From: Pyropia yezoensis
Taxonomy: Eukaryota > Rhodophyta > Bangiophyceae > Bangiales > Bangiaceae
NCBI GenBank assembly: GCA_009829735.1
Contig: CM020620.1
Location: 26,506,951-26,570,950 of the forward strand
Length of the DNA stretch: 64,000 nt
Direction: 5' to 3'
In this document: piece by piece, positions 1-64,000 of the stretch
Layout of the letters: each line of letters starts with the position of its first letter
How positions within the stretch are numbered: the first letter of the stretch is position 1
Notes under the pieces: model-generated
What the model saw: the letters and a program-made list of their open reading frames with translations, nothing else
Told to the model about the DNA's origin: nothing
Database searches by the model: none
Program-made: the position numbers and the translations under genes

Positions 1-172
1 NNNNNNNNNNNNNNNNNNNNNNNNNNNNNNNNNNNNNNNNNNNNNNNNNNNNNNNNNNNNNNNNNNNNNNNNNNNNNNNNNNNNNNNNNNNNNNNNNNNN
101 NNNNNNNNNNNNNNNNNNNNNNNNNNNNNNNNNNNNNNNNNNNNNNNNNNNNNNNNNNNNNNNNNNNNNNNN
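1..172. other. Assembly gap
   Basis: All bases are N. Element A's reverse transcriptase runs into the gap, so its 3' part lies to the left of the readable sequence. Confidence 0.99.
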
Positions 173-1734
173 CAGGGCGATCTGCCACTTGACTCCGGCA
201 AGTATCAAGTCAATAGCACGCTGGAAAGTCGCAGGTGCATTGCAAAGCCCGAAAGGGAGCCGTGTACACTGATAAACTCCACAGTGACACGTGAAGGTGG
301 TCAAGTGTCTGTCCTCCTTGCGGGATGGGTATCTGCCAGTACCCGCGTTGCAGTCCAACGTGGAAAAGTACTGTGCCTCACCGAGTGAGTCGAGGCAATC
401 GTCCATACGGGGCAAAGGGTAACTATCCCTTACCGTCCGCTCGTTTAGCTTACGATAGTCGATGCAGAACCGCATCGTGCCGTCTGACTTGGGCACCAAG
501 ACTATGGGACTGGCCCACTCACTTGAGCAAGGCTCAATGACACCCATGTCTTGCATCCGTTGGACCTGCTCTCGGGTGAGTTCTCGTGAGTCTGGTACCA
601 TACGGTAGGGACTCAGGCGAACTGGCCTAGCCCCTGGCTTCAACACGATTCTGTGTTCGGTGGCCTTGATGAGCCCAAGGTCACCATTCCACAACTTGTG
701 ATGCTTCTGGATTAACTCATCCAGTCGTCCATGTAAACACTCCGGGATGTTCTCCCGATGTACCGTCGGCGACTTAGCCGTCGATGAACTCGATTGATCG
801 GCAGAGCCTGCCGTTCCAATATCCTTCCATTGCTGTTGAGTCACAGCAACGACATTCCCCTCAAAGGTAGAGATCGACGCAATCTTCATGCCTCCGGGGA
901 GTCGTCGAGGTTCCTCCGACGTGTTGAGGACCTCCACCCACCAAGTTTGGTCATCCCCACAAGTCATGGGGCCCTATGCAACTTGCACTTGGTGAGTATA
1001 ATAGACTCGGTCCACGGGGGAAACGAGTCCATTCCCTCGAAACCGTGTGCGTACTCGCACAAAAGGTCCTTGATCGGGGCGAGACTACCGTACCCTTACA
1101 TACTCGTACATGGGTCGTTGAGCCTCCACCCTTGAAAGTGTTTTCCCCAAGGTTGATGAGTCGTAGGGGAAAGAGTCCTCCCTTTACGCAATATGAGGAC
1201 AGTCTCTCCATTACGCATTCGGATTATCCCTTCCGGTCCACAGACGGCCGGGACATAGAGGTCCAGATAGTCAGTTCCCAGGAGTACGGGGACTGACATA
1301 TTGGAGACTACTCCAAAGTTAACCTGCGTCTGGAAGAACCCAATTCAAACAGTCAATGCAATAGACCCAACAGTGGGGAGGAGTCCCCCATTGACATCAA
1401 ACATACGCCACTCGGGTGAGCCGGCGGGACTCACATCCGTCCCCTTTGGCAATAAGTCTTGCCTAATGAGAGAGGCAGCAGAGCCTGTGTCGACTATGAC
1501 ACGAGAGGTAAACTCATATCCATCCTGCAGCCAGAGTCGAGCTGCGACCTGGTAGTTACTCCCTACCAGCACTGACACAATCCGACTCGGGTCGTGCTTC
1601 TGAGGAGGGACCTTGTCTCTAGGCCTCACCCCTCGAGGTCGAGTCAGGACCTTCACTCTCCCATGGGTCGGTGAGTGTGAAAGCAACCCGCTTCATTACC
1701 GCTGGAGCCTTTGGGTCAGTCTTAGTCCCAGCGG
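173..1734 (-). pseudogene. Element A pol (protease and partial RT), broken
   Basis: The protease has the motif VDTGSAASLIR near 1470-1500, the aspartyl active-site triad followed by hydrophobic residues, as in Ty3/gypsy proteases. From about 900 down to the gap one frame reads a linker and then RT, with WASPIVLVPKSDGT, FCIDYRKLN and YPLPRMDDCLDSLG, the usual start of the RT finger/palm. The YxDD active site is not reached. Frame changes are needed near 1665, 1345-1300 and 1150-950. Small indels near 318-345 scramble the YWQIP motif but return to frame. Expression as one polyprotein is not possible from this copy. Confidence 0.85.
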
Positions 1735-1747
1735 CTAGGCGTTTTCC
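1699..1747 (-). promoter_or_regulatory. Element A gag/pol -1 frameshift signal
   Basis: On the minus strand the heptamer GGAAAAC (1747-1741) is read G-GAA-AAC in the gag frame. One codon later is the gag stop TAG (1737-1735). After a 6-nt spacer, CCGCTGG (1734-1728) pairs perfectly with CCAGCGG (1705-1699), a 7-bp stem. The -1 frame opens into pol-like sequence before a later indel. Confidence 0.6.
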
Positions 1748-3181
1748 TCATCCGACTCGGATGATGGAGTATCCTTGCCACTTGAGCTGGGGGAACAGGT
1801 TTCCCCCTTCTCAAGCGTGGACTCATTCTCTGACTGAGGTTGAGTCATGGCCGTCACACGTGTGGTGTGCGGCCGGGTATCCGAATCAGTCCTCGGAATA
1901 CCGAGTTTCCCGATACGAGCCAACAAGGCTCTCAGTCGAACGTCCAGAGTGGGGCATTGGGCTGCCCAGTGCCCCGACTTGGAACACTGCCAACACGGCC
2001 AATCATTCACTGACGCCGATGGCCACGCTTTTCCCTGTGACTTATCAGGGATAGCGGCCACCATACCTTCCGTCTCTCGAGTTGAGGACGAAGGTACTGC
2101 AGGGTACGTCCGCGTGTAGGAAGGCACCATTGCAGTTCTGCGGAAGCGACTTGCTTCCACTCCCTTAGCTTCTTTCTCTCGTTCCTTCCGCTGCTCAGAC
2201 ACGAGCCAGCGGTACTCATCACCCTTAGTCTGGGCGATGCGTGCCAACTCCGCCAGAGTCATGGTCGGAGTATTACGCTCTCGCACAGTCGCTCGAGCTG
2301 CTCGGTGGACACCCTCCACAAAGCTCCTTGGTGAAGTCCTGAAGCATGAAAAACGCTTCAGCTTCAGAGACATCATTGTCATCGCAGGCTTTTGCGAACT
2401 TCCGCAAAAGCAGGAAGACATTCAGGGGTGGTGTCCCGTCCCATTCTGAACGGACCCCGAAGGATTGCGCAACGTGTTTATTGCGCCGGACCAGGGTACG
2501 GGCCTGACTATTCGAGTAGGTCAACGACTTGTTGACCAACCCATATGTCTCACAGTCGAAGACATCCTTGAACAATGGATTGTTCACCACGATCTTTCCT
2601 GGGACGACTCTAGTCCCAAGACGGTCCGTGTGAGTCACACGACCACGTCGGGTAAGATCCTCTTCACCCGACTTGCCACTTGCAGAGGACTCAGACTCTG
2701 AGTCCACCTCACGACGGAGAGTACGTCGAATCTCCCGTCGCTTCTGACGCCTCGAGGCCTGCTCAGGCGGAGAGGTGTTCCCCTTCAACGCCTTCCCCAC
2801 CTCCTCTCGCACGACTTGTGCGATGGCAGTCATCACCGAGTCATCCACGATACCAGATGACCCAGGTGGAGCTTGACACGAGCTCCCACCCGGTCCTTCC
2901 GGCACCAGTCGTGGCGCGGACCCACCAACCCGGGGTACGGAACTCTCCGTCCCGTCACCTCTGCCGGTCGGCGGTCCCATGCCGAAGTGAGTGTCGTCAC
3001 TCCCTGAAGAGGTTGCCGGAGCCTGACGCTGGCTCGGCGCTCCCACCGGAGAAGGGCGAACTCCGCCCGTCTCTTCCGGTGACGGCCTGGGAAGGAACCT
3101 GGCCGACCGCCGTCGGGGTTCAACTTCTGGACCCACCACATCCGCACTGCCCGGCCTGGGTGGTACTCCGTGTGGAATATG
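1735..3181 (-). pseudogene. Element A gag with zinc knuckle, internally deleted
   Basis: The N-terminal part is Pro/Gly/Ser-rich. The conserved gag core follows, with VFDCETYGLVNKS and GVRSEWDGTPPLNVF, matching the same blocks in element D gag. It ends in a CCHC knuckle, CWQCSKSGHWAAQC (C-x2-C-x4-H-x4-C), near 1950-1990. Compared with D, about 85 residues are missing after FTK near 2320; the frame changes there and resumes at SFVEG. The apparent ORF start at 3229 lies in the LTR-like sequence of element B, so the original N-terminus is not here. Gag packages element RNA; this copy would not make an intact capsid protein. Confidence 0.8.
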
Positions 3182-3577
3182 TGTTACCCAATATAAAGGA
3201 TATGGGACCGACCGGCGCCCGGAAGGCAAAGAGGAAGCTATTACCGTAGAGGCAAAGAAGACAGACCTTTAGCTCCTGGACGTTCGATGGGGAGCAAGCC
3301 GGCCGAAGGCAGCGGCGAGTCCCCACGTCGCAGATAAGGGCGAAAACAATATGCCGGTCGAGCGACCGAGCGGAGGCCGGACGGCCGATCGCTACGAGCA
3401 TAGCAATCAATATAAAAGATCCCTCCAAGGCAAGGACAGATAAACAATACAAAACAAAAGTAGTCCCCCAAAGGGCGAGCCACAAGCGGACCCATGCCAA
3501 CAAGGCTGGGGCCACCAGTCAGGGGGGCTACAAGCCAGTAAATACCGGAATTCGGTACAAGGGGCGGATATGCTACA
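3180..3577 (-). repeat. Element B 3' LTR (about 398 bp)
   Basis: Read on the minus strand it starts TGTAGCATATCC at 3577 and ends in CA around 3180-3182. A purine-rich ACGGGGGTA sits just upstream on the element strand, as a polypurine tract would. Its first 45 bp recur at 12339-12383. The outer end is chosen only by the TG/CA rule and is uncertain by a few bases. Confidence 0.55.
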
Positions 3578-4382
3578 TACCCCCGTTGCGAGCTTCGAGC
3601 CGTCCCGGCGAGGTCCGATCCGGTGCGGCCGGGCGGCCGGATGTGGCTACCTGCCAGCGTGCGGTGGAGGGGTCGCGTCCGCGTCGTCGTTCTGGAAGCA
3701 CCGGGCCGTATGGCCGTCGGGCGCTGACTTGCATGCCTGGCCGGACGCCTCGTTGTCAGGGCACTATAAGTGTCTGGCACGTCGGTGCCGCGGAGCACTT
3801 GGCCGTCGGTCGGCACGTCTTTTGACGGGTGCGCCGGCTCGACCGTCGGTCGTGGCCGGTGGCTGGCCAGTTGGCTCGTTACGCCCCGCCGAGGGGCACT
3901 ACGCGGCTGCCGTTGGCTGGCGGCCGAGATCGGCCTGTGCGGCTAAGGGGCCAGTGCGGCCGTGCGGCAGGCGCGGCGGCACGGCAAGGGCGGCCACGCG
4001 GCGCGAACGGTCAGGGGCGTCGGCCTGGCGGCAAGGGCGGCCACGCGGCGCGGTCGACCAAGGGCGTCGGCCGGGCGGCAAGGGCGGCCACGCGGCACGA
4101 GCGACCAAGGGCGTCGGCGCGAGGGCGGCCAAGTGCGGCCGTCGAACGGCAAGGGCGGCCAAGCGGCGCGGTCGGCCAAGGGGCACGAGTGGTCAAGGGC
4201 GTCGCGTCTTGCGGCAAGGGCGGTTACGCGGCACGAGAGACCAAGGGCGTCGGGGCGAGGGCGGCCAAGTGCGGCCGTCGAACGGCAAGGGCGGCCAAGC
4301 GGCGCGGTCGGCCAAGGGGCACGAGTGGTCAAGGGCGTCGCGTCTTGCCGGTTGGCGTCAGTTGCTTGTGGCTATTGCCAGT
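3578..4382 (+). repeat. GC-rich imperfect repeats between B 3' LTR and aORF
   Basis: From about 3960 the sequence is built from variants of a unit containing CAAGGGCGGCCACGCGGC and CCAAGGGCGTCGG. Two direct copies of about 123 bp (4091-4213 and 4227-4349) are nearly identical and 136 bp apart. The plus frame stays open through the array and joins the aORF below, but the array reads as Gly/Arg/Ala repeats and is probably not part of the conserved protein. Confidence 0.7.
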
Positions 4383-6269
4383 ATGGCAGACGAGGTTGCC
4401 CCGGTGGTGGGCGGTGGTGAGGCGGAGGCATCGCTTGATGAATGTGCGGGGGCCGCACGGCCGGTGGTGGGCTGGTATCGGAGCCCAAGGGCGACCTATA
4501 TGTTTGACGGTGTCGGGTTCGTGGCGGACCCGCCGTTGATGGAGGCGGCGCGGACCAATCGGTCATTGGCTCTACAGCGTATCCGCGACGCGCGGTGGGC
4601 GTCGTTGCCCAACTTCCGGGACGCGTCAATCGACGGGCGGTTCTACGAGGGCGAGTCCGTGTCGGACGTCCATGGTCATGCTGACTTTGGTCGTCATGGG
4701 CCGGAACGGCAGGCGTACGAGGTGTTGTCGTTGTCCAAGGAGTTGCTGCGGTACGGGGCGGCTGGTGGTCTTCACCCTTATCATCGGCGTCTGTACGCTT
4801 GGGCGCTTGCCTTTCGTGTCGGGCAAGTTGAGACCTTTGTGGTCGCGGCCAACAACTTCGGCCGTCTTCGCCGGCTGTGGCCTTCGGCCGTGTTCTTGGC
4901 ACGTGACTTGGCCGAGCGGCTTGATGTGCCTATCGCGGAGGACCATGCGCTAGAGGAGTATCTGGCCCTGTTGGCTGACAAGGTTGCCCATGGGGTGCGT
5001 CCGGCGGGCGTCGAATTTGGTCCTGCGACCTGTTCGCTTCCTCACCCGTTCCGGGATCCGACGACGTCGATTCGTCTTCGTAGGTCGTGGGACCTGGCGG
5101 CCTTTGAGCGTCGCGGCCTTTTGGCGCCGGCTTGGGCGTCCAGCCTGGGGCGCGCACGCCCGTTCTTCGACCTGAAGCGTTGGCTTCCATCACGGCCATC
5201 GTGGTGGGTTGAGTACGGACCGTACATGGAGACGCCGGCGGCATTGTCGTACGTCGCCAGTGGGCTCAAGGACGCAGATAACGCGGCTTGGGGCGTCGTG
5301 TACGACGAGTTTTTCTGCTTTGCCTTGGCGGCTTGGGTGCATTGGCTTGTCCATGACGCACGTTTTTGCTGGTTGCCGGACCAAGTGACCGAGTGGTTCG
5401 ACGGGTTGGACGTGTCGCGGCTGGCCGATGGGCCCGGGGGTGAGGAGCGTCTTGCGACGTACCACCGTATGCGTGATGCACACGCCGTCTTCCCGTGGAC
5501 AACCATTGTCGCCGACGTCCGCCGACGTGATGAGCGCACCAAGGCGGCTCGCCAGGTGTACGTCAAGTTGGACGCGACGGCCAAGTATGGCTTCGTTCTT
5601 CGTCAGCCGTGCGGCGCGTATGATTGGAAGTATGACGCCTCGTGGGAGGGTGGTGACGAGTCGTCCGGACCGGGTCGTGGTCCCGGTCGTGGTCGTGAGA
5701 CCGGTCGTCGGGTGCGGGACGCGTCTCGGTCGTTGTCGCCGGTGGCCGGTGCGGGATCAAGTGACCGTGTTAACCCTGGTGTGGTTGCCCCTGTGTCCGG
5801 TGGGACCGGTGGCACGGAGCCGATCTGGCCGTCGGAGTGGGCCCGTGTGGGTGCTGTTGCCCTGTTGGGTACTGACCGGGTGGGTGCCTTGGCTGGGCAA
5901 GTGGTGCCTCGTGGCGCAACGGCTGGGGCGTTGGCCATTGCTTGGTCTCGTCAGACCGTGGAGATTGATGACGTTCTTCGTCGGGTCAGTGGGATGACTG
6001 AGTCGGAGGCCGTTGAGGCTTTGGTGTTGACGGTCTCCCGTTTGGCGGATCCGTCTCGCATTCGCGATAGCTTGCTCAGTGAGCTGCGTCGTGCGCCCTC
6101 GGTGGAGGCTCGGGCTGCGAGTCCTCGTCGTGTTGACGTTGGTGCCATTCTTGGCGTTCGTCGTCGACAGATGTCGGATGACGAGGAGGAGGATGCGCCT
6201 CGTACGCCGGCTCGGCGTGTGCGCTCGCGCAGTTCGTCTTTTGACGAGGGCTCGCGACGTCGCCGTTGA
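4383..6269 (+). CDS. Element B antisense ORF (aORF), 628 aa
   Basis: An intact ORF running opposite to gag-pol, between the 3' LTR and the end of pol. I chose the ATG at 4383 because conserved-looking sequence begins there (MADEVAPVV) and the open frame upstream is only tandem repeat. Residues about 260-450 hold the family core: FDLKRWLPSRPSWW, a W(V)-rich helix-like stretch, and ARQVYVKLD followed by VLRQPCG and a Tyr. These align with C and D. The tail is acidic, then Arg/Ser-rich (RRVRSRSSSFDEGSRRRR). It ends 41 bp from the convergent end of pol. I recognise no known domain and assign no function. This is the only uninterrupted aORF copy in the window. Confidence 0.6.
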   Translation: MADEVAPVVGGGEAEASLDECAGAARPVVGWYRSPRATYMFDGVGFVADPPLMEAARTNRSLALQRIRDARWASLPNFRDASIDGRFYEGESVSDVHGHADFGRHGPERQAYEVLSLSKELLRYGAAGGLHPYHRRLYAWALAFRVGQVETFVVAANNFGRLRRLWPSAVFLARDLAERLDVPIAEDHALEEYLALLADKVAHGVRPAGVEFGPATCSLPHPFRDPTTSIRLRRSWDLAAFERRGLLAPAWASSLGRARPFFDLKRWLPSRPSWWVEYGPYMETPAALSYVASGLKDADNAAWGVVYDEFFCFALAAWVHWLVHDARFCWLPDQVTEWFDGLDVSRLADGPGGEERLATYHRMRDAHAVFPWTTIVADVRRRDERTKAARQVYVKLDATAKYGFVLRQPCGAYDWKYDASWEGGDESSGPGRGPGRGRETGRRVRDASRSLSPVAGAGSSDRVNPGVVAPVSGGTGGTEPIWPSEWARVGAVALLGTDRVGALAGQVVPRGATAGALAIAWSRQTVEIDDVLRRVSGMTESEAVEALVLTVSRLADPSRIRDSLLSELRRAPSVEARAASPRRVDVGAILGVRRRQMSDDEEEDAPRTPARRVRSRSSSFDEGSRRRR

Positions 6270-6310
6270 GGGGGGGGTTGGGAGGTGAGGGTGTTGCCGT
6301 ACGGCTTGTG

Positions 6311-7165
6311 TTAGTCTTGTTTGTACTTGTGTTGGCCCTTTGGCTTGTTGTTTGTTTGTTCGTGTTTGAACATGAAGGCAGCCCTGGCCCATTCTGTTGT
6401 CTTTTTGTCCGATGTTAGGACTGGCCGGAGTATCTTCGACTCATGACAGAGCCGTTTGGCTTTTGAGAACCATGAGGCATGTTCCCAGCGTGGGGTGACC
6501 AGGAGGGTGTCCTTTGGACTGGATTGTAGCTCTGTGACCACTTGGTCAAGGGTGTGGGTGGGGGGTACCCTTAGGCAGATGCCTTGTGAGTTCTGCTCCG
6601 AGGCAGTGACATGCCTCTCCGGCTGGTAGCTCAACTGGCCATAGTGCTTGGTGAGTTCTGGGAGTTCCCAGAGTGGTCCCCATGTGGGGGAGGTGAAGTT
6701 CCGGCATGCCTCTGGCAGTGTTGACTTCATGTAGTACACAGGGATGTTTTCCTGGACCGAGCGGTCTGCGTTGTCCCATTGGACATTAGCCTGTACCACC
6801 CCCCATGGGTCGACGTAGACCGCGAGTATGTGTGGTTGCCAAATAGCGGCGGCTGCGCCAGTGAGCGCAACAAGTCCAGTTGCCAGAGCGACCTTGGTGG
6901 TTGGCTTTCGTGGCTTCCGCCACGTGTATCCAGGTATTTCTACCTTTTTGGATCGCAAATGTCGAATGACAAGGTTACGTGGCAAGTTTTCCACTGGTTC
7001 CCACGTGTCGTCCTTGGGGGTATAATCATACCATCGGACTTTGAATTCGTACGAATCTCCAGACCGTCGGTGAGACATGAGTTTTTCGATGACGTATTCG
7101 TCGTGGACGGTTGGCTCCGGCCGTGGTTTGTCAAACCCATCGAGTAGTGGACTCATTGGAGTTGT
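6311..7165 (-). CDS. Element B chromodomain plus C-terminal extension
   Basis: The minus-strand frame from about 7165 carries a chromodomain: EYVIEKLMSHRR, FKVRWYDYTPKDDTWEP, LPRNLVIRHL. Integrase-linked chromodomains steer insertion toward particular chromatin. Unlike D and E, about 200 more residues follow, starting with a basic linker and a hydrophobic segment (VALATGLVALTGAAAAIW, plus coordinates about 6838-6893) that could be a membrane span or buried helix. The rest is soluble-looking, with VTPRWEHASWF near the end. It sits one frame off pol, so this copy has a frameshift near 7150. The extension is not a recognised Env: there is no signal peptide or obvious cleavage site. Confidence 0.65.
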   Translation of the reverse strand, partial: TTPMSPLLDGFDKPRPEPTVHDEYVIEKLMSHRRSGDSYEFKVRWYDYTPKDDTWEPVENLPRNLVIRHLRSKKVEIPGYTWRKPRKPTTKVALATGLVALTGAAAAIWQPHILAVYVDPWGVVQANVQWDNADRSVQENIPVYYMKSTLPEACRNFTSPTWGPLWELPELTKHYGQLSYQPERHVTASEQNSQGICLRVPPTHTLDQVVTELQSSPKDTLLVTPRWEHASWFSKAKRLCHESKILRPVLTSDKKTTEWARAAFMFKHEQTNNKPKGQHKYKQD

Positions 7166-10100
7166 CCGGCCGGGGTGCCGCAGTGGCATGATCGCTGTTG
7201 ATGCGTTTCTCGATACCATCGACGTCAATGACGAAGGTAGAGTCGTCGGCGTCGACGACCATGAATGGCCCGACGGCCTTGCTCTGCAGCTTGTTAGCTC
7301 GTTGATGGTTTGTCGTATAGACATAGTCGCCGATCTTGATCTTACGATTGCGCGTCCCAACGTGGGCATCGAAGTTACGTTTGTAACGTTGTTGAGTCTT
7401 GGCGAGGGCCTTGATGACGGCCGGGATCTGCAGCCGCAGTCGGGCCATGAACTCGCGCTTTCTCGCGAGCGGCGATCCGTCATTGAGGGTCCCTCTTTGG
7501 GATATGGACGTGCCTGGTGGCAAGTTACGAACCGACAGGAAAGGGACACGTCGTGGGATGACAAGCTCGAATGGCGCTAGTCCAGTGGACCGATGTGGTT
7601 GGCTGTTGTAAGCCATAGTCAGGACGGGCAGAAGCTCGTCCCAGCGCTTGGGGTCCTCGGTCACGAAGTGACGCAGTTGTGTAGCAATCGTACGATTGTA
7701 CCGTTCGACTTGACCGTTGGTCTGTGGGTGGTACGCGGTGGTGCGCACCGTCTTGACTCCGAGTACCTTCATCACGGCGATGAAAAAGTTTGACATGAAC
7801 TGGGGTCCTTGGTCGGACAAGATCTTGTCCGGTGAGCCATAGCAAGCTAGCCAGTGTTCAATAACAGCGGATGAGACGGAGATGGCCGTGATGGTCTTGA
7901 GTGCGATGCACTTTGTAAGCTTTGCAAAGCGGTCCGTAATGACCAAGATGAATCGATTTCCGCTTTTGCTTGCTGGCAAGGGGCCGAGGATGTCGATCGA
8001 CAGTTCCGTCAGTGGTTCTGACGCCGGGAACAGGGTCAGAGGCGTCGTATGCTTACGCAACGCTAGCCGGTTCTGTGCACAAGTGGTGCAATTGGTGATG
8101 GTCTTGTGGATATCCGATATCATGGATGGCCAGTAGAACTTTGTTCTCATAGTGAAGTACATCTTGTTCATGCCCGGGTGGGCGGCCGTGGTGGCCATGT
8201 GTTGGAGCTTCAAGATGACATCTTGTTGCGACTTGGGGATGACCAGTTGGTCTCCATACACAGTTTTGCGACGCAGTGCGTTGTTGTCGTCAAGGTAGAA
8301 TGACTTGTGTCCTCCGTTGTTGACGCTGTCGATGATCGACTTGCAGAAATCATCCGATTGTTGCTTGTTAATGACTTCATAGAAGTCAAGAGGCTTGGGG
8401 TCGGTTGTGCCTGTGTACCTGTCCGTTTGGACGCCGTGTGCCGTCTGGGCCACCGCTGGACATGGTATGTCATCGTTGATCGTTTCGTTCATCGCGTTAT
8501 TGTCCGCGCGGGACAGGAAGTCGGGCAGGTGGTGACTAGCACCTGGCTTGTATTTCAGTTCGAAGTCGAACTCCGCGAGACGCATACGCCATCTCATCAA
8601 CCGACCGCTAGAGTCGGCAGTGCTGTATATCCAGCTAAGGCTTTGATGGTCCGATCGGATTATGAAGTGTTGTCCTTCTAGGAAGTGCCTCAACTTGAGG
8701 ACAGCCCACACAATGCCAAGGCATTCTCGCTCCGTTGTGGAGTAGTTGAGCTCCGCTGCGTTAAGAGCGCGGCTCCAGTAGCCGAGTGGCTGTGGTTTTC
8801 CATCGTCGTCCGCTTGGAGTAACGTGCAGCCGAGTTGATACGCACTTGCGTCGACATCGAGCGTTAGCTCACGCCCAGCCTTAGGCAAGGCCAAGATTGA
8901 TGGGTGCACCAAGGCGTCACGGAGGTCCTCAAAGGACGCCAACTCCTCGGTCGAGGGTGGGGACAGGTCCGGTGGGACGTCTTTCTTGGTCAACGCGTTT
9001 AGCGGTCGGGCTCTCTTGGTAAAGTCTACCACGAACCGTCGATAGACGTTGCACATGCCGAGAAAACTCTTGAGTTGGGTCTTGGTCTTGGGGAACGTTG
9101 CTTGACGCAGGGCGTCGGTGTTCTTGTTAAGAACGTGGAGTTTACCAGGCGTTATGCTGTGGCCGAGGTACTCCACCTCGTTGGAAAACCACTTGCACTT
9201 CTCAAGATTGAGAGTCACGCCGGCCTCCCGTAGTCGGGTAAGGACCTTTTCTACATCATGGATGTGTTGTTTGGCGGTTGCCGAGAAGATGATGACGTCG
9301 TCTAAGTAGACGAGGCAGACTTGCCACTTGAGTCCGGAGAGTATAATATCCAGGGCACGTTGAAACGTCGCCGGGGCATTGGTCAAGCCGAATGGCATCG
9401 TTGTCCAGTCGAAGATGCCATAGTGCGTTGTGAAGGCCGTTTTTTCTTGGTCCTCCTGCCGCAATGGCACTTGCCAGTACCCAGCGGTACAGTCGAGAGA
9501 GGTGAATACTTTGGCGTCTCCAAGGGAGTCGAGACAGTCCTCCATACGCGGGAGGGGGTACGCATCCTTCTTAGTGATGCTGTTCAACCGTCGATAATCG
9601 ACACAAAACCGGGCCTTCCCATTTTTCTTCGGTACGATGACGACCGGACTGGCCCAGTCACTGTGACTTGGTTTAATAACCTTGAGCTTCAACATCTTGT
9701 TGATTTGATCGACGATGATCGCCCGTTTGAACGCACTGGTTCGATAGGGCTGCGCCCTTATAGGGGCAACCCCAGGTGGGGTGACGATGGCGTGCTCTCT
9801 AGCGTGTATGACCCCGAGGGTCCCGTCCCACATCTTGCCATGCTTGGCCAACATCGACTTAATTTGCGCGTGCAAATATTGGGGAGCCCCGTCGAGGTTG
9901 ATGTCGTCAAGTGACGGTTTGGGCTGTTCGGTCTCTGGGTCGGTTGACCCCGTATCCTCCGTCGGGGCGGCGAGGACTTGCCCGAGGTGGGGCTCGGCAA
10001 ACGCGAGGACGCAGCCCTTTCGCAGGATGGCCGTGTTTGGCCCGAAGTTGCATACCTTAACCAGAAATGGTTCGTCAGGTTTGATGGTGGCGAGTCCGCG

Positions 10101-10765
10101 GGCGACTGCCATGGTCTTGTGTCGGCACAATCGTGCGTTTGGTTGAAGAGTAACCAGTCCCGGCGTGTCACATCTGACCATAATCCATTCCTCGGTCTTG
10201 CCCTTGAGGCGCGTTTGTTTGCAAGCACGGATCTTGGTCGACCCCCCGGCCCATTGGGGCTCCATGACGTCGTCTTGACGGATGCTCAGGATTGGGGAGT
10301 GGCCGATCGAATGGTTTTCAGCACCTTGCCAAACGATACGTTTGCGGGCGGGCAGGATTGCCTCGATGTGCTTATCGATGAACTCGGTCCCGAGTATGCA
10401 CTTGACCGACAGGTTTAGCGTAACGTAAAAACGTTCAAAGGCTTGAACCCCTCCGGTGTCGATGAACAAGTGGATGGCTTGGAGAGCCTTGATTGTTTGC
10501 CCGTTGGCATCAACAATGTGCGGTGCACTGGTTAACGTGTCGGCGTAGTCGCGCCAATGTGGCGGTAGAACATCCGGCCGGATGAGGTTGACGCCAGCTC
10601 CGGTATCGAGGATGGGTCTCATACTCCGCGTGTTCGCGAGCTCCGTGCCTATACAGGCGGCGATTTCATAATGTCGATGAGCTTTGCTCAGTATCTTGGT
10701 GACCTTAGGTCTATCTTGTCGGGCAGGCAAGGGTGCGTCGGGGAGACTGCCCGGTGGTCCTCGAC
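7131..10765 (-). CDS. Element B pol: protease, RT, RNase H, integrase
   Basis: A nearly uninterrupted polyprotein frame of about 1,200 codons. In order: protease (ILDTGAGVNLIR, near 10590); RT with FCVDYRRLNSITKKDAYPLPRM and active site VYLDDVIIFS (about 9270-9300); RNase H (LTLDVDASAYQLGC and TTERECLGIVWAV); integrase with the H-H-C-C finger (MATTAAHPGMNK, CTTCAQN), then the DDE residues in SIDILGPLP, LSDQGPQF and NGQVERYN. It is entered by -1 frameshift from gag and ends at 7131, one frame off the chromodomain. All catalytic motifs seen look intact, so B pol is the best preserved in the window apart from the frame break at its end. Confidence 0.9.
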
Positions 10766-10778
10766 TTACTCGTTTTTC
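10737..10778 (-). promoter_or_regulatory. Element B gag/pol -1 frameshift signal
   Basis: The heptamer GAAAAAC (10778-10772) is read G-AAA-AAC in the gag frame, followed by GAG and the TAA stop (10768-10766). After a 6-nt spacer, GTCGAGG (10765-10759) can pair with CCCCGAC (10743-10737), 6 of 7 positions. Pol is open in the -1 frame across the site. The heptamer is a weaker variant than in C, D and E. Confidence 0.55.
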
Positions 10779-12338
10779 GAGTCGGCCTTGCCGTCGCCGG
10801 CGTCGTTGCTTTCGACGTCGTCGTCGTCCGCGTCCGGCAGGACTTCGTTCTCGACAATCGCATTGATCTGCTTGCGGACCGACTCGTCGATGAGTGCCAT
10901 CACTCGTGCCTGACGTCGTTCACGACGGGGCTTAGGGCATCGAGAGGCAAAGTGTCCGCGCTCGTTACAGTTGTAACAGATGTCGTTCGCTCGCAGGTTG
11001 GGCGTGTCCGTGCGGACAGCCCTAATGGGGTTGAATGGTCGATCGACCGTGCGCGCTGGGGGCTCAGGGGTAGAGTCGATTTGACTAACCTTGATCATGG
11101 CTGGCCGGCTGGCCTTGATGGACTGCCGCAGGCGCGTGGCGCCTTCCCAAAACCCTTGGGCAGCTGCCACTGTGTCCGCCATTGGGCGATCAGGGAACTG
11201 ACTGTCCAGAACACGGACGTTTGGTTTGATGAGGTCTGAAAGACCGTTGATGAAGACGTCCTTTACGTCTTGGGCGGAGAACAGGCCACAGAGGCGATCG
11301 CACGCCGCCTCCACGCGGGAGGCAAACACGCGCGGGACGTTTGTGTCCGCTTGATTCATCGTAATGATGTCGTGGTAGGCCGTTGCCAAACCGGCATGAG
11401 TTGCGTACTTCTTGAGAAGCCAGTTGACTCCTTCACCATAGGTGGTGAGCTCGTAGTGCTTGCCACTGACAACCGTGTTGGCCGCGCTGGCGAATGCGCG
11501 CTTGGCGGCTCCCGCCAGCCGGAAGGCGATCAAGGGGAACGCCCGGCCGTGGGTCAGCCCTGCCGCGTCGCAAGCTCTGCGAAAGGTGGTGAGGAAGGTG
11601 AAAACACCGAGGGGGTCGCCACCGTTAAAGGTCTCTTGACCCTGGAACGCCCCGTCTAGGCGCTTGTTCATCTTGCTAGCATCTTTCACCATCGATGGTG
11701 TATACTTGGTGCTCCGTCGGAGAAGGAAGTAGGTCCTGTAGTCCAAGAGTGACTAAAAGCGACTGTTGCCGGGTCGAATGACCAACTTGCGGTCACCCAA
11801 CTCCGTGAGTTCAGCTGCCGGCGCCGGTCGGCGCCGGAAGCGACGCGCATGTCGACGGTGCGCGTCCGAACTTTCCGTAACGAAATCACTGCTCGATGAG
11901 GTCGGGCTTGACGGTGGGGAAGGGTCCCAACGACCGTCATAGGTTTCGTCCGAAGACGAGGAAGACGAGGACGACGAGTTGTCGGATGACATCCCATCAT
12001 CAGCGGATGATGCGCCTCCCTCCCGGGCGTTCGAACGCTTAGTCGAGACCCTGACCTTTAGGTCTTCGACTTGGCGCTCCAACGCGCGGATCCGACGGTT
12101 CTTCATCTGAAGATTGCCAATAGGCAGGCTGGCGTGGGACGCCCCTTGAGCAGGTCCCCGGGTCATCTTGCCCACCGGCTGTCGGTTCGACGTCGTCCGT
12201 TGACGAAACGCATCATTTGAGGGTGGCTTTCTCAGCTCCTCAAGAGTGGTCACCAGTTTGGTGTTAGACTTCTCCAACTCCTTGTTGGCGGCCTCTTGGG
12301 CCTCAAGACGGTCACGAAGTGCCTCCACCACCGCCTTC
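10766..12338 (-). pseudogene. Element B gag with zinc knuckle, in-frame TAG
   Basis: The frame runs from the truncated LTR into a coiled-coil-like segment (about 12330-12050), a Ser/Asp-rich stretch, the capsid-like core (NGGDPLGVFTFLTTFRRACD) and a CCHC knuckle, CYNCNERGHFASRC (about 10935-10980). An in-frame TAG at 11755-11753 splits it into about 200 and 326 codons. The natural start is missing because the deletion that removed the 5' LTR also took the beginning of gag. The core is only distantly like those of A, C, D and E, which fits B being a different lineage. Confidence 0.75.
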
Positions 12339-12383
12339 AAGCAGTAAATACGGGAATTCGGTACAAGGGGCGGATATGCTACA
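12339..12383 (-). repeat. Element B 5' LTR remnant (45 bp)
   Basis: It matches 3533-3577 nearly base for base over about 45 bp (shared GGAATTCGGTACAAGGGG core). It then passes directly into gag sequence, so the rest of the LTR is gone. Confidence 0.65.
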
Positions 12384-12793
12384 CCCCGCACGTCGGGGAA
12401 GGACTACGCTCCCCCTCCCCAGGTACACTCGGCGCAATGGGGGGGTCTCCCTCACCAGCCATCTCCACAATGGGGGGGTCTCCCTCACCAGCCATCTCCA
12501 CAAGAGTCACGTGGAGTCAACCAAAACGACCAAACGCTGTCCAGAGTCGGGGATCGTCAGCTCGGGAGTTCCTAGAGCACGTTCCACCCCTCCACCTGCC
12601 TCAAGGAAGGCGGTGAGGTTCCCCGAAACTCCGGGTCTCCCACCAAGACTCACGGTGGCCAACCTCGTCACCCAGCGAACGCTCCGAACGTAGGCGAGTC
12701 GATCGTGTTACCGGAAGTCTCGGTGCCGAAGGCGGAGAGGGGCCAACTTGGTCCCGTCTCCGGTCAAGGGAGGTACCAAAGTCGATATCCTCT
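12384..12793 (-). other. Probable element A leader and gag start
   Basis: This stretch lies between the outer end of B and a primer-binding site in minus orientation. Its minus frames are Pro/Glu/Gly-rich like the gag N-termini of the other elements, but are frame-broken. It contains the 33-bp tandem repeat. I infer it is the part of A upstream of the B insertion. Confidence 0.5.
12437..12502 (+). repeat. 33-bp tandem repeat, two copies
   Basis: Two identical head-to-tail copies at 12437-12469 and 12470-12502, each starting ATGGGGGGGTCTCCCTCACC. Since 33 is a multiple of 3 it repeats 11 residues in any frame. Confidence 0.9.
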
Positions 12794-12810
12794 CCCCCGC
12801 TGATCCACCA
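12794..12810 (-). promoter_or_regulatory. Primer-binding site, element A
   Basis: On the minus strand TGGTGGATCAGCGGGGG follows the LTR end with a 2-nt spacer. It begins TGG, as expected for pairing with a tRNA 3' CCA, and is identical to the site of element C. Confidence 0.65.
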
Positions 12811-12812
12811 AC

Positions 12813-13352
12813 TGTAGCTGTACTCCCAACCACCAACCCGGAGTCAGGGAAGGAAGAGGAGTATTGCCGATATCCCAACTTGGGACACCGGAAGCAAGCA
12901 CCTCCACACAGCCGAACACGGAACTTGCGTGTGGTGAGCGGGTCCACTCACCAAGGCACGAACAAGATGTGTCGGAGCCAGACGGTGTTTACTTGCTTGG
13001 CCAGCCAAGGTGGGCTCTCCCCGCCTTGCTGTCCCTCCTTATCAACCCTCCCCACACGCTCACGCAACCCCTCAAAACACTCAGAAAATGAACCCTCAAA
13101 CAAACCAATCATATCACTCCACATGCAAAGCACTCAAAGCGTAGAAATCCGTCTGGCTCCCGTGCAAAAATCCCAAGAAACAAATACCAGCAGCATTACC
13201 CTGCTCTGGTATGTCGGAAGTCCTAGTCGAATTTCCGTCCAGAAGTCAGAAGTTTCACCATCGTGGGTCGGGTGAATTTCGACTTCCGGTCAGGTCCACT
13301 TGACCCGAATCTCCAAAGTATTGGTACCAAATTCCAGCCCAATCTCCCACAT
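12813..13352 (-). repeat. Probable element A 5' LTR (about 540 bp)
   Basis: Plus-strand ends are TGTAGC at 12813 (inner, beside the primer site) and CCCACA at 13352 (outer). Beyond 13352 the sequence resembles the interior of an aORF, belonging to element E. No second copy lies in the window, so the outer end is inferred from the TG/CA rule and the start of aORF-like sequence. Confidence 0.5.
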
Positions 13353-14902
13353 TAAGGTCTGGGACGAGGCGCTCAAGGGGTCGGGGAGCCTGAACTGCGA
13401 TCCCCGTCCGAGCATGGTCGCTCTGGAGCCGCCTTTCGCGACCCGGAAATACTCCAAGTTGTCGCCGGCACGGGAGCAAGGCGAGCGACGCGGGCGTCAG
13501 CGTGCCTTCCTCGTGAGCTGCAACCATCAGGAGTTCTGGAAGCTGGACAAAGGCTAACCGGGCGGCGTACTACCCCAAGGTCATCCCGCAGCAGCAGGAA
13601 ATCTAGATCCCGGTTGGGCTTGCTCCATCCAGCATCCCCTTCACCTGGTACTTCCTGGACGCCTTGACCCAGGCATCGATCGAGGGATTCTTCCACTCGT
13701 TCCCGTACATTATGTACACCTCCGAGACGACGGTCTTGTCGGCCAACCACTGGCTCCACGAGGTCTTGGTGTCCAACCGGCTTTGGTTCCTCCCCGACCT
13801 CCTGATGGTCTGGATTGTCGACAAGTTGACCGTCGACTTCCTGTGCAGCCAGGACGAGGAGTACAAGGAGCTCTTCCAGGCGATGATTGACTTCCGGCGT
13901 CGGCTGCCGGTGCATGACCGGAGCTTCTTGAACGCGGTTGCCGAGCAGAACAGCCCGCGTCGGGATGGCTCCGGTTGGGTGCAGGTGGTCTACAAGTCTT
14001 CTCCGGCCAAGGTGCAACTGTCGATGCCGCTTCCGGCGTGGCCGCAGCTAGGCAGCTTTCCTGCTCCGGTCGCCCTTGATCTCGTGCCAACTGGGCTGCC
14101 GGTACAAGATTCGGGTTGGGCCGCAGCGGTTGGTCGGGCGTCTGCGGCGGCTTCGCTTCCTCCTGTTGCCCGTGTCGCCCCGGTGGCTTCGCCTGAACCG
14201 TCGCCGGCGCGTTTGCGCTCCGCCCCGGCTGTGCCGGTACTTCAAGCTCCTCCGGCACCGCGCCTGTCTGCAGCGAGTCTGGGGGTGGCCGTGCGGTCGC
14301 CGACTACTCCGGCCGTTCTGCCTCGGGCGCCTTTTTCAAACGTCGGCGGCCCTGTGCCTCCTCTTGAGTTGGGGACTCCGGCTGCCGGGGCTGTTGTGGA
14401 CCGTCCGGTAGTGGCATCCTCGGGACGATTCGAGATCCCGGCGCCGACTCTACGCCTTACCCGCTTCCGGGTGCCTGACTGGTACCTGAACCTGGGTGGC
14501 CCGACATGCGACCAGTACGACGTCGGTATGATTGAAGACTAGCTGGGTCGCCTTCCGGTGCAGGTTGAAGGCGTCGGGTCTTCCCTGGTACTGGGTACTT
14601 ACGCCAGCGTCTTGAACAACGTGGTTGACCGGGTGTTTGCTTGCGCGGACAGCGGCCAGATGTCGGACAGCCCGGTGGTTGGCGAACTTCTGGCGACTTT
14701 GACGCGGCATGGCTTGGCCCAGCAGTGGTCAGAGACCTTTACCGGCTTCCAGGGGCGCCGACAGGCTTATCTGGACGAGCGGGAGCGCCCGGCAACTACC
14801 GGTACTACTCCGATGGCGTCATACCTGGAAGCGCCGCGCCCACCACACTACGTCATCCCGCCTTCCTCCGGCTCCCGTCGTGCCGCGGAGGCAGCGCTGG
14901 AG
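13353..14902 (+). pseudogene. Element E antisense ORF, broken and split by element C
   Basis: A plus-strand aORF relative. The frame to 13557 contains AFLVSCNHQEFW, matching GPYLVTAAQLEF in D. After a frame change near 13550 come AAYYPKVIP, then HWLHEVLVSNRLWFLP, matching YYPKKPEWW and QWLLEV in D. In-frame stops are TAG at 13603-13605 and TAG at 14540-14542; the frame then stays open to 14902. Element C is inserted there, and the last codons and stop lie on the far side at 23583-23624. The N-terminal third is absent, consistent with element A having inserted at 13352. A Pro/Ala/Val-rich linker occupies about 14000-14450. Confidence 0.65.
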
Positions 14903-15592
14903 TGTAGTGGTTTTACGTACCTTAGGCGCGTAGCACCCAGAACACACAGAGAAAAAACCCACGAAGAACGCGGGGAGACAGGAGAGATACCGAACCGCCG
15001 ACCGCCTGGCTGGTTCACGCGGGGATCCGCGACCAGGACGACAGTGTTCAAGCACACGCAAGTCTGTTTTTTTCGAAGGGGGAAGCAACGCGCACCCCCA
15101 CGCACACTCTTACCCTCTCTCACCCGCACCCAGCAACCCTCCACACCGGGCCACGTGCGGGCCAATCAAAACCCTCCAACATGTCCGGAGGGCCCCCTCC
15201 CCCACGGATCATCCCTGCCAGCGGGGCAGGAACCTCCAAGATACGGGGAAGAGGAGCCCCGCCGGACATCAGTGCCAGCACTCAAGATCTCCCAAATCTC
15301 ACAATCACGCAAAATACACAATCAAAATCCAAACCCCAAATGCATCCCATCCCGGAATATTGACCAATGGCCAATTCCGGTCAGGGGAAATTCCCATAAA
15401 CTGGAAATCCCAACATGGGCTCCAGAACCAATGGCGACCCGGTCCCATATCCATAGGAGGGGACCAATCGGAAGCTAGTAAAATCCCAAGGGGCCAAATC
15501 GGCCCCGTCCTCCTCACTAGGAAGGTGGGCACCGGGGTGCGACGCGATCTCTTCGAGGTCCCCCCACGTGGAGGGCCCATAGGGTCCCTACA
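14903..15592 (-). repeat. Element C 3' LTR (690 bp)
   Basis: Starts TGTAG and ends CTACA on the plus strand, and matches 22893-23582 with about four substitutions. The short plus-strand ORFs inside it recur identically in the other LTR and are not genes. Confidence 0.95.
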
Positions 15593-16154
15593 CTTCCCAG
15601 ACCTCCAGGGGGTTGCGACCCGCGACCCAGACACCGGGGCAAAAATCTCCCGGGTGCCCAACGGGCGGCGGAGGCAATGCCGCTTGTCAACGTGCCGTCC
15701 CCACCGCCGAGTGTACCCACCCCATGGGGATGTGGATGACACTGGGTCAGATCGGTCCAATGGTTTCCTCCCTTGGGGAGACAATCGTGGCAACTATCGT
15801 CGCGTGACAGGCGGGATACGTGGAGACACCCCCTCCAAACCACCACCCGAGGGGTGGGGGACGCAACGAGGATGGAGCCCGTCTCCTCCAACGGCCCTGC
15901 CCGCACGGGGTGGGGACGTGAGGGGCAGGCTCTCCTGGCTTAGCCGGGAGCGAGGGGTACTCACCCTTTAGGGGTGGACCCGGGAAGGGGGGTTTACAAC
16001 GGGTGCTCGCCGCGAGGGCGGCCACCGTCTTCTCCCCTCCTTCGTCCCTTCTCGCTTCTACCGGCCAGCGTGCATCCCCCTCTTCCTCACCCTAAGGGTG
16101 GGGGCAGCATCCACATTTTTCCCCGCCTTCGTCTCCGGTGGAGAGCGGCCAGTC
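15593..16154 (+). other. Element C, between 3' LTR and aORF
   Basis: No convincing gene. The purine-rich minus-strand sequence beside the LTR (15593-15612) is the likely polypurine tract. The rest would be the upstream region of the antisense ORF. Confidence 0.5.
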
Positions 16155-18013
16155 ATGGCTTCCCCTTCGGGGTCATCGGACCACAGCGCCACTATGGGTG
16201 ACGGCGGCGGACCCGCTTCCCTGTCGGTTCCTTCCTCCCCCCGTGGCCTTTCGGCCACGCGGATGCCACCCGCTGCTCCGGGCGACGTCCTTATGGACGA
16301 CGCCGGGAGCGGCCGGGGTGATGCCGGTCCGGCTTCGCCGGCCGAGGTACCTGTACCGCCGTTGGCGGACACGGAGGGGCTGGCCCTTTCGGGGAGGTAA
16401 CGCCTTTTACGAAGGAGTGGCCTTACCCACACCCTCTTCCCTGCTTGGTCACCAACCGCTGGGTTCAAGTGAACCCCCGCCGTATGGCGGGCGTTTGAAC
16501 GACGTTCCGTCATCTCTTCCCGGACCTATATGAGGTCCCCATTGGCACTCCCACGGACTACCCTGTCCTCCGCTTTGCGGATGACCGGAAGGTGGCTCGG
16601 CAGTTGGAGGAAGCGTGTGACCGCCCTTCCCTGCCGGATGGTGCTATGCCGGTATTTGACCTGGCCTACTACCCGGGGCCGCTTCCTTCCATTGGGGAGC
16701 GCCCACGAGGATACCTCCTGCGCCAAGCGCTGGCAGAGCATCGCCATCGTCGGCGGCATGGCATATTTGCCTGTGCGGAGCAGCGGGAAGTCGAGGGCTT
16801 CACCCACGAAGACCAGCTGAAGTACTACCCGGTTGTTCCAACCTGGTGGGGTGAGTACGAGGTGCCTCGCGGTATGGCCGCGCGGATTGGCAACCTCGTT
16901 GCCCTTCGGGGTAGTCGGCTTATGGCCGACGGACCAGACTCCGCGGCCAGGGCTACCCTGGACGCCTGCTGGCTCGTCGAGGTGGCTGATGTACTGTTGC
17001 CATCGGGCCTGTTCTACGGACATGCCTGGCTTATCCCTCTGCCTCTGCTCAGGGTTCTCAAGGAGAGCCCGATTGACGACCTTTGCCCTGACCACCCTGG
17101 CCGGGCGGCATTTCTTCGGGCTCTTCTTCTCCTCCTTGAGGAGGTACATCGTAAGGCGTTACCCTCGTATCTGGGTCTTCCCTTCCGGCCCCGCCTGCTG
17201 GTCTGGTGCTCACGGTCTTTGACCTCCGAGGGTGCCCTCCTCTTGGAGGAGGGGTTGGGGCATGAGGAGCTTCCTTATGCTCCTGGCGTGGAGTCCACTA
17301 CTCGGGTCCCTACCCCAGAGACCCGCATGGAGGAGGAGGGGCCCCGCCTCCCTGGTTTTGGCCAGGAGCGGTATGGTCCCTCCTTGCTGCCAGACTCCCC
17401 AAATGGGAGTTACGGAGAGCGTGGGTCCGCAGGCTCATCCAGCGGTAGGTCCTTCAGACCGCCTCCGCCACAGAGCTTTTCTCCGGGGGAGGAAATCCGG
17501 GCACCGGGTAGGCGCCGTGTTCATGTGCCGGAGCCTGTGGCTCCGTTCCGCTGGGGGGGCTCGCCCTTGGCGTTGCCCCGTCCCATCCCGGGTAGTACTG
17601 TGGCCGCTTTGGGGCAGGTCTTTGACCCGCCCCCCCCTGCTCTTCGGGATGCCGTCGAGGACTCCCTCGTGATGGGGCCGTGTCGGGCGTATACGGGTCT
17701 GGCCAAAGATCTGGCGGCGATAGTCGCCACCCGTGGAGACTGGCGAGACATCCCTCCGGTGGCTTTGCCACTTCTCTCTCGGGAGGCGCTCGCAGAGCGC
17801 CTGGATCGGGGCTGGGGAAGGCCAACATGGATACCATGTTGCAGGTCCCCAGCCTTTCACGCCGCGGTGCCGCTGAGGCAGCTTACGGAGGAGGGGGGCA
17901 TGGCCCTCGTTACTTCCCTGCTTCCCATCCTGACGAGAAGTGAGGGTATTAGTCTTCCCCCTCGACGAGGGGTGCCATGTGATTTCTTTCTTCCGTACGA
18001 AAGGGAGGGATGA
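16155..18013 (+). pseudogene. Element C antisense ORF (aORF), frameshifted near its N-terminus
   Basis: The start MASPSGSSDH at 16155 resembles MATPGVETDP of the D aORF. Frame changes between about 16390 and 16590 separate this from the main open part (16592-18013). The main part has RFADDRKVARQLEEA (D: AFLDDEEFEDVQRA), YYPVVPTWWGEYEVP (D: YYPKKPEWWSQVEVP), CWLVEV (D: QWLLEV) and LGHEELPYAPGVE (D: LGIGDYPYAPGVD), then a long Pro-rich and Leu-rich C-terminus. The stop at 18011-18013 is 82 bp from the convergent pol end at 18096. No known domain recognised. Homology to the D aORF is clear by eye over about 250 residues. Confidence 0.7.
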
Positions 18014-18095
18014 GGGATAGTTTTGCGTTGGTTTCCACCTTTCCCATAGGGACTGGCTCCGCCGTATTCCCCCCTTTACGTCTGGGGGCTGATTT

Positions 18096-21025
18096 TTACT
18101 CTTCTTCCTCCGTTTCCCCTTGGGGGAACAGTCGGGACCCTCGGTCCCGTCCCTTGATGGGGAGTTTGTGCCTGCGGGCATACTTCAGGAGAGCAGCCCG
18201 TGGCACACCCTTCTTGGGGTGTCAAGTATCTCTTTCAGGGCCGTGGCCAAACCACCGCACCCGGAAGTCCAAGTCGGGCTTCCATTCTTCGTCCTCCACC
18301 CACTGGTGGCCGACGATCTGTTCGAACACGACCTTCCCCGGGGATTCCTCTGGGCATTCGTTGAACGCGTCCCGGGCTTCCCGTGCCCGCATCCATACTG
18401 GGTCCCCTGCCATAGGCGGGGGAGCACGTGTGATATTGTCTTTGCTCTGGGTCTGTTCTCCCGTAGGTGTTTCAATAAGAAACCGTTGTTCGTCCGTGCG
18501 TAGCACCATATACGGTCCCTTCGTCCTTGAAGACATTTTTGTCCGCCCCTTAGCATAGGATTTCACATAAACCCAATCTCCTTGAGACATAGTCTCTTTT
18601 TCTTGTTGTATGCCAGCGTCATAAGCGCGTTTGTAGGCCTCTTGGGCCTTATCCAAATTCTTCCTCATCCGGGGGATTTGGTGGCGCATTTCCTTCATAT
18701 ATTGAGCCGCCGCCGTATCGGCGTCAGGCTCTTCCGTGTCCACAGAGCGTACCTTAGGTAAACGCTCAATATTCGACGCTTGCAAGCGCCGAGGGCTCAC
18801 AAAAGTCATTGGGGCTACCCCAGTGCTCGAATGTACCTGCATATTATATGCAGTCGTCAGGAGGGACACATAGCGATCCCATTCCTGTGGGTGCTCGGAC
18901 GAATACGTCCGTAGCTGCCGCATGACTGTCTTGTTATACCGTTCCACTTGACCGTTGGTCTGCGGGTGATACGGAATCGTATAGTTTGTGGAGATCCCTA
19001 GGAGCCCCATGACTCCTTGGAAATAGACGGCCGCAAACTGAGGTCCGTTGTCCGTCAGCGTAGAATCCGGGATGCCATAGGCAGCCACCCAATAATCGAT
19101 AAATGCAGAGGCTACCCCAACGGCAGTCGTGTCCGATAGTGGGACCGCCCTCACCAGTTTGGTGAACCGGTCGCACATCACCAGGAGCATGGTGTGCCCA
19201 TTCTCCGTCCTTGGAAGAGGACCCAGCAAATCCATGGTCACCGATTGGAATGGCTCATGGGCGGGGAATAGCTTCATAGGAGACCTATACCTCCTATCCA
19301 ATATGCAGTTCTTGGTGCATCCTGGGCAGTTATAAACGTACCCGTATACATCCGCCACTAGGGCGGGCCAATAATAATACTGGCGCATCGTTCTGTACAT
19401 CTTCCGGGAACCCGGATGACCCGCCGTAGGCGCGTCATGAAACATTTCCAGAACACGCTTCCGCAGTGTGTCCGGGATGACCCATTGGTTATTCCCCCCG
19501 AGTAGGGAGTGGCGACATAATACACCATCGTCGTCTTCAAAGAAGAAGGCGTTTCGCTGCCAACCGGCCTCCTTTGGAGGGATGAGAGGCCCCTCCATCC
19601 GGCGTTGCTTGCAAAACTCATCCGAGGCCTGGGCCTCGATGAGCTCTCGAAGCGTAATTTTCCCGAGGCCCTTCGGGCTTCGGTCTGTGAGGGCCTTTGC
19701 TGACCGGGTCACCGCCAATATGGGTATCTGGTCATCCAAAGGTGTCCTATCCAAGCCATCCTTGGGATGGGATATGCGTCCTTCACCGTGAAGAGGTTGA
19801 GCCGCCGGCAGTCAATACGAAACCGGGGCGTACCGTCCGACTTTGGGACGATTACTGCGGGACTAGCCCACTCGCCCTCGGCGGGTTCAATAACGTCGAG
19901 TTTTCGCATTCGTTCCACTTGTTCCCCTTCCAACTGGTGATGCTTGTGCCCCGCCTTGTAGGGATGTTGCCTCACCGGGGTTGCCCCGGGTTTTAAGCGG
20001 ATACGGTGCACGGTATTCTTGATGAGCCCAAGAGTACCATCCCATAGGGATTTGTATTTCTCCACCAGCTCCAAGAGCTGGCCACGTAGGGCTTCAGGGA
20101 CCTCTCCTAGGTCAACCTCAGAATGGGCGCCCTCCTCCTTCACCGCAGGACCTTCGCTCAGCTTCTGCATCTCTTCTTGAGAGACGCTCAATATAGGTCC
20201 TTGATAGGATGATATTGACGCCACCACCGTCCCAACGGGAAGGCGGACCATCCTTGGCGTAGGATTCATCATTTGCACGGTGTACGGGGCGTCCCGGTGC
20301 AGCTCCGCGGGGCCGTTCGCCACGTGAACACCGTACTTGGAGGCGATACGGGGTTGCCCGGAAATAATCCCGTGGCCTTGGAAATTCCCTCGCACCTTCA
20401 CGTGCGAGATATCCCCAGGCTTCAGCCTCAACTTGTTACACAAGGTGAGTTTTGCGGTCTTGACCTGTGGACAAGCGCACAAAGGGTTCCACTTAATGGG
20501 ACCCGTTTCCACATCCTCCATATCCCGGAGAGTCGGGACAACCATCCCTGTCTTGAGGGTCACCGTCTGGTCCTCACAGGAGATGGTTTTGACCTCCGTG
20601 TCACCAAATGAATTTCCTAATATGACGGGTACCGCCATATTATCGATCACTCCAAAGCAGACGTAGGAGACTTGGTCTCCCACTTGTACGCCCAAGCGTA
20701 CAGTTCCTCGAATGGGGAGCCATCCCCCATTCAGGTCAAAGTACAATGTATTCTCCAGCTCCCCTAGGGGCTGGAGTCCCATTCCCTTCGGGAGCAAGGA
20801 GCTTCGAATCAGGGAGGGCCCGCTGCCGGTATCCAGGACAGCGTGCAAAGCATGCTCTAACCCTTCAGTAGCAAACAAATGTACAGCCAGCTGATAACTG
20901 GATGAAGGCATAATCGCGCAAAGAACATTTTCCCGTTTCACCCCCTTAGGGAGTGCCAATAATGCAGGCTTGTTCGTTGGGGGGCGGCGCAAAATCCTCT
21001 TAGGCCCCCCCGTATCAGTGGACAT
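18096..21025 (-). pseudogene. Element C pol with RT core and RNase H deleted
   Basis: Protease (VLDTGSGPSLIR, near 20820) and the first RT blocks (WASPAVIVPKSDGT, YPIPRM near 19770) are present. The next recognisable residues are DDQIPILAVTRSAK, which in D lie after RNase H. About 1.1 kb holding the YxDD site and all of RNase H is therefore missing, with the junction near 19757 and a frame change. Integrase follows (H-H-C-C finger HDAPTAGHPGSRK and CPGC; MDLLGPLP, LTDNGPQF, NGQVERYN), then a chromodomain (FRVRWFGHGPERDT) interrupted by TGA at 18224-18222, exactly where the conserved Trp is expected. The frame continues 41 codons to TAA at 18098-18096. C could only move with RT supplied in trans. 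Confidence 0.85.
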
Positions 21026-21040
21026 AGTGGGAGAAGCTCT

Positions 21041-21067
21041 AGGGGGACCGCCCCTTATGCGTTTCCC
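21041..21067 (-). promoter_or_regulatory. Element C gag/pol -1 frameshift signal
   Basis: GGGAAAC (21067-21061) is read G-GGA-AAC in the gag frame, followed by GCA and the TAA stop. After a 5-nt spacer, AGGGG (21055-21051) pairs with CCCCT (21045-21041) over a 5-nt loop. The pol ATG at 21025 is in the -1 frame, which is open across the site. Confidence 0.7.
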
Positions 21068-22780
21068 GAATATGAGGAATCAGAGGAACTCCCCTTTGGG
21101 GGAACTCGGTTGATCTACCTTCCCCTTTGGGGAGGGCGTGACCGCAGCAATTGCCCCGCCAGTGCGGGCGGAGTCTCGGGCCTCCTTGCGCTCCGCGCGC
21201 GCCTTGGCCATCTGTGCTCGAGTCGCCTCCGGGAGGTATGGACAATTTCACATCCAGTGGGAGGTACTATTACAGACGTGGCAGGGGAAGAGCTCCCGCT
21301 TCCCGTCCGTCCATCTGGACCCCCCAGAGGGTCGATAATCCTTGCGGGGAGAGCCAGAGGCCTCCCCCACCTCCTGGGGTGACGACGTAACAGCCGCCAG
21401 AGCCCGACGCGCCATGCGGCGAGCGTTACGCTCCGCGTCTTCTTTAGCCTTTAACTCCTTGGCGGCAACTTGAACCCGCCTCCGGAAATCTCCTGCCCGT
21501 TGGGCATACTGTACCACCAGCTCAATAGGAGCATGAGGGTGGTCAGCCACGTAGTTCCGTACCTCGTGCCGAATTTCCCACCAGCTGCCCCGCATAAAGC
21601 GGGCTCGGACCTGGCCCGAGGTTTGTATATATCCACACTTCGCGTGGAGTTCCATGAGGCGGCGGTGGAACGCCGTCTCTGTCTCATCCTCCTCTTGGGA
21701 GGCACCATTAAAAATGGCCTCCTGTTCATTCAGGAGATGCTCATCTGCGTACGCGCGCAGAAGCCAATTCACCAGTTCCAAATAGGAGGTCACCTCCCTA
21801 GTGCGCCGGCCGTCATCGACGGACGGGCGAATTCGATAAAGGTCCCTCTTCAAGGGATCCTTAGTAAATTCCGGGAGGAGAAGCAAAGCTCGCCCCTCTG
21901 AGAGGCCATTATCATTTGCCGCTTTTACAAAGCGGTTGAGAAATTCGAAGACTCCCAGAGGAGGGTCTCCCCCCCATTCACAATCGCGACCAAATATACT
22001 GGCCAGGTCCTTTCGCTTCTTACCCAGGACTTGGGCCTCGGCTCCCGATACTCGGTTGTCCTTGTTCTTGAGAGCATATGTCTCACAGTCCAGCAGGCTC
22101 GCATAACGATCGTCTGCCGGAATAATTTTGGGGGGAATCTCCCGTAGGGGGACTCGCCCCGGTCCTGCCTGAGCGGAAACCGCTCGGACTACAGGTCGCG
22201 GGCGCCGACGGCGCTCGGGAGGCGAAGCCTCCCCTCCGGAATAATCCGAAGTCGACTCAGATGAAGAACTGGGCTGCCGGCCACGCTGGCGCTCCCGTTT
22301 CTTCACACTTTGCTCCACAAAACTCAACCGTTGGTTGAGTGGAGTCAGCAGGCCGCTAACAGCCCCCACCATCGCTTTCTTCCAATCCTCCGTAGGAGTA
22401 TCCGATCCAGGGGCCACAAACGCTCGAGGTGTCTCCTTAGGAGACGATGCCCCCGTGAGGGGAACCGGAGGGGTGGGCGTTCCCTCAGAATCCACCCCCG
22501 CAAAGGGGAGAATCCCAGGAAAATTGCCGAAGCCGGTTAAATGCCCTCCCTCGCGCTTCCCGCGCGGCTGGGAATACGGTTCGCCCGATGGGCCCTCCGA
22601 ACCAATTTCCAGCGGGGCTAGCCGGGTAGTCACCCTACGGGTGGCCAGGTCATCAACTCCAGCCCCTTGGGCGCGCGGAGGAGCAGCGCCTCCAATCGCA
22701 CTCTCCTTCGTCACGGATGAACCGCCCTCCAGGACTCCCGTCTCCCCCTGAGGGGGATTCTGCTCGTTATCAGACATCAC
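21055..22780 (-). pseudogene. Element C gag with TGA inside the zinc knuckle
   Basis: The 510-codon ORF starts MMSDNEQNPPQGE, shortly after the primer site. It carries the gag core LLDCETYALKNKD, DCEWGGDPPLGVFEFLNRFVKA and an ELVNWLLRAYADE block. The knuckle reads CHVCNSTSHWM, then TGA (21250-21248), then N and C, so the stop falls inside the C-x2-C-x4-H-x4-C motif. A second break follows before the acidic Ser-rich end. Gag from this copy would lack nucleic-acid binding and frameshifting to pol. Confidence 0.8.
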
Positions 22781-22873
22781 TACAACCGCGTTCCCTTAGG
22801 GAAGACAGAGCGCAACCACAGAAAGAGTTCGAAGAAGGGGCAGACCCTTTTGGCCAGAAGGAACCTAGTCCCT

Positions 22874-22890
22874 CCCCCGCTGATCCACCA
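22874..22890 (-). promoter_or_regulatory. Element C primer-binding site
   Basis: TGGTGGATCAGCGGGGG on the minus strand, two bases inside the 5' LTR end. Same as at 12794-12810. Confidence 0.75.
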
Positions 22891-22892
22891 AA

Positions 22893-23582
22893 TGTAGTGG
22901 TTCTACGTCCCTTAGGCGCGTAGGACCCAGAACACACAGAGAAAAAACCCACGAAGAACGCGGGGAGACAGGAGAGATACCGAACCGCCGACCGCCTGGC
23001 TGGTTCACGCGGGGATCCGCGACCAGGACGACAGTGTTCAAGCACACGCAAGTCTGTTTTTTTCGAAGGGGGAAGCAACGCGCACCCCCACGCACACTCT
23101 TACCCTCTCTCACCCGCACCCAGCAACCCTCCACACCGGGCCACGTGCGGGCCAATCAAAACCCTCCAACATGTCCGGAGGGCCCCCTCCCCCACGGATC
23201 ATCCCTGCCAGCGGGGCAGGAACCTCCAAGATACGGGGAAGAGGAGCCCCGCCGGACATCAGTGCCAGCACTCAAGATCTCCCAAATCTCACAATCACGC
23301 AAAATACACAATCAAAATCCAAACCCCAAATGCATCCCATCCCGGAATATTGACCAATGGCCAATTCCGGTCAGGGGAAATTCCCATAAACTGGAAATCC
23401 CAACATGGGCTCCAGAACCAATGGCGACCCGGTCCCATATCCATAGGAGGGGACCAATCGGAAGCTAGTAAAATCCCAAGGGGCCAAATCGGCCCCGTCC
23501 TCCTCACTAGGAAGGTGGGCACAGGGGTGCGACGCGATCTCTTCGAGGTCCCCCCACGTGGAGGGCCCATAGGGTCCCTACA
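22893..23582 (-). repeat. Element C 5' LTR (690 bp)
   Basis: The partner of 14903-15592, with TGTAG/CTACA ends. It abuts the primer site at its low-coordinate end. Confidence 0.95.
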
Positions 23583-23624
23583 CTAGAGGACACTCCCGCG
23601 GCGCAGCATCCGCGCCGGGAGTAG
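23583..23624 (+). pseudogene. C-terminal end of the element E antisense ORF
   Basis: If C and one copy of its target duplication are removed, the frame ending at 14902 continues here and stops at TAG, 23622-23624. The frame match across the 8.7-kb insertion supports the aORF having been a real reading frame when C arrived. Confidence 0.55.
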
Positions 23625-23769
23625 TACTTGGAGGCAGGTAGGGTGAGAGTGTTGGGAGAAGCGAGGAGGGAAAAGGCGGAGAGAAGGGTTGCTCGAGCGG
23701 GTGCTTGTTTTTCTTGATAGTTCCATGCTTGCATTGCGTGTTTTCCTTGATACACCCGTTCCCTTCTTC

Positions 23770-26700
23770 TCAATCCTCTTGTTCCGCGTCCATTGCGGGT
23801 AAGCTCGGCTCGTCCTGAGGGTCTTGATCAGCCCCGTCCTCCTGGTCCTCCTCCGAGTCCGATTCCAGGATCTTGCCGGCTCTGGCCACTGGAGTGCCCT
23901 TAATCCCGTTCCGTCGCGTGTAGGCGCAGACGTCCGCGATGGGTAACCGGTTTGAGGGTTCCCAGGTATCATCTGCCGGGCTAACACGGAACCAGCGTAC
24001 TCGCAGGTACAAGCGCCCGTCCCTCCAGGCATGGTCGACAAACTTGACGTAGACATATTCCCGGCCTTCTTCTTGGGATAGCCAGGGTACTGTGGCCCGC
24101 TTGCGCCGGGTCAAGTCCCGTTTGCTTGGCGGTGGAGCTCGGGTGACATGGTCGCTGCTCACCCGGTACGGGGAGTCATCCACGTCTAGAAGGAAGGTCC
24201 AGCCATCGGTATTCAGGATCTCATAAGGTCCATCCGTCTTCGAGTCCAGCTTCCCCCGGGTCTTGCTATGGTTGTTCACAAAAACCCAGTCGCCACCACC
24301 CAGTTCCTTGTTCTTTTCCCGGACTCCCTTGTCATAGTCCTGCTTGTATCGCTCCTGGGTCCTTAAGATTGACTTCTTGACTCTGGGGAGCAGGAGCTTC
24401 AGTTGTTCCAGGAACTCATCCTTGGCCTTGGGACCTAACTTCAATGCAGGCTGGAGACCGTCTGGTATTCTTTCCAGGGAGAAGTTGGTCAGCCGCCTTG
24501 GGGTGACAAAGTCGAGTGGGGCGACCCCTGTTGTCCGGTGAACTCGGGAGTTGTAGGCTAGAGTGAGGACAGCCAGGAGCTCGTCCCAGTCTTCTTGGTG
24601 CTCCTCCACGCAGTGCCGTAGCATTTCCACAAGGGTCCGGCTGAATCGTTCCACCTGGCCGTTCGTTTGCGGGTGGTACGTCGTGGTGAGCAAGTTCTTG
24701 ATGCCCATCAGGTCACAGACTCCTTGGAAGAACAGGGATGCAAACTGGGGGCCATTGTCTGTTAAGACGGAGTCTGGAGGGCCGTAGGCAGCTATCCAGT
24801 ACTTGCAGAAGGCTGACGTGACATCCAGAGCCGTAATGGTCCTCAGCGGGATCGCTCGAGAGAACTTGGAGAACCGGTCACAAATGATGAGCAGGTATAT
24901 GTTGCCGCTGGATATTTCAGGTAGGGGCCTCAGGATGTCCATGCTTAAGCTTGCAAAGGGCTCCGCCGCAGGGAATAGGCGTAGCTTAGAAGTCTTCTTC
25001 CTCTGGGACAACCGGTTCCTTGCACAAGAAACACAAGCCTCCAGGTGCTTATGGACGTCGCTGGCCATGGTTTCCCAGTAGTAATGTCGTCGCATTGAAG
25101 CATACATCCGATTGATACCAGGATGTCCGGCCTGGGGAGACGAGTGCTCCAGGCGTAGGATGTCAGCTCGTAGACTTCGGGGTACGTAGACTTGAGTTGC
25201 CCCATCGAAGGGTGACACCCGTACCAGGAGTCCATCTGTAGACTCGGAGAAACGACTGTTCCGGTTCAGGTCCATTTGGTGGCGAAGCTGCAAGCATTGA
25301 GGATCCGTCAGTTGTGCCTCCAGCATCCGGTGAATGGTCACCGGTTGATGAGCTTCAGGTGTCTCATACAGGGGAGCATGCCAGCCACGTCCGACATTCG
25401 GGAGGATGAAACAAAGTATTTCCTCCGGGATAGGACCGGTATCGGCTGCAGGAGTCTCCAGCCGGGACATGGTGTCGGCGCAGTGGTGCTCCCTCCCTGC
25501 TCTGGTGCACACCTTGTACTTGAATTCCGAAAGGCGTAAGCGCCACCGGGCGACCCTTCCTTGGCTGCTGTTCATGCATAGCAGCCACCTTAGGCTGGCG
25601 TGGTCCGTCCGGATGAGGAACTCTTGTCCTACAAGATATGGACGTAACAGGAAGCAAGCCCACACGACCGCCAAGCACTCGTGCTCCGTCGTGGAATAAT
25701 TCTTCTCGGCTGGAGTCAGGACGCGACTGTAGTAGCCTATCGGGAGGAAGTGCCCATCAGGTTGCTGCTGGAGTAGAGAGCACCCCACCTGGACGCCACA
25801 GGCATCAGTCTCCAGGACAAACTGGCCCTCCCGCTTGGGTAACGCCAGTACTGGAGTGGTGATCAGGCGCTTCTTGAGCTCTTCGAAGGCCGCGGTCTGC
25901 TTCTCGTCGAACACCGGGAGTTGTGCGGGGAGCTTCTTGCTGGTGAGCTTAATCAATGGCCGGGCAATCAGAGCATAGTCCCGTACGAACCGGCGGTAGA
26001 CGTTGCACATACTCAGGAAGCTCTTGAGCTCCGTCTGGGTCTTAGGTTGCCGTGCATGGCGGAGGGCCTTGATGTTCTTCTCATTGACTCGGAGCTCCCC
26101 CGGACTCAGCACGTGCCCCAGGTACTCCACCTCAGTCTCAAGCAGGTGGCACTTCTCGGCCTTCAGGGTAACTCCAGCCATGGACAGGAAAGCCAGGACC
26201 TCTCGAAGGTGCTCCAGGTGTTCCGCCGGGGTTATGGAGAAATCGATAATGTCGTCCAGGTAGACCAAACATGTTCTCCACCTTAGCCATGATAGGATGA
26301 TGTCGATGGCTCTCTGAAAGGTTGACGGAGCATTGATGAGACCAAAAGGAAGACGCTTGCTCCGGAATAGTCCCAGGTGGCACGTGCAGGTGGTCTTGTC
26401 TTTGTCCTCGTCAGCCAGAGGGATCTGCCAGTAACCGGCATTACAATCCAGCGTCGAGAAGAGGGTGGCATCACCAAGAAAGTCGATGCAATCATCCATC
26501 CGGGGTATCGGGTATACATCCTTGACGGTCATCTCGTTCAGGCGCCTGTAGTCAACGCAGAAACGGAAGTGACTGCCAGGTTTCGGGACGACTACCACCG
26601 GGAAGGCCCACTCGCCATCAGACGGCTCGATAACATCCATCTTGAGCATCTTGTTGACCTGCTTCTCAATCTCATCCCGGCGATGAGGTCCAGCCCGGTA

Positions 26701-27857
26701 TGGTAGAAGGTGCACTGGCTTGGCCTCTGGCTTGAGTTGAATCCGGTGTAGAGTGGCGTCCATCCTGCCCAGCTCTCCAGACCACAGGTGCCGATATTCC
26801 TGGAGAAGCTTCTCCAGGGCCTCCTTCAAGTCGGGAGGGACATTTTCCTGGTTGACCTTCGGCATCCTGGATGGTGCTTGATCAGACTTCGGGGTGAAGC
26901 TGCTATCCTGCTCCTGCCTCGGAGGTACGTCTAAGGCCGTCAAGTTGGATGCCAGCTCTTGTTGCAGGTTCAAGAGGTCTTCCTTGCCCATAGCACGGGC
27001 GGACCCCCGGTAAGGCTCTGCTGTACCGACTCGGGTGCCCTTGGCGAGGGGTAGTGGCTTCTGGTTCACGTTGACGATCAGCACCGAGAACGGGGTGTGC
27101 CTTTCTACCTTCTTGTGATGTCCGTGGGCCAAGTGTAACCGGTGTTTCGCCAGAAATTCCTTCCGTCCGTAGATCAGGCATTGACCTGCAATCCGGGTCG
27201 TTACTTGAACCTTGGTCTCCGAGCGAGGAGATAGGAGCACCGGTTTAAAGAGAGTCAAGGTAGAGGGTGGGATGCGTTCCTTCTTGTTCTTGACTACACG
27301 AACCTTAGCGTCCAGATGCTCCAACACCGGTGACACAAACCCATTGTTGAACTGCACCTTTCCTTCTCCGGGTAGGATGCCCTTGACATGCTGCTTCTGG
27401 AAGTCTCAGCCTAGGATGAGGGGGACTGATAGAGTCTTGACTACTAGAAAGAAAAAAAGCATTGGTTCATTGTTGACATAGATGGCGACAGGAAGACGGC
27501 CGAGCGGTCGTAGGGTTTGACCTGAAGCGTCGACAATATGGGTTCTGGTAGGCGCTCTCCAGGCATGTCGACGCCAGCCCGGAGGTAACAGGTTCTCAGT
27601 GATGACGCTTGGTCCGGCTCCCGTGTCAGCCACTGGCGTAACAGCTTGGGGGAGGCTATCCCCCACACGCATACGAGCATTAATCTTGAGGTTTTCCTTA
27701 CGCAGGACAAGCAAGGTCCCCTTCAACAAACAGGGTGTCCAGGCGGCTACCAGTTGAGCAGGTAACTGCCGTCCTTTCTCCCGGCACGCAAGGGGAGAAC
27801 GGGTAGAAGTACCCTGCCGTCGGAGGTTCGGGAAGACACTTGGGCAGAGCGCCTGCC
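23770..27857 (-). pseudogene. Element E pol: protease, RT, RNase H, integrase, chromodomain
   Basis: The frame is open in -1 from the slippery site. Protease ADTGAGPSVITE (near 27610) precedes one in-frame TGA at 27408-27406; after that the frame is open to 23770. RT has FCVDYRRLNEMTVKD and VYLDDIIDFS; RNase H has LETDACGVQVGC and TTEHECLAVVWAC. Integrase has SSPQAGHPGINRM and CVSCARN, then MDILRPLP, LTDNGPQF and NGQVERFS. The chromodomain is at the end (YVKFVDHAWRDGRLYLRVRW, DDTWEP). All catalytic residues I can check are present, so a single stop separates this copy from an intact pol. It converges with the aORF stop 145 bp away. Confidence 0.9.
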
Positions 27858-27870
27858 CTACTCGTTTCCC
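27842..27870 (-). promoter_or_regulatory. Element E gag/pol -1 frameshift signal
   Basis: GGGAAAC (27870-27864) is read G-GGA-AAC, followed by GAG and TAG. The spacer is 5 nt, then GGGCAG (27858-27853) pairs with CTGCCC (27847-27842) around a 5-nt loop, a perfect 6-bp stem. Pol is open in the -1 frame through to the protease. Confidence 0.75.
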
Positions 27871-29619
27871 GGGTCCGAGGAGTCCTTAGAGGTTTCGGTC
27901 TCCAGGTCAAAGTCCGTAGGAGCTTCCCTTGCCAGAGCCTCCGTGATGCTCTGTAAGGTTGCCACTCGGATTGCGTGTACCTGTGCCTTTTCCATCTTGG
28001 AGGGTGCTCGCTGGTCAGCCCAGTTGACCGCCTTTGCAAACAACAGTCCTTGACGCTTGAGTTTCTCCTGGAGATCCTTGGGAATGGTCGGGCACTGGAA
28101 GGACATGTGGTCCTCCTTCTGGCACAGCCAGCAAGACCGGAACCGCTGGTTCTTGACCTGCTTGGGGGCGTCCAGGGAAGCTTGCTCCTTGGAGACGAAG
28201 CCGCCCCACTTGTCCCCTGGCCCCACGGGTGAGGCCTCGCCAACTGCGAGTACCGGTACAGGGCTATCACCTCCCTTATACTTGTCGGGTCCGGGACGAA
28301 CTCGCGACAACGGCTTTGGAGTTGATACCATGGGAGCTTGGAGGGCCTTGGCGTGCCGGTACTTGCCCTGGGTGTAGGCCATCAACTGCTGGAAGGTATG
28401 TTCTTGATGTTCCTGGTTGTAGTTCTCCGCGTCCACTTGAAGATGTTCAGGAAGCCCTTCCGAGAAGATCATCTTGAGCCTTTCCTCATGGTAAACGTTG
28501 CCACAAGCCTCGCTCATCTCCCGGACACGACAGGCGAAGGCATCTGGAGTCTCTTGTCGCTCCATGGTTGCCCGGCTCAACCTGCCGACTGCCTTGCGCA
28601 GGGAGTCCGCGTCAGCGTAGTTGGACAGGAGCCAGTTGACCGCCTCCGGATAGCTCCTGAACGGTACGCCCGACAATGTGTCCGGCAGAATCGAGTAGAA
28701 CCTGTGCAAGCCGTTGTTCCACTTCTCCGGTCATGAAGTTAACCAGGAGGTAGAGAGCCTTGCCTTCGGACACATTGTTGTCGTTGCATGCCTTGACGAA
28801 CCGGCGCAGGATGGCAAAGATAAGCGCCGGTCTTTTCCCGGAAAAATTAGGATGTCCCCCGAAGCTCGGCTGCATTCGCCGGTTCAGGGATGCCATCTTC
28901 TTGGCCATCTTCCGGGTATAACCTTGGTCTTGGTTCTCCAGCCGGTAGATACCCCAATACGTGACCTTGTTCAGGGTGGCATCTCCCACTTGGTGGGCAG
29001 GGAAGTCAAACTCGACTAGCCTGCGCCGGGTGGGACCAGGAGATGCGTCCCAGTCATATCCCTCCTCAGAGCTGGAGGAACTGGTCTCGCTGGTGCTAGA
29101 GCGATGGCGACGACGCCGAAGCCTCCGGCTGCTCCGGTTACCGGTCTTGGAGCTCCCCGCCCCATAGGATGCAAGGGGAGGGAAAGCTTGGCCGGTCCCA
29201 GGAGTCGAGGTCTCAGGGAGACCCGTAGAACCAGTTACAGCGGTGCCTCTGGCACTGCTAGTGCCCACAGGGAGAGATGTATACACCCAGCTGCCATGTG
29301 TGGGTCCCGGAGTAAACACACCAGGGGCTATCCCTGGAGGTTGAGGAGTTGAACCGACAGGAGGGAGACGTCCACTGCGAGCGGACTCAAAAGCCATTTA
29401 CCCCGGGGTGGCTCCCACAGGAGGAACAGCCAAAGGAACGGGAGCAGGAGGTACTTGGCCGCCAGTAGACTCCAGTCCGCTACCGGATGTCACAACCAGG
29501 TCTGCTTCACCCGTAGGGAGAACGCCGGGTTGGGCACCGTCCCCCGCGGTGACCAAGGATGCGTCAAGGGACGCGGGGTCTACCCCCTCGGGCACCGTCG
29601 TGCCAGGGAGGGTAGCCAT
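27858..29619 (-). pseudogene. Element E gag with zinc knuckle, stop and frameshift
   Basis: The probable start MATLPGTTVPEG is at 29619. A TAA at 29400-29398 is followed at once by ATG in the same frame. The core includes FAILRRFVKACNDNNVSEGKALYLL, then a frame change near 28700 leads into SYPEAVNWLLSNYADAD, and a knuckle CWLCQKEDHMSFQC (C-x2-C-x4-H-x4-C) near 28100-28135. It ends SKDSSDPGNE, the same type of C-terminus as in D. Confidence 0.8.
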
Positions 29620-29808
29620 ATTGGTCTCTTGACAGCCACAGTCCAGTTGCCTGCGTGTCCAAAGATCGCAAGACCACAAGAGAGGCGTTGGAGAGCCAGG
29701 AATGGGATTCCCGTGAACGGGTGAAAATAATTCCCAAACCTTAGAAAAAGACAGAACAGGAACAACCCAACCGCTGCTTCCAAATGTCTCTTCTCAAACA
29801 CTCCGGAT

Positions 29809-29825
29809 CCCCTGCTGCTCCACCA
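29809..29825 (-). promoter_or_regulatory. Element E primer-binding site
   Basis: TGGTGGAGCAGCAGGGG on the minus strand next to the LTR. It differs from D's site by one base, and from the A/C site at several. Confidence 0.7.
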
Positions 29826-29829
29826 AATA

Positions 29830-30324
29830 TGTGGTATAAAACTCAATCCTCTCAGACACGTGTCAATATCCCTCGGGGGAAAGGGACAGGTGACACAGAA
29901 AGGGGAACTACGAGAGTGGTATGCCTGTTGCCTCACGTGCCTGCTCGCAGAGCAAACAGATACGCACGGTAGTGCACACGGGGAAGAGGAAAGCAAACGC
30001 GCAGTTGTCTTTTTTCCTGAGGGCGCGGGCCAAGGGCGCCTCGCTGTCCCTCTTAACGTGCGTCTGGGGGAGCCTCGGCACGTTGGCCAGGTAGCCCCCC
30101 CCATAACCCCGAGTGGCCCCGACCCGAGTCTAACCTCGTCAGGTCGGGGGCCACTATCACTACTAGTTCTATTCCCACTCACTAATCTCACACTCAATTT
30201 CTCTCAAATCAAGTCCCTCACAAGTATGCAAGAACCCATCAGAAATCCCTCTCTTACGTGTGGATAGCGTAGTCCACCGCATCCCAGTGCCGGGCACGGG
30301 CCACGGCCGCCAATCATCACCACA
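29830..30324 (-). repeat. Element E 5' LTR (about 495 bp)
   Basis: Plus-strand ends TGTGGT (29830) and ACCACA (30324) form a perfect 6-bp inverted repeat. The inner end abuts the primer site and the outer end abuts transposase coding sequence. The partner LTR is not in the window. Confidence 0.6.
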
Positions 30325-32174
30325 CGGCGGGCGTGTTCTGGCACCTGGTGCCCTCTGGTTGCAGTCCCGGGTCGGCGCCAAGTCGGGGCCAGGGATGCTA
30401 CACGGACGAGCTCAACACGTTCGCGGCGGGCATTGACGGCGTATCGGTGTGGGGCTCCGAAGACGTTCACACTTTATCGGCCTTCGTGGTCCAAGTGACG
30501 GCAGACATGCCCGGAGGGGACAAGGTTCTGAACGCGACCGGGCACAATGGTCGCAGCCCCAACCGGTTTCGCGACTTTCATGGCGTGCACTACGGATCTC
30601 ACTACTACTTTCCCCCAACTTATCCTTCCTCCGGCGAGGTGCTCTTCTCCATCTCAAGCCCGAGCAGCTTTCGTCGCGAGCCGGGGGCCTTTCGCGCACA
30701 CGCTGCCGATGTGGAGCAAACCCAGATGGACAACCGCAGTGCGCACTACATCGCCGAGCTGGGCAAGTAAACTGGTGTCAAAGGGCCGTCCCTGCTCTTC
30801 GCACCAAGTCGACAGGACCAGAGCAAGTACCCCAACCTGAAGTACATTGGGGACTTAGGTCCAAACTTGGCACCCTACGACACAAAGCACCTGATTTTGC
30901 AGAATGTCGTTCCGTTCTTGTGGAAACTCTTTTCCGGCAAGATTGCAATTCAAGGCGACAAAGACGCGCCCTACTGCATGCCGTCCGCGGACGCCGTCGC
31001 CGTTGGCCACGAGATCGCGGCGGCAAAGGCGACGGTACCCGCCTCTCAGGCGCGCGCCCTGCGACATGTGCACGTCTGGTTCCGCTCCTACAAAGCGGTT
31101 GACTGGATGGTGTTCATCTTGTCTACAGGAGAGGCAGTCCTGTCTGACCGCATATCGGACACAGCGTTTTCCATGTTCTTGGCCCTCTGCAAAGCCTGCC
31201 GTCCTCTCTTCCGCCCGCGGGGGCTTACTGAAGAAGAGCTTCACACTGTCGATGGTCACCTGAAGAGGTTCTGCACCTTGTTTTACTCTCATGTGTACAG
31301 GTGTGGCTGGGAGCGCGTGCCCCTTTGCCGGTCGACAATCGCTGCTCTTCTCGACATCGTGCCCAACATTTGGGCGTGTGGCCCTGCTTGGGTGAGCTGG
31401 CAGTTTCCAACGGAGAGGTACATTGGGACACTGCCTCGGCTCATCAAGTCAAGGAGCCACCCTTATCCGACGCTAGCCAATGCTGTGTCGCGCGAGTACA
31501 AAGCCGAGATCGTGACAAGTTTCGCGGAACGGCATTTAGGCGCGGAATGGCGCGCTGCTGCTGGCACCACTGATGGTGCAACTCCCACACGGGGTTATTC
31601 GTTGACCCACACAGACGGATCTACAACGGTGCTGTTGCCTCCACGGGACGTCCCATCATACCTGATTGGCTCCGAGCTGCAGAATCAGAAGGCCACTTTG
31701 ACATTGGATGGAGCATCCAGTATTCCCGACGCAATTTACGCCAAGAAGTACTTTCGGCTACAATTGCCTAACGGAGTGCTCGTCGGGTCCAGCCGGTCCA
31801 GCTCGGATGACGACACGCACAAGAGACGCAACAACTGTGTTCGCGTCCAGTCTACGGCCAGGCGTCGGCGGCAGGATGGCTCGGTGGAAGAGTACGAGCT
31901 GAGCACCTATGGGCTGGTGCATCACTTCGCCCTCGTACTTATCGAAGAGCAGCCGAGGGCGTTTGCGTACATTGAGTGCGTCAAGTCTGTCGCTGACCGG
32001 TCTGGTCGGTGTGGTCAAGCGAAGCGGCGACGCGGGATGGACTGCTTCTTCAGCTCTGGCGGCGCATGTCGCCATGTAGACGTGGCCGCAAACGACTCGG
32101 TCGTCGGCACACTGCGGCGACACGGGCGGCACATGGTGCGTTTCATCCGGGAGCGGTTCAGCGATGTACCCTAG
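30325..32174 (+). pseudogene. CACTA/EnSpm-like transposase, N-terminally truncated
   Basis: The plus frame reads HTLSAFVVQVTADMPGGDKV, then GHNGRSPNRFRDFHGVHYGS and YYFPP, resembling the tnp2-type transposase block of CACTA elements. After one in-frame TAA (30768-30770) the same frame continues 435 codons from 30867: KHLILQNVVPFLWKLFSG, then GPAWVSWQFPTERYIGTL and RSRSHPYPTLANAVSREYKAE, like the DUF4218 region of the same transposases. The C-terminus ends at TAG 32172-32174. The N-terminal half is missing, probably displaced by element E. The expected transposase would bind element ends and cut DNA. No CACTA terminal repeats were identified. Family call is from memory of conserved blocks. Confidence 0.75.
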
Positions 32175-32284
32175 CAGTACTGTTTAGATGCTATTAGAAT
32201 GATGATATCATCGCGTCGGCTTTTTCTGTCGGACAGATGTCTCTGACTTCTACATGTATTCTAGGAATTTGGAAAGTAGCAGTG
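32175..32284. other. Short flank between CACTA fragment and element D
   Basis: AT-richer sequence without a gene. It rejoins 41674 onward if element D is removed. Confidence 0.6.
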
Positions 32285-32289
32285 ACTGC
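32285..32289 (+). repeat. Target-site duplication of element D, left copy
   Basis: ACTGC directly before the 5' LTR. The identical ACTGC follows the 3' LTR at 41669-41673. Confidence 0.9.
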
Positions 32290-32759
32290 TGTGGCAGTAT
32301 TGACCCCCAGGTAGGGGGGCAACACGTGCCATGCAAGGGGCGGCAGGCCACTGGCCTGATCCGTTCCTCCCCCTGCATTTGGGTCCATATTCCCTAAGTT
32401 TGGGATAGTTAGCTTAGTAGTAAATCCAACTTGGATTTGAGGGTTTTCTGCATTTATCGTCTTGAATTTTCGTGTGGCCCGGTGGGCAGGTGCTGGGGTG
32501 GGAGATTCTGAGTGGCGAGATTCTGAGGGGACCCTGGGGGGATGAGCGGAGGGACAGCGGGGCTTGGCCCTGCGTCCCCGTCCCGACCAAGAAACTGTTG
32601 GACCACACACCATCTTCTTGTTTGTCAGTGGGGGGATTGCCCCACAACAGGGATAGAGTGTGTGCGACTTGCACTTCTTCCGGTTCCCCCCGACACGGGA
32701 GGCAGCCCTTGTACACCGCCCCAACTTGGGTGCCGTGTGTTCGAGAGGTTTTAGCCACA
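32290..32759 (+). repeat. Element D 5' LTR (470 bp)
   Basis: Starts TGTGGC and ends GCCACA, a 6-bp inverted terminal repeat. Partner at 41199-41668. Confidence 0.95.
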
Positions 32760-32761
32760 TT

Positions 32762-32778
32762 TGGCGGAGCAGCAGGGG
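32762..32778 (+). promoter_or_regulatory. Element D primer-binding site
   Basis: TGGCGGAGCAGCAGGGG, two bases after the LTR. It starts TGG, as for a tRNA 3' CCA; the tRNA is not identified. Confidence 0.75.
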
Positions 32779-32854
32779 ACAGAGGTAAACTTTACCTCCG
32801 GGAGCACCCGGGTGTAGGGGGCCCTCTGTCTCAGAGGAACGGTGGACTTGGACC

Positions 32855-34825
32855 ATGTCATACGGATCGTCAGCCAACATGGCTAGCTCGGACCCCCCGT
32901 CGTCCGGGGAGTACACGGGTGACGCACGTACTTCAGTGCCTCTGAATACTGGTGAGACACAGGTGGGTTTACCTGGGGTCGCAGAGGGACTAGAGGTCCC
33001 TCAAGCCAGCAGGACTGGAAGTGCGGGCGGGCAACAGGCCACCCCGACTCAGTCGGGAGTTCACTCGGGTGACACTTCTGATGTGAGTGGGCCGAAGTCT
33101 GGCCACCATGTGGTATACTCAACGGGAACGTCCCAAGGGGTGAGGACTGTCCCCGCGGGTTCCACTCGGGTTGGAGCCAACTTTGGCTTGGAGCCGTCGC
33201 CAACTAGGCTTTCGGAGGACGGCGGACCTCCGTTCGTCGGCGATGGGCTCGCGCCCATGCCCCCGGTTGAGACCCCTGAGGATCGTGGTTACCCCTCAGG
33301 TGGACTCCCGGAGGCGGACCGAGACTCAACTGGAGTCGACAATCCACTCCTCGCGGAAGCTGTCTGTCGGGAGGCGACCAATGTGTTGCGGCAGACTTTG
33401 CCGGACCTGGTGGTCACGATGACGAATACTATTCTGAATCAGATTGTGGCGAGTTTGCCAGATGGCCTTAATGACCAGACCGGATCGGGGCTTTCGAGCC
33501 CGCAGGCGCAGGGGGAATCCCTCCTCACGCCTTTCTCAGGTCGCCCCGAACAGGGGGCGACACCTGTGACTCCCAACGAGGGAGCCACACCATACTCAGT
33601 GGGGCGTAAGCCCTTCACGGGTGAGTTTCCCCCGGGAACGCCGGCGGCTATACCGAGCTCGCCGCGCCAGACTACAGGCACTGAGGGTCAACTTACCCCA
33701 GTGCCACAGCGGCTGTTCCCTCAACGTGAGGTGCCGCCCAAGATCCAGGTAGCCAACCCGGTCTACCAGAGGATCTTTGATTGTGAGACCTACGCCCTCC
33801 ACAACAAGTCGGTGGCGTATGGTCCTGACCAGGCCCGAGCCATGGGCCGTGCCAAGAAGAACGCATTTCACTCTTTTGGGCACAAAGCGGAGTGGGATGG
33901 AACTCCCCCCCTCCGTGTCTTTGAGTTCCTACGTCGTTTCACAAAAGCCTGTTAAGACAATGCCATAAGTGAAGGCATGGCTTTCTATATGCTACAGGAG
34001 TTCACGAAGGGCGACCTGCGGACAGAACCTATGTCCGTCATGCCCAGCTCCTCAAGGGGAGGCGCTGGTGAGGTGACGTCCTATTTGGAGCTCTTCAACT
34101 GGTTGTTGAGAGCCATGGTTGATGAAGCGGCGTTGGCTTCTCAAGCTGAGGAGTTTACGCAAGCCCATCAGGAGGAGGCGGAGGACGAGTTGTCCTTTGC
34201 GGAGCGAGTTCGTAAGCTCAACAATCTTTGTGGGTTTCTTCATCCACAAGCTGTGGTGAAGAGTCGGTTTGTGGAGGGACTCCATTGGTCAGTCCGGATG
34301 GAGACCCGGGAGCATAACACTGCCTGGGCGACCCTGGCCGAGTTGGCTAGGTTCGCTAACCGCAGAGGCGAGGCCTTCCGCAAGTTGCGGGAGGAACAAC
34401 GCCAGGAGCGTCAGGCCGAGTTGGCCAAGGAACGTGAGGAGGCGCGCCAGGCCAGAGAGTTGAGAGAGGCACGCCGAATCCGCAAGGAAAGGGTGGTAGC
34501 TGCCGTGGGAACTTCCCAGGGTATCTCTTCGTCTTCCCCAGTTGGGAAGACCCCTCCGGGAACTGACAATCGGTGTTGGAACTGCAACTCCGATGGACAC
34601 TGGGCATATGATTGCTCCAAGTTGAGTGAACGCATCCAACAACTTGTTAGGAATGCGAGTAAGAAGTCGGCTTCGAACGAAGTACGTTCACGCCGCGAGG
34701 GTGGGTCTCGACCGGTGGTGGCGGTCGCCACACCCTCGGCGGAGGGGGCGGACACGTCGTCCTCGGACTCGTCGTCTTCTCCTTCGTACTCAGATTCAGA
34801 CGCCAAGTCGGCGGGAAACGAATGA
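32855..34825 (+). pseudogene. Element D gag with zinc knuckle, one in-frame TAA
   Basis: It starts MSYGSSANMASS at 32855. A long Pro/Gly/Thr-rich N-terminus leads to the core FDCETYALHNKSVAYG and AEWDGTPPLRVFEFLRRFTKAC. A TAA at 33953-33955 interrupts it where other gags have Asn or Asp, and the frame continues DNAISEGMAFYMLQEFTK. An Arg/Glu-rich helix (34380-34490) and the knuckle CWNCNSDGHWAYDC (about 34577-34618) follow, then an acidic Ser-rich end. It stops at TGA 34823-34825, overlapping the pol ATG as ATGA. Without the TAA it would be about 656 residues. Confidence 0.88.
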
Positions 34826-34858
34826 CCGTTGGAGCTGGTCGTCCGAAGCTCACAACGG
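34813..34858 (+). promoter_or_regulatory. Element D gag/pol -1 frameshift signal
   Basis: GGGAAAC (34813-34819) is read G-GGA-AAC, the canonical X-XXY-YYZ form. It is followed by GAA and the TGA stop. After a 6-nt spacer, CCGTTG+GAGCT (34826-34836) pairs with AGCTC+CAACGG (34847-34858, one bulged A), an 11-bp stem with a 10-nt loop. Pol is in the -1 frame. Confidence 0.8.
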
Positions 34859-37800
34859 CAGCCTCGGCCAAGTGGGTCAAGAGGACGAACCAACCCTGCC
34901 GGATACTGCGGCGACCTAAGGGAGTCCGCCCACCTCGGGTAGGACTCCCCAAGAACGTAAACCCACGTCGGGTCACCGCGGTGCTGACGGGTGAGAACTT
35001 CCAGGTGGCTGGACGGGTGCAACTTGCCCCCGGCCGCGCCTGTTGTGCCCGTATCGTACTTGATACCGGGTCAGGAGCCTCCTTGATACGCAAGTCGCTA
35101 TTACCAAAGGAGATGAAGCTCCAACACTGGAAGTCTAAAGCTGACCATCTGATCAATATCAATGGTGGGGTACTTCCCATCGTTGGTGCCGTGACCCTAC
35201 CAACTAGGTTGGGGACCCATGAGGTCAACGTGACCTATGGAGTAGTTGAGAAAATATCGGTACCCCTGCTTCTGGGTACCCCTTATGTTGTAAATCAAGT
35301 GCCTTCGATTTGTGGCCCTGAGTACTGGGTCAAGTTCATGAATGGGGAAACCATCCCCATCCTTGGTAAGGGAAAGTCTGTGGCTCCTGTGACAGTCTCA
35401 CAGTCGAAGCCTGTTTGCTCTGTGAGAGAAGGGTTTACTGCTACCCTGCGTTTAGCCCGTAAAGTCACGTTGCCCCCAAACTCGGTGGCGCACGTCGACG
35501 TTGTAACTGATTATACGGGGAGCGGGTTGGTGCACGCTCACCCCCGTCTTGCTCGCAAGCACCAAGTGCATGTTGCCCTTGGCACGATGGACTCCAAAGC
35601 CGGAATCCCGTGGAGGATCCAGGTGATGAACCTCAACTCGTCGCCCAAGTACTTCAAGTCGGGAGCCAAGTTCGGCTATATCGACCAACATGAGGGACCG
35701 GTAGTAGCGGTCACCCTCAACGAGGGCGCGAGTAGCAACCCGAAGTCCGGAAAGGAGAAGCATCAAGCCAAGTCGGCCGCCTCTCCTCGGCCCCATGTGA
35801 ACATGGAGGGTGTTCCACCCAGGTTGAGGGTTCAAGTTGAACGCCTCTTGGACCAATACCACAGGTTGTGGGACGGTCAATTGGGACTCATGAGAGCCAC
35901 CCAACACCGGATCGAGTTGAAGCCCGGTGCACCCCCTATACGCCAACAACCGTATAGGCGAGGACCTCGTTCAAGGGCCCTCGTTAAGGAGCAAGTTGCT
36001 CGCATGGAGGCCCTCGATGTGATCGAGGCCAGTAACGCCGAGTGGGCGAGTCCGGTGGTTATGGTCCCCAAAGCTGATGGGAATCCACGGTTCGGTATCG
36101 ACTACCGTAAGCTCAACGAGAGCACGGTGAAGGACAGTTATCCCCTACCTAGGATGGATGACTGTCTGGACTCTCTGGGGGAGGCAAACGTGTTCTCTAC
36201 AATGGACTGTAACGCGAAGTACTGGCAAATTCCCATTGCCCCGAAGGACAGGCATAAAACTACCTTTACCTGTCACTGTGGTACCTACCAATGCAAGCGA
36301 CTACCGTTTGGACTGTGTAACGCGCCGGCAACTTTCCAGCGCGCTATGGACATGATTCTGGCCGGAGTACGGTGGCAGATCTGTCTCGTGTACCTAGACG
36401 ATATCATTGTGTTCTCCCGAAGTCCGGAGGAACACATTGGCCATCTTGGCCAGGTGTTCAAGCTACTTGCTGACGCCGGTGTATCACTGAAGGCGAGTAA
36501 GTGCCACCTCTTCACTCAAGAGGTGGAGTACTTGGGACATGTTGTCCGTCCGGGGCGTCTCAGTGTCAACGAGAAAAACTTGAGGGCCATCCGTAAGGCT
36601 CAGTACCCCCGGACACAGACCCAGATGAGGAGCTTCCTCGGGATGTGTAACGTGTACCGACGTTTCACCAAGGGCTTCGCCAAGGTGGCGAAGCCATTGA
36701 ATGAGCTAGTTAGCTCAACGCTACCGAAGAACCTGCCTCCCCCAAGTCGGGTGGAGCAGGAATCCTTTGAGACTCTTCGGGACCTTCTGCTGAAGCCCCC
36801 CATCTTGGCTATTCCCAGGTTGGGAGGCCACTACATCCTGGATGTGGACGCTAGCTACGACCAACTTGGTTGTGTGTTGCTTCAGCAGCAGCCGGACAAG
36901 GAGTACTTGCCGGTAAGATACTTCAGCAAGGGGCTGAACTCGGCCGAGAAGAACAACGGAGTCACCGAGTTGGAAGGACTCGCAGTGGTGTGGGCGGTGA
37001 CGTCACTTCGTCACTACCTAGAGGGTGAGAAGTTCCTCATCCGCTGTGACCACCGCGCGTTGCAGTTCATCTTCAAGACGGATTGTACGAACACTCGTCT
37101 CAACCGGTGGAGGGTGCGACTGGCACCCTTCAACTTTGATATTGAGTACCGACCTGGCAGGCAACATGCCCTGGCCGACGGCCTTTCTCGGGTACCTACC
37201 GAGGGGCTGGACACTAACCCAGTCGATGAGGACATCCCCATCGTGGGGGTAGTCACGCGCTCGAGACAGGAGTTGAACCCCGAGGCGCCAGGGAACAAGA
37301 AGTACTTGCCCCTGTCCCTGGACGAGGTGGTGAAGGCCCAGGCCGAGGATCCCTTCTGCAAGTCGCAGAGGGATACACTGGATACAGTGGCGGAGACGCG
37401 GTTCTTTTTCGGAGACGATGGCCTCCTCATGAGGAGGGGGGTATTCCAGGGGACCGAACAACTTGTCGCCGCCGCATCCCTCAAGGACGGTATCCTTGAG
37501 AGGGAGCATAATGCGCCCACAGGTGGACACCTGGGCTCTAGTAAACTGTACCAGACCCTGAGGACCAGGTACTACTGGCCGTCCATGGTGGTGGACATCT
37601 ACAGTTGGGTGGCTGCCTGCACAAGTTGTGCGCAGAACCGTCTGATGGAACGGCGGCCTACTACGGCTATGCTATTGTTCCCGGCCAAGGAGCCCTTTGC
37701 CGCGTTGGCGATGGACATCCTTGGGCCACTGCCAGTGACCGAGGAGGGCAACCAGTACCTCCTGGTTATCTGCGACCGCTTCACGAAACTTACGCGAGCG

Positions 37801-38805
37801 ATCCCACTGGCAGAGATCACGGCCATGTCGGTCGTGTCAGCCTTCCTAGATCACTGGGTTGCCGCGTATGGCACTCCGGATAGTACACTATCGGACAATG
37901 GACCGCAATTTGCGTCTGTACTGTTTCAGGGAGTGCTGGATATGTTGGGGGTTAAGGCAAACTATGCCACCCCCTACCACCCACAAACTAATGGGCAGGT
38001 GGAGCGCTTCAACAAAACTATTGTTCGGCAGCTGCGCCACTATGTGAGTGAGCATGTGAAAACGTGGGACCAATACATTTCTATTTTTACCACTGCCTAC
38101 AATTCGCAGGCTCACTCATCTACCGGGGAAGCACCCCTCGCTTTTGTGACCCCCCGTCGCGTGCGGTCTATTGCCGTGCGGCGGCCACTCCCAACTAGGT
38201 AGGATGGTGGCAGTACGCCTACTCCTACTGAGAGTAAGGCGGAGTTCGCTGCTAGGCTTGAAAACCTCATCCCTAAAGTCAGGGCTGAGATGGACAAAGC
38301 ACAAAAGCGCTACAAGCGTACCTTTGACAAAAAGGTGCGCAATGCTAAGCATGTCCCCGAGCAGGGTGACTGGGTACTGGTTCACTCACACACCCTAACT
38401 GGGGGTAAGTTGGTATTCCAGACGAAGGGGCCGTACCAGGTCCTTCGTACTGATGGGCGGCGCTTCACCATCGAAAGTGACGATGGGGTCCGCACAGTGA
38501 ACGGACAGGACGTGGTCAAAGTTGCACCACCGCCTGCAGGCGACCCAGCTTGGGCGCGGGCGCTGGAAGCGTGGCGCCTCCCCTCGCTGCCTGCGGCCAA
38601 ACAGGGCCCGCAGGAGTACGTGTTCGATAAGTTCATCGACCACGGCTGGGATGAGGACACTAACCGCCTCATGTTGAGGGTGCGTTGGTTCGGCTACAAA
38701 GCCAAGGATGATACGTGGGAGTATGTGGGGGACCTTCCCGCTGAGAAGGTCCGGGCATACTGTGCCCGGAATGAGATAGACCCTAACAGCCCCCCCTCAA
38801 CGTGA
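34822..38805 (+). pseudogene. Element D pol: protease to chromodomain, one in-frame TAG
   Basis: Protease VLDTGSGASLIRKSLLPK (about 35055-35110). RT has FGIDYRKLNESTVKDSYPLPRM and VYLDDIIVFS (about 36390-36420). RNase H has ILDVDASYDQLGC, TELEGLAVVWAV and RCDHRALQF. Integrase has the finger NAPTGGHLGSSK and CTSCAQN, then MDILGPLP, LSDNGPQF and NGQVERFN. TAG at 38200-38202 falls between integrase and chromodomain; the same frame continues through MDKAQKRYKRTF to the chromodomain YVFDKFIDHGWDED, LRVRWFGYKAKDDTWEY and stops at 38805. Catalytic residues look intact. Expected role: reverse transcription and integration of the element. Confidence 0.92.
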
Positions 38806-38916
38806 GGGAAGGCCGAGCAACAGTGCGAAGAGAGTGCTTCAAGTCGAAGTGGTACGCAGAGTGGCTTTTAACTACAGCCCTAACCCTCACACTCTCACAA
38901 CAAAGGCAGCTGCCAA
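38806..38916. other. Element D, gap between convergent pol and aORF stops
   Basis: 111 bp with no ORF, where the two opposing transcripts would have to terminate or overlap. Poly(A)-like signals are not obvious. Confidence 0.5.
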
Positions 38917-40860
38917 CTAGGAATGCATGCTAGACTCTCCAACCCCACGGCCCTCGCCCTCACGTGGAGGCGAGCGGCGAGACCCACGGCGATAGCGCTC
39001 CCCACCAGTCGGCGGGGCCGGCGGCTCCAAGTCGGAACCGTCACGCCTCTCACGGTCGCGCAAGTGGCGACGACCGCGGCTGCTCTTCTGCTTAGTCTTG
39101 CGCGCAAGTTGGCGACGCAGACGCCGGACTGACTCCGACTCTGACGGAGTCGAGGACTCCGAGACGGAGTAAGACAACTCGTCTTCCGACACGGAGGGAG
39201 AACGCCGCGAGCGTCGGCGACGACGGCGAGGAGGCGAGTATGCCCGGCTCGCACGACGTTTGCCACGCCCAAGTGGGGCTGGCTGGGGCATAAGAGCCCC
39301 AATGCGAGCCAACTCGGCTGTCATAAACTCCGCCACCGACTCGCAACTCGCGGTCACCACTGCAGTACGAACGCGCTCCTAAAGTTGAGGAGTCTCGGAA
39401 GTTTGAAGGGTTGCGGTCGACGCGGCCAACCAGGAAATGGTGCGCACCAACGTGGTGATCATCATCTCTGAGGTCAGAGGCGTGGGCGGTAACACCAACT
39501 TGGGGTATACCGTCAGAAGAGTGGCCCCCAAGTTGGGAGACACCGGGGTGGACGACTCAACGGCCACGATAATCGGGATGTTCCCGTGAGGCTGGAAAGG
39601 AACAGGAGGAAGCGGAGGGGCACGCCGAGGTGGCGGTACCCGGGTGTAACTGCGACCCCGACTTGGGGCCCCCGCAGTGGGTTGAGTCATATGGTCATCA
39701 TAGGACGGCACGGCCATAACTATGGGCTTGTCCGGGGGTGGCGCAGTGTGGCGATCCACCCCCGGGGCATACGGGTAGTCCCCGATGCCCAACCCCTCTC
39801 GTAGGACCACACGGCCGTCGTGAAGTTCACGAGCGACCCACACGAACTGGCGAAGTGCGCCATCGTCCTTGGGCCCACGAGTGGGGCGGCGCAACTTGTG
39901 CTCAATGCTCTCCCACTCGATAAACTTATGGAGCCGGAGCATCTCCTCAAGTAGAGTGAGTTGTCCTGATGAGCACCCCTCAGCAACTAGCTGAGGGGTG
40001 AGCTGTTCCAAACCTTGGATAAGCCGGAGGGGGAGATGCCAGAGCATCCCCCGCCGCTGAACACAAGACACCCAGGTCGACATGACCTCGAGGAGCCACT
40101 GGGTGGCCAACATGGCCCACACCAGATGTTCCGGGCTAGCCGTCAACATGACGGAGCCGAAGTGGTCGAGCAACCGTGGCAGCAACGCCGGGAACCCGTA
40201 GGGGACCTCAACTTGAGACCACCACTCGGGCTTCTTCGGGTAGTACTGCTCCTTACTGGCAGCAGACTGCTGAGGAAACTCAAGTTGAGCCGCGGTCACC
40301 AAGTAGGGACCTCGCCGGAAGTCCTTCTCCATCCGCACATCAAAGTGATGAGTGTGCGGATCGGCCCCGTGAAGGTACGGGGGGCGAGTTGCCAGCGCGT
40401 CCCAAGTAAAGGTTGGCAAGTCGCCGGGACCCGGGATAGTTCCCCCGCGGTCCACCATGGCCTTGGCCCGCTGAACGTCCTCGAACTCCTCATCGTCCAG
40501 GAAGGCAAACTGGTCCGTCCTGAAGCCGGCAGGGAACCCGACCCTACGGGGATACTTCTCCCGTAGGCGGTCCCATACCCGACCCATCGCTGGGCCAAGT
40601 CGGCCACAGCGAAGAGCAGTCAACCCCTCCTCATACAGAGGCCAAGCGGGGTAAAACCACCGCCCCAAGGCCTCACGCGGGACAACTTGTCCCGACTCCG
40701 GGGGAGATCCCGCCGTCAACCCAAAGCCGGGTGACGCGGGAGTCCCATCCCCCGGAGCGATCGCGGAGCCCCCGCCGGAAGTCCCGGCGGGCGCTGCACC
40801 GTAGGAGGTGTCCTCCATACGTTCATCGAGGGGGTCCGTCTCCACCCCCGGGGTCGCCAT
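38917..40860 (-). pseudogene. Element D antisense ORF (aORF), one in-frame TAG
   Basis: I chose the ATG at 40860 (MATPGVETDPLDERMED) because it matches the C aORF start; an open frame extends further upstream to 41031. Core: GRWFYPAWPLYEEG, AFLDDEEFEDVQRA, GPYLVTAAQLEF, YYPKKPEWWSQVEVPYG, QWLLEVMSTWV, LRQFVWVARELHDGRVVLREG, GDYPYAPGVD. TAG at 39381-39379 interrupts the frame, which continues with an SR/RS-rich basic tail (RRRRRRSRRSPSVSEDELSYS) to 38917. Full length would be about 647 residues. The Arg/Ser tail suggests RNA or nuclear association, but this is inference. No known domain recognised. Confidence 0.65.
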
Positions 40861-41185
40861 GGCTCTCCCCAAGTTGGGGACAGACGCCCTGGCTACAGCG
40901 GCATGAGACCCGCCTCGAGTTGAGGGGGACTCGGATCGTGGGTAGACGGGTGGCCTCCCCAGCGTGGGGCGGCCCAGGGGAAGGTGAAGGGGATGTGGTG
41001 GTGGTGGTGAAGTGAGAACCGGGGAGAGCAAGCTGCCAAATGGGCAAGCTTGAGGAGAGGGGCGGTCAACGCGACCGCCTCCACACCCGCGTTACGTACT
41101 CGAGGGGGGACAGCAAGTCGCGCCCCCAACGCCGAGACGTGCGTTTACGCACCCCCTCACAGGGCCGACCGGGTCGGTCGGAATT
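40861..41185 (-). other. Element D, between aORF start and 3' LTR
   Basis: Probable upstream region of the aORF. An open antisense frame extends to 41031, but it is Pro/His-rich and not matched in C. Confidence 0.4.
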
Positions 41186-41198
41186 GAGGAGAGGGGAG
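41186..41198 (+). promoter_or_regulatory. Element D polypurine tract
   Basis: GAGGAGAGGGGAG immediately precedes the 3' LTR, the expected site for plus-strand DNA priming. Confidence 0.8.
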
Positions 41199-41668
41199 TG
41201 TGGCAGTATTGACCCCCAGGTAGGGGGGCAACACGTGCCATGCAAGGGGCGGCAGGCCACTGGCCTGATCCGTTCCTCCCCCTGCATTTGGGTCCATATT
41301 CCCTAAGTTTGGGATAGTTAGCTTAGTAGTAAATCCAACTTGGATTTGAGGGTTTTCTGCATTTATCGTCTTGAATTTTCGTGTGGCCCGGTGGGCAGGT
41401 GCTGGGGTGGGAGATTCTGAGTGGCGAGATTCTGAGGGGACCCTGGGGGGATAAGGGGAGGGACAGCGGGGCTTGGCCCTGCGTCCCCGTCCCGACCAAG
41501 AAACTGTTGGACCACACACCATCTTCTTGTTTGTCAGTGGGGGGATTGCCCCACAACAGGGATAGAGTGTGTGCGACTTGCACTTCTTCCGGTTCCCCCC
41601 GACACGGGAGGCAGGCCTTGTACACCGACCCAACTTGGGTGCCGTGTGTGCGAGAGGTTTTTGCCACA
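41199..41668 (+). repeat. Element D 3' LTR (470 bp)
   Basis: Matches 32290-32759 with about six substitutions and the same TGTGGC/GCCACA ends. Confidence 0.95.
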
Positions 41669-41673
41669 ACTGC
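41669..41673 (+). repeat. Target-site duplication of element D, right copy
   Basis: ACTGC, identical to 32285-32289. Confidence 0.9.
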
Positions 41674-42025
41674 TTGTTGCTGGAGGACGGGGACAACGCG
41701 TTCCAGCGATCCGCGTGCGCCACGACGGCGTCGTCTGGCTCTCCTGCACGCACATGTGGACGCTCTTTCCAACTTCTCTTGGTGCCGAGCACACCGCCAT
41801 CATGGCTCGAGTCAAGCGGTCGTCAACCAGTGAGCGGCAGCCACGAACAAGTTAGTTATTACCTGCACTGCGGGACACGGCGGGCAGGCTCGTATATATT
41901 TTTGGCGCCTTGGGACGCGGCGTGCCCTTTGCCGTGCCTCTCTCCGACGTCCACTACCTGGCTAGTACTGACATTCCCTACCCGCATTCTATGCTACTTC
42001 TTGTTCTGCGTACTTTGACTGATGC

Positions 42026-43699
42026 ATGTCTAGACGCGAGCTCCATCCGCACGGCCGCCACTGTCGCTGCCAGCCTGCCTGCCAGCCGTGCAGGCACGGC
42101 GCCTCCCCCTTCCCCCCCCCCCCTCCCCCCCGCTCCCCGCCTCCCATCAACCCTCCAGGCCGCGCTTTCGCCTATGCTTCATCACGCCGCGCGGAAGCCG
42201 CCACCCCTTCTTCCGTGCCAGTCCCCCCGCGAGGCTCCGCTGCGGCCGGCTCTCCGTCGAGCCGCGGTGCAGCAGCCGGCCCATGCCCCCCCCTGGCAGC
42301 GCCAGCACTCGCCGCGGCTGGTGCTCCGTCGGGCCGAGCGGCTTGGCGGCGTCTTCCCAGAGCCTCTCCGGCGGCCGCAGCGTCAAGGGCACTCCGGGAG
42401 GATCCTGGCCGCGGCGCTGACGTGGGACGTGGGGTTGAGGACGATGAAGGCCCCGCGGCATGTGCGCGGGCGGCCGCGGCTGCCGTCCTCTCCGGCCGTC
42501 GTAGCAAGCGTCGCACGAACGGACGGGGGGGCCTTCAAGTTAACAGCAGTTTGGCTCGCACCGTGGATGCACCCGAGAAAACTATTGCCAAGGTTCGGAT
42601 TTTCAAGGACGGACACCTCGGATATTCGGCCTCGGATGCGAAACGTATGCGGGCTCTGTTACGGGACGCCATCAAGGACAACGGTCTACAGCCTGGCGTC
42701 TCTTTCACCAGACAATCTGCAGACAGCCTGTGCCACGCCGTGTTGTACGTGGAGCAGCGTGAGCCGCCTCTGGCGACGTGTCGCAACAGTTGGGGGGCCT
42801 GCTCCTTACTTTCCCGTGGCATGTCGTACCGCATGAGCGGCGGGAGCCACTCGGCGTCGGTGGGAGTGGCCGGGCGTGGCGGTGCCAGCGGCGCATTGGG
42901 TACCGCGGCGCGCCGAATGGAAAGGGAACCTGTTGTGGGGACCATGACAGCAGATCGTGACACGCCGGGGGGGGGGGGGGGCGCTACGCTGAGGGCGGGG
43001 GTAGAAGAGGGCACCTGTGGAGGCCGAGGTGGACCAGGGCGGGTGCCGCCAGTGGACACCGGGCGTGTAGGCGGAACGGGTGGAGAAGCTGGAGCTGCCA
43101 CGCGCGGCGGCGGTAGGGGCGTACCAGCTGTGGCCGCGCGGCGCAGCGGCGGCAGGGGCGGACCAGCTGCAGCCGCGCGGTGCGGAGGGGGCAGGGGAGG
43201 AGCAGGTGCTGTGGAGGAAGAAGGGGGGGGAGAGAGGGGGGGGGGCGCTATGGGTGAGTCCGGAGGGTGGGCGGCAGCACCAGGTATTGCTCGCCACGCT
43301 GGCCGTGGCAGGGGCAGTGCGAGTGCAGCTGCTGGGCGGGGCGGTCGCAGGAGCGGAGCACGTGCAGCTGCTCAGCGCGGCGGCGGCTCTGGCGGAGCAG
43401 CGGTTATAGGGGGACGAGGTGGGGGAATGGGGGGGGGGGGGGGCACGCGGGGTGAGAGTGATGGAGTGGGAACGTTTGCGCCGGTCGCCGCTGCGCGAGG
43501 TGGCGTTGGAGGTGGGGCCCCTGCAGCGGTGGTTCGAGGCGGGAGAGGCGGGCGGGGAGCGGGTAGTGTGGGCTCCGCAGCGGTTGGAGGTCGCCGGCGT
43601 GCGCGGGCGGCGGCCGCAGGAGGAGCAGCCGTGCGGGTGGCCACGGCCACCGCCGCCGCAGCGGCGGCGCAGGAGAGTTTTCTCGACGGCCTGCTGTAA
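42026..43699 (+). CDS. Hypothetical ORF, Gly/Arg/Ala-rich (557 codons), doubtful
   Basis: A long plus-strand ORF in GC-rich DNA. The only part that looks like ordinary protein is about residues 185-260 (KTIAKVRIFKDGHLGYSASD, then MRALLRDAIKDNG), just before a very Gly/Arg-rich C-terminal half. The N-terminal 150 residues are Pro/Ala/Arg-rich. Many other frames here are also open because of composition. It might be a host gene or an accessory ORF of the disrupted CACTA element. I do not recognise it. Confidence 0.25.
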   Translation: MSRRELHPHGRHCRCQPACQPCRHGASPFPPPPPPRSPPPINPPGRAFAYASSRRAEAATPSSVPVPPRGSAAAGSPSSRGAAAGPCPPLAAPALAAAGAPSGRAAWRRLPRASPAAAASRALREDPGRGADVGRGVEDDEGPAACARAAAAAVLSGRRSKRRTNGRGGLQVNSSLARTVDAPEKTIAKVRIFKDGHLGYSASDAKRMRALLRDAIKDNGLQPGVSFTRQSADSLCHAVLYVEQREPPLATCRNSWGACSLLSRGMSYRMSGGSHSASVGVAGRGGASGALGTAARRMEREPVVGTMTADRDTPGGGGGATLRAGVEEGTCGGRGGPGRVPPVDTGRVGGTGGEAGAATRGGGRGVPAVAARRSGGRGGPAAAARCGGGRGGAGAVEEEGGGERGGGAMGESGGWAAAPGIARHAGRGRGSASAAAGRGGRRSGARAAAQRGGGSGGAAVIGGRGGGMGGGGGTRGESDGVGTFAPVAAARGGVGGGAPAAVVRGGRGGRGAGSVGSAAVGGRRRARAAAAGGAAVRVATATAAAAAAQESFLDGLL

Positions 43700-43822
43700 A
43701 AATGGCAACATTGTTCGATATGCGTCACTCTCTCTTGCATAGAGCGCATTGGGAAAGCGTGCTTTTGAAACTTTGGACCACGAATGGCGTCGTATGATTG
43801 GCTCCTGAACCAAAAGAACTAC

Positions 43823-43875
43823 CAACCACAGCCATCCTCTGCGTGATGTCGTCCTACAGCGGATGGCTGTGGTTG
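43823..43875. repeat. Inverted repeat, 15-bp perfect arms
   Basis: CAACCACAGCCATCC (43823-43837) and its exact complement GGATGGCTGTGGTTG (43861-43875), separated by 23 nt. It could form a hairpin; function unknown. Confidence 0.85.
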
Positions 43876-43970
43876 ACCCGCAGCAGTTGTGACGTTCGCT
43901 GTGGACCGTTCGAAGTCTCATTATCTGGGTTTCTGTTTTCTCTGCCAATGGCATCCTGTGGGGGGCCTTC

Positions 43971-44062
43971 ACCTCGATGTCGAGGTTCCCAGGACCTGGA
44001 TATCGAGGATTCCAGGACCTCGATATCGGGGTCCTCCCGACCTCGATATCCAGGTTCCTAGG
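43971..44062 (+). repeat. 23-bp tandem repeat, four copies
   Basis: Units at 43971, 43994, 44017 and 44040, each a variant of ACCTCGATATC followed by a GG..CC..GG block. Each contains a GATATC-centred palindrome or its variant. Confidence 0.9.
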
Positions 44063-45365
44063 ACGTGCCAGAAACCAAGATTTTGGGGCGCATTATTTTT
44101 TGTAGGGGCGAAGGCGGAAAAACAGCGGACGTGAGGAACAGGGATGCGGGGCAGGACGCGGCTGCGTCGCCCGTACATATGCTCATTCCGGGAGACGGAT
44201 CGGGTCGGCCCGATCGTGTGGCTACGACCTGGGCTGCTGCCCGGGGCAGCTGTGCCACCCGTAGATCGGAATCTGGGGTGGGATCCGCAACCGGCCAGTC
44301 CGAGGAGAAGGGATCCAGCCCAACTCCTCAACGTCACTCGGCCCATTCAATTCCCAAAATGTCTAACTAGGGGACGCGAATGAAAGTAATAACCGAAGGA
44401 CAAAGAGATACTGCGGGGTTCTATGCAGATTTTTGCTCGAGAATTTCCCAAAAGAGCAAGAAAATTTTGACAGGCGATAAGCAGTGCTGCGCTGGCGGCA
44501 TCGTGTGCGGCAGTGCCGAGGCGGGGGCATGGGCTTCCCCCAGAATTAGACAGCGGGAGCGTCGACGCGGCCCGCTGGGCGGCGGCGGCGCTCGCGGGCT
44601 TGCTAGCGGCTCTGGAGGGGGTTGCGGCGGCGGCGGAGGCGGTGATTGGCCCCCTCCAAGAAGGTGACAGCGGCGGAAAGCCTCCTCAAAACCTGCTGCT
44701 ATCACCACTGCTCCTGCCGCCGCGCCCACCGAAAAGGGGCGGCGGTGGCGGCAGCTGTCACGGCGGTGTCGTCATTGGCTGTGGCGGCGACGGCGACCGA
44801 GACAGCGGCGGTCATGCTGCGGGGGAAGGGAAGGCCCCCCCGCATGCGTCATGTGGGGGGCGATTGGCGGTGTCAGTGGATGCAGAGCGCGACCCTGGGT
44901 GCTGATGCAAATCACTGGACAGTGTGAGAGAGAGGGGGCGGGCGCTGGGGCGGACACATGGGGGAAGCCCAGCTGACAAGACTGTGACAGGAGAGGACTA
45001 TTCGAAACCTACCCGAGGCCAACATGTTTTTCAAAAGTCGAGACTATATTTATGCTTCTTATCACTTTTCTCGATGGTCGATGTCATGACGTGAAAGAGT
45101 TATCACGAGGATTCTATAGGCTGATGCCCGAGGACCTTGCTGCGATGCGGGCCATCCGTAAACAGATGCGGCCAGGATCGGTCGAGAGCTCGGAACCAGG
45201 TCCCCACGTTAACAGAGAGGTCAGATTCTATTGGCCGGCTGAATCGGGAATCTCGCATGAGCATGGCACCTGAGCCACAAGGAACACCCTGTTGGTCGGT
45301 CGGTGATCCCGCGTGCTGTGGAGAAGGGCCGAAAATCCGACCAAAAGTGAAAGTGGCATCGTTTC
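44063..45365. other. Stretch without a supported gene
   Basis: Mixed composition with a GGC-rich block at 44570-44830. Open frames here are short and of biased composition. I see no recognisable exon, RNA gene or transposon. Confidence 0.5.
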
Positions 45366-45540
45366 TTGAACATTCGACGAGCCGTACTTGCCAGACCGCT
45401 CTCCCCCTTCTTCGGTGCGGACGCGACGGCGGGGCACGAGCTTTCGACCCCCCAACCAGACGTTGCGCTGGGGCGCCCCGAGGCGCATGCGCAACGGCCG
45501 CCTCCCCCCCCCCCCTGCCCTCCTCATTGCCCATACGCCA

Positions 45541-46832
45541 TGCAGCGCCTCGTCTCCAGCGCGTGGCGGGCCCGCGGCGTCGACGGTGGAGGCAGAGGCT
45601 CTGGCGGCGGCAGCGGCCTCGGCCGCTGGCGGCCGCCCCCCTTTGGCAGCCGGTCGGCGGTGGTTGGTGGTGGCGCCGGCGGCGGCGGATGCGGGGTGGC
45701 GCCCCCCTCGCCGTGCGGCCGTCCCGCTCCGCTCGAAGCCTGCCGCCGACGGCCATCCCCCCTGGCGACCTCTCCCCCCGCGGCAGCATGGCGCCTCCCC
45801 CGCCCGTCGCCGTCGCCGCCGTCGCCGCCGCCGCCGTCGACGCTGTCGCCGCCGCCCCCGTTGCCGCCGCCGCCGTCTCTGCCGCTGCCGCCTGCCCCTA
45901 CCACCGCCTCGGCGCTCGACGCGCTGCGAGCACACCTGCGGCGGCACCGCCGCAGGTGTGCGTCGTCGGCAGCGGCGGCGGCGGGGCGTCGTGGGGGGAT
46001 GCCCCCGCCCTCCTTGTCCCCCCCCCCCGGTGGTTGGGGGCACCCCCCCGCCGCTGCCGCCGCCGTCACCGCCAAGGGCTACCGCCCACTCCCGTCGCCC
46101 GCCCGGCGGCGGCCGCCGGTACGGCGCTACGCGATGCGGGCGGCCGAGGCGGCTCGCGTGGCGGACGACACGCTCCCCCCCGGGGGGGTGGTTGCCGTGG
46201 AGCTGTCGGCCGATATGACCGCCCTGACGGTGGTGGTTGACGCGGCCGTGCCGGGGGTGGGGGTGCCGGCGGGGACGCCCGGCGGCGGCGGCGGCGGCGG
46301 CAGCAGCAGTAGCGGGTGGGCGCGCGCGTGGGAGGCCCGCCTGCGGGCGGCGCTGTGTGGCGTGGGCGGCCACCGGCGGCGGGTGCCCGCGGTGCGGGTT
46401 ATTGCCGCGCCGCCAGTGGGGGCGGCGGCAGACGCTGGGGGTGTGGCGGGCGCTGCCACGCCCGACGGGGCCGCCGCCGCGTCTTCTAGCAGCAGCGGCG
46501 GCGGCAACGGCAGCGGCAGTGGCCGCCGCCGCCGCCACCGCCGGCGGGGCGCGGTGGTGAGGGGTGGTGGCGGGGGTGGCGGCGGCGACGGCGTCGGGGG
46601 GGGGGAGGCGGGGGCGGGCGCCCCTGCTGGGCAGACGTGGGGGGGGCACCGGCGCTGTTCCGGCGGCTCGAGGCGGAGCGCCGCGGTGGGGGGGGGGACG
46701 GGTAGGCGTGTCGGGGTGGGGGAGCGGGGAGGGGAGCGGGGAGGGGAGCGGTGCCCAATCGTGGAAAAGGGGAGGGGGGGTGGGGGGTGGGGGGTGGCAC
46801 CACGACGATGCATCCTCGGGCTCTCACTGTAA
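45541..46832 (+). CDS. Possible gene, GC-rich, unrecognised
   Basis: One plus frame, starting at the ATG near 45541 (MQRLVSSAWRARGVDG), reads Pro-rich sequence and then a protein-like block at about 46060-46400: YAMRAAEAARVADDTL, VVAVELSADMTALTVVVDAA, WARAWEARLRAALCGV. It ends in Gly/Arg-rich repeats. Two other plus frames and one minus frame are equally open, so length is no evidence. The upstream Pro tract and downstream Gly tract may be noncoding or intronic. Function unknown. Confidence 0.25.
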
Positions 46833-47078
46833 GGCGTCCGGCCAGCCCGCCGTCACGGCCAAGCCCCAAACGCCGTGGCCGCCTCAACGCGAGCCGCCTG
46901 CGCTCGCCCCGCCGCCCCCCCCCCCTCCCCCTTCCCGCCCATCCCTTGCGTCTCCCCTTTGCCCGGCTCCGCGTCTACCCAAGCTCCCCGCTCTACGCCT
47001 CTGCCCCTCCCTCCCCCAACCCTCCCCCCCTCTTTCTTTTCCCCCGAGCCGGGGACCGCCGCCGCAGCTCTCGCCCAC

Positions 47079-47722
47079 ATGGCGCGCCCGGCGGCTTCTC
47101 CCGCCCCCGCCCCCGCCCCCGCCGCTGCACCGCGGCAGCGCGGGAAGGGCGGCAGCGGGGGGAGCGGCGGCGGCGGCGGCGGCGGCGACGGCGGCGGCGG
47201 CGGCCGCCCCGCTGCCGCTGCTGCCGCTGCGGCTGCTGCCGTGGTTGCGTTGGTGGCCATTGCCGCCGCGCCGCCGTCGGCGCTGCTGCCGCCGTCGGCA
47301 CGACAGGTGCTCCTGGGGGTAGGTTGGTGTGCGGGAGGGGGAGGGGCCGGGGGGGAGGGAGGGGCTGGGGTTGAGGTCGTCGGAGAGACGGGGGGGTCCG
47401 TCTCCTCTGGGCTGGGCCATCGTCGTCACTGGGGAGAGACTGCTGACGCTACCGCGTTGCTTTTGCCATCCCCCGTCGGGCCGCCTCCCTGATGCCCCCT
47501 CCTCCCCCCCGCCCCTTTCCTTCCCCCCCCCCCCCCCCCCCCCCCCTTCCCAACCCCGGGGGCGCGCAGCTGCCCGCGTATGCCATTGTCGCCTTTTGCT
47601 GCGTGTCCCTCGCGCACATTGGCGCCGGCCTCGTTGCGTTTCCCGACGCGCCCGCCGCGGCGGCATCGCTGCTCGACGACGTTGCCGCCGCCCGTGAGGC
47701 GCTGGCCAAACGGGGGTTTGAG
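47079..47722 (+). CDS. DPM3: Dolichol-phosphate mannosyltransferase subunit 3 (DPM3), 3' end unresolved
   Basis: DPM3 is the small ER membrane protein that anchors and stabilises the catalytic DPM1 subunit, which makes Dol-P-Man for N-glycans and GPI anchors. Exon 1 (47079-47318) starts MARPAASPAP, passes a Gly-rich loop and gives a first membrane span (AAAAAAAVVALVAIAAA) ending SARQVLLG. The donor is GTAGGT at 47319. The intron contains a long C tract and ends at CAG 47567-47569. Exon 2 (from 47570) reads LPAYAIVAFCCVSLAHIGAG, the second span with the family's LPAY start, and then SLLDDVAAAREALAKRGFE, the conserved C-terminal helix. DPM3 normally ends about here. The frame continues into poly-G sequence, so a short tail or a second intron near 47716 is possible. 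Confidence 0.75.
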
Positions 47723-48481
47723 ATGCCCCCCGTCCAAGGCGGGGGGGGGGGGGGGGGGAAGGTCCCACCGGCGCCCCCGTGGTGGGTGCACCGTAGAGGG
47801 GAGAACCATGGGGGAAGGGAGGGTGCGGGTATTGGGGGGGGGGGGGGGGGGCAGGGACGGTTGCGGGGGAAGAGCGGAGGGAGAGAGGGGCGGGGGTCTT
47901 CGTGGTTGGGGGGGGGGGGTGTGGGGGGGGCGGTTGATGGCCCGCCTGCGGGTGGGCAGGGGCGTCGTTGCCTCACGTACTGTACTGTACATACATGCAT
48001 ACATCCAGGTGGCGGGTGGGGTCTACCCCGAAAGCCGACACGCCGCCCGCGGGCGCCGCCGCCGCCGTCGTCCGCGGCGGCGCGCGGCAGCGCGGCAGCG
48101 CGGGTGGCCGACGCGGCGGCCGCGGTGGGCCGCGGCAGGCGGCCGTCCCCAAGGCGCGGTGGGGAGAATAAGCGGTCGCCGCGGCGTGCGCGCGCGCGCC
48201 CCCCGTGGCTTCCGCTCCCCCCCCGCACAGTTCCCCCAGTGCCGCACCGCGGGGCCGCCGTGCACGAGGCATCCCCGCCACAGTGGGGGGGGGGCGGCGG
48301 CAAGGCCGCCCACGCCCCCCGGCTCGCGTACTACCCCATCCCCGTCCATCGCACCCCCCCTCCCCGACTAGACTGAGCATAGCCGTCGAGTGATCACCCC
48401 CCCCCCCCAGCCCCCCCCCACTAAGTCACCTCCCTACCCCCTGTTCCCCACTCGACAGGGGCGCCGCCGCTGCGGCGGCGG
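47723..48481. other. GC-rich interval between DPM3 and PDAT
   Basis: Poly-G and poly-C runs (47741-47757, 47840-47850, 48393-48405) and GCC repeats. It may hold a DPM3 3' UTR or last exon, but I cannot place one. Confidence 0.4.
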
Positions 48482-51400
48482 TTATGGCCCCTCCCCTACC
48501 CCAGGGGGAACTCCGGTGCCCGTCGTGCCGTCCGTGTGCTCGACGTGAAGGACACCCGCCTTGCCGACGTGGCTGCTGTTGTCCGCGCCTATCTCCTCCA
48601 CCCCCTCCCCCCCCCCCGAAGTTTCCCGCTCCTGCCGCCGCTCCCGCCACCGTCGCTGGAGCAGCCGCCGCCGCGCCGCCTCCTCCCGCTCCCACCCGGC
48701 GCTCGCGTCAGCTACAATCGTCCGGATGCCGCTGACAATCCGGTCAGGAAGGGCGGCGGTGCCCAGCCCCCCCGTCTCCCCCCCCGCGCCCTCCCCCTCC
48801 CCACCCCCCCGGTGGGTGACGATGCGGACAAGGTCGCCAATCATGTCCCGGTGGCCAAGGATCTCCACGTGCGTCGCCGCCCGCTCCCCACCGCGGAGGC
48901 TGACCGACTCGGGCTCGTGGGGGTACTCGCGGGTGACCACCCCCGCGCCTGCCGGGTTTAGCCGGTGGCCCGCCACCCGCCACGGGCCCTCGCACACAAA
49001 GCCGAGGCTAATCAGCGGCACCGTCCCGTCGCCCGCGCCCGTGCGGATGCCGTTGCGCAGCCGGTGGGGCGGATGCGTCGCGGACAGGTTGATCTGCAGC
49101 TCCCCGCTGGGGGACAGCTCGTAGTGGTAGCCCACCTCGGTGGTCGCCGCGGGGTCCCCCACCACCCCGTACAGGCAGTAGACACGGAGCGAAGGGACGG
49201 CTGGGAGGGGCGCATAGAGGGGGAACGCCCACGTGCGGGGGTCATCGTACTCCCGTGCCGCCGCCGCCGCCTCGGTCGCCGCATCGCCATCACTCCTGTC
49301 GGCATCCGCGTCGGCGCCAGCCCGGTCAGTTTCCATAAATGGAGCGCCTGGTGGTACGCCTGCCGCCTCACCCGCCACGTCCGCGGCGGGTATGGGGTCA
49401 ACGAGCGGCGCCGCCGCCCAGGCCGGGTCGTAGTATGCCCCATTCCCCGGCCCTGCGGGTGGCGCCAGGCTTGTATGCCTCTTTGCGTACGTCGCTTCAG
49501 GCCGGTTGCTGTGCGGTCCATCGAGGGCATAGTAGCGGTCAACAAGAGAGGTGTAGCGCGGAGCGACGCTGCGAAGGAGAGTCAGGGCACCGTCAAACGA
49601 AAAGTTACGGCCGGTGAGGGCAGTCAGCGCCGCTGCGTCAAGTGCGGGTTCGTTAAGCAGGTCCGCCTCAATTGGGAACCCGCGGTCAGGGACGATGACG
49701 GGGTCTGCACCTTCCGCCGCGGTGGTGCCGCCAGCGTCGGCGCCGCAGCCGCCGCCGCTACCGCCACTCCCGTCGCTGGCGGCGGCTTCGCCGTGCACCC
49801 CACAGCCGCCCCGGTCGGCCGGGCTACCACCCCTGGCGCCACGGTCTCCCGTTGCGGCGCCGCCGCCGCCACCGCTGCGGACCGGGACGTCGGAAAAGGT
49901 GACGCCGAGCTCCAGCTCCGGCACCACCATGCGAACTTGATTGACCGGCTCGCACACCCGCTGGGACACGTTCACACCATCGGGGGCCGGGGATTCTTCC
50001 GGTGGGCGAGCGCCACCGACGGCTCCTACTGGCGCCGACACACCGGGCGACAGGCCCAGCTCTACCGCCGTCACAGCGCAATGGTTCTTCTCCCCAGGTG
50101 CCCCTCGCGCCACCGCCCCGGCGCCCCCTCCCGGAACACCCAGCCGCGCGTAGGCGTACCTCCACAGCGCTACGCCACCCACGGGAAACATGGACGGGAG
50201 GGAGCCGAGGGTGCGAAAGAAGCGCGGCTGCTCTCCACGGCGGCCAAACATCTTGCCCAAGACCATTCGGCTAAACGCACCGAGCTCTGCCGTGTCCCGC
50301 ATCTCCCCAGACAGCACCGCCGAGACGGTCTTGGGCACGCCCAGGAACGGGCCGGCAATATTAACCACCACCCCTACATGGTTGGCCACCCACTGCTCGT
50401 CGCCCGTCGCCACGACCACCCACTTGAGAAAGTAGTGGATCCACTGAGAGCCCATCGAGTGACCGACCAGCGCCGCCTTGATGCCCCGCCGGGCAACGAG
50501 CACTTCGACGACGGAGCGGAGCTGGGAGAACCACGCGTCCCGCTCCTCCAGCTGTGCAGGCGAAAGCCGCCAATCATAGGGCATGATGGCCATAGAGGCT
50601 GGATCGTAGCCAACGTCGGCCAGGGACCGAATGACCTTGGACCACACATAGTAGCCCGGGAAAAGGTCGTCCGCGGCCGACCACCCCACCGCCGCGCGCA
50701 TCGTCACGCCCGGCGGGTCCATCCACGTTTCCGGGTCCATGCCCATGTGGTGGAGCCAGCAAGACTGGTTCCGGAGGGCGTACCCAGCAGACGAGACCGA
50801 TCCCCACCACTTATCCCGGAAGCCCGCCCCCCGCGCACAGTCCACATCCGACTTCCACAGCTCCAACGCGGAGCTGGTGATGCCCGGCACCATCACCACG
50901 GGGTGGTGCGGGGTAGCGCCCTCGGCGGCGGCCACCACCCCAGGCCGGCGGGCGTCGGGGGGGTCGGGCTTGCCTCCGGGCCCCCGCTCAACGCCCACGA
51001 TGGAGCGGAGGTTGTGGATGGCCGATACGGCCGACCGGAAGTGCTCGTCCTCCACCCACAGCGTCTTGAGGGCGAGGGGCAGGCCCTCCACCCGCTCCAG
51101 CTGCCGCTGCCCCGCGTCCGACGCGAGCAGCCCCGCCAGGCCCGCGCACAGCGTCAGCGCAGCGAGTGTCAGCACCACCGACAAGCGGGAAAGGCCGGCC
51201 AGGTGTGTCGGCAACGACGCAGCAGAGAGGGAGGACGACGCCGCGCCGGGCAGGGAGGTCAGACTGCCGGTCGAGGACAATGACGCGGTGCGGCGGAGGG
51301 AGGCCACCAGGCCGCCACCGCCACCGCCACCGCCTCCCGCCGCCGCGCGCCCCCCGCCATCCTCACCGCCGCCGCCGCTGCCGCCGCCGCCGCCCCGACC

Positions 51401-51832
51401 CCCACCTCCACCGCCGCCACCGTCTGGGGGCTTGCGGCCGCCTGGCCGCGGCGCCCCCTCCCGCGGGGCGGCCGAGCCGCCCGCCGCCATGGGCGGCCGG
51501 CCGCCCGGCGTCGCGGCACGCGGACCGCCCGTCACGGAAACACCGCCACCACCACTGTTACCGCCACCGCTGCCGCTGCTGCTGCCGCCGGGCGCGGCGC
51601 CCCGTCGCGCGGCGCCCGCGGCGGGCGTTGACCCGCCGCCCGCGACCGCCACGGGGGGGGTGCTCGGCCGCGGGGGGGGGGCGCCGCCGCCGCGGGATGT
51701 CGGGTGCCGGCGCCCCATGGGAGCGGGAGGGCGAGGGTGGAGGGGGAGGCAAGGCGAAGGGGACGCGACCGACCAGACGGCTTGGCCCAGCGCGGCGGCG
51801 ACTGTGCGCCGTTGACGCCGCGGCCGTGGCAC
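48482..51832 (-). CDS. PDAT: Phospholipid:diacylglycerol acyltransferase (PDAT), 1,116 aa
   Basis: PDAT transfers an acyl chain from a phospholipid to diacylglycerol, making triacylglycerol, at the ER. It belongs to the LCAT-like alpha/beta hydrolases. A low-complexity N-terminus (about 1-200) is followed by a membrane span near 217-237 (VVLTLAALTLCAGLAGLLA). The core has VMVPGITSSALELW, then GHSMGS with nucleophile Ser459, NIAGPFLGVPK, Asp935 in GAGDGTVPL and His988 in THVEILGH. The Asp-His spacing of 53 is close to yeast Lro1 (as I recall it, 51), but Ser-Asp is about twice as long because of Gly/Ala-rich insertions. Yeast Lro1 is near 660 residues. No intron is needed. A start downstream of 51832 is possible, since the N-terminus is compositional. 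Confidence 0.93.
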   Translation of the reverse strand: MPRPRRQRRTVAAALGQAVWSVASPSPCLPLHPRPPAPMGRRHPTSRGGGAPPPRPSTPPVAVAGGGSTPAAGAARRGAAPGGSSSGSGGGNSGGGGVSVTGGPRAATPGGRPPMAAGGSAAPREGAPRPGGRKPPDGGGGGGGGRGGGGGSGGGGEDGGGRAAAGGGGGGGGGLVASLRRTASLSSTGSLTSLPGAASSSLSAASLPTHLAGLSRLSVVLTLAALTLCAGLAGLLASDAGQRQLERVEGLPLALKTLWVEDEHFRSAVSAIHNLRSIVGVERGPGGKPDPPDARRPGVVAAAEGATPHHPVVMVPGITSSALELWKSDVDCARGAGFRDKWWGSVSSAGYALRNQSCWLHHMGMDPETWMDPPGVTMRAAVGWSAADDLFPGYYVWSKVIRSLADVGYDPASMAIMPYDWRLSPAQLEERDAWFSQLRSVVEVLVARRGIKAALVGHSMGSQWIHYFLKWVVVATGDEQWVANHVGVVVNIAGPFLGVPKTVSAVLSGEMRDTAELGAFSRMVLGKMFGRRGEQPRFFRTLGSLPSMFPVGGVALWRYAYARLGVPGGGAGAVARGAPGEKNHCAVTAVELGLSPGVSAPVGAVGGARPPEESPAPDGVNVSQRVCEPVNQVRMVVPELELGVTFSDVPVRSGGGGGAATGDRGARGGSPADRGGCGVHGEAAASDGSGGSGGGCGADAGGTTAAEGADPVIVPDRGFPIEADLLNEPALDAAALTALTGRNFSFDGALTLLRSVAPRYTSLVDRYYALDGPHSNRPEATYAKRHTSLAPPAGPGNGAYYDPAWAAAPLVDPIPAADVAGEAAGVPPGAPFMETDRAGADADADRSDGDAATEAAAAAREYDDPRTWAFPLYAPLPAVPSLRVYCLYGVVGDPAATTEVGYHYELSPSGELQINLSATHPPHRLRNGIRTGAGDGTVPLISLGFVCEGPWRVAGHRLNPAGAGVVTREYPHEPESVSLRGGERAATHVEILGHRDMIGDLVRIVTHRGGGEGEGAGGETGGLGTAALPDRIVSGIRTIVADASAGWEREEAARRRLLQRRWRERRQERETSGGGEGVEEIGADNSSHVGKAGVLHVEHTDGTTGTGVPPGVGEGP

Positions 51833-52693
51833 GCGGCGCAGGGACGCGGGGTGGGGCGGCGCGGTGGGGGCGGAGGCGGAGCACGGCGCCGCTCGCAGGG
51901 CGCCCTGCGCCGAAAGGGAACACCAATGGGGCCTGATCAGGGCGTCTGAAGCGCCAGCCTGGCAAACTCCAGGACGCTACCTAGTTCCCCCCGTCAAGTG
52001 CCGAAAGATAGCCCTCCAAGAAGGGCCGCCGTACCATGTCTTGGGGAGCTTTTTTTCCTTTGAATACAGGTGTGAGAAATTCTTTGAATGCGCCTAGGAA
52101 AGCCAGAGTGCCACTTTTCAACGTGATCAGCAGCCTAATTCCAAATGCATGGTTTAAGTTCGTTCTTCACACGTAGTTTACTAGCGTCCAAGGCAGTCGT
52201 CTCAGACGCTGAGCTGCGCTTCAATCACTCTCAGCGGTCAAGACTGTACGACTTGACGTCGCGCAGCTGGTCAGAACGAGAGAGAGTGCGGTGAGCCCGC
52301 CCGAGCCCTTGGAGGCAACGTCAGGATATGATTTGGTCGCTCAGCGCGACTCGGCGCTGAACGCAGTGCACGTCTCTCCACACAGCGGCAGGTGGCTGCG
52401 GCGGCGCCGCGGCGGCGGCGGCAGATATGGCTGCGGGGAGGCAGCTTCGCGCGGGGTCTGGCCGCGCAAAAGAGAAAAAAGGGGGCGTTGCCGCCGCTGC
52501 GAGCTGCGGCGGCCGCGGCGCGGCTGCGACGCCGCAGCTGCGGGCGGCCACGCCGGCTGCGCTGGTCGCGCCGGCCGGGCGGGGGCGTCCAAGCGCGGCG
52601 GCGAGTGCCACTGCCGCGGCCTCAGTGGCGGCGGGTGCAACGGTGGCGGCCTCGGTGGCGGCGGCGGCGGCGGCGGCGGCTGCAGCGGCGACG

Positions 52694-52724
<31 letters not shown>

Positions 52725-52789
52725 CGGTCGTGGCCGCTAGGGCGCCCTGGGTACCCCTGAGGAGACGTCCCTCTGTTCTCGGGTACTCT
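51833..52789. other. Interval upstream of PDAT with GCN repeats
   Basis: A more AT-balanced stretch (51990-52290) probably contains the PDAT promoter. From 52390 to 52740 it is GGC/GCN triplet-rich, giving poly-Ala, poly-Arg or poly-Gly in all frames. No gene supported. Confidence 0.5.
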
Positions 52790-52832
52790 TTGGACGATGC
52801 CACTTTCATCCCAAGAAAGTGGCATCGTCCAA
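52790..52832. repeat. Perfect 18-bp inverted repeat, 7-nt loop
   Basis: TTGGACGATGCCACTTTC (52790-52807) and its exact complement (52815-52832) around ATCCCAA. The core GAAAGTGGCATCGT also occurs at about 45351-45364, so the arm may derive from a dispersed repeat. Confidence 0.9.
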
Positions 52833-52927
52833 TGACGAGCGCTGGCCCCAAGAAGAGAAAGATGGCAGCAGGAAAAAACTGCTGTGACGGCGGCCAAGAG
52901 GAGGAGCGGAGTGTCGGTAATGGCAGG

Positions 52928-53007
52928 GTCGGATCCGTGCTAAGGGTGTCGGATCCGTACTAAGGGGTCGGATCCGTACTAAGGGGGTCGGATCCGTACT
53001 AAGTAAG
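52928..53007 (+). repeat. About 20-bp tandem repeat, four copies
   Basis: Four units of GTCGGATCCGTACTAAGGG with 19-21 bp spacing. The first has GTGC for GTAC. Confidence 0.9.
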
Positions 53008-53312
53008 GAGGGCCAATCAGGTGCCACAGAGGGCGCAGATTACGGCCGGCGCGACCGAGCTCGGGCGCAAAAGAAAGCCCCCGACTAAAAGAAGGCGTGT
53101 GCCATCAGGGATGTGCCCCCAGGCGGGCCGTGCCCCAGAAGAAGGCCGTCGCGGCAGCATAGCGTGCTTTCCGGGCCCCCCGCCTAGCAGCTTCTCTGCA
53201 CCCCGACCGCCACCCCTGTGTCGCCGCCGCGGTACTGTACCTCCACAACACCATGCCTGACGCTCTGCGCATACGGGTCTCACTTTGACACTTCTATTGT
53301 CTCATTCAGGAC

Positions 53313-53366
53313 GCCCTGTCCATCTGGAAGACCGTGTCCATCTGGAAGACCGTGTCCAGCTCGAAG
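53313..53366 (+). repeat. 18-bp tandem repeat, three copies
   Basis: Variants of ACCGTGTCCATCTGGAAG at 53313, 53331 and 53349. It leads directly into the 151-bp repeat. Confidence 0.85.
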
Positions 53367-53668
53367 ACCGTTGCCAGGCGGCCAGAATGGGCGCTGTCGC
53401 GCCGGAACAATTCAATAATAAAAGATCTGTATGCTGACCATCGGTCACGCCGTAGCCAGGCGGGCCTATAGGTCTCGGAAGACCGTAGCCAGAAGGGCTG
53501 AAGGGAACTCCAGGAAGACCGTAGCCAGGCGGCCAGGATGGGCGCTGTCGAGCCGGAACAGTTTAATAATAAATTATCTGAATGATGACCATCGGTCCCG
53601 CCGTAGCCAGGCGGGCCTAAAGGTCCTGGAAGACCGTAGCCAGGCAGGCGCGGGGCCGATAAGACCTG
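53367..53668 (+). repeat. 151-bp direct repeat, two copies
   Basis: GCCAGAATGGGCGCTGTCG at 53381 recurs as GCCAGGATGGGCGCTGTCG at 53532. Similarity continues through an AATAATAAA motif, GACCATCGGTC and GCCGTAGCCAGGCGGGCCT. Satellite-like or part of an unrecognised element. Confidence 0.85.
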
Positions 53669-53699
53669 GAGAAGTACAGTAGCCAGGCGGGTCGGAAGG

Positions 53700-54180
53700 A
53701 GGTGGAGAATGACGTCGGCGGGCACGGCAGGTGGGGGGGGCGATGACCACGATAGGGGCCGTGAGTTGACACGTTGTGTTTCACACGTGGTGTGGCTAGC
53801 CGTGGGGTCTTGGAGGCCGGCCAGCTCTCTATGCCGTCGGACGGTGCGACCCCATTCAACACTCAGCTTTGATTTCGGGGCCTCCGGTTAGGGCCAATAG
53901 TAATCAAACGTTCTCATCACGCGTACCAATGGTGATCAAACGTTTGCGGAGCCGTCGGCCACGTGTAGAGTCCCCATGAAAGGTCAATCCCTGCCATATG
54001 TCGTGGCACTCTTCACCCGCCTCAGGCCTTTTTGATCGCCCCGCCGTAGTTCCTGGCGACTGACCGACTTGGCGTCGGGGAGTTCAGTGAGCTGTGCCGG
54101 GGACTTCTAGATGACGTCGCGTCACCCCGCCGCCAACTGCACGGGGAGCGGTCGCCGGCCTGTCCCCGGAAGTACAACGT
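53700..54180. other. Interval without a supported gene
   Basis: Mixed-composition sequence. I see no recognisable exon or RNA gene. Confidence 0.4.
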
Positions 54181-55310
54181 GGCCGTCTCGGCGTTCGACC
54201 CGCTGCCCGCCACCACCGCCGTCGTCCCCGCTGGTTGGCCGCCACTCACCCGCCGTCACCTGACCGCCCTCGCCCCGCCAACGCCATCGCCCTCACCGGC
54301 TGGCCGTCGCCCCCCCACCGCCCCCATTCCCGCCTTCGTCTGGCGGTCGCCCCCCCGCCACGTCTGTGGCCGCCGCTGGTCGGTGCCCCTCCGGTGCTGT
54401 CGCCGCCGCCGCTGGCTGGCCGGCGCCCCACCGCGGTTGCTGCTGCCGCCGCCGACGGACTACCACCGCCCCCGCCGCACTGCCACCGCCTTTGCCGGCT
54501 GACCGCCGCCTCGTCACCGCCGCCACCGTCGCTGCGCTCTGGCCGCCGCCTTCCCGTTGCCAGCCCCCCCCCGCCGCCCTCACCGCAGCCACGGGCTGGC
54601 GGCCTCCCCCCACCTGCCGCGGTCGCCGCTAGCGGCTGGCCGCCGCCCTCGCGCCACCACCGCCCCCGCTCGCAGTCGGACGTCGCTGGTCGGCCGCCAC
54701 CTCCCGGCCACCACCGCCACCGCCGCGGCCGCTGCTTGGTGGCCGCCGCCGTCTGGCCGCCGCCCCCGCCGCCGCCGGCTGGCCGCCGCCCCCCCGCTGC
54801 CGCCGCTGCTGCCGCTGCCGCCGCGGGCTTGTGGCCGCCACCCTCCCGCTGCAGCCGCAACCGGTTGTCGTCCGTTCCTTCCCCGCTGCCGCGGTCACCG
54901 CCGCAGCCACCGGCTCATAGCCGCCCCCCCGTCGCTACCGTCGCCACCGCCGCCGCCGGCTTGTTGCCGGCCTCGCCCTTGCCGGCCGGTCGCTTCTCCC
55001 CTGCCGCTGCCGCAGCCGCCGGCACTGCCGGCTGGCCTCCGCCCCACCGCCGCCACCGACGCTGCCGCTGGCTACTCTCCGTCTCTCCGCCTCGCCTTCG
55101 CCGCTATCGCTGCCGCCGCCTGCTGGCGGTCCGCCAACGCCGCCAACGCCATCTTTCGTCGGCCGCTACCCCCTCGCCGCCGCCGCCACCGCGGCGGTCA
55201 CCGGCTGCTGGCCGTTCCCGCGCCGCCGCCGCGGCCAGCCGCCTTGCTCGCGGCTGCCAGCAAGTCGCCGCCCCGCCTCCCCACCGCGGTCGCTGGATGG
55301 CCTACGCTCC
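54181..55310 (+). repeat. Long CCG-rich degenerate repeat block
   Basis: About 1.1 kb built on the recurring motif GGCTGGCCGCCGCC with CACCGCCGCC spacers. All frames on the plus strand are nearly free of stops, giving a 442-codon ORF of Pro/Arg/Ala that I take as compositional. A degenerate minisatellite is the simplest reading. Confidence 0.6.
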
Positions 55311-56098
55311 CCGCAATAAACTTCTCTTTTTCTGGGCATCCCATTGGACGTCGTGTTGTCCGTTTTTGTGGCGCTGCGCGCGCCCATGGCGTCAGCGTGT
55401 AGCAGTTTGCAACCGAGGGTGGTCCAGTACGCTCCCTAGAAGCAAGGTGCCTTTGAGAGCCTCGATGAGGAACTTCTGGTTCTTTGCTCGTACTTCTGAC
55501 TCCACCAGCATTCCCAGCGACCCTTTTTTAGTCGTCCTGGACAGTTTTGGCACTCGTGAGTGACACTTGGTATCGGTGTGTTCGGTCGTTGCTGAGGTTG
55601 TGCATAGTCGTGACATGCCATCACCGTGCTCACCCCGAGGAACACCTGTCCGGACCATTGCTTGGAAAGTGTTTCTAGACACCAAGAAAATGCCGATGAG
55701 AACGCTTTTGTCGTCAGAACCACAAACGCATGACGAGGAAGTCCGTCTTGACGGCCGTTCGGGACCAGCCAGCTGCCAGCCTTTTACAACCGACGAGGTG
55801 GGGGGTGTTCAGCCGGTCTTGACTGTCACGGCTGTAACCACGTGAGCTATCCACACTTCCTTCACGACTTACTCTAACACATATCCTTTATTCAAGGCGT
55901 TTGAGTATACTTAACTCCAGGTCTGCTCGCAAAACTCGGTTGGAAAAGCCCCTAAGTATTGTTAATACTTTCGGGTTTTCCGCTCAGGAGCCGTTTATCA
56001 AAGGTTGCGCCCCCCCCCGAAATCAAACCTTCTCTAAATCGTCCGATGACATAAAAAGGCGGCCTGGAGGCCGTTTGGCACTGGCCAATAGGATTCGT
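55311..56098. other. AT-richer interval, no gene recognised
   Basis: It contrasts with the GC-rich flanks. Short ORFs only. The drop in GC suggests old transposon-derived or intergenic DNA. Confidence 0.4.
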
Positions 56099-56551
56099 AT
56101 TGCAGTTTTCCGAATTTTGTCCCATGTGGACAACAGCAAGAGCATGTGTACAAGAGCAAGGGCCAATCGCATGCTGGTAGCAGAGGGCTTACCAATGGCG
56201 TGCTGCAACACGTCTGTCGGAAGAACCTGATGATTGGCTATGGCCACAACTGCTCTCGCAACGAATGCTGGTTGGTCGAAACACTCTCGTTTTTTCATCG
56301 GATCTCGCCGGTTGGCCCTTTATCTCAGGTCATCTCTGTCAAGAACAGTGCGAAGCGCTCAGCTGGTGCTTGTTCTGCCCTCGAAGTGGTCAGAAATCCC
56401 GAGAGAATCCCCGATCACATTGTTCGTACAACAACGGACCCTCATGCAAAGCAGTCATTGGCCAGAGAGGCAGCATCTGAGTCATATCATTGGTCAAACA
56501 CAGTTTGCTCTTGCTCTTGTCCACATGGGGCAAAATTGGGAGAACTGCAAT
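56099..56551. repeat. 46-bp inverted repeats, 361 bp apart
   Basis: 56099-56144 (ATTGCAGTTTTCCGAATTTTG onward, through CCCATGTGGACAACAGCAAG) is the reverse complement of 56506-56551 with about four mismatches. The layout suggests a foldback or MITE-like relic. No flanking target duplication was identified. Confidence 0.8.
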
Positions 56552-56603
56552 ATCTACCCCTCGCATCTTCCCGATTCTACCCTCGTTCCAGCCCCCGACT
56601 CTG

Positions 56604-56629
56604 CCAATACTGTATCTGTACAGTATTGG
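56604..56629. repeat. 11-bp perfect hairpin
   Basis: CCAATACTGTA and TACAGTATTGG around a 4-nt loop. Confidence 0.85.
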
Positions 56630-56899
56630 GGAGCCACCTCCTGTCAACGTCATGTCATAAAAGCTTTACCAATAAAGTCCCTTCGATACGCCGCAGTATA
56701 CAGATTGACGGCCGGGCAGCACTTCCTCAAATAATTATCATTACGTTCCCGTTCTCACGGAAGCGCAAACGTACAGTACTCGTTTTCGTGGTGTATTCGC
56801 GAGTTATAAAAAGTATATCAGTCTAAGGCCTCTGAAGCCCTCTTGGAACCGTTCGTCCGCGAAAACGTACGTCCGCAAAAATATTTATTTTCATTTTTT

Positions 56900-59800
56900 T
56901 AATACAGTGGGCGTGTCTCGCTGGCAGCTTGTGGTGGTCACCCCGAGCGGTGGTCACCCCGAGCTGCCGTGCCCGAGCTCGTGCTCGCTCTGGCTCGTCG
57001 GCAGGGGGTCCCCTGCAGGCAACGAGATACGCAGGCCGATGGCGTGGGGGGGGGGGGAAGGGGGGGTCACCCCGCCCGAATCACGTGGCAGTATCAAGAA
57101 GAAAAAAGTTCCAGCGCGGCGACGGCAGGCGCGACGGCAGCCGGTACGGGAGGGCCTTGGCCGTCGTGTAGGTGGTCGGCGCGCCGATGGGGCACGGTGC
57201 CAACCCCCATTGATGACACTCGGCGGCGGGAAGGGCAAGCGACGATGGTGACGGCGTTGGTGGCAGAGGTGACGGTGGCGGCGGCGGCGGCGGCGGCGGC
57301 GGTGGCGTTGGTGGCGGCAGCGGCAACGACGGCGGCGGCGGTCTGACGAAAGCAGGGGATGGGCAGGGCAGTCTACCGACGGTGGGCGGCGCTGTGTTGA
57401 CGGCGGAAGGGGCGGGATTGAGTGGGAGGGCTGCTGACCACCCGTGCTCCCCGTTGCTCCCGCCGGTGGTCCCAGGACCGCGGCTGGGCGGACCGGTGAC
57501 GCAGCCGACTGGTCGGCCGTGGCGGGCGGGCAGTGGCACCTCTTCTGGCTTCCTTGGCTGGGAGCAGCCCGCTTACCACAAGGCATCGACGACATCCGTC
57601 AACCCCAAAGGCCCACCTCCGCGTACTCGGCATGGACGGCGTGGAGAGGGACTGGAGGGGGAGAGGGGGGCGAGCAGCGACAGAGATCGCGGCAGCGGCA
57701 GCGGCAGCGCTGGGGACGGGGCCCTCTGGAACTCCGCACCGGAACAGGTGAGCTGCCCTCGGCTGCGGGCGACCTCACGCAGTGCCTCAGACTGCTGCCT
57801 CCTCTGTCTGTTGGCGGCGGGTACCGCCTACTACCCTTCCCCTACCCCGCCACACGGTGGGACGTACCCCCTCTTCGTTAGAGTAAGAAAAGAAAGAACG
57901 AGCGACCAAGATGGCCGGCGCTCCGACCGGTGGTACCACCGGTGGGCGACCGGTGGTACTACCGGTGGGCGTGCCATAACTGACCTCCTCGGGGGCCGAG
58001 GCACCCGCTACTGAGTTTCCCTCTTTTATCTTGTTCGTTTCGGTTGCCGGAGGCGTTGAGTCGGGGGTGGAGTGGGTTTGGGGCAGCGCACGAGCTCCGC
58101 CGAGTGGCCCGCCACGCGACGACGACGGCGGCGGAGGCGACTGCTGGTGGGAGTGGTGGTGGGGGGGGGGGGAGGGGGGGGAGCGTGACGCACGGATCGA
58201 CGCGTCCCCCCCCCGCTTGCTACATACATTGAGGAGAAACGAACAAAGCACTCGTGCGCGACGTGAGCACGGGAGAACGCACGCGCCGCCGGCGCGCGCG
58301 TCGGGGTGGCTGCGGGGCAGGCAGGCAGGCACCCTCGTGGGTACGCCCGCGCGCGTGTGCGCGTGGCCGGCTGGCCGCCGGTGCACCACCCCACACTGGC
58401 GCACTGGCGACGGAGGGTCGGGCGGCGCTCCGCCGGGTGGGGAAGCGGCGACGGCGGGAACTTGGCCGGCTGTCGGCGCCTCGGCGTGGGCACCCCCGCC
58501 GCACGGCGGCGTGCCCCCGCTTCGACGGCGGTTGGTAACGGCGGTGGCTGCCACCCCCACCCCCACACCCCCGCCGCCGTCACCTCCACCTCCCCCGCCG
58601 CCGCCCACCGTCCACTGCCTACCGCCGCCGCCGCCACCGCACCCACCGCCACCGCCGCCGTCCCGATCACGACGGCCGGGGAACAGTGTGGCGCAGCGTC
58701 ACCGTCTGCGGATCCGCATGCGCTGGCCCGTCAGGTGGCGGCGCAGGGTGCCCCCAGCGGCCGCCGCTCTGCTGCCACGGTCTCCGCACCCCTTCCCCAG
58801 TGCCACGGTCTCCGCACCCCCCACCCCAGGCCACCGACCGCTGCGCACCCGCGACAACGACCCCAGCTGAGGGGCCGCTCTGGTAGGGGAGGTGCAGCAG
58901 CCGCCCATTCCAAAACAAGCGCCGCCCCAGCCGCCCGCCCGCCTGCCTGCCCGCCTGCCCACCCGCTACGCCGGCGGCGTGGGGGGGTGGGGGGGGGGGT
59001 GGACCGGGAGAAAACCACCGCCCGCCGGCGGTCTTGCCTCCATGCGAGCGCTCCCGTTCTTTTCCAACAACCCTCCCCTCCCTTCCTCCCTCCCCCCCCT
59101 CCGCCTGCCCTTTATCGGTTGTCCTCACCGCTTCCACCTGCCAACAAAGAAGCCGCACCCATCTCCGACACCCTCCGCCCGGGGGAAGCGGCAGGTACAC
59201 TAGATATGCCCTTCTCCCCCCCCCCCCAGCGCCGTTTACTATGTAGCCTCCCCGCCCCCGGGGTGAACTTGACGACGAGATAACGGCAGCTCGCCCGCCC
59301 CAACCCCGCCCCCGACCGGCTCGCAGGACGGGGCCGTCGGGGGGGATTCTTCACGCCTCTTGTACGGGGCAGATCTGGGAGTGACAAGGCCGCACCCTCT
59401 TGTGAAAAAATACATTTTCCCCCCGTACCGCGCGCGGCTCACGACGGACGAGTCGCAGCACGATGACACGCGCCCCCACAGTTCAGTCGCTTGTCCTTAA
59501 AAGAGGACACGTTATCGAATTCGGTCAGTGGTATGACCAATTTCAGTTGCCGAATGTTGGATGTAGAAGTACCAAAACGAGGACAGCGTATGTATTTCCA
59601 CAGCTCTGAAGAGAGTAGCCAATTATCATGGCGGACGCTCATCGGGGAGGTGGGTGCCAGTCGTCTATTAGATGAGTGCGCCCGCATGGAGGGGCCACTG
59701 GTCGACACGTGCAGGCTCCGCCCCTTCCCGATGAACGGGGGACGCGCAAAAGAAAGGGGGCGTGAGCGCAGGCTGACGGGGGAGCCAGCGCGTCCCCCGC

Positions 59801-60800
59801 GTGACGGTGGCAGGCGCCATGATGGTCCACCCGCCCCAAGCGCTGCGGACCAGAGGTGCGTCACAAGTAGCCCCACCAGTACAGCGTCTGGCCTCAACTC
59901 CTACTGCAGGGCCTGTCGACGATAGCTCTCCTAGCTCGTCTCGGGAAGGAATGCTGCACCCCCCATCCACGCGCCCGCCCTCACGCCCGTCAATCTGTGC
60001 CGCGCGCTGTGCCCCATATATTTCTTCACCGTTGGTGTGTGTACCTTGCCCTCGCGCGGCCCGCCTGTATTGACACGGGCGCGGCACAGCCACGTCGCCC
60101 CGGTTCACGGTCGTGAATGCACCCTCCCGATGCGGACCAGACTGTAACAGCCAATCAAAGGGTGGGCTGGCACTCCCGCAGGGCGGTTCGACCGTGGCGG
60201 TGGCGGCGCCCGGCGGGGGGGGAAGGGCCCCTGCGCCGGGGCGGCGGGGGGTGTGGCGGTTAGATTGGGCAACAGCCTGGATCGTCTTCCCGATACCCTG
60301 CGGTTGAGGCAGTCAGTGGCGCTGGCGCGGGCGGGGTCGCCTCGTGCGCGGGCGGGGTCGTCTCGTGCGGGGCTAGGATGCTTGCCCGGCCTCTGGAGAC
60401 GACCCAGAGGCTTTCACGAACAGACCTCCTGGGTGCGCCCCCGCCCGGCCAGGGCCGCTGCGCAGGGCCGCTGCTCGGCACCAGCGTGCGGCGGCGGTGG
60501 GAGGAGCGCCCAGCTGGGCCGCCGCTTGGACAATCGGGGGCGGGGGAGGGCGGCCTCTTTATCACACCCACTGCCGCGGCTGGGCCGTTGCGCGAGGTCA
60601 CGGAAACCACTGCGTCCCCCGCCGTTGGCCTGGCCTAGACAGCAGTCTTCAGGTCAGCGTCCGGACGCTGCCTATGCGTTGCGCATCCGCCGCATACCGC
60701 AGTCGCTGGGACTCACCGTCGTCGTCACCGCTCCGCCACCTCGCCGGCCTTGCCTTGCTGCTCACCCTTCCCATCGTCCCCCCACCCCACCCCCTCCCCT
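56900..60800. other. 3.9-kb GC-rich interval, no gene supported
   Basis: GGC/CCG blocks, poly-G and poly-C runs (58159-58180, 58980-59000, 59215-59228) and many overlapping compositional ORFs on both strands. I found no conserved motif, consistent splice pair or RNA gene. Small or intron-rich host genes could be hidden. The last few hundred bases probably hold the CTR promoter and 5' UTR. Confidence 0.4.
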
Positions 60801-60806
60801 ACCACG

Positions 60807-61664
60807 ATGGCCAGCATGGCCGGTATGGAGGGCATGGCCGGCATGGAGGGCATGGACATGTCTGGCATGACGCTGGAAATGTTCCTAAACATGCCTGTCG
60901 AAATGCGGGTCACGATGCTGTTCAACATGTTGATGACGATGATGCCTGGGATGCGGGACATGCAGGTACGTGAGAGGGACCGATCTCAAGTCTAGCCTCG
61001 GTGCCCTGCGCATGCCGTCGGTGACCTCTATTGTGTTCGAGCGTTGTGTGAATTCTGTGCGACGCCTGCTGAGCTGTGGCAGGCGGTCCACTCGCAGTCT
61101 CATAGTGTCGAACCGGAAGCGCGGTACTGACCCTGTGAGGCTTCGGCGTGCGTTTTGGCCTGATCCTTCTCATCCTCTCCATGTTCTTTCTTCCCGCAGT
61201 TGATGAGCCCGTTCTTCACATCACGAAAGGGCCAGTTCTTCTGGTTGTTCTCGGGTGCCCGTGTCGAGTCGAACGGGGAGTTTGCTGGTGCCATCATTGG
61301 CTCCTTCCTGTTTGCTGCGCTTGCCACCATTGGCGTGGAGTCTGCGAAGAAGCTGGTGCGCCATGTCATGTCGAGCCGGCGTAACGGCTCGCTTGTGGCG
61401 GCCTTGGTGTCTGGCTTGGCGCACGCGTTTCGCCTGTCTCTCCACTACCTGGCCATGCTCCTGATCATGACCTTTAACGTGTGGGTGTTCCTGGCCGTCG
61501 TGGCGGGCCACGGCTTTGGCTACGCCCTTTACCTCCTGGTTGGGGGCATGTTTGCGAACAAGCATCAGCACGATGATGGGTCGGCGATGGGCTCTGCGGC
61601 CCTGTCGAAAGCCGTTGACTCCTCCTCGGACAGCGACGCGCGGGCCAAAGAGGACTGCTGCTAG
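60807..61664 (+). CDS. CTR: CTR-family copper transporter, two exons, 207 aa
   Basis: CTR proteins are trimeric, three-span transporters that import Cu(I) across plasma or vacuolar membranes. Exon 1 (60807-60965) starts MASMAGMEGMAGMEGMDMSG, a Met-rich segment that typically captures copper. The donor is GTACGT at 60966 and the acceptor CAG at 61197-61199. Exon 2 (61200-61664) begins LMSPFFTSRKGQFFWLFSGA, with the first span after it. LHYLAMLLIMTFNVWVFLAV holds the MxxxM-type Met pair of span 2, and GHGFGYALY gives the GxxxG-type packing of span 3. The C-terminus ends CC, matching the Cys-rich end often seen. Both splice sites keep the frame. The stop is at 61662-61664. It converges with the fumarase gene 593 bp downstream. 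Confidence 0.9.
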
Positions 61665-62257
61665 GCGATTGCCGTCGTACGGTAGTACCTCGACAAGATG
61701 ACCAAACTGATTGGGCGCCGAGACGCGTCACTGAAATGGACCGTGGCGGCGCGTGGCTGACTCCAGGGCATGTCCACATGCGCATTGGTCCTGTGAACGG
61801 GCGGTTGCGGTGGGCGGTGGGAGCCCTCAGTGGCAAGGCTGTGATCGGTACAGTATCACAAGGAGCTCCCGGGATCATGTGTGCCGGCAAGATGGGTCGG
61901 CTGTCGCTCTGAGGGTGTTGCGTGGGCGCCCACAATGTCAACCGAGGTGAGCCAGCAGCCATCTGTATAGACTTCATCGGCGCCATGCGTGAGCGTCGCC
62001 ATTAAAACAGCTGTCACTCAATGCGATCCCGGTCGCGACCTGGTAGCCGGCGAGCATACCTATCATCCAACAGGTGTAGATGGTACGAGCTCTATCAATC
62101 TTCGATTACGTACTGCAGCAGCTCACCGTCATCGTCCAGGTTCCACTCCCCGTGCAGGACACACAACACACCCCTCGAATGAACACGGCCCAGCCCACAC
62201 CACAGCACCCACACAAAAACTTCCTTTTCCATATCACAAAGCCCTTCCGGATGTGAT
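61665..62257. other. Intergenic region between convergent CTR and fumarase
   Basis: 593 bp holding the 3' ends of both genes. No additional gene seen. Confidence 0.6.
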
Positions 62258-63982
62258 CTACTTCTTCGGTCCCAGCATATTCGCCGGGACCACGTGCCGG
62301 TGGAACTCCTCCTCGGTCATGTGCCCGAGCGCCACAGCGGCCTGCACCAGCGTGGTGCCCTCGGCGTGGGCCTTCTTGGCGATCGCGGCGGCCTTGTCAT
62401 ACCCAATCACCGGGTTCAGCGCCGTCACCAGCATGAGACTCTCCCGCAGCAGCGTCGCCACCCGCTCCTCGTTGACCTTGAGGCCTGCCACGCAGTGCAC
62501 CTCAAAAGACCGCGCACTCTCAGCCAACAGCCGGCTCATGTGCAGGACGTTGTGCACCATCATGGGCTTGTACACGTTGAGCTCAAAGTGGCCGTTGCTG
62601 CCACCCACCGTGACGGCCACGGCCTCGCCCATCACCTGCGCACACGCCATCGTCACGGCCTCGCACTGGGTTGGGTTGACCTTACCGGGCATGATGGAGC
62701 TGCCCGGCTCGTTCTCTGGGAGAGCCAGCTCGCCAAGCCCGCAACGGGGCCCGCTGCCCAGCAGCCGGATGTCGTTGGCCACCTTCATCAGCGACACCGC
62801 CGCGCCACTGAGCGACGACGACACCGCAACCAGCGCGTCGTGCGCGGCAAGGGCCTCAAACTTGTTGGGCGCCGGCACAAACGGGAGGCCCGTCAGGCGA
62901 GCCACCTCTGCACTAACGGCGGCGTCAAAGCCCGCGGGTGTGTTGAGGCCCGTCCCGACGGCGGTGCCGCCAATGGCCAGCTCGCAAACCCCAGGGAGCG
63001 TCGCCTTGATGCGTGCTACCGCGGAGCGCAGCTGCGCCACGTAGCCACCAAACTCCTGACCAACCGTCAGCGGCACCGCGTCTTGGCAGTGGGTCCGCCC
63101 AATCTTGATAATGTGCGAAAAGGCGGCGGCCTTGGCGTCCAGCGCGTCGGCCAGGGACGTCAGCGCTGGCAGGGTGATGGTGTGCAGCTCGGTGGCCACC
63201 GCAATGTGCATGGCCGTGGGGAAGGTGTCGTTGGAGGACTGGGACTTGTTCACGTGGTCGTTGGGGTGCACCGGCGCCTTGGAGCCCATGGTGCCGCCCA
63301 TGACCTCGATGGCGCGGTTGCTAATCACCTCGTTGGCGTTCATGTTGGTCTGCGTGCCCGAGCCGGTCTGCCATACGACCAGCGGGAAGTGGTCGTCCAG
63401 AGCGCCCGCCGCCACCTCAGCGGCCGCGCCCTCGATCGCGGTGGCCACCTCGTCGGGCAGGCCGTGCTGCCGGTTGACCGTCGCGGCGGCGCCCTTGAGC
63501 ACCCCAAACGCGCGCACAACGGGCAGGGGCATGCGGTCGGTGGAGCGGCAAATGTCAAAGTTCCCAATGGACCGCTGCGTCTGGGCACCCCAGTAGCGGT
63601 CGCTGGGCACCTCGATGGGGCCAAACGTGTCCGTCTCCACCCGCACCCCACCCGGCGACGCCGCCGCCCCAGGCGACCCGTCGTTGGCGCCCTTCGCGGC
63701 CGACGTCATGGCGCGATGGCCCGCCGCCGCGGCGGCAGCGGCAGAAGCGGCAGCGGCGGCAGGGGCGGCCGCAGCGGCTGGCGCGCCCGCGGCGGCTCGG
63801 CGCAACGGCAGTGCCGACGCAACGGCGAGGCCGCGCACGCCACCAAAAACCGGCCGACCCGCCAGACCCGCCACGCCAGAGGAGAGGCTGGCGGCGGCGC
63901 GGACGCTGCCGCTGCGGGGGACAAGAAAAGACGCGGCGGGCGGGGGGGCCGCGCGGCAGAGCACCCGCGGGAGTAGGCGCAT
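62258..63982 (-). CDS. FUM: Fumarate hydratase class II, probably mitochondrial (574 aa)
   Basis: Interconverts fumarate and malate in the TCA cycle. The core starts at [20 protein letters not shown] and has [50 protein letters not shown] and the superfamily signature [11 protein letters not shown] (plus coordinates about 62671-62703). It ends MLGPKK at the TAG. About 90 residues of Arg/Ala-rich sequence precede the core, typical of a mitochondrial presequence. I take the ATG at 63982 ([15 protein letters not shown]). The frame stays open to the window edge, so an earlier start cannot be excluded. An internal Met at 63709 ([11 protein letters not shown]), just before the core, could give a cytosolic form. 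No intron. Confidence 0.95.
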
Positions 63983-64000
63983 GCCCACCACGCGCGCCAC

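Follow-up and report, generated by a model that had tools for sequence, protein, structure and literature searches.

Why should four retrotransposons lying close together in the genome of a red alga each carry an open reading frame (ORF) opposite to their own gag-pol genes, and does that frame encode a protein of use to the element? Repeats make up nearly half of the genome of Pyropia yezoensis and LTR retrotransposons are their main class, as given in the portion of PMC7423979 consulted. The window analysed here is a stretch of 64,000 nucleotides (G000:C3:26506951-26570950) of the 107.5-Mb assembly. It contains four Ty3/gypsy elements, B, C, D and E, and in each of them an ORF convergent with gag-pol is found between the end of pol and the 3' LTR:

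4383..6269, plus strand: antisense ORF of element B, 628 amino acids, uninterrupted, the sole unbroken antisense ORF among those of B, C, D and E in the window
38917..40860, minus strand: antisense ORF of element D, with one in-frame stop at 39379-39381
16155..16397, plus strand: N-terminal piece of the antisense ORF of element C, in its own frame
16499..18010, plus strand: main open piece of the antisense ORF of element C, with a C-terminal piece in another frame at 17626-17940
13276..14902, plus strand: antisense ORF of element E in pieces 13276-13554, 13607-14539 and 14543-14902, its left end truncated
23586..23624, plus strand: final codons of the antisense ORF of element E, beyond the C insertion

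All four elements have the placement that marks the antisense ORF class aORF-3R, between pol and the 3' LTR and opposite to gag-pol. The original prediction, made from the letters of the window, of a long antisense ORF in each element was borne out in position and strand for all four, but the ORFs of C and E are not single ORFs in the window. In element C, 16155-18013 is broken over several frames, and C itself sits within the antisense ORF of E, splitting it so that E resumes at 23586-23624. The antisense ORFs of C, D and E are thus interrupted in the window, but they have open relatives elsewhere in the genome. The sequence blocks that had been quoted for the antisense proteins are present. 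The remaining parts of the four elements are as follows:

3930..4348, plus strand: tandem repeats of element B, between its 3' end and the start of the antisense ORF, with spacings of 47, 71 and 136 nt
6311..7576, minus strand: ORF of element B forming the tail of pol, with chromodomain PF00385 (Pfam, 7.9e-10)
7131..10919, minus strand: pol of element B, with reverse transcriptase, RNase H and integrase (Pfam)
10766..11752, minus strand: part of gag of element B with a CCHC zinc knuckle (Pfam)
14903..15594, minus strand: 3' LTR of element C, 692 nt, 99.4% identical to 22893-23584
18222..22795, minus strand: gag-pol of element C, broken into three open frames, with a Pfam integrase in 18222-19811
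22893..23584, minus strand: 5' LTR of element C, partner of 14903-15594
23770..27405, minus strand: pol of element E, with reverse transcriptase, RNase H and integrase (Pfam)
27858..29397, minus strand: gag region of element E, two open frames assigned by position
29834..30401, minus strand: 5' LTR of element E, assigned by eye because it has TG...CA ends and resembles the sequence upstream of the E ORF at locus L069, with no computed match
32290..32759, plus strand: 5' LTR of element D, with ACTGC just before it
33956..34822, plus strand: part of gag of element D with a CCHC zinc knuckle (Pfam)
34663..38199, plus strand: pol of element D, with reverse transcriptase, RNase H and integrase (Pfam)
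41199..41668, plus strand: 3' LTR of element D, with ACTGC just after it

The two LTRs of element D are 470 nt long and 98.7% identical, and the ACTGC that borders them, read by eye, is a 5-bp target duplication. The ends of element B share merely 50 nt (94% identity, 3528-3577 against 12335-12383). Apart from the chromodomain of B, Pfam gave no PF00385 match in the pol frames of C and E or in that of D, a frame that stops early; chromodomain-like sequence at the pol ends of C, D and E was read by eye. The part of PMC3350952 consulted describes the retrotransposon chromodomain as absent from the P. yezoensis data of its day. Beside the 5' LTR of E, an open frame on the plus strand (30771-32174) looks like a transposon-associated protein and has no Pfam match at E 0.01. 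The window also holds a lecithin:cholesterol acyltransferase-like gene on the minus strand (48482-51832, PF02450, 1.6e-61), which probably belongs to the host and has a long ORF, open by chance, on the other strand.

Searches of the whole genome list the candidates that rank highest by score, which favours intact copies, and the counts that follow are of matches listed in this way. For the D ORF there were 87 matches; all are free of stops over the region matched, and 80 have the same 724-residue open frame, although the D copies are nearly identical, so that their common openness says little. The 88 matches to the C ORF range from 100% down to 31% identity, many of them with stops. Those to the B ORF number 71 and span 100% to 40% identity; stops are lacking in the first 12 and present in many later ones. 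The E ORF gave 127 matches at 87-100% identity. Three further lineages of antisense ORF, F, G and H, were found as well. Counted from the first ATG chosen, the reference ORFs are 647 amino acids long in D (locus L002), 596 in C (L044-L047), 624 in F (L061 and L063), 705 in E (L069), 622 and 632 in B (L071 and L072) and 342 in G (L065 and L068).

The arrangement seen in the window recurs at these copies. All 30 D loci show an LTR on the 5' side of the ORF and, on its 3' side, pol running on the other strand. At the 30 C loci, pol was found in 26, an LTR in 25 and both in 22; since the loci reach merely 1.5 kb past the match, a part missing at a C locus may lie outside. Three D copies out of 29, set against the window copy, diverge from it directly beyond the 3' LTR and are therefore separate insertions. 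Most of the copies examined contain the ORF, and its conservation in most copies is of the coding type.

Two local arrangements of antisense ORFs were also observed. A second B ORF (G000:C3:26499325-26501208) lies to the left of the window, 12,008 bp upstream of the window's own and 100% identical to it, which reflects a recent duplication or gene conversion. At G000:C2:16966507-16975458, four E-type matches follow one another at an exact spacing of 2673 bp, as if a short ORF-bearing unit had been amplified in tandem.

The lengths of the open frames and the way in which their codons have changed both bear on whether a protein is made. GC content is 63-67% in the four antisense ORF regions tested, and in each of the four the observed open length exceeded that of all 1000 order-1 Markov sequences simulated. 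By the Nei-Gojobori method with 200 bootstraps, which leaves GC bias outside its model, dN/dS was 0.08-0.50 with upper limits below 1 in 16 of 17 copy pairs. The values were 0.083 in D, 0.16-0.21 between C1 and C2 (four pairs), 0.20-0.48 within C1 (four pairs), 0.50 within C2, 0.34 in F, 0.24 and 0.28 in E, and 0.14, 0.21 and 0.17 in B; the G pair gave 0.75 (CI 0.36-1.80). In 60-codon windows of four pairs, the lowest ratios fall in the core (0.11 and 0.05 in codons 181-300 of C; 0.06 in codons 241-300 of both B pairs). Constraint is looser over the first 60 codons of the C pair, at 1.34, and over codons 421-480 in one of the B pairs, at 0.72; such a pattern would be expected from a folded core that bears loose arms. 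The claim that conservation argues for selection on a protein agrees with these ratios, which are mostly well below 1 and not near 1 across copies. The antisense ORF is almost certainly a real protein gene under purifying selection.

The seven lineages are, as judged from their proteins, related, B and E by profile comparison only. In BLASTP the C and D proteins match at 2e-19 (30% identity over 197 amino acids) and B and D at 4e-7, and a G-type query matches C (best 6e-36), D (best 1e-16) and lineage H (1e-12). Taken singly, B-C (0.087), E-B (0.014) and E-D (0.34) were not significant in BLASTP, as had been anticipated in calling the B and E matches weaker than that of C and D. With hhalign, a profile of C, D, F, G and H matched E at an E-value of 5e-7 (probability 92, score 60.9, the best of 60 shuffles scoring 24.4). 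The same profile matched B and its relatives at 6e-4 (probability 29, score 39.8-40.0), where the best of 240 match-column shuffles reached 22.3 and one of 60 shuffles in an earlier control scored 133.9, without explanation. The alignments cover 210 columns for E and 204 for B, in order through the core. Direct profile comparison of B with E gave no significant link, and plain hmmsearch recovered neither. E likely belongs to the family of C, D, F, G and H, and B somewhat less likely so. The family of four first proposed for the window is thus strong between C and D, whereas B and E join it through profiles. No other pair is as close in integrase as C and D (51% identity against 28-46% in the other pol comparisons listed), and these two are also the closest in the antisense protein, which fits descent of the gene together with its element.

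No convincing relative of the protein was found in Pfam, PDB or BFVD, and no DNA-binding fold; no relative was confirmed in IMG/VR. Protein-database searches, each scoring about 8000 candidates with the most shared words, returned 3, 5 and 1 matches. Two relatives of the B protein occur in P. vietnamensis at 46-47% identity, where they are named hypothetical proteins. A structure model of the D protein, built from an alignment of 52 sequences, has a mean pLDDT of 54.5, with 10-residue blocks over residues 121-320 at 63-92. Residues 121-320 are mostly helical in the model; beyond them come a short beta pair at about 339-353, a linker modelled with low confidence and another helical stretch. The model of B is poor; its predicted helices follow the common P-x-WW motif in an order similar to that of D, which weakly supports a likeness between the two. 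Net charge over the last 100 residues is +10 in D, +4 in B, +2 in F, 0 in E, -1 in C and -7 in G. The tails of C, E and G are not basic and that of F is weakly so, and a basic tail is therefore no family trait.

Antisense ORFs in this position have precedents, and the statement that they are known in some plant LTR retrotransposons was correct; plant elements with this layout are well described, so that the red-algal ones are less novel. In the portions of PMC7264820 consulted, maize Grande gene23 and the antisense ORF of rice RIRE2 have the position and orientation seen in Pyropia, and gene23 is described as having an antisense promoter of its own and a nuclear product. The comparison of the Pyropia ORFs with gene23 is one of layout. 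Boty of Botrytis, likened here by its description in the same source, extends an antisense ORF between pol and the 3' LTR beyond land plants. Retand of flowering plants is, according to the parts of PMC11963269 consulted, similar to the Pyropia elements in being Ty3/gypsy with a long region between pol and the 3' LTR, where almost every recent cluster has an antisense ORF (97% with TRP28). About half of Retand elements have tandem repeats in this region, which in Pyropia are found in B, and a nuclear DNA-related role has been proposed for TRP28. The same source provides HTLV-1 HBZ, a nuclear antisense accessory gene product of a retroelement, as an analogy of arrangement only. Retand differs in belonging to a non-chromovirus lineage, whereas Pyropia element B carries a chromodomain, and in its hosts, flowering plants rather than a red alga. 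Its antisense proteins also carry PF04195 (TRP28/Transposase_28). By comparison with the Pfam model alone, PF04195 had no match at E <=10 in 52 members of the antisense family or in six frames of the whole genome. We consider it improbable that the red-algal antisense proteins and TRP28 of plants derive, with great divergence, from a single gypsy accessory gene predating the split of red algae and land plants; if they did, an antisense trans-regulator would be an old and overlooked component of how gypsy genomes are built.

Our main reading, to which we give a probability of roughly one half, is that the ORFs form an accessory gene family of Pyropia Ty3/gypsy elements, antisense between pol and the 3' LTR, whose product acts as a nuclear regulator in trans. 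The regulatory role, for which we see about even odds, is argued by analogy and modelled on what has been proposed for the Grande gene23 and Retand TRP28 proteins. Transcription of the ORF would be driven by an antisense promoter located within the 3' LTR or immediately internal to it; a promoter scan found TATA-like words upstream of B only and none in C or D. The product would consist of loosely constrained arms around a mostly helical core, with a second helical region in several lineages and basic tails in D and B. It would enter the nucleus and there affect the element in trans, most probably by influencing LTR transcription or by countering silencing by the host.

Among the other readings, a helical structural or replication cofactor that joins the virus-like particle or pre-integration complex, for example in nuclear import, and has no part in transcription regulation seems unlikely. 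The mostly helical core of the D model is compatible with it, and import of the pre-integration complex is named in the consulted part of PMC7264820 as a possible role of antisense proteins. The Pfam search produced no Gag or capsid family match and there was no match to a solved fold, and an antisense transcript would be an odd source for a bulk particle protein.

Some plant DNA transposons have anti-silencing factors that counter their repression by the host. Such a function, which we regard as rather doubtful here, would suit the high number of young D copies, and strongly diverged lineages with a constrained core would be expected if each protein recognised its own element. It has no domain or fold evidence behind it, and by sequence it looks the same as the regulator that we favour.

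It is very improbable that the ORF encodes an env-like membrane protein in reverse orientation: the maximum Kyte-Doolittle mean over 19 residues is 1.91 in G, above the usual threshold of 1.6 for a membrane helix, but 1.23-1.47 in the other five of six lineages, and the stretch of highest hydrophobicity in the D protein is modelled as a helix within the confidently predicted core. Chance open frames in GC-rich DNA, persisting since the copies are young, find some room in the base composition and in the nearly identical D copies, but the simulations, the dN/dS ratios and the protein similarity between lineages leave them a negligible chance.

We found no work on antisense ORFs in red-algal elements in a survey by title and opening abstract that included a minority of subscription journals, and the function of antisense ORFs in LTR retrotransposons is not settled. 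With the Pyropia elements, a layout described so far mostly in retrotransposons of flowering plants extends to red algae, where it involves a protein family that appears to be new. For annotation, antisense ORFs of this kind should not count as host genes, as the two P. vietnamensis relatives of B, now hypothetical proteins, illustrate. A constrained protein on abundant young copies in a small algal genome makes both its expression and its effect on the element testable there. The same position in so distant a host, with no detectable likeness to the plant proteins, suggests that the layout itself serves the element.
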